Source: Arenicola marina (Eukaryota; Annelida; Polychaeta; Arenicolidae). Taken from it: a DNA stretch of 64,000 nt. Under the pieces are notes generated by a model. The model was not told where the DNA came from, made no database searches, and was given only the letters and a program-made list of their open reading frames with translations. Below are positions 1-64,000 of the stretch, one piece after another. The position numbers were made by a program, and so were the translations under genes. The stretch is taken from contig OZ025256.1 of NCBI GenBank assembly GCA_964019135.1, positions 40,024,035-40,088,034 on the forward strand, read 5' to 3'. The number at the start of each line of letters is the position of its first letter. Position 1 is the stretch's first letter.

Positions 1-58
1 GCCGACCGGCAGGATGCGGTCGACCTGTCCGTCATCCTCGTCCACCGCCAGCCAACGG
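1..58 (-). CDS. PKD1-like exon v22 (partial): PLAT/LH2 domain, part 3
   Basis: Encodes RWLAVDEDDGQVDRILPVG, the closing WLAxDxxDGxVxR strand of the PLAT domain. Acceptor TTCTTCCTGTGCAG|CC in phase 2 completes the AAC codon with exon v21. The exon runs off the left edge. The next product regions, expected outside the window, are the loop to TM2 and the channel-like membrane block. Confidence 0.92.
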
Positions 59-3000
59 CTGCACAGGAAGAAGTACCTGAGGTACAATGGGCACAGAAGA
101 GACAGACATAATTAATGGGATGTTGGTGCACACAAGGGTTGAAACGAGCCAAGGAGCCTCTCGGAACGATGAAAGATGAAACCATATTAAGTGCCCGGGC
201 CCGATTCGAAGCCAGAACCTATTGCACAAAACCAATACCACAGGGAGACCCCCCGAACGAAGGAAGAGGATTTCCCTAAATTATGGTGAACATTATCTGT
301 ACATTCTACAAATGGGTTTCTGAATGGATAGTTACTCTTCTGATTCATATTGTCCTGGTTAGCTTCATACAGACGATTGGCATACCATTAGATACGTGAA
401 TAATACAGAGCGAAAAGGCCCAAACAGTTAAAGTTAAAGTTGAAGCTAAAATTAAAGTTGAAGTGACAGTTGAAGTGAAATTTAAAGTGAAATTTAAGGT
501 GAAATTTAAAGTGAAATTTAAGGTGAAATTTAAGGTGAAATTTAAAGTTAAAGTTAAAGTGAAAGTTAAAGTAAAAGTTAAATTAGCTAAAGTAAAAGTA
601 AAAGTAAAAGTTACAGTTACAGTTACAGTTACAGTTAAAGTTAACGCGTATCGCCTGCATCGGTTCCACACCGGTGCGGCTGGCCAATGAGAGAGCCATG
701 CTGAGCGTGCCAGGGCGGCAGGGGGAGGACCTTACTTCTTGTGGCTGGCGAGGTCCTCAATGAGCACCTTGTCCAGGTACCACCCCGCGTGGTCGCTCTT
801 CCCCGAGTTGTCGTGCCACAGCCTCATGAAGCTCAGCGACCCCAGGGAATGCTCCGTGGACATGATGAACGTCCGGATGGAGCCCCGCGAGAAATGCTGC
901 AACGCAACGTGATTGGACGTTTTACTGACTTGACGTCAGTTGTGTTGAATAGCGCATTGGCCTATTACGTTATAGAGTAGGGTTGGAATATGTCCATCGG
1001 TCGGACACATCATGTGGGATACACCCCCCCCCCCCTCCTGCTGCCACTTGCCCTCACCTACGCCTCCCCTCCCTCTTCACCTTCTTTTTGCCATCGTGTC
1101 TGCCCCCTCCGCCCCTCCACCTCCTCCACCCCCTCCACCCCCTCCACCCTCCGCCCCTCCACCCCCTCCACCCCCTCCACCCCCTCCACCCCTCCACCCT
1201 CTCCCCCTCCACCCCCTCCACCCCTCCACCCTCCCCCCTCCGCCCCTTCACCCCCTCTACCCCTCCCCCCTCCGCCCCTTCACCCCCTCTACCCCCCTCC
1301 ACCCCTTCTCACCTTTTTCTTGCCATCGTCGATGGCCCGGACCCCCATATTCACCCCGCACCCCTCCACCCCTCCTCACCTTTTTCTTGCCGTCGTCCAG
1401 GGCCCGGACCCCCGTGCCCCCCCTCCCCTCATCCCCCTCCGTCCCTCCACCCCCTCCACCCCTCCATCCTCCACCCTCCACCCCACCACCCCACCACCCC
1501 CTCCACCCCCCACTCACCTTTTTCTTGCCGTCGTCCATGGCCCGGACCCCCGTGTCGCTGCCATCGCCAGTGAGTACGAAGAAGACTTTGGACTTAGTGC
1601 CGGCGTTCTTCCTCAGACCAGTATACACCGACACCTTGTAGTGGGCCCGGTGCGCCGACAGATTGCCGATCAGGGGGGTCACTCCCCACTGCAAACATAT
1701 GTCAAGACGCCATCAATCAATTAAATGATTAAATTAAATGATTAAATATAATTCAACAAGTAGATTGTGGTAAATGTGACTCACCAGCGTTGTATAAACA
1801 CAAAACAAGAGATATTCGACCATAGGTCGAGGACGAAAATATATAAATACATTTGAAAGCTGTATTAATGGCGACGTTACGAGTCGTCAGGGCCAATTTG
1901 GGCTAAGTGCTGCCTTCGACAGGCAGTGTGGCACTGTAGGCGGAGCTTAATTGGACATCCAGTTTGAAGCCAAGGCGCTTCTCTTGAAGCAATATTAACG
2001 GTACTTTCGTATCTTTTATTTACTATGTCTTCGTGACTTCACGAACTTCATTTGACGATCACGACAATATTCGCGATGGCTTCTATTTTGTTAAGTATAC
2101 GTATTTACGAAATCATGGGTGAACTCATGAACTTGTGGGTGATGGTAGCTATTGCCAAATTAGTTGAACATCAAGCAGGCCTAAACTTTCGTAGGAGCAC
2201 GTAAGCTATGACGTTGAAGCATACTTAGCCCCCTCGCCATAGGTGTCTGTGAAGACGACGTGTTTAAGTGAACATGAAATGTTGTTCTCAAGAGCGATTG
2301 CTTGACTCATTATGAATGGCGCTACGAATTTTACTTTTTATCTAATAATACGTCATCGTGACGTGACATGACGTCATTTGACGTTCGCCAAAATGCTCAA
2401 GATGGCTTTTATTTCTTTAATATGCCTACTTATCAACTCGGGTTATGACAGCTATTGCTCAAAGTGGCTGAAAATAAAGCAAACCCAACATTTCGGAGGA
2501 GCACGTTAGCTATGACGTTGAAGCATACTTAGCCCCCTCGCCATAGGTGTCTGTGAAGACGACGTGTTTAAGTGAACATGAAATGTTGTTCTCAAGAGCG
2601 ATTGCTTGACTCATTATGAATGGCGCTACGAATTTTACTTTTTATCTAATAATACGTCATCGTGACGTGACATGACGTCATTTGACGTTCGCAAAAATGC
2701 TCAAGATGGCTTTTATTTCTTTAATATGCCTACTTATCAACTCGGGTTATGACAGCTATTGCTCAAAGTGGCTGAAAATAAAGCAAACCCAACATTTCGT
2801 AGGAGCACGTTAGCTATGACGTCATTTTTGACGCATATTTATCCACTGCGCCAAAAAAGTTACACCCGGCACAAACTGTCCCTGAACACGACCTGCAACG
2901 TCAAGCGACCCGAAAGTCGCCATACCTTATAATAGCTGAGTAATAGCTTACGTAAGCTGTGTGACGTCATGACGTCATAGTGACGTTATGACGTGACGCA

Positions 3001-4683
3001 CGACAACGTCCAAGTGGCAATACGCCATGGTTTACTGCCAAAACTTATTCGAATAAAGAGCTAGGCGATAGAAAGAATAGTCTTTCAGCTATGGCTTGAC
3101 GAAATGGCCAAAAGTTGCATTAGTTCATCATTGCGGAGACACGGAGACCTAGGACAAGAACAAAGAACACTGCAGGCGAAGTGATATAGCAACTCATTTG
3201 TTTCTTTTACTAGGTTTCTGCCGATCAATGGTCCCTACCATTTGGCTTAAAGATCACAGCTCTGGCATGTTTTTCTTAATTTTGACGTTGTTTTCAAGAT
3301 GGACACAATGTCCATTCACTCATCATTGGTGGCCTTCAAAGGTGTAGTCCCACTTTGAAGCGCTCTAGCGCCATAACTGAGCAACATCCGCCTGATTGAA
3401 GCATAAAGTGATCTGTAGATGCTTATTGGCAACTAGTTGGCGAAAAGAATGCAATTTTAGCATTTTTATCTGATTTTTGACTTTTCTTTCAATGGCAAGA
3501 ATCTGTATGTTTATCATTAGGCCAGTAGCTTCGTTGCCATGGAAACAAAAAGTAATACAGAAATCGCCGTGTGTTTCTTATAACTTGCTTTAACGTGATA
3601 TTACCTCACTGTGTGGTGAAGGAGACTGAAATAGCTTGAGCGGAAGTAGGTCATATTCACTCAAGTTCATTTTTCCCCATAGGATCCCATGTTAAACGAT
3701 TTTGACTATATACCAAAAAGTAATATCACTATAGAACCATGTGGACAGATTTTGACTCAGCTTAGTATTATCCATCCACAGATGCAAGCATTGAGTGATG
3801 GTTTGAATAGGACGCCTGTGGGAGCCTCTGCTAACACCAAAAAGCCGTATCTTTTACCATTGGCGAAATTTCAAAAAAATCGTGTGACGTCACTATTTGA
3901 TCCAATCGCATGCGGTAAGCACTTAGGCTACTATATATTCTTTTTAACCAAAGAAAAAATCCCAGTGTGCCTTGATGGAGGCACTTGTGAAATACACGAC
4001 AAAACAGTTTTTCCAGCCTGAAGATACAGCGCTTTAACATGGGAAGTCCCATAGAGAAATACCGTCGGCCCTGGAACCGGAAGTAAGATAGAAACATATT
4101 GTTTTATGTTTGCAGCTATACGAGGAACTACGTTTCCTACAATATAATGCTACTTTCAATTTTTAGAATTTTTTTCAGATTTTTGACGATTTTTTTCAAG
4201 TACCAAATATGACGTCATCGTGACGTCACGTGACGCATCAGAAAACTCTAAGATTCGACACAACTCATCTCAATTCATATTTCTATGGCATATTAGAACA
4301 TCATAGCGATAGCTTGATGGCAAATGGACCCAAAAGCGAGAAAACTGACAGAGGTCATTTAGTGCCTTTTCCTAAAAACTTATTACCTCATTTTACTCGA
4401 AAATGAGTAATACGCATCAAAAAGTGAACAATACCCGAAAACTGCGCATTGAATGCTAGCACATTTTGAAACTGACCAGAGATCTGTAGCGTCAATATTA
4501 ACGGAGATATAAGCGTTTTTAGTTATTTTTTCAAAAAATCGCTGTGACCTTGACCTTTGACCTTTCAACCTGTGTGACGAGTATGTTCTAGCCCTACTGA
4601 GTGGCTATAAGGTACTGAAGACTGCAAACCGATGCATACAGTCGTTATGCCATAAGAAGACTTCCCGTTTTTGCGTGAAACAG

Positions 4684-4714
<31 letters not shown>

Positions 4715-7700
4715 GAAACAGACAAACAAACACGACCGACCGACATATGACGAAAATTTTAAATTTTCGTCATAATAACAGCTGGGACAAATGGGGATCA
4801 TCTTCGTTTGCAAACAATATTGTGATCGCGTAGTGACCGAAACTAAGATCAAGAAATTGGACCGTCATCTGGTGACATGCTGTTATTGTCTGGTTGAATA
4901 ATAATACACCCAGACCACTTCCATCAGTCGTACTGTGGCACTTTATATCGGTCTGGCCACTTTATATCAGCTTGGTCACTTCAAATTCGCATGGTCACTT
5001 TATATCAATCACTATCACTTTAATATATGCCACCTTGCGTCATTAGCGGACCACTTTAAATCATTGTCTGACCATTGTACAACATTGTCTGACCACTTTA
5101 CATCACTATCGAACCACTTTATGTCATTATCGGACCATTTTACTTAATCATCCGACCACTATATATCACTGACCAATTGACTTTATTATGTGTACAGTTG
5201 ACATCATTATATGACTACTGAAAATAATTATCTGACAACTTTACTTCATTATCTGACCACTTGAGGCATTATCTGACCCCCTTACATCATTATCTGACTA
5301 CTTTACCTTACTTCTGACCACTTAACATCATTATCTGATCAACTGTACATCATTATCTGACCCCTTTACATCATTATCCCACAACTTTACATCATTATCC
5401 CACAACTTTACATCATTATCTTACCCCTTTGCATCATTATCTGACCCACCCCCCGTGTCCCCGTATCCCCATGGCACACTGACCCTCTCGACGTCCCGGC
5501 GGTCGGCCCGCCGTGCCCAGATGGCCAGAAGCAGGTAGACCAGGAGGATGGCTAGCAGCGTGCACAACACAGTCGGGTTCTGCATCAGCAGCGTGCTGAA
5601 GTTGGCGAAGATGTAGTTGAAGTCGATAGGGTTGACGGTCGGCACTTGGAAGCCGCTAGCGAAGGAGCGCACGTCCTTCGACATCCTTGAACAGTCGCAG
5701 ACCGTCTGGTTCAGTGTCGAAGAGGGCGTCACCTGGTGGCAGATATTGATTTTGTTATAAATCGCATATTTTGTTAATCAATAGAAATTATAAACAAGGA
5801 AGGAGAACTATGGATTTGGTGATGGAAGGAACAGTTGTCACCCAGGAAGCTGTCCGCAGTGGATAACTTTCTCATGGTATTCTAGGATTTGATCTACAGA
5901 TCTACCCCGTCCATAGTATTCTGACCATTTTACATCAAGTGGTTTAACCACAGATGGTGAATCTGTGAACACTGGGGCCGTATATATAATCCCCTCGTAG
6001 GTTACGCACGAAAAATATATAATATAAAATGACGTCATCTTGGTTACGGCATAACAACCAGTGGCGTAAATAGCGACGTCGTTTTCGGAACTTAAACAAT
6101 TTTATGACGTCACGCCTCAGTCTTAAGTGTTCATTATCTTAAAGAATGGATCGAAAAACAGACCTAGCCGTGTTGTATTAACGTAAGTGTGCGTTACTCA
6201 AATAAAGAACGGTAAAACAGTGCTTTATTTTAATAATGAACGGAAAAACTGTGCATTATCAGTCGAGCTGAGCTGAGCGGAGCCGAGTTGGCTGGTGTTG
6301 ACAGACCTTGCCAATTTCAAGACAAACAATGGAATGCATAAGTCAATGTTAGGCACCAAAGGGGCGGGGGTTAGATCAGACACCTCAAAATATATGGAAA
6401 TTCCACAGTTATCGATTGCATACATTTCTCATTATATCCGTCATATCGCTTTTCAGGGGGCGATGTTTTCACGAAACTAAGAAGCAATGACTCCCAAAAT
6501 GTCTACTCCATCCACGCCTTCCCACCTCTACCCTCCCCCCTGGGGCTTCACAATGACGAACCGTTGTTTCCACGATGTGCCTCGTGTATTCGTCGGGCAG
6601 TGCAATTGACACAATGGTCAATTCCTGTGTCCAAACGTGAGCACATGGCATGCCTTGTTATAACAAATTCATAAGTACGTTAAAGAACTCGCTGTCGTGC
6701 ATTCCCCAAATAAACCACTCGACGCTATCGCGCCTCGTGCTTTATTTTGGCGAATGCACTCCAACTCGTTCTTTAACTAGTACATAACAGGTGGCGAGAT
6801 CCTGTTACCTTGCAGGTGTCGCTCTCCCACGTCTGTTTGCTGTCGTCCCACGCCCGACACCGGGTAAACGCTGCGCTGATCCCGAAGTTCGGGATCGAGG
6901 AGTCATTGCCGGACGTCCCATTGGTCCCGTCAACCCCCGGGCCCACCGCTCGCTTCCGGCGCTGACCGCCAAGCCCTGGATCAGTATCTGTCGGTAGAGA
7001 ACCAATCATACAATAACAATTATAATAATAATCATAATAATTATCATAATAACAATTATCTGTTCATGTTTTGTTCAAAAGGACACAACAGCCACATAAT
7101 TACAAATTATGACACAAATATCACAACCCCTTTATCACAAATTATGACACAAAGAGCACATCCACATAATCACAAATTATGACACAAAGATCACATCCAC
7201 AGGATCACGAATTATAAGCTAAAAATGGCATCCATACAAAATCGTGTAATAACTTATGACCAAAAGCTAGACCCACTGTGATGGATAACAACTCTAAAAG
7301 CGTGCTTGTGCCATGATAATGCGGCCTATCCACATAATTGGCAAAAACTTTTTCAAATACAGTTATAACAATCTAGTTGAGATCCCGCTAACTCTCGTTA
7401 TCAAACACGTGTTGGACGGGATGGAAGGGTTGATCCTGCTGATCCGGAACTCACAGACGGGGAGGATGCCCAGATACATCCCGGGCGGAGTTATCGTGTC
7501 TCCAGGAATCGCCAGCTGCCACGGATCCGTCCGGGAATAGTTCGGGAACGTGTGCATGTAGTCGTGGAAGGTGGCGTTGGGCTTGTCCAGAACAGCGTCC
7601 TCGGCCCCCATCTTCACATACACCTGGGGGGGGGGGGGGTAAAGAGAGGGTTGGTAAAGGTAAGAGCCGCATATATACCTTAATTGGTTTGACAGTGAAG

Positions 7701-10700
7701 GTGACGGAAATAAACGTAGAAGCCGCATCAGCCCTAATAGACTTGTCAGGGGGGTGATGGGAATAAAGGTAAGGTTTTTGCGTTCCTCGGGATTGGGCTT
7801 TTCATTTCACCGTGAACTGGCGTGAACTGGGAATGGGGTATTAGCCGACCCCTATACATCGGCCTTAATTTATTGTCAGGGGGGTGATGGAAATAAAGGT
7901 AAGGTTTTTGCGTTCCTCGGGATTGGGCTTTTCATTTCACCGTGAACTGGCGTGAACTGGGAATGGGGTATTAGCCGACCGCCGTGATCAAGGATTTACA
8001 TTAATCGTGAACTGGGAATTTTAATATTAAAGATATTAATATTATAGAAAATGACAGAACCGACGTCCGCTATGGGGTTGGTTACCTCAAAGCCCAGTCC
8101 GGGATCCTCAGTGTCTCCAGGCTGTAGGCTCATCAGGAAGGTGTCCCCGACCGACGCCAGAGACACGTGGATGTAGACCATTCCAGTGCTGTCGTCTCGC
8201 GTGGCGTTTGTCATGTTCACTGCCGCATTGTCCTCTGCACCAATCTGGTCCACAGTTACCGTCGTCTGCCGGCAAACAAGACAGACATACTCTCAACGCA
8301 AAACAAGATACTCTCAACGCAAAACAAGATACTCTCAACGCAAAACTAGATACTCTCAACGCCAAACAAGCGTGATATCAACGTGAAACAGGCGTACTCT
8401 TAACGCAAAAGAAAAATACTCTCAACGAAAAACTAGATACTATCAACGCCAAACAGGCGTACTCTCAACGTCAAAGAAAAATATTGTCAACGCAAAAGAA
8501 AAGTAACTTCAACGCAAAGGAAATATACGGTATTCTCATTACGCAAAAAAACATCCTGTCATCTCAAAACTAAAATCCCAAATAAAAATGTGAAAATTTC
8601 TCCTGCTCAACTTACATGGAAGTCGTTCAGTTCAATGAAACGTTCATCCTCGTCCGTCAGGCTGAGCTGGGTTATACCGGAAGTGACGTCAGCAGCCGTC
8701 TCGCTCAAGGCGTAGACATTGGAGGCCGAGTAGGCGACCTGGATAACGGAGGTGAGGCTCGAAACAGTGAGGATGTCCACCAACAAATAAAAATAATAAC
8801 CATCTTGTGTACGATACGGGCTCGTTTTTGTTTTGTTTTTAAATATATGTTAATGTTCAAGTTGTAACTTACTGACATCAAATATCAATGAAATAATAAT
8901 GGTGAACATAACATTCAAATTCTTCGTAATGTCTCTAATATAGGACTCGTTGTTAATATTACTGAAGACACATCAATTATGTAAAATATGACCTAATGTG
9001 CAATATTGTAGCTTAGTTTGAACATGACCACATATGAAAAACCATTGTAGAGGCGTCCTTCATGTCTAAAGCTCAACATACAGCAATTTTCCACCTGTAT
9101 TATAATTTACATTTTGTGTCGACCATTGTAAAAATTACCTGACTGAATGAATGTTATCTTTGGACGAAATAGATGTGCAAAGCAGGCCAAGAATGGCGAC
9201 GAACTTTACGTGTTCATGACGTAAAACACAAGAAAGCTTCACATTCCCACACTAGGTGGGCCCAAAACAACACGCTCTGTTATATATGAGTACAAAAAAA
9301 TTCTAAACAACATTTGTTTTCTAAAAATTTAACTAAATTTAAATCCTATAAATATTATGCAACTATTTACCTGAAAGACAAGCTTAGAGCTGGCGAGACC
9401 GAAGTATAAGTCACTATTAGATATGGCTTCGGTAACGTCAGGAAGATGGATCGAAGACCCCGCTGAGGCGAACGTCTCCTCGTTCAGATTCTCCGGCTGG
9501 TGGAACAAAACGAACAGTTTCAATGCACAAGAAAAACTAAAATTCCCATTCTCCGGCTGGTAGAACAAAATGAACAGTTTCAATGCGCAAGAAAAACTAA
9601 CATCACCATTTTCGGCTGGTAAGAACAAAATGAACAATTTCAATGCGCAAGAAAAAGTAAAATCACCATTCTCCGGCTGGTAGAACAAAATGAACAGTTT
9701 CAATGCGCAACAAACATGCCAAAATTATCAGTGCGCGCGCGAGGAATGACTTCCGGGCAAAGAAATGCACACGAGAGTAGATGTCATCCTCTTGCGTTGT
9801 GTCTAGTACGTTTAACTCAATGAATTGGCGTATATCCTTATAGCTGTGACACACACTAAAACTAAATCGATGTGAATATGGAGAGATCGCCCTCCCTGTG
9901 TGAGGGTGGCCCCTTGCATGTCCGTTTTCTTGGACATGAAGGCTACATTGACCAATAAAAGGATGAAGTACGGTTGAAACAGGTGATACTATCGCTGAAC
10001 CTTATATGACATGGCCAAGCTTATATGATAGGGATATAATCTAGCGTGTGTGGGCGATAATAGCGATGCATGATCCCCGAAACTTGGCCCAGACGCAGGT
10101 GCCAGGGCGCGAACCCAAGACCTGTTGATCTGCGGCTCAGCCTGCTTACCAACATAAATAAGGAGACCCCCTGTGTTCAAAATGCAGAGAAAAGATAGAG
10201 CAAGCCTCCCGCTGTGACCAGATAGAGAGATCGCCGTACCTCTGAGAGGACGAGTGTCATACTGAGCTCCCGGGATCCCACGTTGACTTTGGCGTTCTCG
10301 ACCAGATTAGACCTCAGCCCCTCGGACAGCTTCACCATGGTCTTCTCAAAGGTCGCCAGAGACTGCTTGGCCTGTCAGACAAGGATCATGGCAGACATGC
10401 ATCAAGGCGAATGCAACTTATTGCTACACGATGTGGTGCAGATCAATACATGGAATACGCAATAGGCAATACAGGCCGACGTACATTTTTATCATACACA
10501 CCAATATCCACAATATCCTCACCTATATACCCACCATTCGCCACATCCTGCTACTTCATCCACACTTCCTGTCAGCCGCCACATTCTGCTACTTCATCCA
10601 CACTTCCCGTCAGCCGCCACATCCTGCTACTTCGTCCACACTTCCTGTCAGCCGCCACATCCTGCTACTTCATCCACACTTCCTGTCAGCCGCCACATCC

Positions 10701-13700
10701 TGCTACTTCATCCACACTTCCCGTCAGCCGCCACATCCTGCTACTTCATCCACACTTCCTGTCAGCCGCCACATCCTGCTACTTCATCCACACTTCCTGT
10801 CAGCCGCCACATCCTGCTACTTCATCCACACTTCCTGTCAGCCGCCACATCCTGCTACTTCATCCACACTTCATGTCAGCCGCCACATCCTGCTACTTCA
10901 TCCACACTTCCTGTCAGCCGCCACATCCTGCTACTTCATCCACACTTCCTGTCAGCCGCCACATCCTGCTACTTCATCCACACTTCCTGTCAGCCGCCAC
11001 ATCCTGCTACTTCATCCACACTTCCTGTCAGCCGCCACATCCTGCTACTTCATCCACACTTCCTGTCAGCCGCCACATCCTGCTACTTCATCCACACTTC
11101 CTGTCAGCCGCCACATCCTGCTACTTCATCCACACTTCCTGTCAGCCGCCACATCCTGCTACTTCATCCACACTTCCCGTCAGCCGCCACATCTTGCTAC
11201 TTCATCCACACTTCCTGTCAGCCGCCACTACCCCTCCACCGCCAGCCCTCAGCCATCAACCCCCCTCCCCCTCACCACCCACCAACCCCCCTCCTTCTTA
11301 CCACCCACCACCCACACTTCCCCTCACCATCTCCTTTACCACTCACCACCTACCCTCCCACTCCCCCTCCCCACCCTCCTCCCCCTCCCCCTCACCACCT
11401 ACCAGGGCCTTCTGCTCCTGTTTCTTCTGCTCCAGCTCGGCGTGCTTCAAGATCTCGTCGTCCTCGGACACCGGGACATCCTGTTCCTTCTCCTTTGCCT
11501 CCTCCGCCGCGATCTGGACTGTGGAGCCAAGCAGGGCGGGTCAAACCAGGGTCAAACCAGGGCCAAACCAGGGTGAAAACAGGGTTCAAACCAGGGTCAA
11601 GTCGGGGTGAAAACCGGGTCATACCACGGTCAAACCACGATCAAAACGGGGTCAAACCAGGGTCAAAATGAAGTCAAAACAGGGTCAAACCAGAGTCAAA
11701 ACGGGGTTAAACCAGGATCACATCAGGGGTAAAACGATGTCAAGCTAGGGTAGAAACAGAGCAAAAACCGGGTCAAACCAAGGTCAAAAGCTATCCGTAA
11801 GGCAGGTTAAACCAGGGTCAAATCCTTTTCGCAAGGCAGGTCAAACCAAAGTCAAACAGGGGTCAAAACGTCGTCATAAAGCGGGTCAAAAGCAGGGTTA
11901 AGACAGAAACCTCTCCACAATGTCCAACATGAGGAATGCCAATCGACGGGCTTTTCTGGCAGCAACAGGCCTAACATAACCGGGGGGGGGGCACTTTGAA
12001 CATTTTCGATATCAACTAAAAATACCGGCAAGAGGTGGAATTTTCAAAACAAACTTCAGTCTCTAATGGACACAACGAGAGAAATTTTAGATATTTGCTA
12101 AGGGGATTGAAAGAAAACATGCGAAAAAAAGTCATTTGGGCGGCACATATCTATATGGCTAACTATAGGTAGCGCTCCCACCCCTCTGGAACATAACTGC
12201 AAAGGCAGTTTGAGCACTTTGCAAGAGTTATCTAATGGGTCCGGAAGAGGTTTGTTGGCCTTTCATGGATAAGGTTCCTAGGCGAAACGCGAAAAATTAC
12301 GTGCGTACGTGCACAGGCAAGCCGCGCCCCTGAATAATCCGCCATAGGCCACTTATTAGTCACGTAGTAATACTCCATTACACGAGTCAGGAGGTGGCCA
12401 AATGCTACTGCCCCTTTTAATGACATATTATTAATTATGAAATGAAGATGTCTGAAGTGGATTACCTGAGACGGCGTCGTCTAAAGTCAGCTCCGAGTTC
12501 GTAGACTGTACGGACAGCAGCTCTGGTCATTGGAAAACACAAGGCAAGGACATGAAATGGTTGGTGTTTAGGCTGCTTTTGTGCCACATGAGGGCTAAAC
12601 TGGGCCAAGGAACTGGGCCAAGGAACTGGGCCAAGGAACTGGGCCAAGGAACTGGGCCAAGGAACTGGGCCAAGGAACTGGGCCAAGGAACCTCCCGGGA
12701 CCATGAAGGATGAATGGATGAAACATGCTCCTGATTAGGCACCCAAGCTCTGACTCGAACTCAGGACCTATTGATCTGCGGTCTAGTGTGCTAACCACTA
12801 CACCAAGGAGGCCCCCCAGGACCTGATGATCAGCGGTCTAGTGCGCTAACCACTACACCAAGGAGGCCCCCAGGACTTATTGATCTGCGGTCTAGTGCGC
12901 TTACCACTACACCAGGGAGGCCCCCCAGGACTTATTGATCTGCGGTCTAGTGCGCTAACCACTACACCAAGGAGGCCCCCCAGGACTTATTGATCTGCGG
13001 TCTAGTGCGCTAACCACTACACCAAGGAGGCCCCCCAGGACTTATTGATCTGCGGTCTAGTGCGCTAACCACTACACCAAGGAGGCCCCCCCCCTAGGAC
13101 TTATTGATCTGCGGTCTAAGGCGCTAGCCACTATACCAGGGAGGCCCTAAAGGGCAATGACACTAGACTCCTACACTTAGATTGAAACTCTAAATGAACT
13201 TGTTTGGCAGAGTGTTAATTTAGTATTACTGTTCTTGTCGTCAGTGGTATACCATCAATGTACTAATGTTGCATGCATATAATATAGACCCACCCTCACT
13301 GGTTCAAGAAGTGCACAACTTATGTGTCACGATTCATTAACAAGTAAACGATGTTTAACAACCATTCATTCACAAGTAAACTATGCGTAACAACGATTTA
13401 TTAACAAGTAAACGGTGTGTAACAACGATTCATTCACCAGTAAACTATGCGAAACAACGATTCATTAACAAGTTAAGAAGGAAACAAGCGTGATATATTG
13501 GCTTACGGTTGGCGAAGTCAGCCTGGGCTGCGAAATCCAACTCAGTGATGTCCATGTTCTCCACCATGTCAGACACGAAACTCATACTCTGAGACTGGAA
13601 GATAAGGCAGATCAGCTATACGTGGCTGGTTCCATGTTCTCCACCATGTCAGACACGAAACTCATACTCTGAGACTGGAAGATAAGGCAGATCAGCTATA

Positions 13701-16700
13701 CGTGGCTGGTTCCATGTTCTTCACCATGTCAGACACGAAACTCAGACTCTAAGACTGGCATATAAGGCAGATCAGCTATACGTGGCTGGTTGATATTCAG
13801 GACGTTTTAAAAACTTTTGGCCATATCCTGTCAATATGAGAAGGAAGGGAAGAGCGGAGCCATGTTCTCGGGGGTAACCCCCTACTCTTTGGCTGGGGTT
13901 AGTTGGTTATTCAGGACGCTTTAACCACTTCTGGTCATATCGCGTCAATGGGAGAAGGAAGGGACAGTGGAGCCATGTCCCCGGGGGTAACCCACTACTC
14001 TTTGCGAAGAAGGACAGGGATCTTTATCCTGCGACTACGAGGCGGCCGCCCGCTATACGTGGCCCCTGCTACGTGATATGATAAGAACAAGAGGCGTGAC
14101 CATAGCCGGTATTCATAAACCATCCTTAGGCTTCACAAATCTACTTAACGCTTAACTAAAAAATTGTCCGGCGTTTTTTCTGCTGCAAAATAGTAAAATA
14201 TTGACCTTGGAGATCAGCATTCTATTTAAAACAATTTCTGGATTGTGAATCGCACCACTAGAGACCTGAGCTGCGACGGAACGGCACACCGCTATTGTTA
14301 TGAATACCGGTCCATGAATCTACAGTATATGGAAGAATATATTACAAATAAGCAAAATCCTAGCTTTATTAAGCAAAACATAACTTAGATCTAGCCTATA
14401 CACGTTTAAATTGGTCAGAGAAATCCCCCATGATCGGTTTGGATAAGTCAACTACTGCTACGGCTGGCAAGACCACAGTATTATAGTGTGCTATCGAGAT
14501 TTCCAGATGAGAGACCACTAAGTAGTAATAACTGCCATACACACAGAACTCCGTGAGCACTGGTGGCGTTACCTTGGTTTCAGCCGACGCCACGCCCGGG
14601 TCGAGTTTCTGCACAAGCGTGGCCACAGTGCCGATGAGTTGGAGCCTTGATGAGCCGCTAGAGGCAGCATTGGAGATTGTAAAGACCTTGGTCATCATGG
14701 CTGCCATCACCTGTACAATACAAACACGTGGTCATCATGGCTGACAACACCTGTATAATACCGACACGTGGTCATCATGGCTGACAACACCTGTACAATA
14801 CAAACACGTGGTCATCATGGCTGACAACACCTGTACAATACAAACACGTGGTCATCATGGCCGACAACACCTGTACAATACAAACACGTGGTCATCATGG
14901 CTGACAACACCTGTACAATACAAACACGTGGTCATCATGGCTGACAACACCTGTACAATACAAACACGTGGTCATCATGGCCGACATCACCTGTACAAGA
15001 CAAACACGTGGTCATCATGGGTGACATCACCTGTACAAGACAAACACGTGGTAATCATGGCTGACAACACCTGTACAATACAAACACGTGGTCATCATGG
15101 CTGACAACACCTGTACAATACAAACACGTGGTCATCATGGCTGACATCACCTGTACAAGACAAACGCGTGGTCATCATGGCTGACAACACCTGTACAATA
15201 CAAACACGTGGTCACCATGGCTGACAACACCTGTACAATACAAACACGTGGTCATCATGGCTGACATCACCTGTATAATACAAACACGTGGTCATCATGG
15301 CTGACAACATCTGGACAATACAAACACGTGGTCATCATGGCTGACAACACCTGTACAATACAAACACGTCATCATGGCCGACATCACCTGTATAATACAA
15401 ACACGTGGTCATCATGGCTGACAACATCTGGACAATACAGATTGTTCCTCATGGAAGAATTATCAATTTCTTTATAATTTACTGGACCTGAAAACCCTCA
15501 CACGTTTGTTCTTCTGGAATAATTATCGATTTCTTTATAATTTACTGGACCTGAAAACCTTCACACGTTTGTTCTTCTGGAATAATTATCGATTTCTTTA
15601 TAATTTACTGGACCTGAAAACCTTCACACGTTTGTTCTTCTGGAATAATTATCGATTTCTTTAAAATTTACTGGACCTGAAAACCTTCACACGTTTGTTC
15701 TTTTGGAATAATTATCGATTTCTTTATAATTTACTGGACCTGAAAACCTTCACACGTTTGTTCTTCTGGAATAATTATCGATTTCTTTAGAATTTACTGG
15801 ACCTGAAAACCTTCACACGTTTGTTCTTCTGGAATAATTATCGATTTCTTTAGAATTTACTAGCCCTGAAAACCTTCACAGGTTTGTTCTTCTGGAATTA
15901 CTGCTTTGCATTGCTGAACACACGGACCTTGTTCTGCTGTTCTTTCTGTTCCTGGGCTATCCTTGCAGCCTCCGCGGCCTGCGCTTCCCCCTCCGCCGTC
16001 CTCTGCCGGAATATGGATGTGGAGCCGGTGTCCGTCTGGAATCAAAGGTAGTAGCATAAGCAACCAGGCAGCGATCCCCCATACCATTGCTCCTTCAGGA
16101 TCAATTGATGTACAGAAAAGGAAAAAAAGATTTGATTTGACTGAGAACCAATTAATCTGTTTGGCTTCAATGGAATTATTATACGCAAAATCGATATTCA
16201 AACATGCAAAAATAGCAAAACCTACGTATACTTATACGTATAATATAATAATAGCATGGCAGGCTTTCCTCCTACCGTGGACGTGGTGGTCTCGTCCGGC
16301 GTGACGGTGTTGGCGATGGCGGTGAACTGGGCCAGGGTGTCGCCCAGGTTGAGCAGCGCCTGGGAGGGGTCAATGTCGATGGCGGCCGACACCGTGTCAT
16401 CGAGGCTCGCTTTGGCGGGCTGGACCTGTAGGCAAAGCATGCCAAATGAATAAAAAAAAAATATATATGTATATAAAAAATAAAAATATATTTTTAAAAT
16501 TAAAAAACAATTAACACATTTTTTTACAATTAAAAAAGATTTTTAAAAAATAACAAATTAAACTGTGTCTTTGTGCACCCAGGATCTTAATTGGGTCAAG
16601 GAACCTCCCGGGACGATGAAGGATGGGTGAAGCATAAACCCATATTAAGTGCCCCGGCCAGGACGAAATAGTGGAGCAGATATTAAGTGACAAAATCATC

Positions 16701-19700
16701 ATATTGTGAGACAAGCACAAAATTTGGCATGGATGCTCCCCTGGGACTAGGTTTTTTTCACGTGGCGCTATCTGGTGAAGGAATTTATTGGTCAAAGTAC
16801 GCACAACATGCGTAGTTTGGCCAACATTACGCACACCTTACGAACTTTCATAAGGCAAACCAGCTGGGTTTTCCGCCATTACCTGCACCACGATCTCCAC
16901 GTCCGCCGCCGTCTGGTACATATCTGCGACGTGGACGACCACGACCAGCTGGTGGTTTTTGCTAGCGTCTCCTAGCGGCAGCATGGGCGTCAAGGTGGAA
17001 AATGCGGTGGACTGGCCGTACAGGATGTACTCGTAGCTGTACGCCAGCACCGCCGCAGGGTCGGTGCCGCCAGAGGGCGGTAGGTGTTCACCGTCGTCCT
17101 GCCAGCCCGTACAGGACACCGCGAAAATCTCCAAGGCAAATCCTGACGATAGGAGGACGATAGCCATAAGTAAATTACTTACTTATTTTATGATTTTTAT
17201 CATTTTAGCATAATATTAAATGGATTGGTCTTTTAGTGACATCAATAAATGTAATGACCAATTATAGACGATAATACACATACTGACCATTTATTGACCA
17301 AAACAAGCATAATGACCTTCTATTGACTAATGAGCGTTGATCGTATTGAGATATTTACTTTAATTTACCTTAATATACTTGCTTTCTAACCAGCCAGTGT
17401 GACATATAATTTTCATTCACTTGTTTCCTGCTTGCAAATGCGATGACTCGTTTATCACTCACTCCAATAACAATCCATCGGTTGGTGCTTTAGGGCGTGT
17501 TCGATTTACATGAAACCGATAGGAAACTGAAACTGTTTTTGAAACCGGTTTTCGAGCAAACCGGTTTCGGTTCTTCCCCTGTCGAATAGTCAATTCGGCA
17601 AACTGGTTTTGGTTTCATGTAAATCGAACACGCCCTTAGTGTATCCTCGGGGCAAAGTGATGGTCCTTACCGCCAGGTGGCGTGACGCTGCAGGCGCCCC
17701 CATGCGGCGGCGCGTTGACGTAGATGGTTTGTTTGGCCAGTCCCTGTGTCGCTCCCGGGATGTTCACCGTCAGTGCCAACTCGTAGACGGTGTCTGCCTT
17801 CAGCATGTTGGCGGGCAGCGTCAAGGTCAGCACTCGTCCCCCTGGCAACGAAACAGGCGTCACGAATCACGTGCTCAACACGGAAGATAATGTTTGTTCG
17901 TTCTTCCATGTGTGGAGGAACCTTCGTTTCAGCATTGCTCACGTACGACTCACGCCTGCTAATGTTATTGATGTTATTGAGTACAGAACAAATATCATAT
18001 TCAGTCAGCGAAAAGCAAAGATCATTGTTAACATGAACGCCTTCTTATAGTGAACCAAAGCTTCAGCATAGCTGATTGAGTAAAGATGGTCTGGGACGTG
18101 GCGGGGGACCTGCCTATTGTTGGGGGTTGGGGTGGGATTGTCTATTGTCGGGGGTTGGGGTGGGGCTGCCTATGTTGGGGGTGGGGCTGCCTATTGTTGG
18201 TTGGGGGCGAGGAGTGGAGCTGTCTATTGTTCGGGTGGGGCAGGGGGGGGGGCTGCCTAATGTCGGGGATGGTGAGGGATGACTATTTTTGGGGGTGGAG
18301 GTTGGACTGCATATGTTAGGGGTGGGTATGGGGCTGTCTATTGTTTGGGGTGGGGTGGGGCTGCCTATGTTGAGAGTGGGGGCTGGGGCTGCCTATTTTG
18401 GGGACGGGGGTGGGGCAGCCTATTGTTGAGGGTGAGGGTAGGGCTGCCTATTGTTGAGGGTAGGGTGGGGCAGCCTCTTGTTGAGGGTGAGGGTAGGGCT
18501 GCCTATTGTTGAGGGTAGGGTGGGGCAGCCTAGTGTTATGGGTGGTGGTGGTGGGGGGGGGATGCCTACCCTCCAGGGTGTCAATCATCGCTGAGGTGAG
18601 GGGTACGTCCGTGCCTCCCGTAGACAGACTCCACTTCATGGTCGGTATGGCGGCTCCACATGTGTCGCACGACCCCGACATGATCTTGGCAACCTGAGGA
18701 TTCGTCTTTGGGAAGCAGTTGGCTAAGCATCTAAAACACGGAAACAACGTTGATATTTTAGGGCACATGTGAACACATAATAGACAAGAAACGAGAGCTC
18801 CCGGGATAACAGTCGACTCTATAAACCGTAGTTTATTATTATTTCGCTGTGAGGCGCCACTGCATTTGCAATGCACGCTGGGTATAGTTTTGGTCTTTCT
18901 AAGATGACGACATCACATGGCAACATAGAGTTAACATTTTATATTGCGGTCTATGTAAATGAAAGTATAAACCATGTGTGCGTGATTAAGGCATGATTAG
19001 TAATTTTATATATGCTGTGTCATTACAGTAACTATATATATCATTTCTCATTGCTATTGATTGTTTATGTTGACGACTGGCGGGTACATTCCCTGTGTTA
19101 TAGGACTCACAGCATGCTGACGGTGGGCGGGTACATTCCCTGTGTTATAGGACTCACAGAATGCTGACGGTGGGCGGGGGGTACATTCCATGTGTTATAG
19201 GACTCACAGCATGCTGACGGTGGGCGGGGGGTACATTCCCTGTGTTATAGGACTCACTTAATGTTGACGGTGGGCGGGGGGTACATTCCTTGTGTTATAG
19301 GACTAACAGCATTTTGACGGTGGGCGGGGGGTACATTCCCTATGTTATAGGACTCACTTCATGCTGACGGTGGGCGGGGGATACACTCCCTGTGTTATAG
19401 GACTCACTGTATGTTGACGGTGGGCGGGGGGTGCATTCCCTGTGTTATAGGACTCACTTCATGTTGACGGTGGGCGGGGGGTACATTCCCTGTGTTATAG
19501 GACTCCCAGCATGCTGACGGTGGGCGGGTACATTCCCTGTGTTATAGGACTCACTTCATGCTGACGGTGAGCGGGGGGTATACTCCCTGTGTTATATGAC
19601 TCACTTCATGCTGACGGTGGGCGGGTCTCCCGCTTGGAGCATCAGCGTATGCCTGACGCTTCTCTCTCTCGTGTCTTTCTTCACCACAGCCTTAAACACG

Positions 19701-22700
19701 TAGCTGATGTTGGCCTCCATCATTCCCGTGTTGAAGGCCAGCTTCCCCGTGGTGTCCCGAACGTCCAGCTTGCCGGGACCCCCGCCGAAACACCCTCCCA
19801 GGTCGCTTCCGCCGCCCGCCGCCGCTGGCGCTGTCGGAGGATGTGATCAGATTAAGCTTGGTGCGTTCAGGCTTCCGACTTCAAAGACTGATTGGTGAGA
19901 AATTGGTCATAAACATTGCACCAAAGAGAGGCTAAAAAACCTTGAAGATGATCGATACGGCACGGTCGGTGTGGGAAATAGAATGAATTACCGCTGTTGC
20001 ACGAATTGGCGCCCCGTTTTAATAAGCGCCCGGTCAAGGGATATCTTTTTACTAAACAAATTAAATATAATATGTTCTTTCTTTATCGGTCTCATGTTAC
20101 CCCTGCAGATACATTGACGTTGATTGGTGATCAGTAAAGGTTTTTTTGCAGAAAAAAAGTGTTTTTACAGAAAGAGAGAGTTTTTACAGAAGAAGAGAGT
20201 TTTTACAGATAGAGAGAGTTTTTACAGAAAAGAGAGTTTTTACAGAAAACAATGACATGGACATGCATGATGAATGGTATAGGAAGAATGGAGCTGACTC
20301 ACCTGTACTAGGGATGGGGACTGTGGGCAGGTTGCCCTGGTCATCGAGAAGCTTGAAGACGTCTTCCTCCTCCAGTCGGAAACAGTACCAGTCAAATGTC
20401 ATGCCGGCTGCGACCTTGACCTCAGCCGGCGTATCGGGGGTGTCACCGCTGTCCGGATCCAGACTCGCGTCTACCGCGTTCACCTCCACGTCCCTCTGGA
20501 AGCCCTTCAGCTGGAACTCGCCGCCGGAGAAACCGGCCACGAGGTCCGATCCGATGATCCGGACGTATGTGCTGGCGGAGGTCGCCATGTCCGTGAGGTT
20601 CTTCATCTGGACTGACAGCCGCAGGATGTAGAGGCCGTAATCCAGGGCCAGGGGCGGCAGGAAGAGGCCCTCTCTGGTGATGACGGCGCCAAGGGTCTCT
20701 AGGTCGAAGGGGGCTCCGGAAGGGTTGTCCTTATCCAGAATGGACCACGTGGTGATGACGGTGCTCTCGGCCTCGCAGTCGATGTGCGTGGTGAAGGCCG
20801 ACAGGAAGGTCTCGATGGCGCGCGACTTCCGGAAGACGCGAGGGTCATCCGGGGACTTCCCCGGCCCGTCGGCCACGTCCACCTGGGGCGGGAAGCACGG
20901 CACACCATCCACCTGAAGGATGTCATGGATTTCCGGTTCCGAGTGTGTCTGGATCGCCGTCACGTTCACTGCCCACCTGCCCTCCGCCTTCGGGGTGAAG
21001 GCCATGTGGTACGTGGTCGTCGGGGCGACGGCCGTGAAGGTTTCTGGCGCCGCGTCTGGGCAGAGTCCGATCTGGGCGGCCTGGTGTTGGACCACGTGAC
21101 TTCCGCCGAGGGTCAGATCCAGCTTCAGGCAGAGATCCGTCTTCACCTCCTTCATCTCGATGGTGAACTGCACCACGTCGCCAATAATGACGTTCCTATC
21201 GTAGCCAATGGCCTTGATGTCCACTGATGACGTAATGGTGACGTCACGGGTGGAAATCTCGCCGGCGTTCACGGCGTTGCTCGCTGCTAAGGTGACCTTG
21301 TGGCGGCCCGGGGTGGTGAAGCGGCGCAGGGCCTCGGGAGTCGTGCTGCCGTAGTGTACAGTCTCCGAGAAGGTCCAGTTGTACACCACGTTACTTCCGG
21401 CGGAAATCTCCGCCCGGAAGTTCACCAGGGCATCCATGGGGAAGACATCCGGCGCCGTCTGGATCGGAGGCCCCGGGGGTGGGGCGGGGGACCCCTCCTC
21501 CCAGGCCGAGAACCCGAGTCCTGTGATCCCCTCCTCCACGTCCATGGACAGCCACTCCCGCTGCGATCCATAACCATTCCGGATCGTCACATTCACCACG
21601 TAATGGCCGACTGCCGCGTAGGTGTGGTTCACCTGCTGATTCCAGCTCAGATCCAGATCCCGAAACGGCGTCACGATCCCGTCCCCGAAGTCGATCTCCA
21701 CCACGAGGGCGGTCGGCAGCGGCAGCTGCTGATTCCGAAAGATGTAGATCGTCGGGACGCCCGTCGGGAGGCTGACGGGGGAGTTGCTCGCGACGGTGAA
21801 TCCGACCACGGGATGCTGGACGGTGACGTAGTCCGCTACGGATCCCGTCACTGCGGCTAGTCGAGCCTCCAGGCTGCTGACGGCGTTGGTGGCATTCACC
21901 CGGACGCGGTAGTCCCCGGCGCTGGCGAAGGTGTGCTCAAAGACGAATGGACCGCCGTCAGCAACGGCAATCGTCATCGTATCCGGATTGGTTCCATCCT
22001 CGAAGTGGACCGCCAGAGTGAACTCTGTCCCGTTCGTCAAGGTCACCTCGAAGCGAACAGGGGCTCCCGGACTGACGACTTGCGCCCCAGTGGTTAGCTG
22101 AAGCCCTGTTATCAAGGCGACGACCGACACATTCGCCAGGAGTGTGGTGGCGCTGATGACGTTGTTGCACCTGAGCGCCACGGGGTAGGATCCGGGCGCT
22201 GGGAAGGTGTGAACCAGGGAGATAGGGTTCGGGATGGAGAGATCCTCGGCGGATTCCGGATTCCCAATCCCGGCTCCGTCGCCGAAGTCCCAAGCGATGA
22301 CGACCTTGTCCGGAGCAGTGACGTCAGCGGGGACGGAAATGGTGAAATTGATATCGCCCGGCGGGAAAGGAACCACTTCCGGCAACAAGGTCAAAGTTAG
22401 AACGGTGATCGGTCTCTGGATCTGGACTACTTGGTCTTGACTGGCGTCCAGTCTTACCTCGCTGACGTTATTGGAGATCCTGATGGACACGGAGTAGTTT
22501 CCCGGCACGCTGTACACGTGGCTCAGCTGCAGGACTCCGGTCGAGTCCAGCGGATTCTGGTGGGTGACCGTCTCCATGGGCCCATCGGATCCTGTGAACC
22601 AGACCTCATACTTGGCGTGCGACGCGCGGCCGAGCTCCACTTCGAAGAGGATCGGACTTTCCGGGGGTCCGCTGGCGTTCAGGACCCGGAGGACGGGACT

Positions 22701-25700
22701 TTCTATGATAATCTGGATCTCGTGGTCGACGTCAGAGGCGGCGCTGGACACCAAGTTGCTGCAGTTAACCCGGCTGATGCCGTTCCCGACGGCCGTATCC
22801 CCGAACTGGCGATCCAGATGAGCGGTCTGCCCCTGGCTCAGCTCCGGAGTGTACACCGTGGCGGACGTCCCGTCCTTGAAGCTCCAGACGCACCAGATGG
22901 GTCCGGTCGGCGGGAGGCTCGGATCCGAGAGACTCAGGTCAAAGGTCACTAAGCCGTCCGGATACGAGACCGGACTTGTGGCTCTGAGCGACACCTCGGC
23001 CAAGGGACGCTGTACCGTGACGTCATAACTGACCTCTTGGTAACTGAGGGAGTTATTGCCGAGGATCCGGATGGTGAAGTTGCCGGGTTGGCTGTACTGG
23101 TGGGTGAAGGTCACCGGGGAGGAGGCGGCGGAGAAGTTGGTCATATTCTGGATCTCCCACACGGATTCGTCGCTGAAACGGACGAATGCCGTGACCAGGG
23201 ATCCATCCGTGACGCCGACCACCAGGGTGAGCGTGTCCGTTATCTGGATCGCGTCCTGGTCCATGGATCCGGACAGACCGGTCACTGCGGATAGCGCCGT
23301 CAGCGTCTGCGGCAGGCTGACTTCCTCCGACCCGAGAGCGTTGCTGGCCGTCAGCCGGACCGTGTAGTAAGCGGAAGTGACGTAGGTGTGGGTGATTGCG
23401 ATGTCGTCCGGCGCGGTCCAGTCCGAGGATGTCCTTCCGGTCGCTGGGGGCGAGTTGCCGTCGCCGACATCCACGGCGTACTCAAGGTCAGACCCGGCAT
23501 CTACGTGTACCGCGAAGGTCACCGGCTCACCGGCCATCACGTCGTATGACGTCACCGAGATGCTGGCGCCGGAAATCTCCACACCCACTTGGACCGAATG
23601 CTGGGGAGTCACCACCGTGGCGGACACGCCGTTCCACATAGAGAGCTGGACGTCGTAGCGACCGTAGGCGCTGTAGGTGTGTGTCAGGTTGTGTGAGTCT
23701 CCCGTGGTTAACACCAGTGGTTCCAGCAGAGAGCCGCCACCCGAGTCTCCGAAGGTCAAATTCCCCGTGACCGCTGTGGCCGATTCGCCGGCCGTCTGCG
23801 TCAGCACACACGTCACTTCCTGTTCCTGTCGCGTGACGTTGCCGCATGTCAACTCGTACTCGCCCAGCGGGTGCTGCACGTCGACGTCAATGGACGCCGT
23901 CACATTGCTGACGCTATTGCTGACGGAGATGTTGACGGTGCAGGAAACTGGGTTTGCGTAAGTGTGGTTGTCTTCCCTAAGACCAAGGCCTGGCTGCTCG
24001 GGGCCCACTGACGGGGGGCTTCCGTCGCCCCAGTCCACGCTGAATTCGGGGTTGGATCCCTCCTGCAGGGTGCTGTACACAACCCACGGGGTACCGACCC
24101 GGACATAGGGCTGCCCGTGCAGGGTCAGACCCGACAGCACCGTATCCACATTCAGCGGGACTTCCGTGGCGACGTGACTCACCATATTATCGCCCTCCAC
24201 CTTGAGCACGTGGCGCCCGACTATGAAGGCACTAGGAGCCAAGGTAGCGGACCACGCCCCAGTGCTGGTCTCCACGACGGACCCCTCCTCCACGTCGTTC
24301 ACCAACACCTTGAAGGTGACGTTTGTCCCGTTGGAAATGCTCCAATCTAGCGTCAACCCAGTCGATGCCACCTGATTGATGACCGTCGGGAGGAAGCTAA
24401 AATCCGCTATAGGCCTCTGCACCACGACGGGCACCTCGCTATTGAAGTCCCCTATGTGGTTGTAGCAGTTCACCGAGGCGACGTAAACCCCGACCGGGTA
24501 CTCATGTGACGCCGTCATCGTCCCATTCGGACTCTCCGCGTACACCGTCTCGTACAGGCCATCCCCGAAGTCGTACGTACAAGTCACGTGACTTCCGCCT
24601 CCCAGGGCGCTGGTGAAGAGGACTACCTCGGTCTCGTTGCTCGGGGAGGTGGCGCTGGTGCTCGGAGTCTCGATGGCTCTAACCACGTAGGCGGTGATCT
24701 CCAGGGTGGCCGAGCTGATGGAGTTACTGACCGAGGCGCGGATCAGCTTGGCGCCCACCGTAGCGTAGGTGTGGCTAAAAACCGGGATGTCCGCCGCGCT
24801 GACGAACGTGGTGTTCTCCTCACCCTCGGCCGCGTCGTTGACGTCATATTGCAAGACAACCCTGGGGTGACTGCCCCCGTCGAGCGAGATCACGATAGTG
24901 GTGGGATCTCCTAGCGACGTGTGGTTTCCCTGGAGACGGAACGCGCATGACCAGATTGGCGACAAGGTGTATAACTCATAACGGATTTGTCGACGCTATC
25001 TTTTTCTCTTTCAGCATTATTACGTGCGGAGCACAGACAAGCACTGCAGACGCAGTCGTTCTGTGTTTCCTTTGATTTACCATTGCAATAACGTGATACA
25101 CGTTGAATCTCGACCAGGCACAACTATGTGTCACTAGAGTACACTGCCAGTCACACAATAATGTAACACTAGAGTACACTGCCAGTCACACAAAATGTAA
25201 CACTAGAGTACACTGCCTGTCACGCACAACAATGTGTCACTAGAGTAAACTGCCAGTCACGCACAACAATGTGTCACTAGAGTACACTGCCTGTCACGCA
25301 GAACAATGTGCCACTAGAGTAAACTGCCAGTCACACACTAGAATGTGTCACTAGAGTACACTGCCTGTCACGCAGAACAATGTGCCACTAGAGTAAACTG
25401 CCAGTCACGCACAACAATGTGTCACTAGAGTACACTGCCTGTCACGCAGAACAATGTGCCACTAGAGTAAACTGCCCGTCACACACAACAATGTGTCACT
25501 AGAGTACACTGCCTGTCACGCAGAACAATGTGCCACTAGAGTAAACTGCCAGTCACACACAAGAATGTGCCACTAGAGTAAACTGCCTGTCAGGCACAAC
25601 AATGTGTCACTAGAGTCCACTGCCAGTCACACAATGTGTCACTAGAGTACACTGCCAGTCACACACAACAATGTATCACTGGTGTACACTGCCAGTCACA

Positions 25701-28117
25701 CACAAGAATGTGTCACTAGTGTACACTGTCAGTCACACACAAGAATGTGTCACTAGAGTGCACTGCCTGTCACGCACAACACTGTGTCACTAGAGTAAAC
25801 TGCCAGTCACGCACAACAATGTGTCACTAGAGTACACTGCCAGTCACACAATGTGTCACTAGTGTACACTGCCAGTCACGCACAACAATGTGTCACTAGA
25901 GTAAACTGCCAGTCACGCACAACAATGTGTCACTAGAGTACACTGCCAGTCACACAATGTGTCACTAGTGTACACTGCCAGTCACGCACAACAATGTGTC
26001 ACTAGAGTAAACTGCCAGTCACGCACAACAATGTGTCACTAGAGTACACTGTCAGTCACACAATGTGTCACTGGTGTACACTGCCAGTCACGCACAACAA
26101 TGTGTCACTAGAGTACACTGCCAGTCACACAATGTGTCACTAGTGTACACTGCCAGTCACGCACAACAATGTGTCACTAGAGTAAACTGCCAGTCACGCA
26201 CAACAATGTGTCACTAGAGTACACTGCCAGTCACACAATGTGTCACTGGTGTACACTGCCAGTCACGCACAACAATGTGTCACTAGAGTAAACTGCCAGT
26301 CACACAATGTGTCACTAGTGTACACTGCCAGTCACACACAACAATGTGTCACTAGAGTAAACTGCCAGTCACGCACAACAATGTGTCACTAGAGTACACT
26401 GCCAGTCACACAATGTGTCACTGGTGTACACTGCCAGTCACGCACAACAATGTGTCACTAGAGTAAACTGCCAGTCACACAATGTGTCACTAGTGTACAC
26501 CGCCAGTCACACACAACAATGTGTCACTAGAGTAAACTGCCAGTCACGCACAACAATGTGTCACTAGAGTACACTGCCAGTCCCCCAACAATGTGTCACT
26601 AGAGTACACTGTCAGTCGCACACAACAATGTGTCATTAGAGTACAGTCAGTCACACACAACAATGTGTCACTAGAGTACACTGTCAGTCACACACTACAA
26701 TTTGTCATTAGAGTAAACTGCCTGTCACACACAACAATGTCTTGTTAGAGCTCTTCCTCTTGGCCAAAACATTTGCTCAACAGACATTTTCGGCCGTAGC
26801 CAATTGGATTAAGTACAAATCACATTCAAACTGACGGAGTTGATTCTCCCATCGCCGGCCATCATACAATAAATAAATAAGTGGATAATCCCTCTTGCAC
26901 GCACAATCCAGAATGAAATATAAAGAATAATATCATAACAAGATGTCAACATGAATGTAATGACAAACGTCAAAGCTAAAAATAACCTCATATTAAGCTG
27001 TATGCGTAACAAGATGCAAAAAGAAACTAGCAGAGATGAATTTTTTAGCAAATATCATATGAAACTCACAGAGATTATGTTTAGCAAATATCATATAAAA
27101 GTCACAGAGATGATTTTTTGCCAAATATCATGTGAAACTCACAGAGAGGATTTTTGGCAAATAGACCAACTGAAATTCACAGAGATGATCGATTTTTACT
27201 AAATATCATATGAAACTCAAAGAGATGATTTTTAGCAAATATCATATGAAACTCACAGAGATGGTTTTCACCAAATATCATATGAAACTCACAAAGATGG
27301 TTTTCAGCAAATATCATGAAACTCATAGAGATGGTTTTTAGCAAATATCATATTGAACTCATAGATGATTTTTAGCAAATATCACATGAAACTCACAGAG
27401 ATAAATTTTAGCAAATATCGCATGAAACTCAGAGATGATTTTGGGCAAATACCATATGGAACTCATAGAGATGATTTTTAGCAAATATCCCATGAAACTC
27501 ACAAAGATGGTTTTTAGCAAATATCATATTGAACTCATAGATGATTTTTAGCAAATATCACATGAAACTCACAGAGACGATTTTTAGCAAATATCGCATG
27601 AAACTCAGAGATGATTTTGGGCAAATACCATATGGAACTCATAGAGATGATTTTTAGCAAATATCCCATGAAACTCACAAAGATGATTTTTAGCAAATAG
27701 CAAATGAAACTCACAGAGACGGTTTTCACCAAACATCATATAAAACTCACAGAAACGTTTTTTTAGCAAATATCATATGGAACTCACAGAGATGATTTTT
27801 TAGCAAATATCATATAAAACTTACAGAGATGTTGAAATTGGTTAGGACTTCGTCCACCTCAGCCACCGCTTGCACCTCCACGTAGCTGCGGTTGTTGGAG
27901 AGCCAGACGGAGATGTTGTATATTCCCACGTCCGTGTAGTTGTGGTACAGCACCTCCAGCTGGGTGGGGTCGGCGTACCAGTTCTGGACCAGGAAGCCGT
28001 CATCGAAGTCGGCCACCACGGTCATGTCACTCCCGGCGTCCGCAGCGATGGTCAGGGCCGTGGTGTCACCCAGCGCGACGGCGTTCGCGTTCGCGGTCAC
28101 ACCATAGATTGCGTGGT
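1..28117 (-). CDS. Polycystin-1-like (PKD1 family) gene, partial, 22 exons visible
   Basis: Twenty-two exons on the minus strand join with matching phases and GT-AG borders. Together they encode about 2,650 residues: about 15 PKD repeats, a REJ module, a GAIN-like linker, a GPS motif, transmembrane segment 1 and most of a PLAT domain. This is the order found in polycystin-1, a large ciliary and plasma-membrane receptor that pairs with TRPP channels. As in human PKD1, most PKD repeats sit in one giant exon. Both ends are missing: the remaining membrane segments lie left of position 1, and any N-terminal LRR, WSC or lectin exons lie right of 28.1 kb. The repeat count and the giant exon favour PKD1 over PKD1L1 or the sea-urchin REJ proteins, but orthology is inference. 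Introns make up about 20 kb and are rich in minisatellites, several of which contain splice junctions. Confidence 0.95.
135..255 (-). mobile_element. tRNA-derived SINE fragment (family B)
   Basis: The minus strand shows a diverged RNA polymerase III B box (GGCTTCGAATC) followed by the body block CACTTAATATGGTTTCATC and the CTCCTTGG end shared with copies at 12690-12810 and 16570-16680. It lies inside the PLAT intron 59-735. Confidence 0.6.
425..650. repeat. Short-period array in PLAT intron (12-bp and 6-bp units)
   Basis: GTGAAATTTAAA units (about 469-545) pass into AAAGTT and GTTACA hexamers. All lie within intron 59-735. The Lys/Val and Thr/Phe open frames on both strands here are repeat artefacts. 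Confidence 0.9.
736..896 (-). CDS. PKD1-like exon v21: PLAT/LH2 domain, part 2
   Basis: Encodes HFSRGSIRTFIMSTEHSLGS, then LSFMRLWHDNSGKSDHAGW and YLDKVLIEDLASHKK. The LWHDNSGK...WYLDKVLIEDL block is the most conserved PLAT signature. Acceptor CACGTTGCGTTGCAG|CA, donor AAGAA|GTAAGG; phase 0 in, phase 2 out. Confidence 0.97.
1020..1517. repeat. CCACCCCCT minisatellite containing copies of the exon v20 donor
   Basis: Nine-base CCACCCCCT-type repeats fill intron 897-1517. Embedded at about 1309-1357 and 1377-1420 (and partly at 1077-1105) are copies of the exon v20 end: the minus strand reads GACGACGGCAAGAAAAAG then GTGAG in the 1377 copy. Translation of the copied end reads GVRALDDGKKK against GVRAMDDGKKK in the real exon. 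Confidence 0.9.
1518..1688 (-). CDS. PKD1-like exon v20: PLAT/LH2 domain, part 1
   Basis: Encodes WGVTPLIGNLSAHRAHYKVS, then VYTGLRKNAGTKSKVFFVL and TGDGSDTGVRAMDDGKKK, the first strands of a PLAT/LH2 beta-sandwich (YxVxVxTGxxxxAGTxxxVxxxLxG). In polycystins it is cytosolic, between TM1 and TM2. Acceptor ATGTTTGCAG|TG, donor AAAAAG|GTGAGT; phase 0 both sides. The exon end with its donor recurs two to three times downstream among CCACCCCCT repeats. Confidence 0.96.
1990..4790. repeat. CRE-motif-rich interspersed repeat, copy 1
   Basis: Non-coding interspersed repeat in intron 1689-5483 that matches 62130-64000. Module A (about 1990-3700) contains two near-identical 304-bp tandem units (2190-2493, 2494-2797) and a diverged one before them. 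Module B (about 4030-4720) holds the block from CCCATAGAGAAAT through CTGTGACCTTGACCTTTGAC to a CAGACATAC-type tail. Palindromic TGACGTCA and related TGACGT motifs occur many times. No reverse transcriptase or transposase frame is visible. Confidence 0.8.
4925..5460. repeat. Minisatellite, about 21-bp CACTTTACATCATTATCTGAC unit
   Basis: About 24 degenerate copies in intron 1689-5483, ending 24 bp before the exon v19 donor. The minus-strand unit contains GGGGTCAG, weakly like the donor region AGGGTCAG, so it may be an old junction-derived array. That link is speculative. Confidence 0.85.
5484..5732 (-). CDS. PKD1-like exon v19: second half of GPS and transmembrane segment 1
   Basis: Encodes VTPSSTLNQTVCDCSRMS, the second GPS half, then GFQVPTVNPIDFNYIFANF, typical of polycystin-1 just after the GPS. 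Next comes a hydrophobic segment of about 20 residues (LLAILLVYLLLAIW) followed by ARRADRRD, positive-inside, so this is TM1. The GPS tripeptide is R-M-S where the family usually has H-L-T/S; the Ser nucleophile is kept but the His is absent. Acceptor ATATCTGCCACCAG|GT, donor AGAGG|GTCAGT; phase 0 both sides. Confidence 0.96.
5733..6808. other. Intron without strong repeats
   Basis: Intron between exons v18 and v19. Mostly unique AT-rich sequence with several TGACGTCA-like motifs near 6030 and 6105. No array, exon or SINE recognised. Confidence 0.6.
6809..6987 (-). CDS. PKD1-like exon v18: furin-type site and first half of GPS
   Basis: Encodes YTDPGLGGQRRKRAVGPG, a Gly/Asn loop, then FTRCRAWDDSKQTWESD and TCK. 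C-x-W-(9 residues)-C is the first half of a GPS motif. RRKR (codons at 6950-6961) is a textbook furin-type site in an exposed loop about 36 residues before the first GPS cysteine. Acceptor TTCTCTACCGACAG|AT, donor CAAG|GTAACA; phase 1 in, phase 0 out. Confidence 0.94.
7070..7215. repeat. Minisatellite CACAAATTATGACACAAAGA, about 36 bp
   Basis: About four copies in intron 6988-7454, next to an AT-rich TAATAATTATAATAA tract at 7010-7060. Confidence 0.8.
7455..7623 (-). CDS. PKD1-like exon v17: GAIN-like domain before GPS
   Basis: Encodes VYVKMGAEDAVLDKPNATF, then the strand PPGMYLGILPV, which matches the GxYyxGV(L)P strand before the GPS in polycystins. The acceptor CCCCAG|GTG has a run of 14 C as its pyrimidine tract. 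Donor CCGTCT|GTGAGT; phase 0 in, phase 1 out. Open frame continues past the donor, but phase and donor strength favour this end. Confidence 0.9.
7745..8004. repeat. Direct tandem duplication, 130-bp unit
   Basis: Two nearly identical copies starting GTCAGGGGGGTGATGG at 7745 and 7875 within intron 7624-8085, with an older partial unit before them. Confidence 0.85.
8086..8265 (-). CDS. PKD1-like exon v16: GAIN-like domain
   Basis: Encodes TTVTVDQIGAEDNAAVNMT, then TGMVYIHVSLASVGDTFLM and the loop QPGDTEDPGLGFE. Acceptor TTTGCCGGCAG|AC, donor TTTGAG|GTAACC; phase 0 both sides. Two N-x-S/T sequons lie in the first third. Confidence 0.92.
8280..8530. repeat. Minisatellite ACTCTCAACGCAAAACAAGAT, about 20 bp
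   Basis: About 11 copies beginning some 14 bp upstream of the exon v16 acceptor. The minus-strand unit ATCTTGTTTTGCG resembles the acceptor pyrimidine tract GTCTTGTTTGCCG, so the array may have arisen from it. Confidence 0.85.
8616..8738 (-). CDS. PKD1-like exon v15: GAIN-like domain
   Basis: Encodes VAYSASNVYALSETAADVT, then SGITQLSLTDEDERFIEL and NDFH. The VxYSxSNVY opening resembles the beta-rich GAIN part of polycystins. Acceptor TCCGTTATCCAG|GT, donor TTCCAT|GTAAGT; phase 0 both sides. Confidence 0.9.
9371..9496 (-). CDS. PKD1-like exon v14: GAIN-like domain
   Basis: Encodes PENLNEETFASAGSSIHLP, then DVTEAISNSDLYFGLASS and KLVFQ. Acceptor TTTTGTTCCACCAG|CC, donor TTTCAG|GTAAAT; phase 0 both sides. 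The acceptor plus the codons for PEN recur in three further 60-bp units upstream, all open in frame, so use of an upstream copy would lengthen the protein by multiples of 20 residues. Confidence 0.92.
9481..9720 (-). repeat. Four 60-bp units, each with the exon v14 acceptor and first codons
   Basis: Units at 9481, 9541, 9601 and 9661. Each holds a pyrimidine tract, CCAG and then CCGGAGAA (or CCGAAAA in the third). Unit length is a multiple of three and the frame is open across all of them. Confidence 0.95.
10020..10185 (-). mobile_element. tRNA-derived SINE fragment (family B-like)
   Basis: The minus strand shows GGTAAGCAGGCTGAGCCGC and a B box GGGTTCGCGCCC, followed by a short body. It resembles the tandemly amplified head at 12780-13145. 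Confidence 0.6.
10240..10371 (-). CDS. PKD1-like exon v13: GAIN-like linker
   Basis: Encodes AKQSLATFEKTMVKLSEGL, then RSNLVENAKVNVGSRELSM and TLVLSE; the shift from helix to beta strand fits the GAIN A/B border. Acceptor TTGTCTGACAG|GC, donor TCAGAG|GTACGG; phase 0 in and out. Confidence 0.9.
10535..11230. repeat. Minisatellite, 38-bp unit, about 18 copies
   Basis: Near-identical copies of a unit containing CTTCATCCACACTTCCTGTC in intron 10372-11402. No unit contains a stop in any plus frame, so plus-strand open frames of nearly 400 codons arise; they are artefacts. The minus-strand unit contains GGCTGACAG|G, partly like the exon v13 acceptor TCTGACAG|G. Confidence 0.95.
11403..11518 (-). 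CDS. PKD1-like exon v12: Glu/Lys/Gln-rich linker
   Basis: Encodes VQIAAEEAKEKEQDVPVSED, then DEILKHAELEQKKQEQKAL, a strongly charged, coiled-coil-like helix. Acceptor TTGGCTCCACAG|TC (phase 1), donor CCCTG|GTAGGT (phase 0). Composition resembles exon v8 (IAQEQKEQQ), suggesting an old internal duplication or parallel structural roles. Confidence 0.85.
11520..11900. repeat. Minisatellite GGGTCAAACCA, 11-14 bp
   Basis: Degenerate array that starts directly upstream of the exon v12 acceptor, in intron 11519-12465. Confidence 0.85.
12466..12522 (-). CDS. PKD1-like exon v11: micro-exon of linker
   Basis: A 57-bp exon encoding QLLSVQSTNSELTLDDAVS, bridging v10 and v12 in phase 1/1. Acceptor TTCCAATGACCAG|AG, donor CTCAG|GTAATC. 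It is supported mainly by phase agreement and the helical linker character. The pyrimidine tract is modest. Confidence 0.78.
12598..12690. repeat. 13-bp array CTGGGCCAAGGAA
   Basis: Seven tandem copies that extend the 3' end (CCTTGG) of the adjoining SINE on the minus strand, so the array is probably tail-derived. Confidence 0.9.
12690..13145 (-). mobile_element. tRNA-derived SINE (family B) with tandemly amplified tRNA head
   Basis: The minus strand reads A box TTGGTGTAGTGGTTAGCAC, B box GAGTTCGAGTC, and a body ending at 12690. The head is then reiterated about seven times in 50-55-bp units (GAGGCCCCCCAGGACTTATT) to 13145. This looks like multimerisation of a SINE promoter region within intron 12523-13506. 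Confidence 0.85.
13320..13490. repeat. Minisatellite, about 32 bp (ATTCATTAACAAGTAAAC)
   Basis: About five copies close to, but not including, the exon v10 donor at 13506. Confidence 0.85.
13507..13594 (-). CDS. PKD1-like exon v10: REJ-GPS linker
   Basis: Encodes SQSMSFVSDMVENMDITEL, then DFAAQADFAN. Acceptor CTTATCTTCCAG|TC with a second AG six bases on (TCTCAG); donor CCAACC|GTAAGC. Phase 0 in, phase 1 out. The acceptor and the first half of this exon are present in three 80-bp copies. Confidence 0.88.
13551..13790 (-). repeat. Three 80-bp units carrying the exon v10 acceptor and exon start
   Basis: TCCATGTTCT recurs at 13551, 13631 and 13711. The first unit is real exon plus acceptor; the second is almost identical, and the third has a few changes. 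Each includes CTTCCAG|TCTCAGAG or a close variant. Confidence 0.95.
13793..14062 (-). mobile_element. tRNA-derived SINE (family A), headless, nested or duplicated
   Basis: Two tail-body segments (GGTTATTCAGGACGCTTTAA to GGGGGTAACCCCCTACTC) in tandem inside intron 13595-14572. The second continues to TTTATCCTGCGAC. No tRNA head is present. Confidence 0.8.
14573..14710 (-). CDS. PKD1-like exon v9: REJ-GPS linker
   Basis: Encodes VMAAMMTKVFTISNAASSGS, then RLQLIGTVATLVQKLDPGV and ASAETK: a helical GAIN-A-like segment. Acceptor TGTATTGTACAG|GT (phase 0), donor ACCAAG|GTAACG (phase 0). The acceptor and first 22 coding bases are reiterated about 17 times upstream (14711-15440). Confidence 0.88.
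14691..15440 (-). repeat. 40-bp array reiterating the exon v9 acceptor and start
   Basis: About 18 units. On the minus strand each contains TTGTACAG|GTGTTGTCA and then GCCATGATGACC, against the real acceptor followed by GTGATGGCAGCCATG. It fills the 3' half of intron 14711-15927. Confidence 0.96.
15440..15927 (-). repeat. 63-bp array growing from the exon v8 donor side
   Basis: Seven copies (ACTGGACC at 15481, 15544, 15607 and on). On the minus strand each contains CCAGAAGAACAAACGTGTG, similar to the exon v8 end CAGCAGAACAAGGTCCGTG. It fills the 5' half of the same intron. Confidence 0.9.
15928..16035 (-). CDS. PKD1-like exon v8: charged helical linker
   Basis: Encodes TDTGSTSIFRQRTAEGEA, then a Gln/Glu/Ala-rich helix ARIAQEQKEQQNK. 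Acceptor TTTGATTCCAG|AC in phase 0. I chose donor AACAAG|GTCCGT because it ends in phase 0 and fits exon v9. A second donor 26 bp further on (CA|GTAATT, exon end 15902) would end in phase 2 and put a stop at the v9 junction. The downstream minisatellite resembles this exon end. The 3' border is the least certain of the internal borders. Confidence 0.75.
16276..16425 (-). CDS. PKD1-like exon v7: REJ-GAIN linker
   Basis: Encodes VQPAKASLDDTVSAAIDI, then LLNLGDTLAQFTAIANTVT. This is helical, low in cysteine, and matches the linker between REJ and GPS that forms the helical half of a GAIN-like domain in polycystins. Acceptor GCTTTGCCTACAG|GT, donor TCCACG|GTAGGA; phase 0 on both sides. Confidence 0.9.
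16565..16690 (-). mobile_element. SINE family B fragment
   Basis: Contains CAAGGAACCTCCCGGGACGA and ATATTAAGTGCCCCGG, shared with the copies at 135-255 and 12690-12760, inside intron 16426-16882. The stretch 16440-16560 before it is AT-rich. Confidence 0.7.
16883..17142 (-). CDS. PKD1-like exon v6: end of REJ module
   Basis: Encodes GFALEIFAVSCTGWQDDG, then YEYILYGQSTAFSTLTPMLP and LVVVVHVADMYQTAADVEI, the C-terminal part of the REJ module: an SCxGWxD motif, an L-P-G loop and a closing beta strand. Acceptor CTCCTATCGTCAG|GA, donor GTGCAG|GTAATG; phase 1 in, phase 0 out. Confidence 0.95.
17493..17635. mobile_element. 143-bp MITE, PIF/Harbinger type
   Basis: Terminal inverted repeats GGGCGTGTTCGATTTACATG of at least 24 bp, flanked on both sides by TTA (17490-17492 and 17636-17638), the target duplication of PIF/Harbinger elements. 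The interior (GAAACCGGTTT, AAACCGGTTTCGG) is itself palindromic, so the whole can fold into a hairpin. It lies in intron 17143-17670, 36 bp from the donor of exon v5. Confidence 0.88.
17671..17841 (-). CDS. PKD1-like exon v5: REJ module
   Basis: Encodes LTLTLPANMLKADTVYELAL, a repeat-like strand pair, then the conserved YVNAPPHGGACSVTPPGG signature (VNxPPxGGxCxVxPxxG) of REJ modules. Acceptor TTTCGTTGCCAG|GG, donor CTGGCG|GTAAGG; phase 1 in and out. Confidence 0.96.
18080..18569 (-). repeat. About 25-bp minisatellite related to the exon v4 donor region
   Basis: The plus strand is G-rich (GGGGCTGCCTATTGTTGAGG). The minus-strand unit ACCCTCAACAATAGGCAGCC aligns with the real junction ACCCTGGAGGGTAGGCATCC, but the donor GT has become AT in the units. 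The G-rich strand may form quadruplexes. Confidence 0.85.
18570..18730 (-). CDS. PKD1-like exon v4: REJ module, cysteine-rich
   Basis: Encodes KCLANCFPKTNPQVAKIMSG, then SCDTCGAAIPTMKWSLSTGG, the CxxxC / CxxC / KWS region typical of the REJ module. Acceptor CCGTGTTTTAG|AT, donor GGAGG|GTAGGC; phase 2 in, phase 1 out. A G-rich plus-strand minisatellite abuts the donor. Confidence 0.93.
19075..19604 (-). repeat. 47-50-bp array reiterating the exon v3 end and donor
   Basis: About ten decoys plus the real junction. GACTCAC recurs at about 19104, 19151, 19201, 19251, 19351, 19401, 19451, 19547 and 19598 on the plus strand. In the 19351 and 19451 units the minus strand matches at least CATGAA|GTGAGTC. 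Confidence 0.96.
19605..19830 (-). CDS. PKD1-like exon v3: REJ module
   Basis: REJ-module segment with GGCFGGGPGKLDVRDTTG, then FNTGMMEANISYVFKAVVKK and the family-typical GDPPTV. Acceptor ATCCTCCGACAG|CG, donor ATGAA|GTGAGT; phase 1 in, phase 2 out. The last coding bases and this donor are copied about ten times in the adjoining intron (19075-19604). The low-complexity Gly/Ala stretch at the 5' end is unusual for REJ. Confidence 0.93.
20145..20245. repeat. Short array GAGAGTTTTTACAGA
   Basis: Five or six copies of a 16-18-bp unit about 60 bp from the exon v2 donor. It does not contain the junction. Confidence 0.85.
20303..24929 (-). CDS. PKD1-like exon v2: giant exon with about 14 PKD repeats and start of REJ
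   Basis: A 4,627-bp open exon with acceptor TTCCGTCTCCAG|GG and donor ACAG|GTGAGT (phase 0 in, phase 1 out). Residues 1 to about 1,340 form about 14 PKD-type units of 80-110 residues. Recognisable cores include YDFGDG, VDWGDG, VDVGDG, WDFGDG and IDFGDG, each followed by HTY and SN/NxVS strands; some units are divergent. From about 20908 leftward the REJ module begins at VPCFPPQVDVADG and runs to the WYCF motif. PKD repeats are extracellular, force-bearing modules. Many N-x-S/T sequons fit a secreted ectodomain. The plus-strand open frames across this exon are antisense shadows. Human PKD1 exon 15 has the same giant, PKD-rich character. Confidence 0.97.
25110..26745. repeat. Large intronic minisatellite, 32-37-bp unit, about 45 copies
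   Basis: Unit CACTAGAGTACACTGCCAGT followed by CACACACAACAATGTGT, with length variants (a 32-bp short form) that alternate in a higher-order pattern over 25800-26500. It occupies most of intron 24930-27824. I see no resemblance to either splice junction. Confidence 0.97.
27030..27824 (-). repeat. 36-bp array reiterating the exon v1 donor, about 22 copies
   Basis: The minus-strand unit is ATCTCT|GTGAGTTTCATATG followed by ATATTTGCTAAAA. The last unit merges into the true junction ATCTCT|GTAAGTTT. A higher-order duplication is visible: 27340-27515 is nearly identical to 27516-27691. Confidence 0.97.
27825..28117 (-). CDS. PKD1-like exon v1: PKD repeat
   Basis: Encodes one PKD (Ig-like beta-sandwich) repeat, from about IYGVTANANAV to VQAVAEV. 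It has a degenerate core DFDDG in place of WDFGDG and the typical YHNYTDVGIYNISVWLSNN strand pair (19 residues). The donor is TCT|GTAAGT and ends in phase 0, matching the next exon. The 5' edge is weak: the proposed acceptor TAACAG is preceded by a poly-A run instead of pyrimidines, so the true start may differ. The exon implies entry in phase 1. Confidence 0.82.
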
Positions 28118-28119
28118 CT

Positions 28120-28790
28120 GTTATTTTTTTTTTTTTTTTCATTTATTTTTTATGATTTATTGACCATAAATGATGAACATAATGCCATTGATGCGTATTA
28201 TTTAATAATAACATATACGAATATATTTAACGAATTTTACATATTTTTTCATAATTTTAACATTTATATTTCATTATTATATATATTTACATATATTTAC
28301 ATATTTACATATATATATTGTTTGTAGGTGCATCCATGTCCATGAAGTCGTTTTCGTGATGGTAGAATTGAGCGGAGAGAAAAACGATAAAAAAACATAA
28401 TCAGTGGCATATTAGGAGCATATATTTCAACATATTTATGCACACAATTAACAATTATAAATATTTCCCATAACAAGAGTATTGATTATATATAGTTCAT
28501 GTACAATGCGAAGAGCAAGGAGACGCAGAAGAGTCAGAAGGAGACTCAAAAAAGAGCAGGTTCAGAGAAAAGATCTCGTGGCGACTGATGACAACATGAC
28601 GTCCCAAAACAGCGACCCGGAGAGAACAGCGAGATTCTCGCGAGTAGACACGTGTCAACTCTCATTCGCATCCTAACAATTTTCGATTTTGCCGGTTTAA
28701 TGCAGTTTAATGGTGTCACTTCGACCCACATCTGTGAGCACTGCCAGTCGCAGATATGAGACGGAGTGACGCCGTTTGGTAATATCCCCA
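28120..28790. other. AT-rich sequence upstream of exon v1
   Basis: Poly-T at 28123-28140, then TTTACATATA microsatellite-like sequence to 28320 and largely unique AT-rich sequence. An Arg-rich open frame at 28482-28676 has no family resemblance. No exon supported. Confidence 0.6.
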
Positions 28791-29165
28791 CACTACACGA
28801 TTCGCTGGTGTCACGCGACTAAATGGTGTAACGCGCCTAGGCGGCGTCACGCGACTCGCCGCGTCACGCAACTAAGTGGTGTCACGCATATTGCCGCGTT
28901 ACGTCACTAAGTGATGTCACGCCACTGAGTGATGTTACGTCACTAAGTGATGTCACGCTAATAAGTGATGTAACGCGACTAAGTGGAGTCACGCGCACTA
29001 AGTGATGTAACGCGACTAAGTGATGTAACGCGACTAAGTTGTGTCACGTTACTAAGTGGTATCACACCACTAAGTGGTGTCACGCGACTCGCTGGTGTCA
29101 CACGACTAAGAGGTATCACACCTCTAAGTGGTGTCACGCGACTAAGTGGTGTCACGGGCACGCAT
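28790..29165. repeat. 15-17-bp minisatellite GTGTCACGCGACTAAGTG
   Basis: About 23 degenerate copies; no relation to an exon seen. Confidence 0.88.
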
Positions 29166-29944
29166 CGCGCTCGGAATTGTATTCTCATTGTATCACCGCA
29201 GTAAAATGGCGCGAAATGACGTAACCTCCAAGTCATGAAATGTTCCTGTAAGTTAAAGATACAATTATATGCATGTTAAAAGTTCACTCTTTCGGCCAGA
29301 TCTGATGACATCCTTTACTTATATTTGTTTTGCATTTACTTGCATGTTGCAATTAACAATTATTGCAGGAATGGTTAGAGAATTAATATTATTAAATAAT
29401 AAAATATATATAGTTTATGATGAGACACTTAACTACATACTGATAATACAGGGGACTAATCAAACACTTGCCTCAGAGCATTGATGGCTTTCACAAGGCT
29501 AGCATTGGAGCCTTTATCAGCCGGTTAAGTTACCATGACAACCGGCTCATGGCCACCCAGCGTCAGGGGCAGACATCAGGGGGGCCGAGGGTGGTGAGGG
29601 GACAGCAAGGCTAGGTAGCGTCGCACACGTGACGTCGCACCCTCTGGATATGGCGAGAAATCCGTGGTCGTCATGGTTACGCAGTCTCTGTAAGAGAACG
29701 CGCGCGGTATCATTCTCCATTGGCTTACCGCAGCCACCTGGTGCTGATTAATGGTCCCATAATGCAACACTCCCATGGTTAATTGTACTTATCTATGTAG
29801 AACAACTTAAGAATATTTCCCCGGGTATCCGGATATCGCCAATCATGTCTTTTCCAAGATGGCGGACATCGCGAAAACGTCTATGGCAACAATCAAAATT
29901 TCCAACACTAACGGTCCCACATCACGGCCCGTACGTCACGTGGG

Positions 29945-30212
29945 TTTGGTTTGGTTGATTATTCAGGACGCTTCAACCACTTTTGGTCATATCGCGTCAA
30001 TGGGAGATGGAAGGGAGAGTGGAGCTATGTCCGCGGGGGTAACCCCCTGTTCTTTGCGAAGAAAGACATAGAGATCTTTATCCTGCAACCACACAGACAT
30101 GGCCACAGCGGGGCGCGAACCACCGATCCACGTGTCGTTAGGCTCTCAGGTGGCCAGAGAACTCATTGCGAGCGCTCTAACCCACTGAGCTATCGCGCCT
30201 GCCCGGGACGTC
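29945..30212 (-). mobile_element. Full-length tRNA-derived SINE (family A)
   Basis: The minus strand starts GGCGCGATAGCTCAGTGGGT (A box), then GGTGGTTCGCGCCCC (B box), body with CTTTCTTCGCAAAG and CCCCCGCGGACATAG, and tail GGACGCTTCAACC in reverse. The tRNA-like cloverleaf is interrupted, so it is a SINE head and not a tRNA gene. Confidence 0.88.
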
Positions 30213-30224
30213 ACGCCAAATAGC

Positions 30225-32625
30225 TCTACATAACGAGGACTAAACAAAACTAAAAACTACACCAAGTGGTTTTACATAACGAGGACTAAACATAACTAAA
30301 AACTATGCTAAATGGTTTTACATACCTAGAACTAAATACAACTAAAAACTACGCCAAACAGTTCTACATAACGAGGACTAAACAAAACTAAACAAATTGG
30401 CCAAATAGTTCTACATAACGAGGACTAAACAAAACTAAAAACTACACCAAGTGGTTTTACATAACGAGGATTAAACATAACTAAAAACTCTGCTAAATGG
30501 TTTTACATACCTAGAACTAAACACAACAAAAACAACGCCAAACAGTTCCTCATAACGAGGACTAAACAAAACTAAACAAATTGGCCAAATAGTTCTACAT
30601 AACGAGGACTAAACAAAACTAAAAACTACACCAAGTGGTTTTACATAACGAGGACTAAACATAGCTAAAAACTATGCTAAATGGTTTTACATACCTATAA
30701 CTAAACACAACTAAAAATTACGCCAAACAGTTCTACATAACGAGGACTAAACAAAACTAAACAAATTGGCCAAATAGTTCTACGTAACGAGGACTAAACA
30801 TAACTAAAAACTACGCCAAATGGGGTTACATAATGAAGACTAAACATAACTAAAAACTATGCTAAATGGTTTTACGTACCTAGAACTAAACACAACTACA
30901 AACTACGCCAAACAGTTCTACCAAACGAGGATTAAACATAACTCAAAACTATGCTAAATGGTTTTACGTACCTAGAACTAAGCACAACTAAAAACTACGC
31001 CAAATAGTTCTATATAACGAGGGCTAAACGTAACTAAAACTACATGGGATCTTTACATAACGATAACTAAACAGGACTAAAAACTACGCGAAAAGGTTTC
31101 ACATAGCGATTTCTAGACAAGATTGAAAACTACGCCTAATGGTTTAACATAATGAGGACTACACAGAACTAAAAACTATGCTGAATGGTTATTCTTACCT
31201 AAAACTAAACACAACTAAAAACTATGCTAAATGTTTTTACATACCTAGAACTAAACGCAACTAAACACTACCCCAAATGGTTTGACATAGCGAGGACTAA
31301 ACAAAACAAAAAAATGGCCAAATAATTCTACATAACGATGATTAACATGACTAAAACCTACGCCAAATGGGATTACATAACGAGAACTAAGCAGGAGTAA
31401 AAACTACGCGAGAAGCTTTCACATGACGATTACTAAACAAAACTAAAAAAATACGCCAAATAGTTCTACATGACAAGGACTGAACAGAAATAAAAACTAC
31501 GCCAAATTGGGTTACATAACGAATACTAAACACAACTAAAAACTACGCTAAATAGTTCTACATAACGAGGACTAAACATAACTAAAAACTACACAAAATG
31601 AGGATACATAACGAGAACTAAGCAGGAGTAAAACTACACGAAAAGGCTTCACAAAACGCTTACTAAACGAAATTTTAAAAAATACACCAAATAGTTCTAC
31701 ATGACGAGGACTAAACGAAACTAAACAATTGCCCAAATAGTTCTACATAACGAGGACTAAACAGAACTAAAAACTACGCCAAATGGAGTTACATAACGAG
31801 GACTAAACATAACTAAAACATATGCTAAATGGTTTTACGTACCTAAATCTGAACACAACTAAAAACTACGCCAAACAGTTCTACATACCGAAGACTAGTC
31901 AGAACTATAAACTGCACCAAATGGCGTTACATAACGATAACTAAACAGGACTAAAAACTACGCGAAAGGGTTTTACATAACGATTACTAAGCAAAAATAA
32001 AAAAATACGCCAAATAGTTCTACAAAACGAGGACTAAACAGAACTAAAAACTCCGCTAAATCGGGTTACATAACGAAGACTAAACATAACTAAAAGCTAT
32101 GCTAAATGGTTTTACGTACATAGATCGAACTAAACAAAACTAAAAACTACGCTAAATAGTTTTACATAACGAGGACTACACAGAACTAAACACTACACCA
32201 AATGGGGTTACATAATGAGAAATAAACATGACTAAAAAATACGCGAAAAAGTTTCCCATAGCGATTACTAAAACAAAACTGAAAACTACGCCAAATAGTT
32301 CTACATAGCGAGGACTAAACATAACTAAAAACTACGCCAAATGGTTTTACATAATGAGAACTAAACAGAACTAAAATCTACGCCAAATGGGGTTACATAA
32401 CGAAGACTAAACATAACTAAAAATATGCTAAATGGTTTTACGTACCTAGAGCTAAACAGACTAAAAACTACGCCAAATGGGGTTATATAACGAAGACTAA
32501 ACATAACTAAAAACTATGCTAAACAGAACTAAACACTGTGCTAAATGGTTTTAACATAACGGAAACTAACCAGAAATAAAAATTACGCCAAGTGGTTTTA
32601 CATAACGTTAACCTTAGAAATATTA
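30225..32625. repeat. 2.4-kb minisatellite, about 46-bp unit
   Basis: About 50 degenerate copies of a unit containing TTTTACATAACGAGGACTAA and ACTAAAAACTACGCC. Left copies show a higher-order pattern alternating AGTTCTACATAACG and GGTTTTACATACC forms. Confidence 0.97.
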
Positions 32626-34060
32626 TTTCAACCATCATACCAATAGCAGCATGGTAACCAGGAGGGAAGAGATTTTTTAAACATTTGAGGCGTATATACC
32701 ATATGATGTCGTGAGTGGTATTTAAAGATATGGGATCCTACATAGATGGTGTGCTTAGACTGTCACTATGTTGCCTTGCAGACTATAACAATGCGAAAGT
32801 ATCGATTATTTTCTAAGGGGAAATCTACATTCGCAGAATAATTCAGTTTAGCGACTGACTTTCAGCAAGCTTTGTAGCTGGTTCTTAGAATAACAGCTAT
32901 TCATCTAAGGTATATTAAATATTGCAGCTATTATGTTATTCAGACCATCTAAATTTTTGTCATGCTATTTATTGACATTTTATTAAAATAAATCTGAAAT
33001 GTTATTGCATTCTTAAAATGTATGCCACAAGTGAAAATTCCTCCTAAAGAATCTAGCAACATACACGTAACACGGTTTTAAGATATCCGCTGTTAAGAGT
33101 AATATGTTACTATGTTTTACCATGTGCCTATAACCTACAACACAAATTAAGTGACTACGGTAGATCGTTCAGATTATTCGTCATATAGTATCTGTCCGCA
33201 TCTGCATGCGGCGGAGCAGATGCAGACCCAAAGAAGCCAAGAAAGGTATCAACGAGATCATAATTTTAAGGCAATGTAATTAAATTAATGTGGCTTGCGT
33301 CTATATTAATGTATGCATATTAATAGACAAGAGACTAGTAAGTTTTTATTAATTAGGTAATCAGTCCGACATATTTTTTCTACATATTTCAATAAGATTT
33401 ATTCGTCTGCATGAGTTAGTATCAAAATTCCGAACGATTATTTAATACGTATTTTAAAATCACATTTCAATCACTGGAATTCATTCAAAACTATACATGT
33501 ACGTACAATTTATATTGAATTGTGATGTAACTATTACGTCAAACAAGTTATTGTTTACAGCATTGCATATTTCCCCTGGGGACTTTTAATACAGTTTGAA
33601 GGAAAATTATGTATTTAGGTCCTTCATTTATAACAATACATGTATTGTATGCAATAAATAACAGGACATGTTTTAAGCCACTTTTCTGGCCAAACTGGAG
33701 CATCTCATATGTGGAAGTGTGGCTTTCTTGTGTACTACGTCATCAAAATTAGGATGTTGCGGCTACGTCTTTCCCTTTTAAACATAACGTATATATTTCG
33801 TACCGTCAAATGTTTCACGTTTCTCGAGTTGAAAAATAATACTGTAGGTGGAAAATTGCTGTATGCACTGCTTTAAGTCGCAATTGACAGCAACCACACA
33901 TATTCGCCCGACCTCCCACCGTCCCCCCACCCACCATGTACGCGCACCACCACCGCCACCACTCCTAAACTTGCAAGTCAGTCAACAAACACAAAATGAC
34001 TTCGTATATTAGTAACGGTGCAGTTACCTGCATTTTAAATGCACCACATTAGCAAATACC
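32626..34060. other. AT-rich unique sequence with one interspersed repeat
   Basis: No exon recognised. A segment at about 33660-33845 (CCACTTTTCTGGCCAAACTG, later GTACTACGTCATCAA) is homologous to 48075-48310 and marks an interspersed repeat family. Confidence 0.65.
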
Positions 34061-34252
34061 TGAAATTAGAAGTGGTCCGCCTGCAGGTGAGGCACTTTCG
34101 GCGTTGCTCTATCATCACCATCATTCCGACTTGACAAACTGTCCGATGGGAGTCCGTAAAGCAATCCGTGAATCCCAACGCAAAAGGAAGCACCAAACCT
34201 CCTCTCTCGGCGGCTAGATGTCACCACCAGAACCTGTCGCTGGCGGCCAGAC

Positions 34253-34340
34253 GACTTCCGGCGAAGAAATGCGCACCCAAGCGGCGGACTGACCATTTAT
34301 ACCGCGACATCACGTGACCCAGCATCCAGCCAATCAGGTT
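34253..34340 (-). promoter_or_regulatory. Candidate minus-strand core promoter (CCAAT, E-box, TATA, ETS)
   Basis: On the minus strand, in order: ATTGG (CCAAT box, 34330-34334), CACGTG E-box (34311-34316), TATAAATGG (34293-34301) and a CCGGAAGT ETS site (34253-34260). Spacing predicts a start near 34268. Downstream there are donor-like CAG|GTATTT (about 34060) and CAG|GTAACT (about 34028) sites that could close a short, mostly non-coding first exon. The direction is toward the polycystin gene 6 kb away, but no join to exon v1 is demonstrated. A chance assembly of motifs remains possible. Confidence 0.4.
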
Positions 34341-35400
34341 GAAGCTGACTCGTTGCCACTGCGCCGTCCAGGGGACGATAGAGCGTTAAGCCTCCGTCTC
34401 TGCCTGGGTAGTTCTTCATTATTTAGAGGTGATGGAGTAGTGTACAGACGGCAAGGGGAGTCTGCCTGTCTGTCTGTTGTCATCCACAAGCCTGTCGTGC
34501 AGAGACGCGTAGAGATCATGTATTATTACAGGAGAGCCGATGTCGGAATCCGCGCGGCCTTTTCAGCCAAGTCAAGACATGTCGACTGTCCAAACCGTTA
34601 CAAAGGGACGACCGGGCCACCGCGAAGAGTCCATCAATGATGTAGTATTTGTCACAGGCATTCAATACTGGTGCCCCAAAGCCCCTTTAGGGGGCCACTC
34701 TGGATGTATCCTGTCATATCATCATCGGACGTAGGTTGTAGCGTCACAACGACTACCATTACAGATGACCTCTGGGGTCTACAAATCATGCATTCACCTA
34801 TTGCGCCTAAACTTGCATTAAGGAGGCCCCGTGCATCAAGGTCTGGAAAAATATACCCCAAATGTAATGTCATATTGTATAGCTGAATGTGATTATACAA
34901 TTATTTGCCAGTAGGTAATGAAGCAAACAATTTAAACGGAAATGTGGATCTTCCTAAGCATTGTTTTTGTGGGAAAAGGTACCCCTAATCGGGATAAATA
35001 TGCCGACAAGTCCGCACCCACGCCTGAAAAACATACTTTTTTCCCGCTTTTATGGTTTTGTTGTTTTACGATGATAAAGACACTTTCAGCAGGAGTGGCC
35101 CCCCCGGAATTAAAGCTCATATGTAGACTGGAAAGTTCATTGCACGATATCATATATGGCTCATTTCTGTAAACCGCCCGCTCACAATAGGGCGGGCGGG
35201 GGGAGACCCGTCATACGCTGGGGTGCCGTTACAGTGTCATATTTTTGTTCAAGGGAAGCTGAAAGGTGCATAACGAGTAAGTTAATGTCCGAGGAACACG
35301 ACACTACCAGATGATAATGGAGCCCGAGGACCCATTGCTATCCGGTAATGTCGTTTTTGAGAACGTTAAATTATGTAAAATCCACGTCATCATGACTCAC
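34340..35400. other. Unique sequence, no gene recognised
   Basis: Short open frames on both strands lack splice context or family motifs. A GC-rich palindrome-like GGGCGGGCGG lies near 35195. Confidence 0.5.
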
Positions 35401-35402
35401 AC

Positions 35403-37117
35403 TACGGAAGCTCTCAGGGGACATGGGTTGATAATATTTCTTCAACCATACTCTACTTAATATCTCGAGATCTCGACTTATTAAGTAGAGACCTCGACTT
35501 ATTAAGTAGAGACCTCGATTTATTATCTCGAGATCTCTACTTAATAACTCGAGATCTCGACTTATTATCTCGAGATCTCGACTTATTATCTCAAGATCTC
35601 GACTTATTAAGTAGAGACCTCGACTTATTATCTCGAGATTTCGACCTATTATCTCGAGATCTCGAGTTATTTAGTTGAAACTTCGACTTATTAAGTAGAT
35701 ATGTCGAGTTATTATCTCGAAATCTTGACTCATTATCTCGAGATCTCGAATTATTAAGTAGAGACCTAGACTTATTATCTCGAGATGTCCAGTTATTATC
35801 TCGAGATCTCAAGTTATTAGGTAGAGAACTCGAGTCATTATGCCGAGATCTCGACTTATTAGGTAGTGACTTAGTGAGGTCACCTCAATAGTTACACCCA
35901 CCCGTCATAACACCCGTCATATCACCCGTTATAACACCCGTCATAACACTCGTCTTAACACGCGTCATAACACCCGTCTTAACACCCGTCATAACACCCG
36001 AGTTAACACCCGTCATAACACCCGACATAACACCCGTCCTAACACCCGACATAGCACTCGTCATAACACCCGTCATAACACCCGTCATAACACCCGTCAT
36101 AACACTCGTCTTAACACGCGTCATAACACTCGTCATAACACTTGTCATAACACCGTCATAACACCCGACATAACACCCGTCCTAACACCCGACATAGCAC
36201 CCGTCATAACACCCGTCATAACACCCGTCATAACACTCGTCATAACACTCGTCATAACACCCGACATAACACCCGTCATAACACCCGTCATAACACTCGT
36301 CATAGCACCCGACATAACACCCGTCCTAACACCCGACATAGCACCCGACATAACACCCGTCCTAACACCCGACATAGCACCCGTCATAACACCCGTCATA
36401 ACACCCGTCATAGCACCCGACATAACACCCGTCATAACACCCGTCATAACACTCGTCATAACACTCGTCATAACACCCGTTATAACACCCGACATAACAC
36501 CCGTCATAACACCCGTCATAACACTCGTCATAACACTCGTCATAACACCCGTTATAACACGCGACATAACACCCGACATAACACCCGTCATAACACCCGT
36601 CATAACACTCGTCATAACACTCGTCATAACACCCGTTATAACACCCGACATAGCACCCGTCATAACACCCGTCATAACACCCGTCATAGCAATCATCACA
36701 ACACCCGACATAACACCCGTCATAACACCCGTCATAACACCCGTCATAGCAATCATCACAACACCCGTCATAACACCCGTCATAACACCCGTCATAGCAA
36801 TCATCACAACACCCGACATAGCACCCGTCATAACACCCGTCATAACACCCGTCATAGCAATCATCACAACACCCGTCATGACACCCGTCATGACACCTGG
36901 AATAAAAACATAACGAGTCGAGGTCTCTACTTAATAAGTCGAGAGCTCGAGATAATAAGTCGAGATCTCGAGATAATAAGTCGAAATCTCTACTTAATAA
37001 GTCGAGGTCTCTACTTAATAAGTTAAGGTCTCTACTTAATAAGTCGAGATCTCGAGATATTAAGTAGAGTATGGTTGAAGAAATATTGTCGACCCATGTC
37101 CCCTGAGAGCTTCCGTA
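35403..37117. mobile_element. Foldback-like element with 92-bp near-perfect inverted ends and tandem-repeat interior
   Basis: The left end TACGGAAGCTCTCAGGGGAC is matched in reverse at the right end (37117) across about 92 bp with about two differences. Both arms continue into arrays of CTCGACTTATTATCTCGAG-type units (35450-35880 and 36900-37060), and the centre (35890-36890) is an ACACCCGTCATA array. There is no coding frame and no clear target duplication. The design resembles foldback (FB/Galileo-type) DNA elements; family assignment is inference. Confidence 0.8.
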
Positions 37118-38130
37118 CATCCGTACACACACACACACTACATAACAGAAAAATAATGTCGCGAAAGAACAATAGTGACGTCATCAGTGAATTTTACTGG
37201 GGGAGTGACGGTATTGCGTGTATTGTGGTCGATGCCCGTCTATAGCCATACCACCACTTGGGTAAACACAGCTCGCATAGTCCATTCCATTTACTGATTG
37301 GAAAAAGCTGTAGTGGCAAATATGTACAATATTCATAAGTTGACGTCAGTGACAATACGCGGCATATAATAAGGCAGGAGGCAGATATTTGGAGCATGCG
37401 CACTCATACTTTCCGCTTGTGTGCGGATCAAATGAAGCAAAAACGCGAAATCCAGGGTCCGCGCGAATGTTGCACTTGGTGAACTGCACAAATCATGAAG
37501 ATCGTCAAATATTACCATAATATTAATCAAGGGATACGTGTTGTGTTCATTATTTTATTCTACTTTTTTTAATATTATTTACATTTTTTTAAGGTCGAAA
37601 TACTACTTTATGTATATTAAACGTATCGTTGGGCCTGGAGGCCATGTTGGAAATCCTCGTGACCCTCCTCTGGGTGTAAAATGTACCACGTGACCGCCCT
37701 ATCGGACCACAATCTCCGGGTTCAGTTATGCACTCCGCGGAGTCTGACTACTCCGCTCGCATACCCGAACTCACCCAATGATTCCCCGCACTCCTGGGTG
37801 GTGCGGGAGGTGGGGAGGGCGGGGGGGGGGGGCGAGTGAGAAAGAGGAAACGTATATATCCTAAATTACATAATTATTAACTTTTAGGCGTTTGTTTTAT
37901 TGAGCGTAAAATGACAGTTGCATACGAGGCAGAAAAGAGCACGTGAATAATTTAACAGTAAAGCAAATCGGTTACTTTTCTTCTTTTGACTCCACTACGA
38001 GACTGCCCCAGCTTATAGACAGTTTATTGCTGGCTTTGGCAAAGACCTACAATACCCGCAGTTAAAAACTCCTGCTTCTTTGCTCTATGGTCATGCGCTT
38101 TATCTATTATACTTGGTAGGGTTAAGTAGG
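37118..38130. other. Unique sequence between repeats
   Basis: A CA microsatellite at 37122-37138, then unique sequence, and a G-run at 37820. No exon recognised. Confidence 0.5.
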
Positions 38131-40815
38131 TGCCCCACACATACCCCGGGATACCAGACCGCTGCCCCAGCCACTCCCCGGGACACCAGACCGCTGCCCC
38201 AGCCACTCCCCGGGACACCAGACCGCTGTCCCAGCCACTCCCCGTACACCAGACCGCTGCCCCAGCCACTCCCCGGGATACCAGACCGCTGCCACAACCA
38301 CTCCCCGGGACACCAGACCACTGCCCCAGCCACTCCCCGGGACACCAGACCGCTGCCCCAGCCACTCCCCGGGACACCAGACCACTGCCCCAGCCACTCC
38401 CCGGGACACCAGACCGCTGCCCCAGCCACTTCCCGGGACACCAGACCACTGCCACAGGCACTTCCCGGGACACCAGACCGCTGCCCCAGCCACTCCCCGT
38501 AACACCAGACCACTGCCCCAGCCACTCCCCGGGACACCAGGCCACTGCCACAGGCACTTCCCGGGACACCAGACCGCTGCCCCAGCCACTCCCCGTAACA
38601 CCAGACCACGGCCCCAGCCACTCACCGAGACACCAGACCGCTGTCCCAGCCACTCCCCGGGACACCAGACCAGTGCCCCAGCCACTCACCGAGACACCAG
38701 ACCACTGCCACAGGCACTTCCCGGGACACCAGACCGCTGCCCCAGCCACTCCCCGGGACACCAGACCACTGCCCCAGCCACTCCCCGGGACACCAGGCCA
38801 CTGCCACAGGCACTTCCCGGGACACCAGACCGCTGCCCCAGCCACTCCCCGTAACACCAGACCACTGCCACAGGCACTTCCCGGGACACCAGACCGCTGC
38901 CCCAGCCACTCCCCGGGACACCAGACCACTGCCCCAGCCACTCCCCGGGACACCAGGCCACTGCCACAGGCACTTCCCGGGACACCAGACCGCTGCCCCA
39001 GCCACTCCCCGTAACACCAGACCACTGCCACAGCCACTCCCCGGGACACCAGGCCACTGCCCCAGCCACTCCCCGGGACACCAGACCACTGCCACAGCCA
39101 CTCCCCGGGACACCAGGCCACTGCCCCAGCCACTCCCCGGGACACCAGACCACTGCCACAGCCACTCCCCGGGACACCAGACCACTGCCACAGGCACTCC
39201 CCGGGACACCAGGCCACTGCCACAGGCACTCCCCGGGACACCAGGCCACTGCCCCAGCCACTCCCCGGGACACCAGACCACTGCCACAGCCACTCCCCGG
39301 GACACCAGACCACTGCCACAGGCACTCCCCGGGACACCAGACCACTGCCACAGCCACTCCCCGGGACACCAGACCACTGCCACAGCCACTCCCCGGGACA
39401 CCAGACCGCTGCCCCAGCCACTACCCGGGACGCCAGACCGCTGCCCCAGCCACTACCCGGGACACCAGACCACTGCCACAGGCACTTTCCGGGACACCAG
39501 ACCACTGCCACAGCCACTCCCCGGGACACCAGACCACTGCCACAGCCACTCCCCGGGACACCAGACCACTGCCCCAGCCACTCCCCACTCCCCGGGACAC
39601 CAGACCGCTGCCCCAGCCACTCCCCGGGACACCAGACCGCTGCCCCAGCCACTCCCCGGGACACCAGACCGCTGTCCCAAACACTTTCCGGGTCACCAGA
39701 CCACTGCCCCAGCCACTCCCTGGGACACCAGACCGCTGTCCCAAACACTTTCCGGGTCACCAGACCGCTGCCCCAGCCACTCCCCGGGACACCAGACCGC
39801 TGCCCCAGCCACTCCCCGGGACACCAGACCGCTGCCCCAGCCACTCCCCGGGACACCAGACCGCTGTCCCAGCCACTCCCCGGGACACCAGACCGCTGCC
39901 CCAAACACTCACCGGGACACCAGCCCACTGCCACAGCCACTCCCTGGGACACCAGACCGCTGTCCCAAACACTTTCCGGGTCACCAGACCGCTGCCCCAG
40001 CCACTCCCCGGGACACCAGACCGCTGCCCCAGCCACTCCCCGGGACACCAGACCGCTGTCCCAGCCACTCCCCGGGACACCAGACCGCTGCCCCAAACAC
40101 TCACCGGGACACCAGCCCACTGCCACAGCCACTCCCCGGGACACCAGACCACTGCCCCAGCCACTCCCTGGGACACCAGACCGCTGTCCCAAACACTTTC
40201 CGGGACACCAGACCGCTGTCCCAGCCACTCCCCGGGACACCAGACCGCTGCCCCAGCCACTCTCCGGGACGCCGGACCGCTGCCCCAGCCACTCCCCGGG
40301 ACACCAGACCGCTGCCTCAGCCACTCCCCGGGACACCAGACCGCTGCCCCAGCCACTCCCCACTCCCCGGGACACCAGACCGCTGCCCCAGCCACTCCCC
40401 GGGACACCAGACCGCTGCCCCAAACACTTTCCGGGACACCAGACCGCTGCCCCAAACACTTTCCGGGACACCAGACCGCTGCCCCAGCCACTCCCCGGGA
40501 CACCAGACCGCTGTCCCAGCCACTACCCGGGACACCAGACCGCTGTCCCAGCCACTCCCCACTCCCCGGGACACCAGACCGCTGCCCCAGCCACTCCCCG
40601 GGACACCAGACCGCTGTCCCAGCCACTCCCCGGGACACCAGACCGCTGTCCCAGCCACTCCCCGGGACACCAGACCGCTGCCCCAGCCACTACCCGGGAC
40701 GCCAGACCGCTGCCCCAACCACTTTCCGGGACACCAGACCGCTGCCCCAGCCACTACCCGGGACGCCAGACCGCTGCCCCAGCCACTCGCCGGGGCACCA
40801 GACCGGTGCCCAACC
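38130..40815. repeat. 2.7-kb minisatellite, 32-bp unit, about 83 copies
   Basis: Unit CCGGGACACCAGACCGCTGC followed by CCCAGCCACTCC, very homogeneous. Because 32 is not a multiple of three and the unit lacks minus-strand stops in any phase, it creates an 815-codon open frame (38024-40471) whose protein repeats every 32 residues. This is not a gene by any other sign. Confidence 0.97.
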
Positions 40816-41079
40816 ACTCCAAGTTCTTTGGCCGCAAGCTTTAACAGCGAGCGTCGCTGACTGAGCACTCATCAGATATTCATGCGCGGAAAGTCCCGCG
40901 AAGCGGCCCGACTCATTGTGATCTCCGAGGCAATGTTTTCTACTCTTCATCCTGGGAGGTAATAATTTAGAGGAGCCATGTTTACGGGGTCGAGATGTGG
41001 GTGGGTGACTGGCATTGTGGGAGAGATGGGTGGGATTGCTGGAGGGTGATGGATGGGATGGGGGTGACGTTGGATGGAT

Positions 41080-42440
41080 CGCTTGGATAATTTTATTGCG
41101 TACAAATTTTCCACCTGCCACAGCGGGAGGTGGGGGGGGAGGGGTGGGGGGGTCCACCACATGATCCCACCCCCCCAACACCCTGATGTAGGGCTAAGCC
41201 CGTCCGGACACATTCGACTGACAGCGCCATACATACATTATATGTGTCGTCTGCCTTCACAACTGATGGAAAGCCATGCCACAAGCTCTGAACTTCTGGC
41301 GCCTTCATGCTTTTTACTGTTCCTGTCTAGATAATGTATCACCATTGGACAATAGACGTTGTCCCGCCATGCTAATTTCTCGCGCCGAGTTTATCGCTTG
41401 CGGTTACAGAAACTTTATTGAGTATAACTTTTCCACCGACCACAGCGGAGGATAGGGACTTCGTGGGGGGGGCAAGTATAACAGGGGTTGGGGGGTCCGG
41501 GGGGTCCACCACATCAGGGGGGGGGACTCCGGAGGTCCACCACATCAGGGTATGGGGACTCCCGGGGGGGGTGGTCCACCACATCAGGGGTGGGGGGTGC
41601 GGGGGGTCCACTACATCAGAGCGTGGGGACTCCGTGGGGGGGGGTCTACCACATCAGGGGTGGGGACTCCGGGGGGGTCCACCACATCAGATTGTGGGCA
41701 CTCCGGAGGGGGGGGGGTCCACTACATCAGCGGGTGGGGACTCAGGGGTGGGGTCCACCACATCAGGGGTGGGGACTCCGGGAGGGGTCCACCACATCAG
41801 AGGGTGGGGGGTGCGGGTGATCCACCACATCAGAGGGTGGGCACTCCGGGGGGGGCTCCACTACATCAGGGGGTGGGGACCCAGGGGTGGGGTCTACCAC
41901 ATCAGGGGGTGGGGACTCCGGGGGGTCCACCACATCAGGGGGTGGGCACTCCGGGGGGGGGGGGTCCACTACATCAGGGGGTGGGGACTCAGGGGGGGGG
42001 GGTCCACTACATCAGGGGGTGTGGACTTCGGGGGGTCCAGCACATCAGGGGGTGGGGGGTGCGGGGGGTCCACCACATCAGGGGGTGGGGACTCCGGGTG
42101 GGGGGAGTCCACCACATCAGCGGGTGGGCACTTAAGGGGGGGGGGGGTCCACCACATCAGGGGGTGGGGACTCCGGGGGGGGGTCCACTACATCACATGA
42201 TGTGATGGAGAACCCCCCCCCCCCCGCGCTCCACACCCTGGGGCTCTTCAAGTCCGGACACATTCGACTTACCTGCCATCACAAGCGGTGGAAAGCCATG
42301 CCACAAGCTCTGAACTTAAATCGCGTCCATGCTTTTTACTGTTCGTGAATAGATAATGTATCACCATTGGACGTCGTTCCGCCATGCTAATCTCTCGCGC
42401 CGAGTTTTTCGCTTGCCGCAATGGCTTCATGGTAACGAAA
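41080..42440. repeat. Duplicated segment flanking a GGGGACTCC-type G-rich array
   Basis: About 190 bp at 41200-41410 recurs at 42250-42440 (GGAAAGCCATGCCACAAGCT, ATAATGTATCACCATTGGAC). Another block, TTTATTGCGTACAAATTTTC (41095), recurs diverged at 41410. Between them, 41450-42195 is an array of about 38 bp (CCACCACATCAGGGGGTGGG). Confidence 0.9.
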
Positions 42441-42944
42441 GATGTGGACCAAGTGGTTCTGTGCGCCATGTTTATTGCTGGTAATGCATTATTTCTCTAT
42501 GTGCAGACGCCCGCTCGTTTTTTATCGGCAAACCCGCTCTATAATGAAATTTTACGAAACATTGGTGGACCCGGTCGCAATTTTGTTCAGAGCCCCCCCA
42601 CCCTCCCCCCTCATCCCCAGCCAGGATCCTCCCACCCCCTCCCCGCCTTGTTCCGCCCCTGCAACCCCATACTTCACAATATACTGAATATGTGTTGTAA
42701 CATATATATATTTCGTAACAAAAAATTCTTTCGGGCAAGTGTAATATTCGCGTAATTCGATCGTAACGTAGCAGGGAAATAACACTGAGCGATATTACGG
42801 GAATGTTCATCCGTCACATTCTGCGAATATTACGGGATTGTTCGAATGATTGATCAAATAATTGATCAAATAAAAAACTGAACGTACCAAATTACTACCA
42901 AGTCACTTTAACTCAACGGAGAATATGGACGAACAGCAGAAACT

Positions 42945-43110
42945 TTAGCCGCTTTAGTCACATTGAGCGTAAACTGTTAAAGGACTTGTCGCTTTAGTCA
43001 CATTGAGCGTAAACTGTTAAAGGACTTGTCGCTTTAGTCACATTGAGCGTAAACTGTTAAAGGACTTGTCGCTTTAGTCACATTGAGCGTAAACTGTTAA
43101 AGGACTTGTC
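42945..43110. repeat. 40-bp array, four copies (GCTTTAGTCACATTGAGCGT)
   Basis: Four almost perfect copies, hence recent; no relation to an exon. Confidence 0.95.
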
Positions 43111-44900
43111 GCTTTAACCACATAAAACAGCTGAATGCACCAAAAGACGCTTTATTTGAACCGAGAAATGGACGGACAGAGCGACTGCACCTAGCGCCCT
43201 CTAGCGAGTCAGCCCACAGATCATAACGTCGCCATGTTGGTTGTATTATTTGGCGCCACTGTACTGTCTACTGTGAGCAGTCGGGGATTTGCGGCCACTC
43301 GGGGGGGTCCTCACTTTGGACCGGTAGGGGGGGGGTCGACGCCTCAGATGCAAATTTTCGATTAAAAAACGGCATTATTCCTCACCCAGGGAGGCGGGGG
43401 ATACCGCCTAGTGCGGACAGGTATTTCCCCTCTCTCTGCAGGGGTGTCGGAGGGTACCCCGAATAGGACCCCCCGGGCGGGGTTATAGGGGTGGAGGCTC
43501 CCCCCCGGTCCACCCTAAGCCATTTAGACCACCTCTTAACTCTTAAAGCCACCCACCCCTACCATCTGATCAAACAAAATACATCAAGGAAAGATTGGCA
43601 AATTATCTTTTGGAGAACAAGATTAGTGCTTCAACCACGCCCCCCACCCCCTAACTCTTCCCAAAAGCAAAATCCTGGATCCGCCCCTGACAGCGGATAT
43701 ATATATATGTGAGACGCCCCTCCCCCCCCCCCCCCCCTCCTACCGATCATGCACCACCCGCCTCGCCGCCCCTACCCCCCTCTACAAGCGAGTTGCAGGA
43801 CCCCCTCCTGCTCTGCCGCGGCCTCAGGCGTCGATCCGTGATCGAGTGGGAACAGAACGGGGGTCAGGCGGCCGTTGGGTGGGGGGAGGGCAGCCGGGGT
43901 GAAGAGGTGGGGGAGGGGGTTAACCATGCAGGGAAGGACGTGGGTCAGGTGTCAGAGGCGGGGGGGGGGAGGCGGAGGGCCAGGGTGAGGGCAGCCGGGG
44001 TGAGGAGGTGGAGACGAGGATGAGGTGAGCCAGGGCGAGGAGGTGGTGCGGGACGCAGGGGGGGTGTGGGGGGGAGGGTAGAACCCGGCGGAGAACCCCT
44101 CGGACCGGCACGGTGTCACCGTATACAGGGAGGTAATTGCAACCTGGCTAGTGATCGTGAGTAGGCGAGGGTGCAAATAGTAAGGGCAGGAGTTAGTGAG
44201 GGATTGGGGGAGTGGGAGGTGGGTGTGGATGCGCATGAGGTGGTCTAAAGGTAGTGGAGGGTGGGGGTAAGTCTAGCTGAGGGTCATGTATCTATGACTG
44301 GCTGATTCGGAGGAGCAGGTAAACAGGCAGGTCATAGGCGTGTGAACGGGTTTATATAGTACATACATATACGATTTAAACTAACATACTCCCACCCTCC
44401 CCGGCCACACTGTGCCGATCTTTCTGCCCCGCCCCACAAGGCAAACGAACGGCCGAGACAGCCCCCAGCACCAGCCGACTAACCATTCGCCCGCACCACC
44501 TGCTCAATACAAGCGCGAGCCCCTCTTCTGTTACCTACCACGCTATATAGCCCCTGCCGCTCCTCACTTCTCTACTACCCGCCTCCCTCCCCTAACACCC
44601 ACACCTCCCGCCATTGGCGTGATGACCGATTGAGCACTTCCGTGCCCAAATACAGGCGTCAATCTCCGCTGGTCACCGCAGCGCCGTCTATTGATTGATC
44701 TCGCCAGACGGAGCCGCATGAGGAGGCAACATGCCACAGCACCTCCCCCCTCCCCCCGCCCCACCGCCCCTATACCCTTAGCTATCACCCATCCCACTCT
44801 GTGCGGGACCGGCCCAAACTGTAGTCCCACAGACAGGCACTGGTCGTCGATATCTACACACACACACACACACACCCTCCCACCCCCAACCTAACCCCTG
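43110..44900. other. GC-skewed low-complexity sequence
   Basis: Alternating C-rich and G-rich tracts (43700-44250) that generate long Pro- and Gly-rich open frames. A remnant with the end GGATCCGCCCCTG lies at about 43670-43695. CA repeat at 44857-44875. No gene recognised. Confidence 0.6.
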
Positions 44901-45454
44901 TCCCTCCCACCCCAACCCTCAGCTCTCACCCCCAGGCCGCAAGTAAACAACTCCCCGAAAGAAAGCGGCGAGGCTAACAAGCAGTTCATTCGCGGAGTAC
45001 CGGCCACCGGGCAGTCGGTATTCAACGGAGGGTCACGTGATTATACCTCAGCGGATAAACGGATATCAACCATCGAACCATCCACCCCAGCGTCCCTCCC
45101 ACCACCCCCGGATGGACTAAGTCTCATACCAAGCTACATTCCTCAGGTAAGTCACTAGCCGGACATCCAACAGCATTATGCTTGATTAGAAATTTAGGCA
45201 CTTACTTGGTAGTTCTTCCGTGTTGGGGCGAACCATTGTAGCCGTATAGCTCACTCAGTACTCCGATATAATGGCCCACTTGGAAAAAAGGATCATGTCC
45301 AACAGATTTAAGGAGCGGATCTATGGGCCCGGGGGTGGTGAATGTAATTGCTATCCCCCACCCCCCACCCCCCCTCTGGGGAAATTGAGCATACACTGTA
45401 ACAGTCGGGCTTTCCGAAGAAGTACATCGGAAAGTGACATTATGTAGATGCAAC

Positions 45455-45670
45455 CCACGGGCGGATCCAAGGTGGGGTGGCGTTTAAGTGGGTGTAAGGG
45501 AATGTTAAGGTCTAAAAAATGTCCACCCCCAAGCCCTGGTTGTAACAAAAAATTGGTGGATACCCGCGGTGATTTTCACCCCCCTTCAGTCGCAAGTTTT
45601 TTTTAGATAGCCCCCCCCCTAGTCGCACCCCCCCCCCAATCTAAATTACTAGAAATCCGCCACTACCGAC
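45455..45670. mobile_element. Short DNA element with GGGCGGATCC / AAATCCGCCACTACC ends
   Basis: Ends resemble those of the element at 59284-59506 (CAGGGGCGGATCC and GATCCACCACTG), that is, imperfect inverted CAGKGGYGGATC termini. The interior is C-rich and degenerate. No transposase. Confidence 0.5.
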
Positions 45671-46884
45671 CACATCAAGGATTGTGAATATTATACATAT
45701 TATTTATTATATCACATCCCTATTTACCTCCACAGAAATAGATTTTATCCATATGCTCGACCCTTGAGCGAAAATAGAGATGAGGTCGAAAACCCCACAA
45801 TTACCACTTGGATTTAAACACCAACAAGAGGCCGCGGGGAGGGGGGCGGGGTGGATACTCCGTCTAAAACGCGAATCCCAGACGATTTGGGAGAGTAATG
45901 TGGAATCTCCAAAGTAAGGAATGCTCAAGACTGGGAGCGAAAAAACCCACCTCAAAGCTGATATTGCGAATATCGAGGAATTCACAGACTGCTATACCGG
46001 ATCACTGTAAATAGGAAAGGGTCTTCGCGTTGTACCAAGAATTGTACGGATAACGATCCCCACACATTACCAACAGCTGATCGCGAATCTCCAAGAATTC
46101 CTGGGTGTCAGTCGCGGAGACCGGAAGAGGTACCACCCCCCCCCCCCCCTCTAGCAAGGTCAGACAACTTATTGGTATGCATTGCCTATGTAAGCCATTA
46201 AGGTTGAGACCTATATCCTTGCCGAATCGTGTCTGGTAGAATGAAGCTTATACCAATGATAAGGTCTCGCAACATATGTCCCTATGTAATTCCTAATGCC
46301 AATACGAGTAATAGATCATACATTGGGTTTATGAACAGGCCTCTTAGTATGTCTCAATACCAGCATATGCAACCAATATCAATAACATTTAAAATGCATT
46401 TGTGTGGACTATATCACAAGATCTATCTATCTATGGAATGCAATCCATAAGTAGAGTCACGTTCGATATCATATCTTGCCCGAATTTGAGTAACAGCACC
46501 AGAGTGGATGGTAGATTTATATATGAGACCACCAATCAGAGGTTTTATAGCGGTACAGGCGCTATAAACCACATGCACTCCGTGACAGTGCGCTGGTGTT
46601 CACATCAGCAGTTGAAAGTGTCCAAAGGTTGATTGGCAGTAGCCAGGAGTGGGTTGGTGAGAGACGGGGAGGGGGGCTTGTGGGGGGGGGGGGGGTGCTG
46701 GCACCTCTATTGGGTGCTGGCTGTAGGGGACACATACTCGGTCCACCAATATATACCAGTGTCAGCGCCCGGCTACTTGACCCTAGTGGTGTACCACCAG
46801 GAAGCTAGGTGTACAACCCCGTGACGACAGTGGACTAAGTGATGACGTCGTGATGACGTCACTGCTCGGGGTTTTGGTGGTTGA

Positions 46885-47095
46885 GATTTTGGTAAGAGGC
46901 TTTAACCTCTGGAGGTCATGTGGCGACAATGGAAATGTCACGCTAGAGAGGAGCCATGTCTCCGGGAGTAACCCCCTACTCTTCGCGAAGATCTTTATCC
47001 TGCACAAACATGCACATTCGCACATGTGAGATTCGAACCCCGCACCGGTTGCTTAGTTTGGCCTGAGCAGAGCACACTGCCCACTAGGCCACGGG
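46885..47095 (-). mobile_element. tRNA-derived SINE (family A body, different tRNA head)
   Basis: Minus-strand head CCGTGGCCTAGTGGGCAG (A box) and GGGGTTCGAATCTCAC (B box), joined to the family-A body (GGATAAAGATCTTCGCGAAG and GGGGGTTACTCCCGG). A head swap on a shared body. Confidence 0.8.
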
Positions 47096-47099
47096 GTGA

Positions 47100-47270
47100 C
47101 CCCACTTCCGGTGTAACCCCACTCTGGTGTAACCCCACTCCGGTGTAACCCCACTCCGTGTAACCCCACTCCGGTGTAACCTCACTCCGGTGTGACCCCA
47201 CTCCGGTGTAACCCCACTCCGTGTAACCCCACTCTGGTGTAACCCCACTCTGGTGTAACCCCACTATGGG
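47100..47270. repeat. 17-bp array CCGGTGTAACCCCACTC
   Basis: About ten copies directly at the head end of the SINE, perhaps seeded there. Confidence 0.9.
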
Positions 47271-48074
47271 GGGAACCACTGTGTACGTTAGATCTGCAGG
47301 TTGGTTGGTTTATTCAAGTTAGACGCTTTAACCTCTGCAGTTACCTCTAGAAAAGGCGTCTTGACCACATCTCGTCGGACATCAAGGCATGGACCCATAT
47401 ATTATTTCGCTTTACTGTGCTGTTTTGAAAAAAAGAAGACTTCGACTTGATATGCAATCGTCGTATGTATGCTATTTTGAAGCGATCGTTTAATACCAAT
47501 TTTTCTGAGGTCACTATGAGGTTTCCCAATAATAGAATGATGGCTTCGGAAGCGCACATCATGTACCCATGGAGGGGTGGGGGATACCTATTCCGATCTC
47601 CGCGATTGGCATCCTGGAATACTTAATTGATACGCCATTTGCTGTTGGCAATTTCTGGGGTTCGTTATCCGTACAATTCCTGATTCAACGCGAAGACCCT
47701 TTGCCTATTTACCGCGATCCGTTATAGCAATTTATCTGTGTTTCGCGATATCAACTTTAATGTGTTTTTTTTCGTGCGCAACTTCACAATATCCTTAGAG
47801 ATTCGATATTACTCTCCCCAGTTCTTGGGTATTCTGGTTTCAGAGGGGGCATTTTCCCCTTCTGTAGAGGTATCTACACGCGCTCCTGGTGTGTTAACCC
47901 ACATGCCGTATTGATGGCACGGAGGAATACCCAATCAAAGACATAGGCATAAGGCTCACTCACTGGGGTCGCAAAAAGTTAATCATGCAGCCATATTTGC
48001 TGTGAGAAACGTCTGAAACCTATTGAATTGAACTCATTGATATAAACTCAAGAAGTCATATGCTAGACACAATA

Positions 48075-48310
48075 AATAATGTTGTTAAAAATTAGCCACT
48101 TTTTGGCTAAACTGGTGCGTCTCGTGGGGAATTTGTGTGTGTGTACTACGTCACCAAACTACGTCATCAAACTACGTCACCAAACTACGTCATCAAACTA
48201 CGTCACCAAACTTCCAACATTGCTGCACTTTTTTGCACTTTTTTTAACAACTTATATATTCCGTACATTGTTAACATTGACACAGTCATTGTGTCCAGGA
48301 CGTTTGTTCA
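48075..48310. repeat. Interspersed repeat related to 33660-33845, with ACTACGTCACCAA array
   Basis: Shared blocks TAGCCACTTTTTGGCTAAAC and GTACTACGTCA. Here CTACGTCACCAAA is expanded into five tandem units. Confidence 0.7.
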
Positions 48311-49189
48311 AAAGTTTTTCAAATCATGATGTATGTGTGAAATTGAGCAGCTTCAAATTTATTTTGTAAAGAATATATACGTAAGTAACATCCGGGACTT
48401 AACGCATGGAGTTCACCAGTGGTCGCCGGGTTAAACGTCAGGTGATCGGTCTAAACACGGCGCCCCCGTCCAATAGTTCCATTCCTTATGTCTGGCTAGC
48501 TATGTGACCTTGACCTGACAAAGGTCGCGATTTTACGAGTGGGTTATTCCTCGTGTTCTTCACTTCAATGTCAACACGGTTTGCTCGGGCGGCACCAATA
48601 AAAGTCCTCTCGAGTGGGTGGCGGGCTGCCTTCTCGAATGTTCTACAAATAATATTACAATGACAAAGGGACGTATGGCACTTAAGAAACTAGGAAGCCC
48701 TGGACCGTATGGGCGGCGTGGGCGGGGGTGGGGGGTGGGTGTTAGGGTGAAACGGGTACAGAGGGGGCGGAACGGGTACGGAGGGGGGGGGCGGCTGAAT
48801 GTTAATACATTTTTTGGGATCAGCCAGGAGGCCCTCACTGTGTGGAGGTCTCAGCTGGGACACGACAAAGCTTAGTTATCTTGACACTGCTGCGGAGCAC
48901 TCAGGGGTGAAGCGAGCGAAGTGGTGGAGAGGGTGGTGGGCGTTTGACCCGTTGATCCTAAAATAAGCATCCCAATAATTTTTTTTTTTTGTTTGCGCAA
49001 TACGGAAATGGGGAAAAAGAAGTCTATACAGTGTGTAGACGTTTTTGTGCACACATGGTCTTAATGGATATATTACCGCGGTGTTTTGGGCCGCCTGTTG
49101 ACACATATGGACCCTGAGATCTCCTGCGAGATATGTGACATGTGACAATCGCCAGATATGATTTTATCTCCAGCAGTGGCAATCGCCAC

Positions 49190-49375
49190 TCGTGAAATCT
49201 CCCCGTGTGAAAATCTCCACACGTGACAATCTCCACATGTGACAATCTCCACATGTGACAATCTCCAAACGTGACAATCTCCACACGTGACAATCCCCAC
49301 ATGTGACAATCTCCACATGTGACAATCTCCACACGTGACAATCCCCACACGTGACAATCTCTGGATGGAGATGCT
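49190..49375. repeat. 16-bp array GACAATCTCCACATGT
   Basis: About eleven copies with ACATGTG/ACACGTG variants. Confidence 0.9.
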
Positions 49376-49934
49376 GATCACATGCATGGAGCCTAGTTAC
49401 CTTGGTCTGAAGCACTATGTTGCCAACTGAACTACCCCCGCTCAAGCCCAAAATATCCCCTCCCCCCACCCCCACCACTCATGACCGCTACCTCCTTTAA
49501 ACACTGAAACTCCGTCGAAAATGAATATATAATGAACATGTTACTATGGTTAATAAACTTCTTTTTCTATATAACACTTAAACTGGATATTATACTCGGG
49601 AAAATCTCGTTACAGCAAGTACGTTACGAGCTCAAATATTTTACAAATTTAGGTACACCTGTAATATATTTGCTGGAGAGCAGCGGATTTTATTTCGTGT
49701 TGAGGGTTCAATACCTATGGCTACCATACAAGAAACGAGTACCACGGACCTCAATTTATAATCATTATTCCAAATAACTTGCGGTAGCTGCATTTAAAAG
49801 AAGCTCTCTCGTGTGATGATTATAATTCGAAATAATTCATATAGTGTGTGGTAGCTGCATTGGATACACGTGTTCTTGTGAGATTCTGGTCCACAATGCA
49901 AGTAACCAGGTAAAGCCCCGTGCTCCTCCTGAAT

Positions 49935-50145
49935 CTCGTGGCCGGCCCGCCAGCTCAGTGGGTTAGAGCGCTCGCCTTGATTCCTCTGGTCAACTGAGAG
50001 CCTAACGGCACGTGGATCGGTGGTTCGAGCCCGGCTGTGGCCATGTCTGTGTGGTCGCAGGCTAAAGATTACATGTCCTTCTTCGCAAAGAGTAGGGGGT
50101 ACCCCCGGGGACATGGCTCCGCTCTCCCTTCCTTCTATATATTGT
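49935..50145 (+). mobile_element. tRNA-derived SINE (family A), tail truncated
   Basis: Head GCCAGCTCAGTGGGTTAGAG, B box GGTTCGAGCCC, body to CCCCCGGGGACATGG. It breaks off before the usual tail. Confidence 0.85.
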
Positions 50146-50299
50146 GACTGTATAATCGCCACCTCCAGCCCCCCCGCCCCCCCCCCCACACCTCCTCCCC
50201 CTCCTCCCCAGGCCCGCCGCCCCTCTCTCTCCACGCGCCGCGGATACATCAATTTCCTCCCCATTCGCTTGCTACCCTGGATTTAAAACGAAGTAGAAA

Positions 50300-52680
50300 C
50301 AAAACGCAGAGATTTCCATGGATTTATCGAGTTTCTCATCGATTCATGTCCGTCTGTTTAGAGCACTTTTTTCCTCTGGGAGCGTTATCGACAGAGACGG
50401 TTGTAATTACCGCCGGCATCTATCTTCCATTGGGCGATAATCAGACCGGAAGCCACCAAGCGGGGGCCGAATTATCACAGCCTCATGCGATGACGTCGCA
50501 CCTCATCAATTTCCGGTTATCCATTTCCTGTTACGCTGCAGGCAGCGCGGCATGGAATTGTTTGATACAGCGATGGCATTTTAGGTCGGTCTGCGAGGAC
50601 AGGTTCAGGCTGGGATGGGGTCTGGGGCTGATCTAATTGATTTCCAGGCATAGTGTCTAGCTTTCAATTAATACCTCGTTCCATCGAGCCACAAAAGCTG
50701 CATGTACGAGATGTCATAGGAAAACCTTTATTTTGGTGGGGGGGGGGGGGGGTGGGCGTTGGAGTCGTTCGAACATGGGGTGCTTACTTTCCAATACGCC
50801 CTTCTGATTATCAGTGTTCGTACTCGAATATGGCTTTTATTTATTAGAATATAATTTGAAGCAGGTTAAGTCACAGAAAAGTGTTTTCGCCGGAAAAGAA
50901 ATAATGCTGCTACCGAATTCATCCATCAAACGCGAAGTTAGGTATGTCTGGCGCCCATGTGTTCAAGTGCGCAGCCGGTTTTTTAATATAACCCGTTCAT
51001 CATAGGGGTGGTTGTCGGCTTATATCAGCTAATCTCAGCAAAAACTGTGATCTAAACTCAGTGCAATGTGAGCATTGCCTAAATGCCGAAAAGTCGCTGA
51101 GTGTTGCGAAATTATGAGTACCACGTGGAAATCATACGCCAAGTTAGCAACAGTTAAACCTCCACCAGGGCTTACCACACGCTCGTGAAATGTCTACGTG
51201 AGCAGACTCAACTTAGTAACTTTATTCCGTATGCACAATGAAAGACATACAGGCCCCACGAGGATTCAATAATAGAAATGATCTTTCGTTAGATTCATAT
51301 TCCGTGTTTTCGTTTGGAAATGCATCTTACTGCATCTTACTATATTTGCGAGTATTGTGGCTATAAAGTTGTAGCCCAAGGTACAGTTCTTCTGCCGCAT
51401 TTGAATTAGATTTAAATATCATTCCGAGCCACACGTCTATATTCTCTCTTCCTTTTTCTTCTCTGATATTATCTCTTCTTCTATCATTTTTTAGCCCGCT
51501 TGTCCCAAATATATGGTTCGACGTCACATTTTCGTTAAGAAAGACATAAGCCTACTTTGGATATAAATGAGGCCAATAATATTTCCTTTGATCTTGCGTA
51601 GATCCCACTCAGAACGATGATGGTCCTTACTCTACCGCCATCCCAGCCGCCCCACCACCTTCACCACCTCTCTTATCACCACCACCATTACCACCATTAC
51701 CGCTACCGCCATCACCACCACCACTACGACCATCACCATCACCATCACCATCACCATCGCCACCACCACCACCACCACCACCACCTGCCAACATTTCCAT
51801 CAACGCTTCCTCCCGAGACAGATGATGACCCCTTGATCCACCCTGCCCCCACCCGCACACACACCCCACCCTTCCCCTGCCCGCCCCTCACTTACCGCCC
51901 TGGCAAGCGGACTGGGGATCACCCCCCAACAGTCAGTGGTCCTTGTCAACGAGAGCCCCACTCGGCTACCTAGTTACAGGATGACACGTGGGCGACCAAT
52001 CAATCAATCAATTCACCTGTCAATCATTCCTCTGATTAATCAAGCCGTCCGTGTGGCATTACCTCTATGGGCGGCGGGGTGGGCGAGGGGGGGGGGGGAG
52101 GGGGGTGCTTACAATGTTTGGATAGCTGGGGTTCTGTGTCCTAATGTGAATCTGCAGTCGGAGTCCAAGTTTGCCAATTCGGATCTCGAGTTCGGCACTT
52201 CGGATCTCGAGTTCGGCAATTCGGATATCGCGTACGGCTATACTTGAGAGAGGGACATGTTTCATCCGGTAAGCACGTTGTTATATCAATCCTATGGTGA
52301 CTTTAAGTGATGGACTTTCAATCCACGGTTTTTGAGTATAACAAAAAGCAGTGAACCACAGACGGAATAATTATAAAAGATGTGCAAAAACTGAAAGCTT
52401 GGGCTGTACGCATCAACCCTCCCTCCACGATCCCCCGGGCTGCCATGCTAATGATGTAGTCTGGTTTCCGCTCGACCGATGAACTTCGACCACTTGCAGT
52501 CTAAAAATTCAACCGCTGTTTTGTCACTGATTAACAAACCTGTCATTGTAACATGGGAGGCTTGGAGTAGGCGCTGGTACCTAGCCTCATGGGTCACCCA
52601 GTGATCGCCTGGCTGGTGACTGTCTGGTTTCCGGTTCCTGTCGCTTAGACTGGTTCTAACCTGCGAGCGGTGCGAGGGTT
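50300..52680. other. Mostly unique sequence, with a possible conserved non-coding block
   Basis: 50330-50660 is complex, balanced in composition and free of repeats (GATAATCAGACCGGAAGCC, ATCAATTTCCGG), unlike its surroundings. CAC/CAT triplet repeats at 51620-51790. A 26-bp triple repeat TCGGATCTCGAGTTCGGCA at 52170-52235. No splice-supported exon. Confidence 0.5.
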
Positions 52681-52684
52681 CAGC

Positions 52685-54205
52685 CCAGTCGTGCATATAG
52701 CTGTGTAAACGACAGCTGTGTACTGTATGTAAACCACAGCTGTGCACTGCAGGTAAACCACAGCTGTGTACTGCATGTAAACCACAGCTGTGTACTGTAT
52801 GTAAACCACAGCTATGTACTGCAGGTAAACCACAGCTGTGTATTGCATGTAAACCACAGCTGTGTATTGCATGTAAACCACAGCTGTGTATTGCATGTAA
52901 ACCACGACAAAGCTTAGTTATCTTGACACTGCTAAAGGCTAAAGGCTAAAGGCTCAGGCAGGATTTTGGAGACTTGTGCTGAGATAAACCCATCTCGCGC
53001 TCGACGCAATGCCATATGCATATCGTAAACCACAGCTGTGTGCTGCATGTAATCCACAGCTGTGTCCTGCATGTAAACCACAGCTGTGTACTGCATGTAA
53101 TCCACAGCTGTGTCCTGCATGTAAACCACAGCTGTGTACTGCAGGTAAACCACAGCTGTGTGCTGCATGTAATCCACAGCTGTGTATTGCATGTAAACCA
53201 CAGCTGTGTACTGCAGGTAAACCACAGCTGTGTACTGCAGGTAAACCACAGCTGTGTACTGCAGGTAAACCACAGCTGTGTACTGCATGTAATCCACAGC
53301 TGTGTCCTGCATGTAAACCACAGCTGTGTACTGCAGGTAAACCATAACTGTGTACTGCATGTAAACCACAGCTGTGTACTGCATGTAAACCACAGCTGTG
53401 TGCTGCATGTAAACCACAGCTGTGTACTGCAGGTAAACCATAACTGTGTACTGCATGTAAACCACAGCTGTGTGCTGCATGTAAACCACAGCTGTGTGCT
53501 GCATGTAATCCACAGCTGTGTACTGCATGTAAACCACAGCTGTGTACTGCATGTAAACCACAGCTGTGTACTGCAGGTAAACCACAGCTGTGTACTGCAT
53601 GTAAACCACAGCTGTGTACTGCATGTAAACCACAGCTGTGTACTGCATGTAAACCACAGCTGTGTGCTGCATGTAAACCACAGCTGTGTACTGCATGTAA
53701 ACCACAGCTGTGTACTGCATGTAAACCACAGCTGTGTACTGCAGGTAAACCACAGCTGTGTACTGCATGTAAACCACAGCTGTGTACTGCATGTAAACCA
53801 CAGCTGTGTACTGCAGGTAAACCACAGCTGTGTACTGCATGTAAACCACAGCTGTGTACTGCATGTAAACCACAGCTGTGTACTGCATGTAAACCACAGC
53901 TGTGTACTGCAGGTGAACCACAGCTGTGTACTGCAGGTAAACCACAGCTGTGTACTGCATGTAAACCACAGCTGTGTACTGCATGTAAACCACAGCTGTG
54001 TACTGCATGTAAACCACAGCTGTGTACTGCATGTAAACCACAGCTGTGTACTGCATGTAAACCACAGCTGTGTACTGCAGGTAAACCACAGCTGTGTACT
54101 GCAGGTAAACCACAGCTGTGTACTGCAGGTAAACCATAGCTGTGTACTGCAGACAAACCATAGCTGTGTACTGCAGGTAAACCACAGCTGTGTACTGCAG
54201 GCAAA
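52685..54205. repeat. 1.5-kb minisatellite, 24-bp unit, about 58 copies
   Basis: Unit CCACAGCTGTGTACTGCATG followed by TAAA. Because 24 is a multiple of three, frames such as MQYTAVVY on one strand and NHSCVLHV on the other stay open for more than 400 codons. Interrupted at 52903-53028 by a unique insertion. Confidence 0.97.
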
Positions 54206-54224
54206 CCACTTAATATTTCAACAA

Positions 54225-54845
54225 CAGTATACAGGTCTCACCAGTTTAATGGCGGGACCTTCGCACCTTGATTCTTCGCCTACTCGCGATTTGGCCTTGT
54301 GGGTCAAAGTTGCATTGGAAGCCAACCGACTCGGATTCCTCATGGGACACTAGCCGCGTTGTGTCCTGATGTGTGAAAATAATGATCCATGCAATGTTTT
54401 ATCGTGCAGCCGGAAAATAAAAATAGAATAAAAATTAATAAACCTATAAAGTCAAAGTCTAGTCAAAGTTTCATTTACCTATCTGAAGGAATAAAGTCAG
54501 ATTAACAAGGGAATATAGTGCTTTACAAGGTCAATCAAGAACGAAAGAAAGAAAGAGAGAAAGAAAGAAAGAAAGAAAACGATTAGAAAGGTAAATCTGG
54601 ATTAAGACCAAATTAAGGTAGTTGACATCCGGGACCCTTGCATCTGGCAGCTAACGTTTCATTTTGAGTTCAACAATGAAGGCACATTTTATTAGTTAGT
54701 TTTCCAATATAAGGGGTGTAGTACAAAACGAACGCATGGTGGGTGGGGGAGCAAAATAATAAATAAAAAAATATGAAAACAGGTCTAATATCAAGTTTCT
54801 CGCTATTTTTTATGTACATGCACGTCACTAACACACATATCTGAG
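54225..54845. other. Unique AT-rich sequence with GAAA microsatellite
   Basis: GAAAGAAAGA tract at 54540-54580. No gene recognised. Confidence 0.55.
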
Positions 54846-55300
54846 GGGGAGCAGGACAACTCCCCCCCGGAAAATTCCTTCCCGGTCAGTTCCCCCCCCC
54901 AGATAATTCCCCCCCGGACAACTCCCCCCCCGACAATTCCCCACCGGAAAACTCCCACCCGGACAATTCCCCCCCGGACAATTCCCCCCTAGGACAAGTC
55001 CCCCCCGGACAACTCCCCTCCGGACAATTCCCCCCCGGACAACTCTCCCCCGGACAATTCCCCCCCGGACAATTCCCCCCTAGGACAATTCCCCCCGGAC
55101 AACTCCCCCCGGACAATTCCTCCCCGGACAACTCCCCCCCCTCCCGGACAACTCCACCCCCCCGGAAAATTCCCCCCTGGTCACGCCCCCCACCCCACCC
55201 CAGATAATTCCCCTCCGGACAACTCCCCCCCAGACAATTCCCCCTAGGACAATTCCCCCAGACACCACCCCCCCCCGAGACGATATCTCGGACACCGTCA
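54845..55300. repeat. C-rich 14-16-bp array CCCCCCGGACAATTC
   Basis: About 28 copies; the reverse-complement version lies at 57290-57725, and related single units at 55860-56070. Together they make a 2.9-kb inverted arrangement. Confidence 0.9.
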
Positions 55301-57290
55301 CCCACATCATCGCAAACGGAGACGCCCCCCCCCCCCGCCAATCCCAACCGGTCAAACCCAAACTCAGGACCACAAAAACTGTATGTCGTGCGTGTGAACG
55401 AGCTTAGCGCTGTCTGTTCTATAACACCAGTTAGGTTGCATTGTGGATGTGCAGGTTTCATATTATATTTCCATGTACACTGAGAAGTTCTGTCTCTACA
55501 AGCCCACAATCAGCCTTGTAGTAACATTAGAATTTGGAACTACATCAATGGCGCAGACGTATTAGAGAGACCCTGCGGCTATGAAGGGGTAAGGCGGGGG
55601 GTGTACGCCTATGTTATCGCGGTCACACAAACCCTCCTATAGGACAGATTCGCGGGCGAAATTAAGTTGTCAGAGTTTTTTCAGGCTCCCAGAGTTTTCG
55701 AGTATAAATACCGAAAAAGTTGTGACCATTCAAAGCCGACGTGCGAGTTAATATCAAATATATCTGAATAATTCATATTCCTGTGCCGGTCTGGGTATTT
55801 TGGATACTTAGGCCTGTTTGATGGGGAAGGGCGTCGGGGGTTTCCAGGGTCGAGCAGTCCTCGATTGTCTGGGGAGGCATTGTCCGGGGGTGGCGTGGGG
55901 GGGGGGTTGTCTTGCTCCTGTTGTCAGGAGAGAAAAAATTTGCCGGAGAGCAGGACAATCCCCCCCCAAGACAATACCACCCCCCCTCACCTAGGACAAT
56001 TCTTCCCCGCTCGTTCACCACGACACCCCCCTGCTCCCTTCGGACAATTGCTTGCCCCCCGACAATTTCCCCACAGGAAAATTCGGACTGCTTTGAATGT
56101 GCGTGTCGCATGTCGGTTTTGAGTGGTCATAACTTGCTGGGTATTGATACTCGAGACCTCCGAGCGCCTGTAAAAACGGACAAAATGAAACTGTCCTTGC
56201 TAAAACGCATTGTGTTTGGCGCGATAGCGCTTCGAAGAGAAGCATGCACCCCCCCCCCCCCCACCCCCACCTCCCCACACCGCAATGGGCAGTGGGCGTC
56301 ACAACAGGCGCGTGCTCCTTTATGCTAGAAGCCTTGGGGGGCACTACCTTTATGATGGTGCGGGTATGCCGCCCATAGATAGTGGTCATATGAGAACCAG
56401 AGAATATAAAATACGCCATTTTGTTCTCATCGCGAGAGAAATGTTTGGTTAAGAAGGCATCCAACTAGACACCGGCATTCTTTTCTTTTTTTGACGATAG
56501 AGATAATGGGTACATACGACATCGAGGGAAAATGCAGGTTTCTGCTCCGGGGAAAGAAGAAAAGCTGAAAAAAGGTGTTATTTGTGTGATACGTATTTGT
56601 TTACCTAGCTATACATAGTGCCCCCCGCACCCCCCCCCCCCCCCGCCTCGGCAGTCGCTTAGTCGTCAAGACGAAAGTAACTTTCGTTGACCAAATGCAC
56701 TTTAGGTACTTTAGTAAGTAAATGTGTTACATAGAATACAGTTTGGTTTAGACGGAAGTAAATTTGGTTGACCATATGACTTTTTGTCATAACGTGGGCG
56801 GAAGCCTATAATTTTTTATATGGGTGTTACCTCACTCATGATTGAGTTAACTCTTGTCGTCCCATGGCTGCGCACATGGCGTGCCATAGTGGAAGGAAAT
56901 ACATATTTTCTCATGCACCACTCGCACCCCATTGGCGGGGAAGGGGGGGGGGGGCACTAGATGTATTTAGGTATATACATATGTGTCGCCCAAATGACCC
57001 CTTTTTTCGCCATTTTTCTCTCAATCCCCGGAGCAGAAATCTGGAATTTCTCTCGATGTGCCCATCTGAGACTGAAATATTGTTTTAAATTGCAGCTATT
57101 GACTATATATTCCAGTTCATGCCGAAAGTGTTCAAATAATTAACCACCATAAACTTTGCCATGACTGCCAGTGTCTATCCCTCCCGGATGTCCTCCCGAA
57201 GTATTTCTACGTGTCGGAAGGAGAAGGGGGGGGGGTGGTGGGGGGGGGGCGCTTGTCCGTTTGCAGGTGTGTGTTTCCAGGGGGTGGTTA
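55300..57290. other. Spacer between the inverted GGACAATTCCCCC arrays
   Basis: Unique sequence with isolated array units (55860-56070) and C- or G-runs. A diverged direct repeat of about 30 bp near 56670 and 56745 (GACGAAAGTAACTTTCGTTG versus GACGGAAGTAAATTTGGTTG). No exon recognised. Confidence 0.5.
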
Positions 57291-57860
57291 TCGTCCAGGG
57301 GGGTATTGTCCGGGGGCAACTTGCCGGGGGGACTGGCCCAAGGGGAACATTTTCCAGGTGGGGGATTGTAGTGGGGGGAAGGGGGGTGGTGTTGTCCGGG
57401 GGGGAACTGACTGGGGGGGGGGATTGTCCGGGGGGAATTGTCCGGGGGGAAGTTGTCTCGTAAGGGGAGTTGTCCGGGGGGAAGTTGTCCTAGGGGGGAA
57501 TTGTCCGGGGGGGGGACTTGTCCGGGGGGGGAGTTGTCCGGGGGGGACTTGTCCGGGGGCGAGTTGTCCGGGGGGGACTTGTCCTAGGGGAGAATTGTCC
57601 GGGAGGGAATTGTCGGGGGGGGGGGAGTGGTCCGAGAGGACTTGTCCTGAGGGGGGATTGTCCGGGGGGGAATTGTCGGGGGGGGGGAGTTGTCCGGGGG
57701 GAATTTTCCGGGGGGGAGTTGTCCTAGAGATCCCATGTCTTTCTTCGTAAAAGTAGGGGGTTACCCCCGGGGACATGGCTCCACTCTCCCCTCCTTCTCC
57801 CATTGACGCGATATGACCAAAAGTGGTTAAAGCGTTCTGAATAACCAACCAATCGGAGAT
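57290..57860 (+). repeat. G-rich GTCCGGGGGGGAATT array fused to a SINE family-A tail
   Basis: About 25 units to 57725, then the SINE body (CCCATGTCTTTCTTCG) and tail on the plus strand to 57860 without its head. Confidence 0.85.
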
Positions 57861-57869
57861 TCCCGGTTA

Positions 57870-59220
57870 CCCTCGTCACGTGCGTTACGCACACATTGTG
57901 TAACATCGTGTAATATATATATATGTATAGTATGCACACAAAGGCTGTGTGAAATATACACACACACCATCGTACTTAGGCCCAGATTATACCGTCTATG
58001 CGTCTGCTTCGAATTCTAAATAAGCAAAGTTGTGAACATTAGGTTTGAAAGCGCTGACAACCAGTTAACGTGAGGGTTTACCTGACCCCTGTGTGTGTAA
58101 GGCTGGTAAGGAGGGAGGGGGGGGGGGGGTGATGGGGGAGGTCGGGCTAGTGTCCAAATCCCAAATTTTATATCGTCTTTCGGGAATTGGTGTACGTGCT
58201 ACCGGGTGTTCTGTCGTTATGTTTTATTTAACCCTGGATGACTGTCTCTGCTCATAATCTACTCTACTGTATGGTCGCCAACATAACAATGGTTTAGATA
58301 GGACCCAACTTCTGTTTGGTGTTTTTGATAAGCTATCAAATCATTTTTTGATAGATACAAAAACTGCACGTACACTAAGATACAGTGCATTTCACAGTAC
58401 GATTAACCTATCGCGTATGATAGCGATACATGTATGTGTCCCCCCCCCCCTCCTCTATGGTTCATATACGTGTGTTTCGTTTCGTTTATATAGCTAATAT
58501 AGCTATATTCAGGAACTGAGACGAGTCTGTTGTGAGGGGAGGAAGGATGGTGATCCGAATGCCTCGTGTCGGGCTAGTCTGGCGGTGTTTTTCCTGGCGG
58601 GGTGGGGGGGGGGCTTTTTGGGGACTTATCGAACAACAGCCTAGAACTCTGCCACTCGATTACGGAACCTGCAACTACAATAGGATGCCGCTATTTTTTT
58701 TAGTCGAGTGTGCACCTTTGGAAGCAGCCTGCGTGCACTCATCGATAGAAACATATCTATAGCCTATTGCCCACTGCGCAGTTCATCGACACGTGGAGTA
58801 ACACAGAGCTCAGCGAAGACTTAAAGGTATCAGAACAGGTCGCAGCAGGTAGACATTGGCACGTGAAATATGGATCCATTTGGGGATTTGGTGCGCCGCA
58901 TCTCTCGACGGACAATAGTGCTGACCGTCTTTGTCTGGGCACAAAACATGTCAAACAGATATATGGCGGTGGTTCGTGATGTGGGACTATGTGTTGAACC
59001 ATATGTGGGTGGGAAGAGAATCGAGAGCATTGGCCTTACGTATGAGTCTGTTGTCTGCTTGAGATCAAGCTAGGGTTTGCGTGTCCGGGCTTAACAATGG
59101 GAAGGGTCGATGCCAAAAGGGACATTTCTCCAGGGGTGTCGACTTATGCTTTTGGTACAAGAAAGAAAGTAAAATATGCGATCTCTATCTCATAGAAAGG
59201 TGGACGTATGTACAAGTGAG
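57870..59220. other. Unique sequence, no gene recognised
   Basis: AT microsatellite at 57910-57930, scattered G- and C-runs and short open frames without family motifs. Confidence 0.5.
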
Positions 59221-59221
59221 G

Positions 59222-59610
59222 TTGAGAGCCATTGGGATTGGCGCGGTGGTCGAAGGGTAGGGTGCTCGACTGTAGACCAACTACAGGGGCGGATCCAGGA
59301 TTTTAAGAAAGGGGGGGGGGCACCATTAGTGAAAAAGATGCGACCGGGGGGGGGGGGCTGATGAGGTGAGGTAAGGCAGAAAGAAAAGTGACTGTGCCCC
59401 CTGTGCCTCTTTCTTCAGAGAAAGGGGGGCATGTGCCTTTTTTCGCCTATTTTCCATCGAAAGGGGGGGGGGGGGGGTGGCAGGGGCCCCCTGTGATCCA
59501 CCACTGAAGTGATCGCGGGTTCGATTCCCCCATGTACATGGGACCTTTTTATCGCCTCATGTCATCTTCCCAAGAGGTCCGTTGGCTCAATCTAAGCCCA
59601 TGCGTGCACA
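59222..59610 (+). mobile_element. tRNA-derived SINE (family C) split by a second element
   Basis: A box GGCGCGGTGGTCGAAGGGT and, after about 225 bp, B box GCGGGTTCGATTCCCCC, then a body (CTCATGTCATCTTCCCAAGA). The insert 59284-59506 starts CAGGGGCGGATCCAGG and ends GTGATCCACCACTG, a non-autonomous element with imperfect inverted ends. Confidence 0.75.
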
Positions 59611-60300
59611 AAGGTGGCAGTAAAAAACAGTAGTCTACCCAAACTAGGCCGACCGGTCACAACGCACTCGGTGGCCTAAACGCCTAGCGCGCCACCTACT
59701 GTGAGCGTGATAAGCAATATACCAATGTGCTATTTATAGCTGTCTCTGAGGATTGGTGCGGTGCGTTGCCATGGTGCGTGCGGCGGGATAAGTGTTCCGG
59801 TCTCCGGAATGAACTCAGCCTCCTTTCTGATCGATCAAGAAAACTGGAAATGCAGCAGAAATTAATGGCATTACTGTATCTGGTGACGTCATCGCGGATA
59901 ATGGCGCCTGAAATCTAATCCGTTGAACGATAAACGTCAGAGTTTTTTGATGCACTATTTTTATCTTCTTCGAGGGTAACGATGGAACATTGCAGGTTTA
60001 TGAACCATGGTAGCCAGGATGGATTCGGCGACTGAAGATGGGGAATGTGTCACGCGCTATTCTGATATTCCTTGGAACAATTATAGCAAGGGGGGGGGGG
60101 GGGGGGGAGGGGAGGCAAATAAAATGTGGAAGAATTAGAAGTTTTTGAATTTGTGTACGATTTGTGTTTTTTATCAACTTTATTTATTTAATGAGGTTAC
60201 CGATTGCGAATACACATATCAACGACCACCTCAAGATGTACGAAGATGTGTGGTTCTTAATAATTTTGTAGTCTTTCTGACATGTCAATTATAGGGAGGG
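59610..60300. other. Unique sequence
   Basis: 59740-59950 is complex and repeat-free; a G17-like run lies near 60090. No splice-supported exon. Confidence 0.45.
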
Positions 60301-60530
60301 CCGCGCCGATAGCTGAGTGGGTTAGAGTGCTCGCCTTGAGCGCTCTGGCCACCTGAGAGCCTAACGACACGTGAGTCGGTGGTTCGCACCTCGCTCTGGC
60401 CATGTCTGTGTGGTCGCAGATCCCGCGTCCTTCTTCACAAAGAGTAGGGGGTTACACTGGGGACATGGCTCCACTCTCCCTCCAAAAGTGGCCAAAGCGT
60501 CCTGAATATACAACCAACCAACCAATCCAT
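60300..60530 (+). mobile_element. Full-length tRNA-derived SINE (family A)
   Basis: Head GCGCCGATAGCTGAGTGGGT, B-box region GTGGTTCGCACC, body with AAAGAGTAGGGGGTTACAC, tail AAAGCGTCCTGAATATACAA and CCAACCAACC. Confidence 0.87.
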
Positions 60531-60904
60531 TATACGGCCATGCATTGGCAGATGAATACTTGGATGTATATATCACCCAGTACTCAATATTAAGCCGAGG
60601 CGGCCCCTGTTGGTCTAGTCCTCGTGTGTCCTATAATCACCACGGAGAGCCGCGGATGAATACAACGACATGATGTATAGCACTTTGCAGTGGCGGATGA
60701 CTACATGGATGAGCTATACCCATTGGAGTGGCTGTCAGTCCATATAGTCCCCGGCCGGTGAAGCGAGACATACCGCCAGCGGGGCGTAGCGATAATAGGG
60801 AGAATACGTCGATTCATCTATTCAGGCATGGTGCCTCACTGGGCTTTGTGAGAAGGGCTAAGAGTCACTTCAGTATTGACCGAGGTGAGAAGACTTGCGC
60901 CCCT

Positions 60905-61165
60905 CCCGCCCCGGCCCCACACCCTGGTCCGGCCCCACCCTCTGCCTTACCTTACACAATGCCCCTACCCCTACCCTTACCCCATGCCCCGGCCTACCCC
61001 TACCCCATGCCCCGACCCCGCCCTCTGCCCTTACCCAATGTCCCTACCCCTACCCGTGCACCTGCCCCACCCCGACACCCTGCTCCGGCCCACCCTCTGA
61101 TCTTACCCAATGCCCCTACCCCTCTCTCCCCTTCCCTAACCCTCACTCGCCCCTGTCTTATCCCC
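60905..61165. repeat. CCCTACCCCTACCC-type low-complexity array
   Basis: C-rich degenerate sequence of CCCTACC and CCCATGCCCC words, producing Pro-rich open frames only. Confidence 0.8.
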
Positions 61166-61189
61166 GTGCCCCTACAAACCACACAAATC

Positions 61190-61312
61190 CTGCGACCACA
61201 CAGACATGGCCACAGCAGGGCGTGAACCACCGATCCACGTGCCGTTAGGCTCTCAGGTGACCGGAGCACTCAAGGCGAGCGCTCTAGCCCACTGAGCTAA
61301 CGCGCCGGCCCC
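61190..61312 (-). mobile_element. SINE family A head fragment
   Basis: The minus strand reads GGCCGGCGCGTTAGCTCAGT, then GGTGGTTCACGCCC and CATGTCTGTGTGGTCGCAGG, where it stops. Confidence 0.85.
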
Positions 61313-61454
61313 TGGTAGTAGAGTGAATGCTTCCGACAGAGTAACAAGGCAGAAAGTACCGGAGAACCCGCGGATCAACCCTCGGCCTGAGCCCCCCTCC
61401 GGCTCCCCACAAGATGTTCACGAGCACATAACAAAAATATTGCCACATGCAGCT

Positions 61455-61700
61455 CCCGGGGGGGCGGGGTGAGGCAGGTGGGTTGTGACTGTGTGTGTGG
61501 AGGAGGGATGAGGCAGGTGGGTGTGTCTGTGTGTGTGGAGGAGGGGTGAGGCAGGTGGGTGTGTCTGTGTGTGTGGAGGAGGGGTGAGGCAGGTGGGTGT
61601 GTCTGTGTGTGTGGAGGAGGAGTTGGGGGGTGGGTGTGTCTGTGTGTGTGGAGGAGGAGTGGGGGGGGTATGGTGAAGGGAGGGGGGGTATGGTGAAGGG
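61455..61700. repeat. 39-bp array GAGGCAGGTGGGTGTGTCTG
   Basis: About five copies, then GTATGGTGAAGGGAGGGGGG units. Reverse-strand Thr/His/Pro-rich frames are artefacts. Confidence 0.9.
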
Positions 61701-61827
61701 AGGGGGGGGGTTGCAAGGGGCTGGGGGAGCTTCCCTGGCAGTGCGTCCGTTTCCGCTGCAGACAGATGCCAGTGGATGTGGTTGGGTAAATAAATGATGA
61801 ATCCATGGGAGAATATATAAAACAAGA

Positions 61828-64000
61828 AGTCAGTGAGGACACTGATGATGACGAAAATCGACTTTGGGTCAAAGAGCGTGTATTTTGCGACCAGTCCCGA
61901 CTCTCTAGCGTCGCTATTAAGCGAACGGCGGCCATCGACGAGTAAGGAGTGTCCGTCGATATCGCCGTTCACTCATAATGGGAGCCTCGGCAAAGGGGGG
62001 TGCAACTCTTGCGAGCGCTCTAGCGGCCAAACTAAGCGTCCTAGAGCAATTCTATCGCGATTTTCGCTGGTCAACCCGCCATCTCTCTCTCGCTTCATGC
62101 AATCTGGGCCCCCTAGGTCAATTATGAACCCAGTTATGGCCCTTTGAACGTCGAAACGCCACAAAAGTCCCATAGAGAAATGCCGTCGGCCCTGGAACCG
62201 CAAGTAAGATAGGAACGTATCGTTTTTAGCTTGTAGCTATACGAGGAACTACTTTTCCCACAATAAAATGCTACTCTCGCATTTTTGTGATTTTTTTCTG
62301 ATTTTTGATGATTGTACCAAAAGTGACGTCATCGTGACGTCACGTGACGTATCAAAAATCACTAAGATTCAACACAAGTCATCACAATTCATATTTCTAT
62401 GACATATTTGAACATCATAGCGATAGCTTGATGGCAAATGTGCCAAAAAGCGAAAAAACTGACAGAGGTCATTTAGTGCGTTTTCGGAAAAACCTATGAC
62501 CTCGTTATCCTCGAAAATGAGTATTACGCATCAAAAAATGATCAACAGCCGAAAACTACACATCAGAAAGCCGCACATTCTGAAACTTACTCGAGATCTC
62601 TAGCTTCAATATTAACGGAGATATATGCGTTTAAATTTATTTTTTCAAAACATCGCTGTGACCTTGACCTTTCACCTTTTGATCTGGGCGACGAGTATGT
62701 TGTAGCCCTACTGCGTGGCTATGTGATTGAAAATACCGCAAATCCATGTATGCGTCCGTTACAAATCAATGAGACTTTTTGTAAAAACAGACATACAAAC
62801 ACACAAGCAAACAAACAAGAAGTCAGTGAGGACACTGATGATGACGAAAATCGACTCTAGGTCGAAGAGCGTGTCTATCTGAACATGTTGATCGAAACCG
62901 CGACCGCCCACGATGATTATTAAGGGAATGAGGGCCATTTCTAGATTGCGATTTGAGCTGAACAGCGCATATAGGGGGCAATTTTGGATAAACGGCGCGT
63001 ATACGGGACAATTCGGGCTAAACAGCGCGTACAACGGGAAATTTAACCCAAATAGCGCATTCATCCGACAACGTGCGCACCGCAGGCTCTATTTTGAGCA
63101 GTGTGCAATGAGCAATTAACCGATATTAACGGAATTACAGGTAAAACCGTCGCTTGTGCCGATGACGTGACAATCGCGTCATGTGACGAATCTTCCGCCC
63201 AAGAATTTAATGCCATATTAGAGTTTAAGTGAACATGACATTTTCTCAAGAGCGATTGCTTAACCCATTGTGAATGGCGCTACGAATTTTACTTGTTATC
63301 TAATAATACGTCATCGTGACGCGACATGACGTCTTTTGACGTTTGCAAAAATGCTTAAGATGGCTTCTATTTCTTTAATATACCTACGTATCAACTCGTT
63401 CTATGACAGCTATTGCCAAAGTGGCTGAAAATAAAGCAAACCCAACATGTCGTAGGAGCACGTTAGCTATGACGTCATTTTTGACGCACACTTATCCCCT
63501 GCGCCAAACAAGTTACACACGGCACAAAATGTCCCTGAACACGACCTGCAACGTCAAGCAACCCGAAAGTCGCCATACCTTGTAATAGCTGAGTAATAGC
63601 CTACTTAAGATATGTGACGTCATGACGTCATGGTGACGTTATGACGTGACGCACGACAACATCCAAGCGGCAATATGCCAAGCTTTACTGCCACAACTTA
63701 TTCGATTAAAGAGCTAGCCGATAGTAAGATTAGTCCTTCAGCTATGGCTTGGCGAAATGGTCAAAAATTGCATTAGCTTATCATTGCGGAAACACGGAGA
63801 CCGACGACAAGAACAAAGAACACTGTAAGCGAAGCAATATAGCAACCAATTTGTTTCTTTTACTATTTTTCTGACCATCAATGTTCCCAACCATTTGACG
63901 CAAACATCACAGCTCTAGCTTGTTTTTCTGATTTTTGACGATTTTTTCAAGATGGACACAATCTCCATTCACTCATCATTGGCGGCCCCGCGAAGGTGTC
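61828..64000. repeat. CRE-motif-rich interspersed repeat, copy 2 (runs off the right edge)
   Basis: Module B (about 62160-62815) is bracketed by direct copies of AGTCAGTGAGGACACTGATG at 61830 and 62820. Module A follows (63225 to the edge) and matches 2264-3330. In copy 1 the order is A then B. A five-unit, 27-bp array lies at 62935-63075. No coding frame. Confidence 0.8.

Follow-up and report, generated by a model that had tools for sequence, protein, structure and literature searches.

The window, a stretch of 64,000 nucleotides of Arenicola marina DNA, contains in its left 28 kb the minus-strand middle part of a gene that we assign to the polycystin-1 family. Modelling from GT-AG sites and reading frame resulted in 22 exons (E1 to E22) and 21 introns, providing 42 exon-intron junctions, all of which were tested for repetition. 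E1 extends from 28117 to 27825 and E22 begins at 58 and runs downward. The frame is open from E1 through E21 with the exon-side sites, and comprises 2627 whole codons. The gene and the arrays relevant to its junctions are the following:

1 to 28117, minus strand: polycystin-1-family gene, 22 modelled exons, continuing past the left edge of the window
27023 to 27831, minus strand: E1 donor array, 36-bp unit comprising the donor (27824) and 7 exonic bases, 22 intronic copies
19082 to 19625, minus strand: E3 donor array, 50-bp unit comprising the donor (19604) and 21 exonic bases, 10 intronic copies
18110 to 18569, minus strand: array of intron E4-E5, 28-bp unit without exonic bases, 18 bp off the donor
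14689 to 15439, minus strand: E9 acceptor array, 40-bp unit comprising the acceptor and 22 exonic bases, 18 intronic copies, AG in 18 of 18
13551 to 13791, minus strand: E10 acceptor array, 80-bp unit comprising the acceptor and 44 exonic bases, 3.0 copies
11253 to 11403, minus strand: G-rich array near the E12 donor, ending 3 bp from it, marginal, with one exonic base
9488 to 9714, minus strand: E14 acceptor array, 60-bp unit comprising the acceptor and 9 exonic bases, 3.8 copies
1076 to 1554, minus strand: E20 exon end and donor (1517) with three intronic copies amid G-rich spacers, recognised by alignment

A Pfam scan of 932 of the approximately 2627 residues recovers REJ (5.5e-34) and PLAT (4.8e-12), and GPS with 21.4 bits, below its cut-off of 22.5. 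The top match of the gene product among solved structures (PDB) is polycystin-1 (3.2e-15). The combination of REJ, PLAT and a GPS domain just under its cut-off indicates that the predicted protein belongs to the polycystin-1 family. Internal repeats, detected with a profile derived from this gene's own sequence, are present in E1 and E2, and we take them to be PKD repeats. Upstream of these two exons, no further PKD-type exons occur among open reading frames of at least 25 aa, a search that exons of other types would escape. E2 is a single exon of 4.6 kb (20303-24929) with about 12 PKD-type repeats and no TRF array, as opposed to the array-filled introns. A protein search with 990 of the approximately 2627 modelled residues scored 7997 candidates, none at E<=1e-5, and neither the Rfam scan (gathering threshold) nor the tRNA scan gave a match.

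Junctions repeated inside their own introns

For each of the 42 junctions, 14 exonic and 10 intronic bases were aligned to the remainder of the same intron, with 200 shuffles and the 20 other introns as controls. Six junctions are clearly repeated in their own intron, each scoring above 200 of 200 shuffles and above all 20 other introns. They comprise the donors of E1 (27824; score 12.5, shuffle mean 8.6), E3 (19604; 21.5, 7.2) and E20 (1517; 19.0, 8.6) and the acceptors of E9 (14711; 19.5, 7.8), E10 (13595; 24.0, 7.5) and E14 (9497; 16.5, 6.6), so that both boundary types are affected. All six are GT-AG and predicted to keep the frame in our model. Two more donors are marginal, namely E12, whose score is reached by 8 of 200 shuffles and whose match includes one exonic base only, and E13 (2 of 200 shuffles). 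A diverged duplicate of the E13 donor region lies, as placed by eye, in the same intron at 9890-10251.

The first-pass annotation had listed seven junctions as seeds of arrays, on both sides of introns and all in this one gene. Their coordinates agree throughout with the gene model, and the two-sided seeding is confirmed by the three donors and three acceptors. Six of the seven junctions stand in the junction test. The seventh, a supposedly decayed donor array at 18569 (E4), does not: its score of 6.5 is below the shuffle mean (6.9), and the matched bases are all intronic. At E20, the short C-rich period (9+) proposed as the junction unit turns out to be spacer, and it is the exon end plus donor that is repeated in intron E20-E21, spaced at 138, 67 and 232 bp. 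These three copies match 37, 34 and 17 exonic bases with 1, 2 and 3 mismatches, respectively. The TRF rows at 1104-1313 and 1417-1513 capture mainly the spacer and stop 4 bp before the junction.

The six units look unrelated, as 14 of the 15 unit pairs do not exceed shuffles in similarity, and the likeness of the remaining pair (E14-E20), reached by 1 of 200 shuffles, is not remarkable among 15 pairs. The arrays therefore likely arose separately, as the first-pass annotation had suggested. A single shared mobile unit, or introners, was considered and rejected on the same comparison and because all six junctions align better to their own intron than to any of the 20 others. The start of intron E8-E9 has a weak likeness to the E9 unit (40 of 300 shuffles). 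This intron (14711-15927) consists to 97% of tandem array (1186 of 1217 bp), with the 40-bp acceptor array and a 63-bp array lying nearly end to end. Array copies are distinguished from one another by point changes; in an alignment of five arrays, the copies next to the exon show no consistent surplus of divergence over inner copies, contrary to what exclusion of the edge from homogenisation would predict.

Array density and random placement

Of the 20174 intronic bp, tandem arrays occupy 9456 (47%); beyond the gene model they take up 11544 of 35883 bp (32%). Of the 7945 exonic bp, TRF arrays enter 103, all of them at exon edges (E20 not counted). The 105 TRF rows were combined by hand into the array lists.

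Other repeats are present as well. Two 15-bp arrays (54854-55259 and 57381-57724), about 2 kb apart and in opposite orientation, possess the nearly reverse-complementary units GGACAATTCCCCCCC and GGGGGGGAGTTGTCC. A dispersed repeat at 29900-30223 has copies of 75-90% identity at 13787-14032, 46896-46991, 49940-50136, 57725-57852, 60303-60521 and 61187-61311; at 13787, 57725 and about 30204 the edge of a tandem array is no more than about 10 bp from a copy. In intron E10-E11 (12598-13147), parts of a sequence that we presume, by the look of its A and B boxes, to be tRNA-like are arrayed with a period of 13 bp at 12598-12691 and of 55 bp at 12762-13147; ARAGORN finds no tRNA at 12598-13147. A fragment related to this sequence occurs at 16589-16625.

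In our random-founder null each array starts as one unit placed randomly in array-collapsed introns, and counts as straddling with at least 7 exonic bases. For the sets of 22 and 29 arrays, 3.1-4.9 straddling arrays are expected against the 6 seen (P 0.06-0.35). With 29 arrays the expectation is 4.70-4.89 when arrays are kept in their own introns (P 0.31-0.35) and 3.50-3.67 when they are pooled over introns (P 0.11-0.13); with the 22 arrays of score >=92 it is 4.39-4.59 (P 0.25-0.28) and 3.13-3.29 (P 0.06-0.08), respectively. For 18 strong arrays, a set into which the E20 array was let in by exception, 3.26-3.46 are expected in own introns (P 0.07-0.08) and 1.75-1.92 in pooled introns (P 0.005-0.006), and a separate null with selected strong arrays, likewise with E20 admitted, gives P 0.003-0.07. 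Present, expanded intron lengths result in P 0.0003-0.017, under a null that ignores that the arrays themselves lengthened the introns. The straddling count thus falls below P 0.02 only with selected strong arrays or present-length nulls.

A layout simulation predicts 4.85-4.93 straddling arrays (P 0.34-0.36). At 0-40 bp from junctions the simulation expects 5.0 array edges and 10 are seen (P 0.011, the cut-off chosen afterwards). The excess is weaker within 25 bp (6 seen, 3.2 expected, P 0.083) and disappears within 10 bp (1 seen, 1.4 expected, P 0.77). The nearest array edges of 18 introns have a mean percentile of 0.39, toward the junctions (one-sided KS P 0.076), and in the 16 introns whose arrays are stronger the value is 0.38 (P 0.16). 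The simulations treat E20 as straddling by manual assignment (overlap 31 in the layout, 46 in the nearest-edge version, a miscount), leaving the straddling count unaffected.

The repetition of junction sequence is thus far beyond chance, whereas the count of arrays that span a junction does not clearly exceed that of random placement, and their frequency is about that expected of random duplication in very repeat-rich introns. A mild lean of arrays toward junctions exists, and a single gene cannot settle whether it reflects targeting.

The foremost alternative is that tandem duplication is raised at splice borders by a lesion linked to transcription or splicing, such as an R-loop or a stalled complex at exon edges. 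The pooled strong arrays, the excess of edges at 0-40 bp and the involvement of both donor and acceptor sides speak in its favour. The nulls with all arrays or with score >=92, the layout simulation, the edges within 10 bp and the density of arrays outside the gene model speak against it, and we regard it as unlikely. Junctions would then be hot spots at which spanning arrays are about two to three times commoner than elsewhere in introns, the few in-frame decoys of E14 and E20 would give length variants, and authentic donors would be kept stronger than their copies; this fuller version is doubtful to the same degree. Since arrays are dense across the introns and outside the gene model alike, no special junction process is needed, and the recurrent amplification at splice borders proposed in the first-pass annotation is not established.

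Splice sites in the copies

AG is intact in all 23 acceptor copies counted (18 of 18 in E9, 2 of 2 in E10, 3 of 3 in E14). GT is present in 13 of 22 donor copies of E1, 9 of 10 of E3 and 3 of 3 of E20. The E1 array, with GT lost from 9 of 22 copies, is the sole case of marked decay; G is the least conserved base of the printed context, and several of the lost copies repeat each other, so independent loss events are fewer. If used, 44 of the 47 intact decoys would disrupt the product, 43 by a stop and 1 by a frame shift (one diverged E14 copy stands outside the count). The decoys at +60 bp and +180 bp of E14 and at +138 bp of E20 are in frame without stops. The E14 decoy acceptors (9371-9714) and the E20 decoy donor (1313-1554, inside PLAT) are therefore candidates for length isoforms.

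Donor strength was scored with human splice-site frequencies. On this scale 22 of the 25 intact donor decoys score lower than their authentic donor, 3 score equal (all in E3) and none higher; the margin is small for E1 (authentic donor 5.50, decoys at most 5.43). This would fit an authentic donor kept strong while its copies drift. As some decoys score equal, site strength alone cannot pick the site.

A selected function, in which decoy arrays tune splicing or yield length isoforms (20 or 60 additional residues for E14, 46 for E20), could draw on the three open in-frame decoys and on the intact AG of every acceptor decoy counted. It is set back by the stop or frame shift that follows from nearly all intact decoys, by the loss of GT from the E1 copies and by a unit that differs from intron to intron, which leaves it improbable.

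Mirages and the origin of the arrays

Repeats of this kind have been named "mirages" in amphioxus, where two accounts describe them from Adh3, the globins BflGb6 and BflGb9, TnC and PGBD5 (PMC3087553, PMC3902484), the latter paper adding PGBD5 and naming TnC as mirage-bearing. Mirage units measure 10-72 bp in Adh3 and 150-160 bp in the globins; they occur at either boundary, apparently leave splicing undisturbed and are unstable in length even somatically (PMC3087553). Many but not all copies retain AG or GT, and the authentic exon edge is kept (PMC3087553, PMC3902484). The authors regard mirages as a possible source of new introns and as possibly general in cephalochordates (PMC3087553). The amphioxus precedent hinted at in the first-pass annotation is on record.

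The arrays of the A. marina gene share with these mirages, as far as described, the boundary-spanning unit, the occurrence on 5' and 3' sides, units of tens of bp, the partial retention of AG and GT and the intact exon edge. Units of 36, 40, 50, 60 and 80 bp lie in the reported range, and the E20 spacings (67-232 bp) are partly outside it. Judged by sequence, the junction arrays carry the structural marks of mirages. The present case differs in its six junctions in one gene (3 donors, 3 acceptors), the random-placement null and the decoy tally. Ordinary intronic minisatellites are alike in array structure, background abundance and units peculiar to each intron, whereas here the unit includes the junction and exonic bases. 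Amphioxus VCBP3 introns likewise harbour copies of neighbouring exons, whole or in part, and canonical splice sites accompany some of these copies; the passage on them, whose data are marked as not shown, reports neither unit lengths nor how the copies are arrayed (PMC2632668). No genome-wide count of mirages appears in the titles and abstract openings of the matches listed from the open full-text literature, many subscription papers being outside this scope, and the accessible part of an amphioxus huntingtin paper leaves junction repeats unmentioned.

An artefact, whether through misassembled repeats or exon ends misplaced in the gene model, is very improbable. The E8 donor (GTCCGT), the E11 acceptor and the E19 donor were indeed picked to preserve the frame, and PGBD5 repeat numbers varied between assemblies (PMC3902484). 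None of these three sites is among the six repeated junctions, which are GT-AG and frame-keeping, and the copies carry point differences. Least probable of all is a gain of introns by tandem duplication of exon pieces after the Rogers model, with the arrays as leftovers, which has been proposed for globin mirages and shares tandem duplication over a splice-like motif (cited in PMC3087553), since intron ends here are generally unalike (own donor and acceptor regions average 7.64 against 8.06 for unrelated ones, and 8.57 against 8.55 of 30 at zero offset), the sole exception among 21 introns being E19-E20, whose likeness (1 of 300 shuffles) is off-register at an offset of -64 and lies in an intron without a junction array.

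We consider it probable that these mirage minisatellites descend from random founder duplications in a duplication-prone genome, of which junction-spanning ones were tolerated and grew on the intron side. Short tandem duplications would arise at a very high rate genome-wide and land more or less randomly. Selection would clear founders within coding exons, and duplications in introns or over a splice junction would be tolerated, the latter because one whole exon edge stays and the extra copy falls in the intron. The founder may then expand on the intron side by slippage or unequal exchange, with the exon-side copy presumably being the spliced one. The observations behind this account are the arrays, their junction content, the apparently unrelated units, the array-rich background and the restriction of exonic array sequence to exon edges.

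The gene is a rich new example of mirages, two-sided and with six in one gene. With up to 18 apparently intact splice-site copies beside the real one (E9), it is a natural setting in which to test how the spliceosome chooses among many similar sites. As the null model illustrates, a few repeated junctions among introns full of arrays do not in themselves count as evidence of targeting; a whole genome would make that question directly testable. Mirages have been proposed in print as a route to new introns (PMC3087553).
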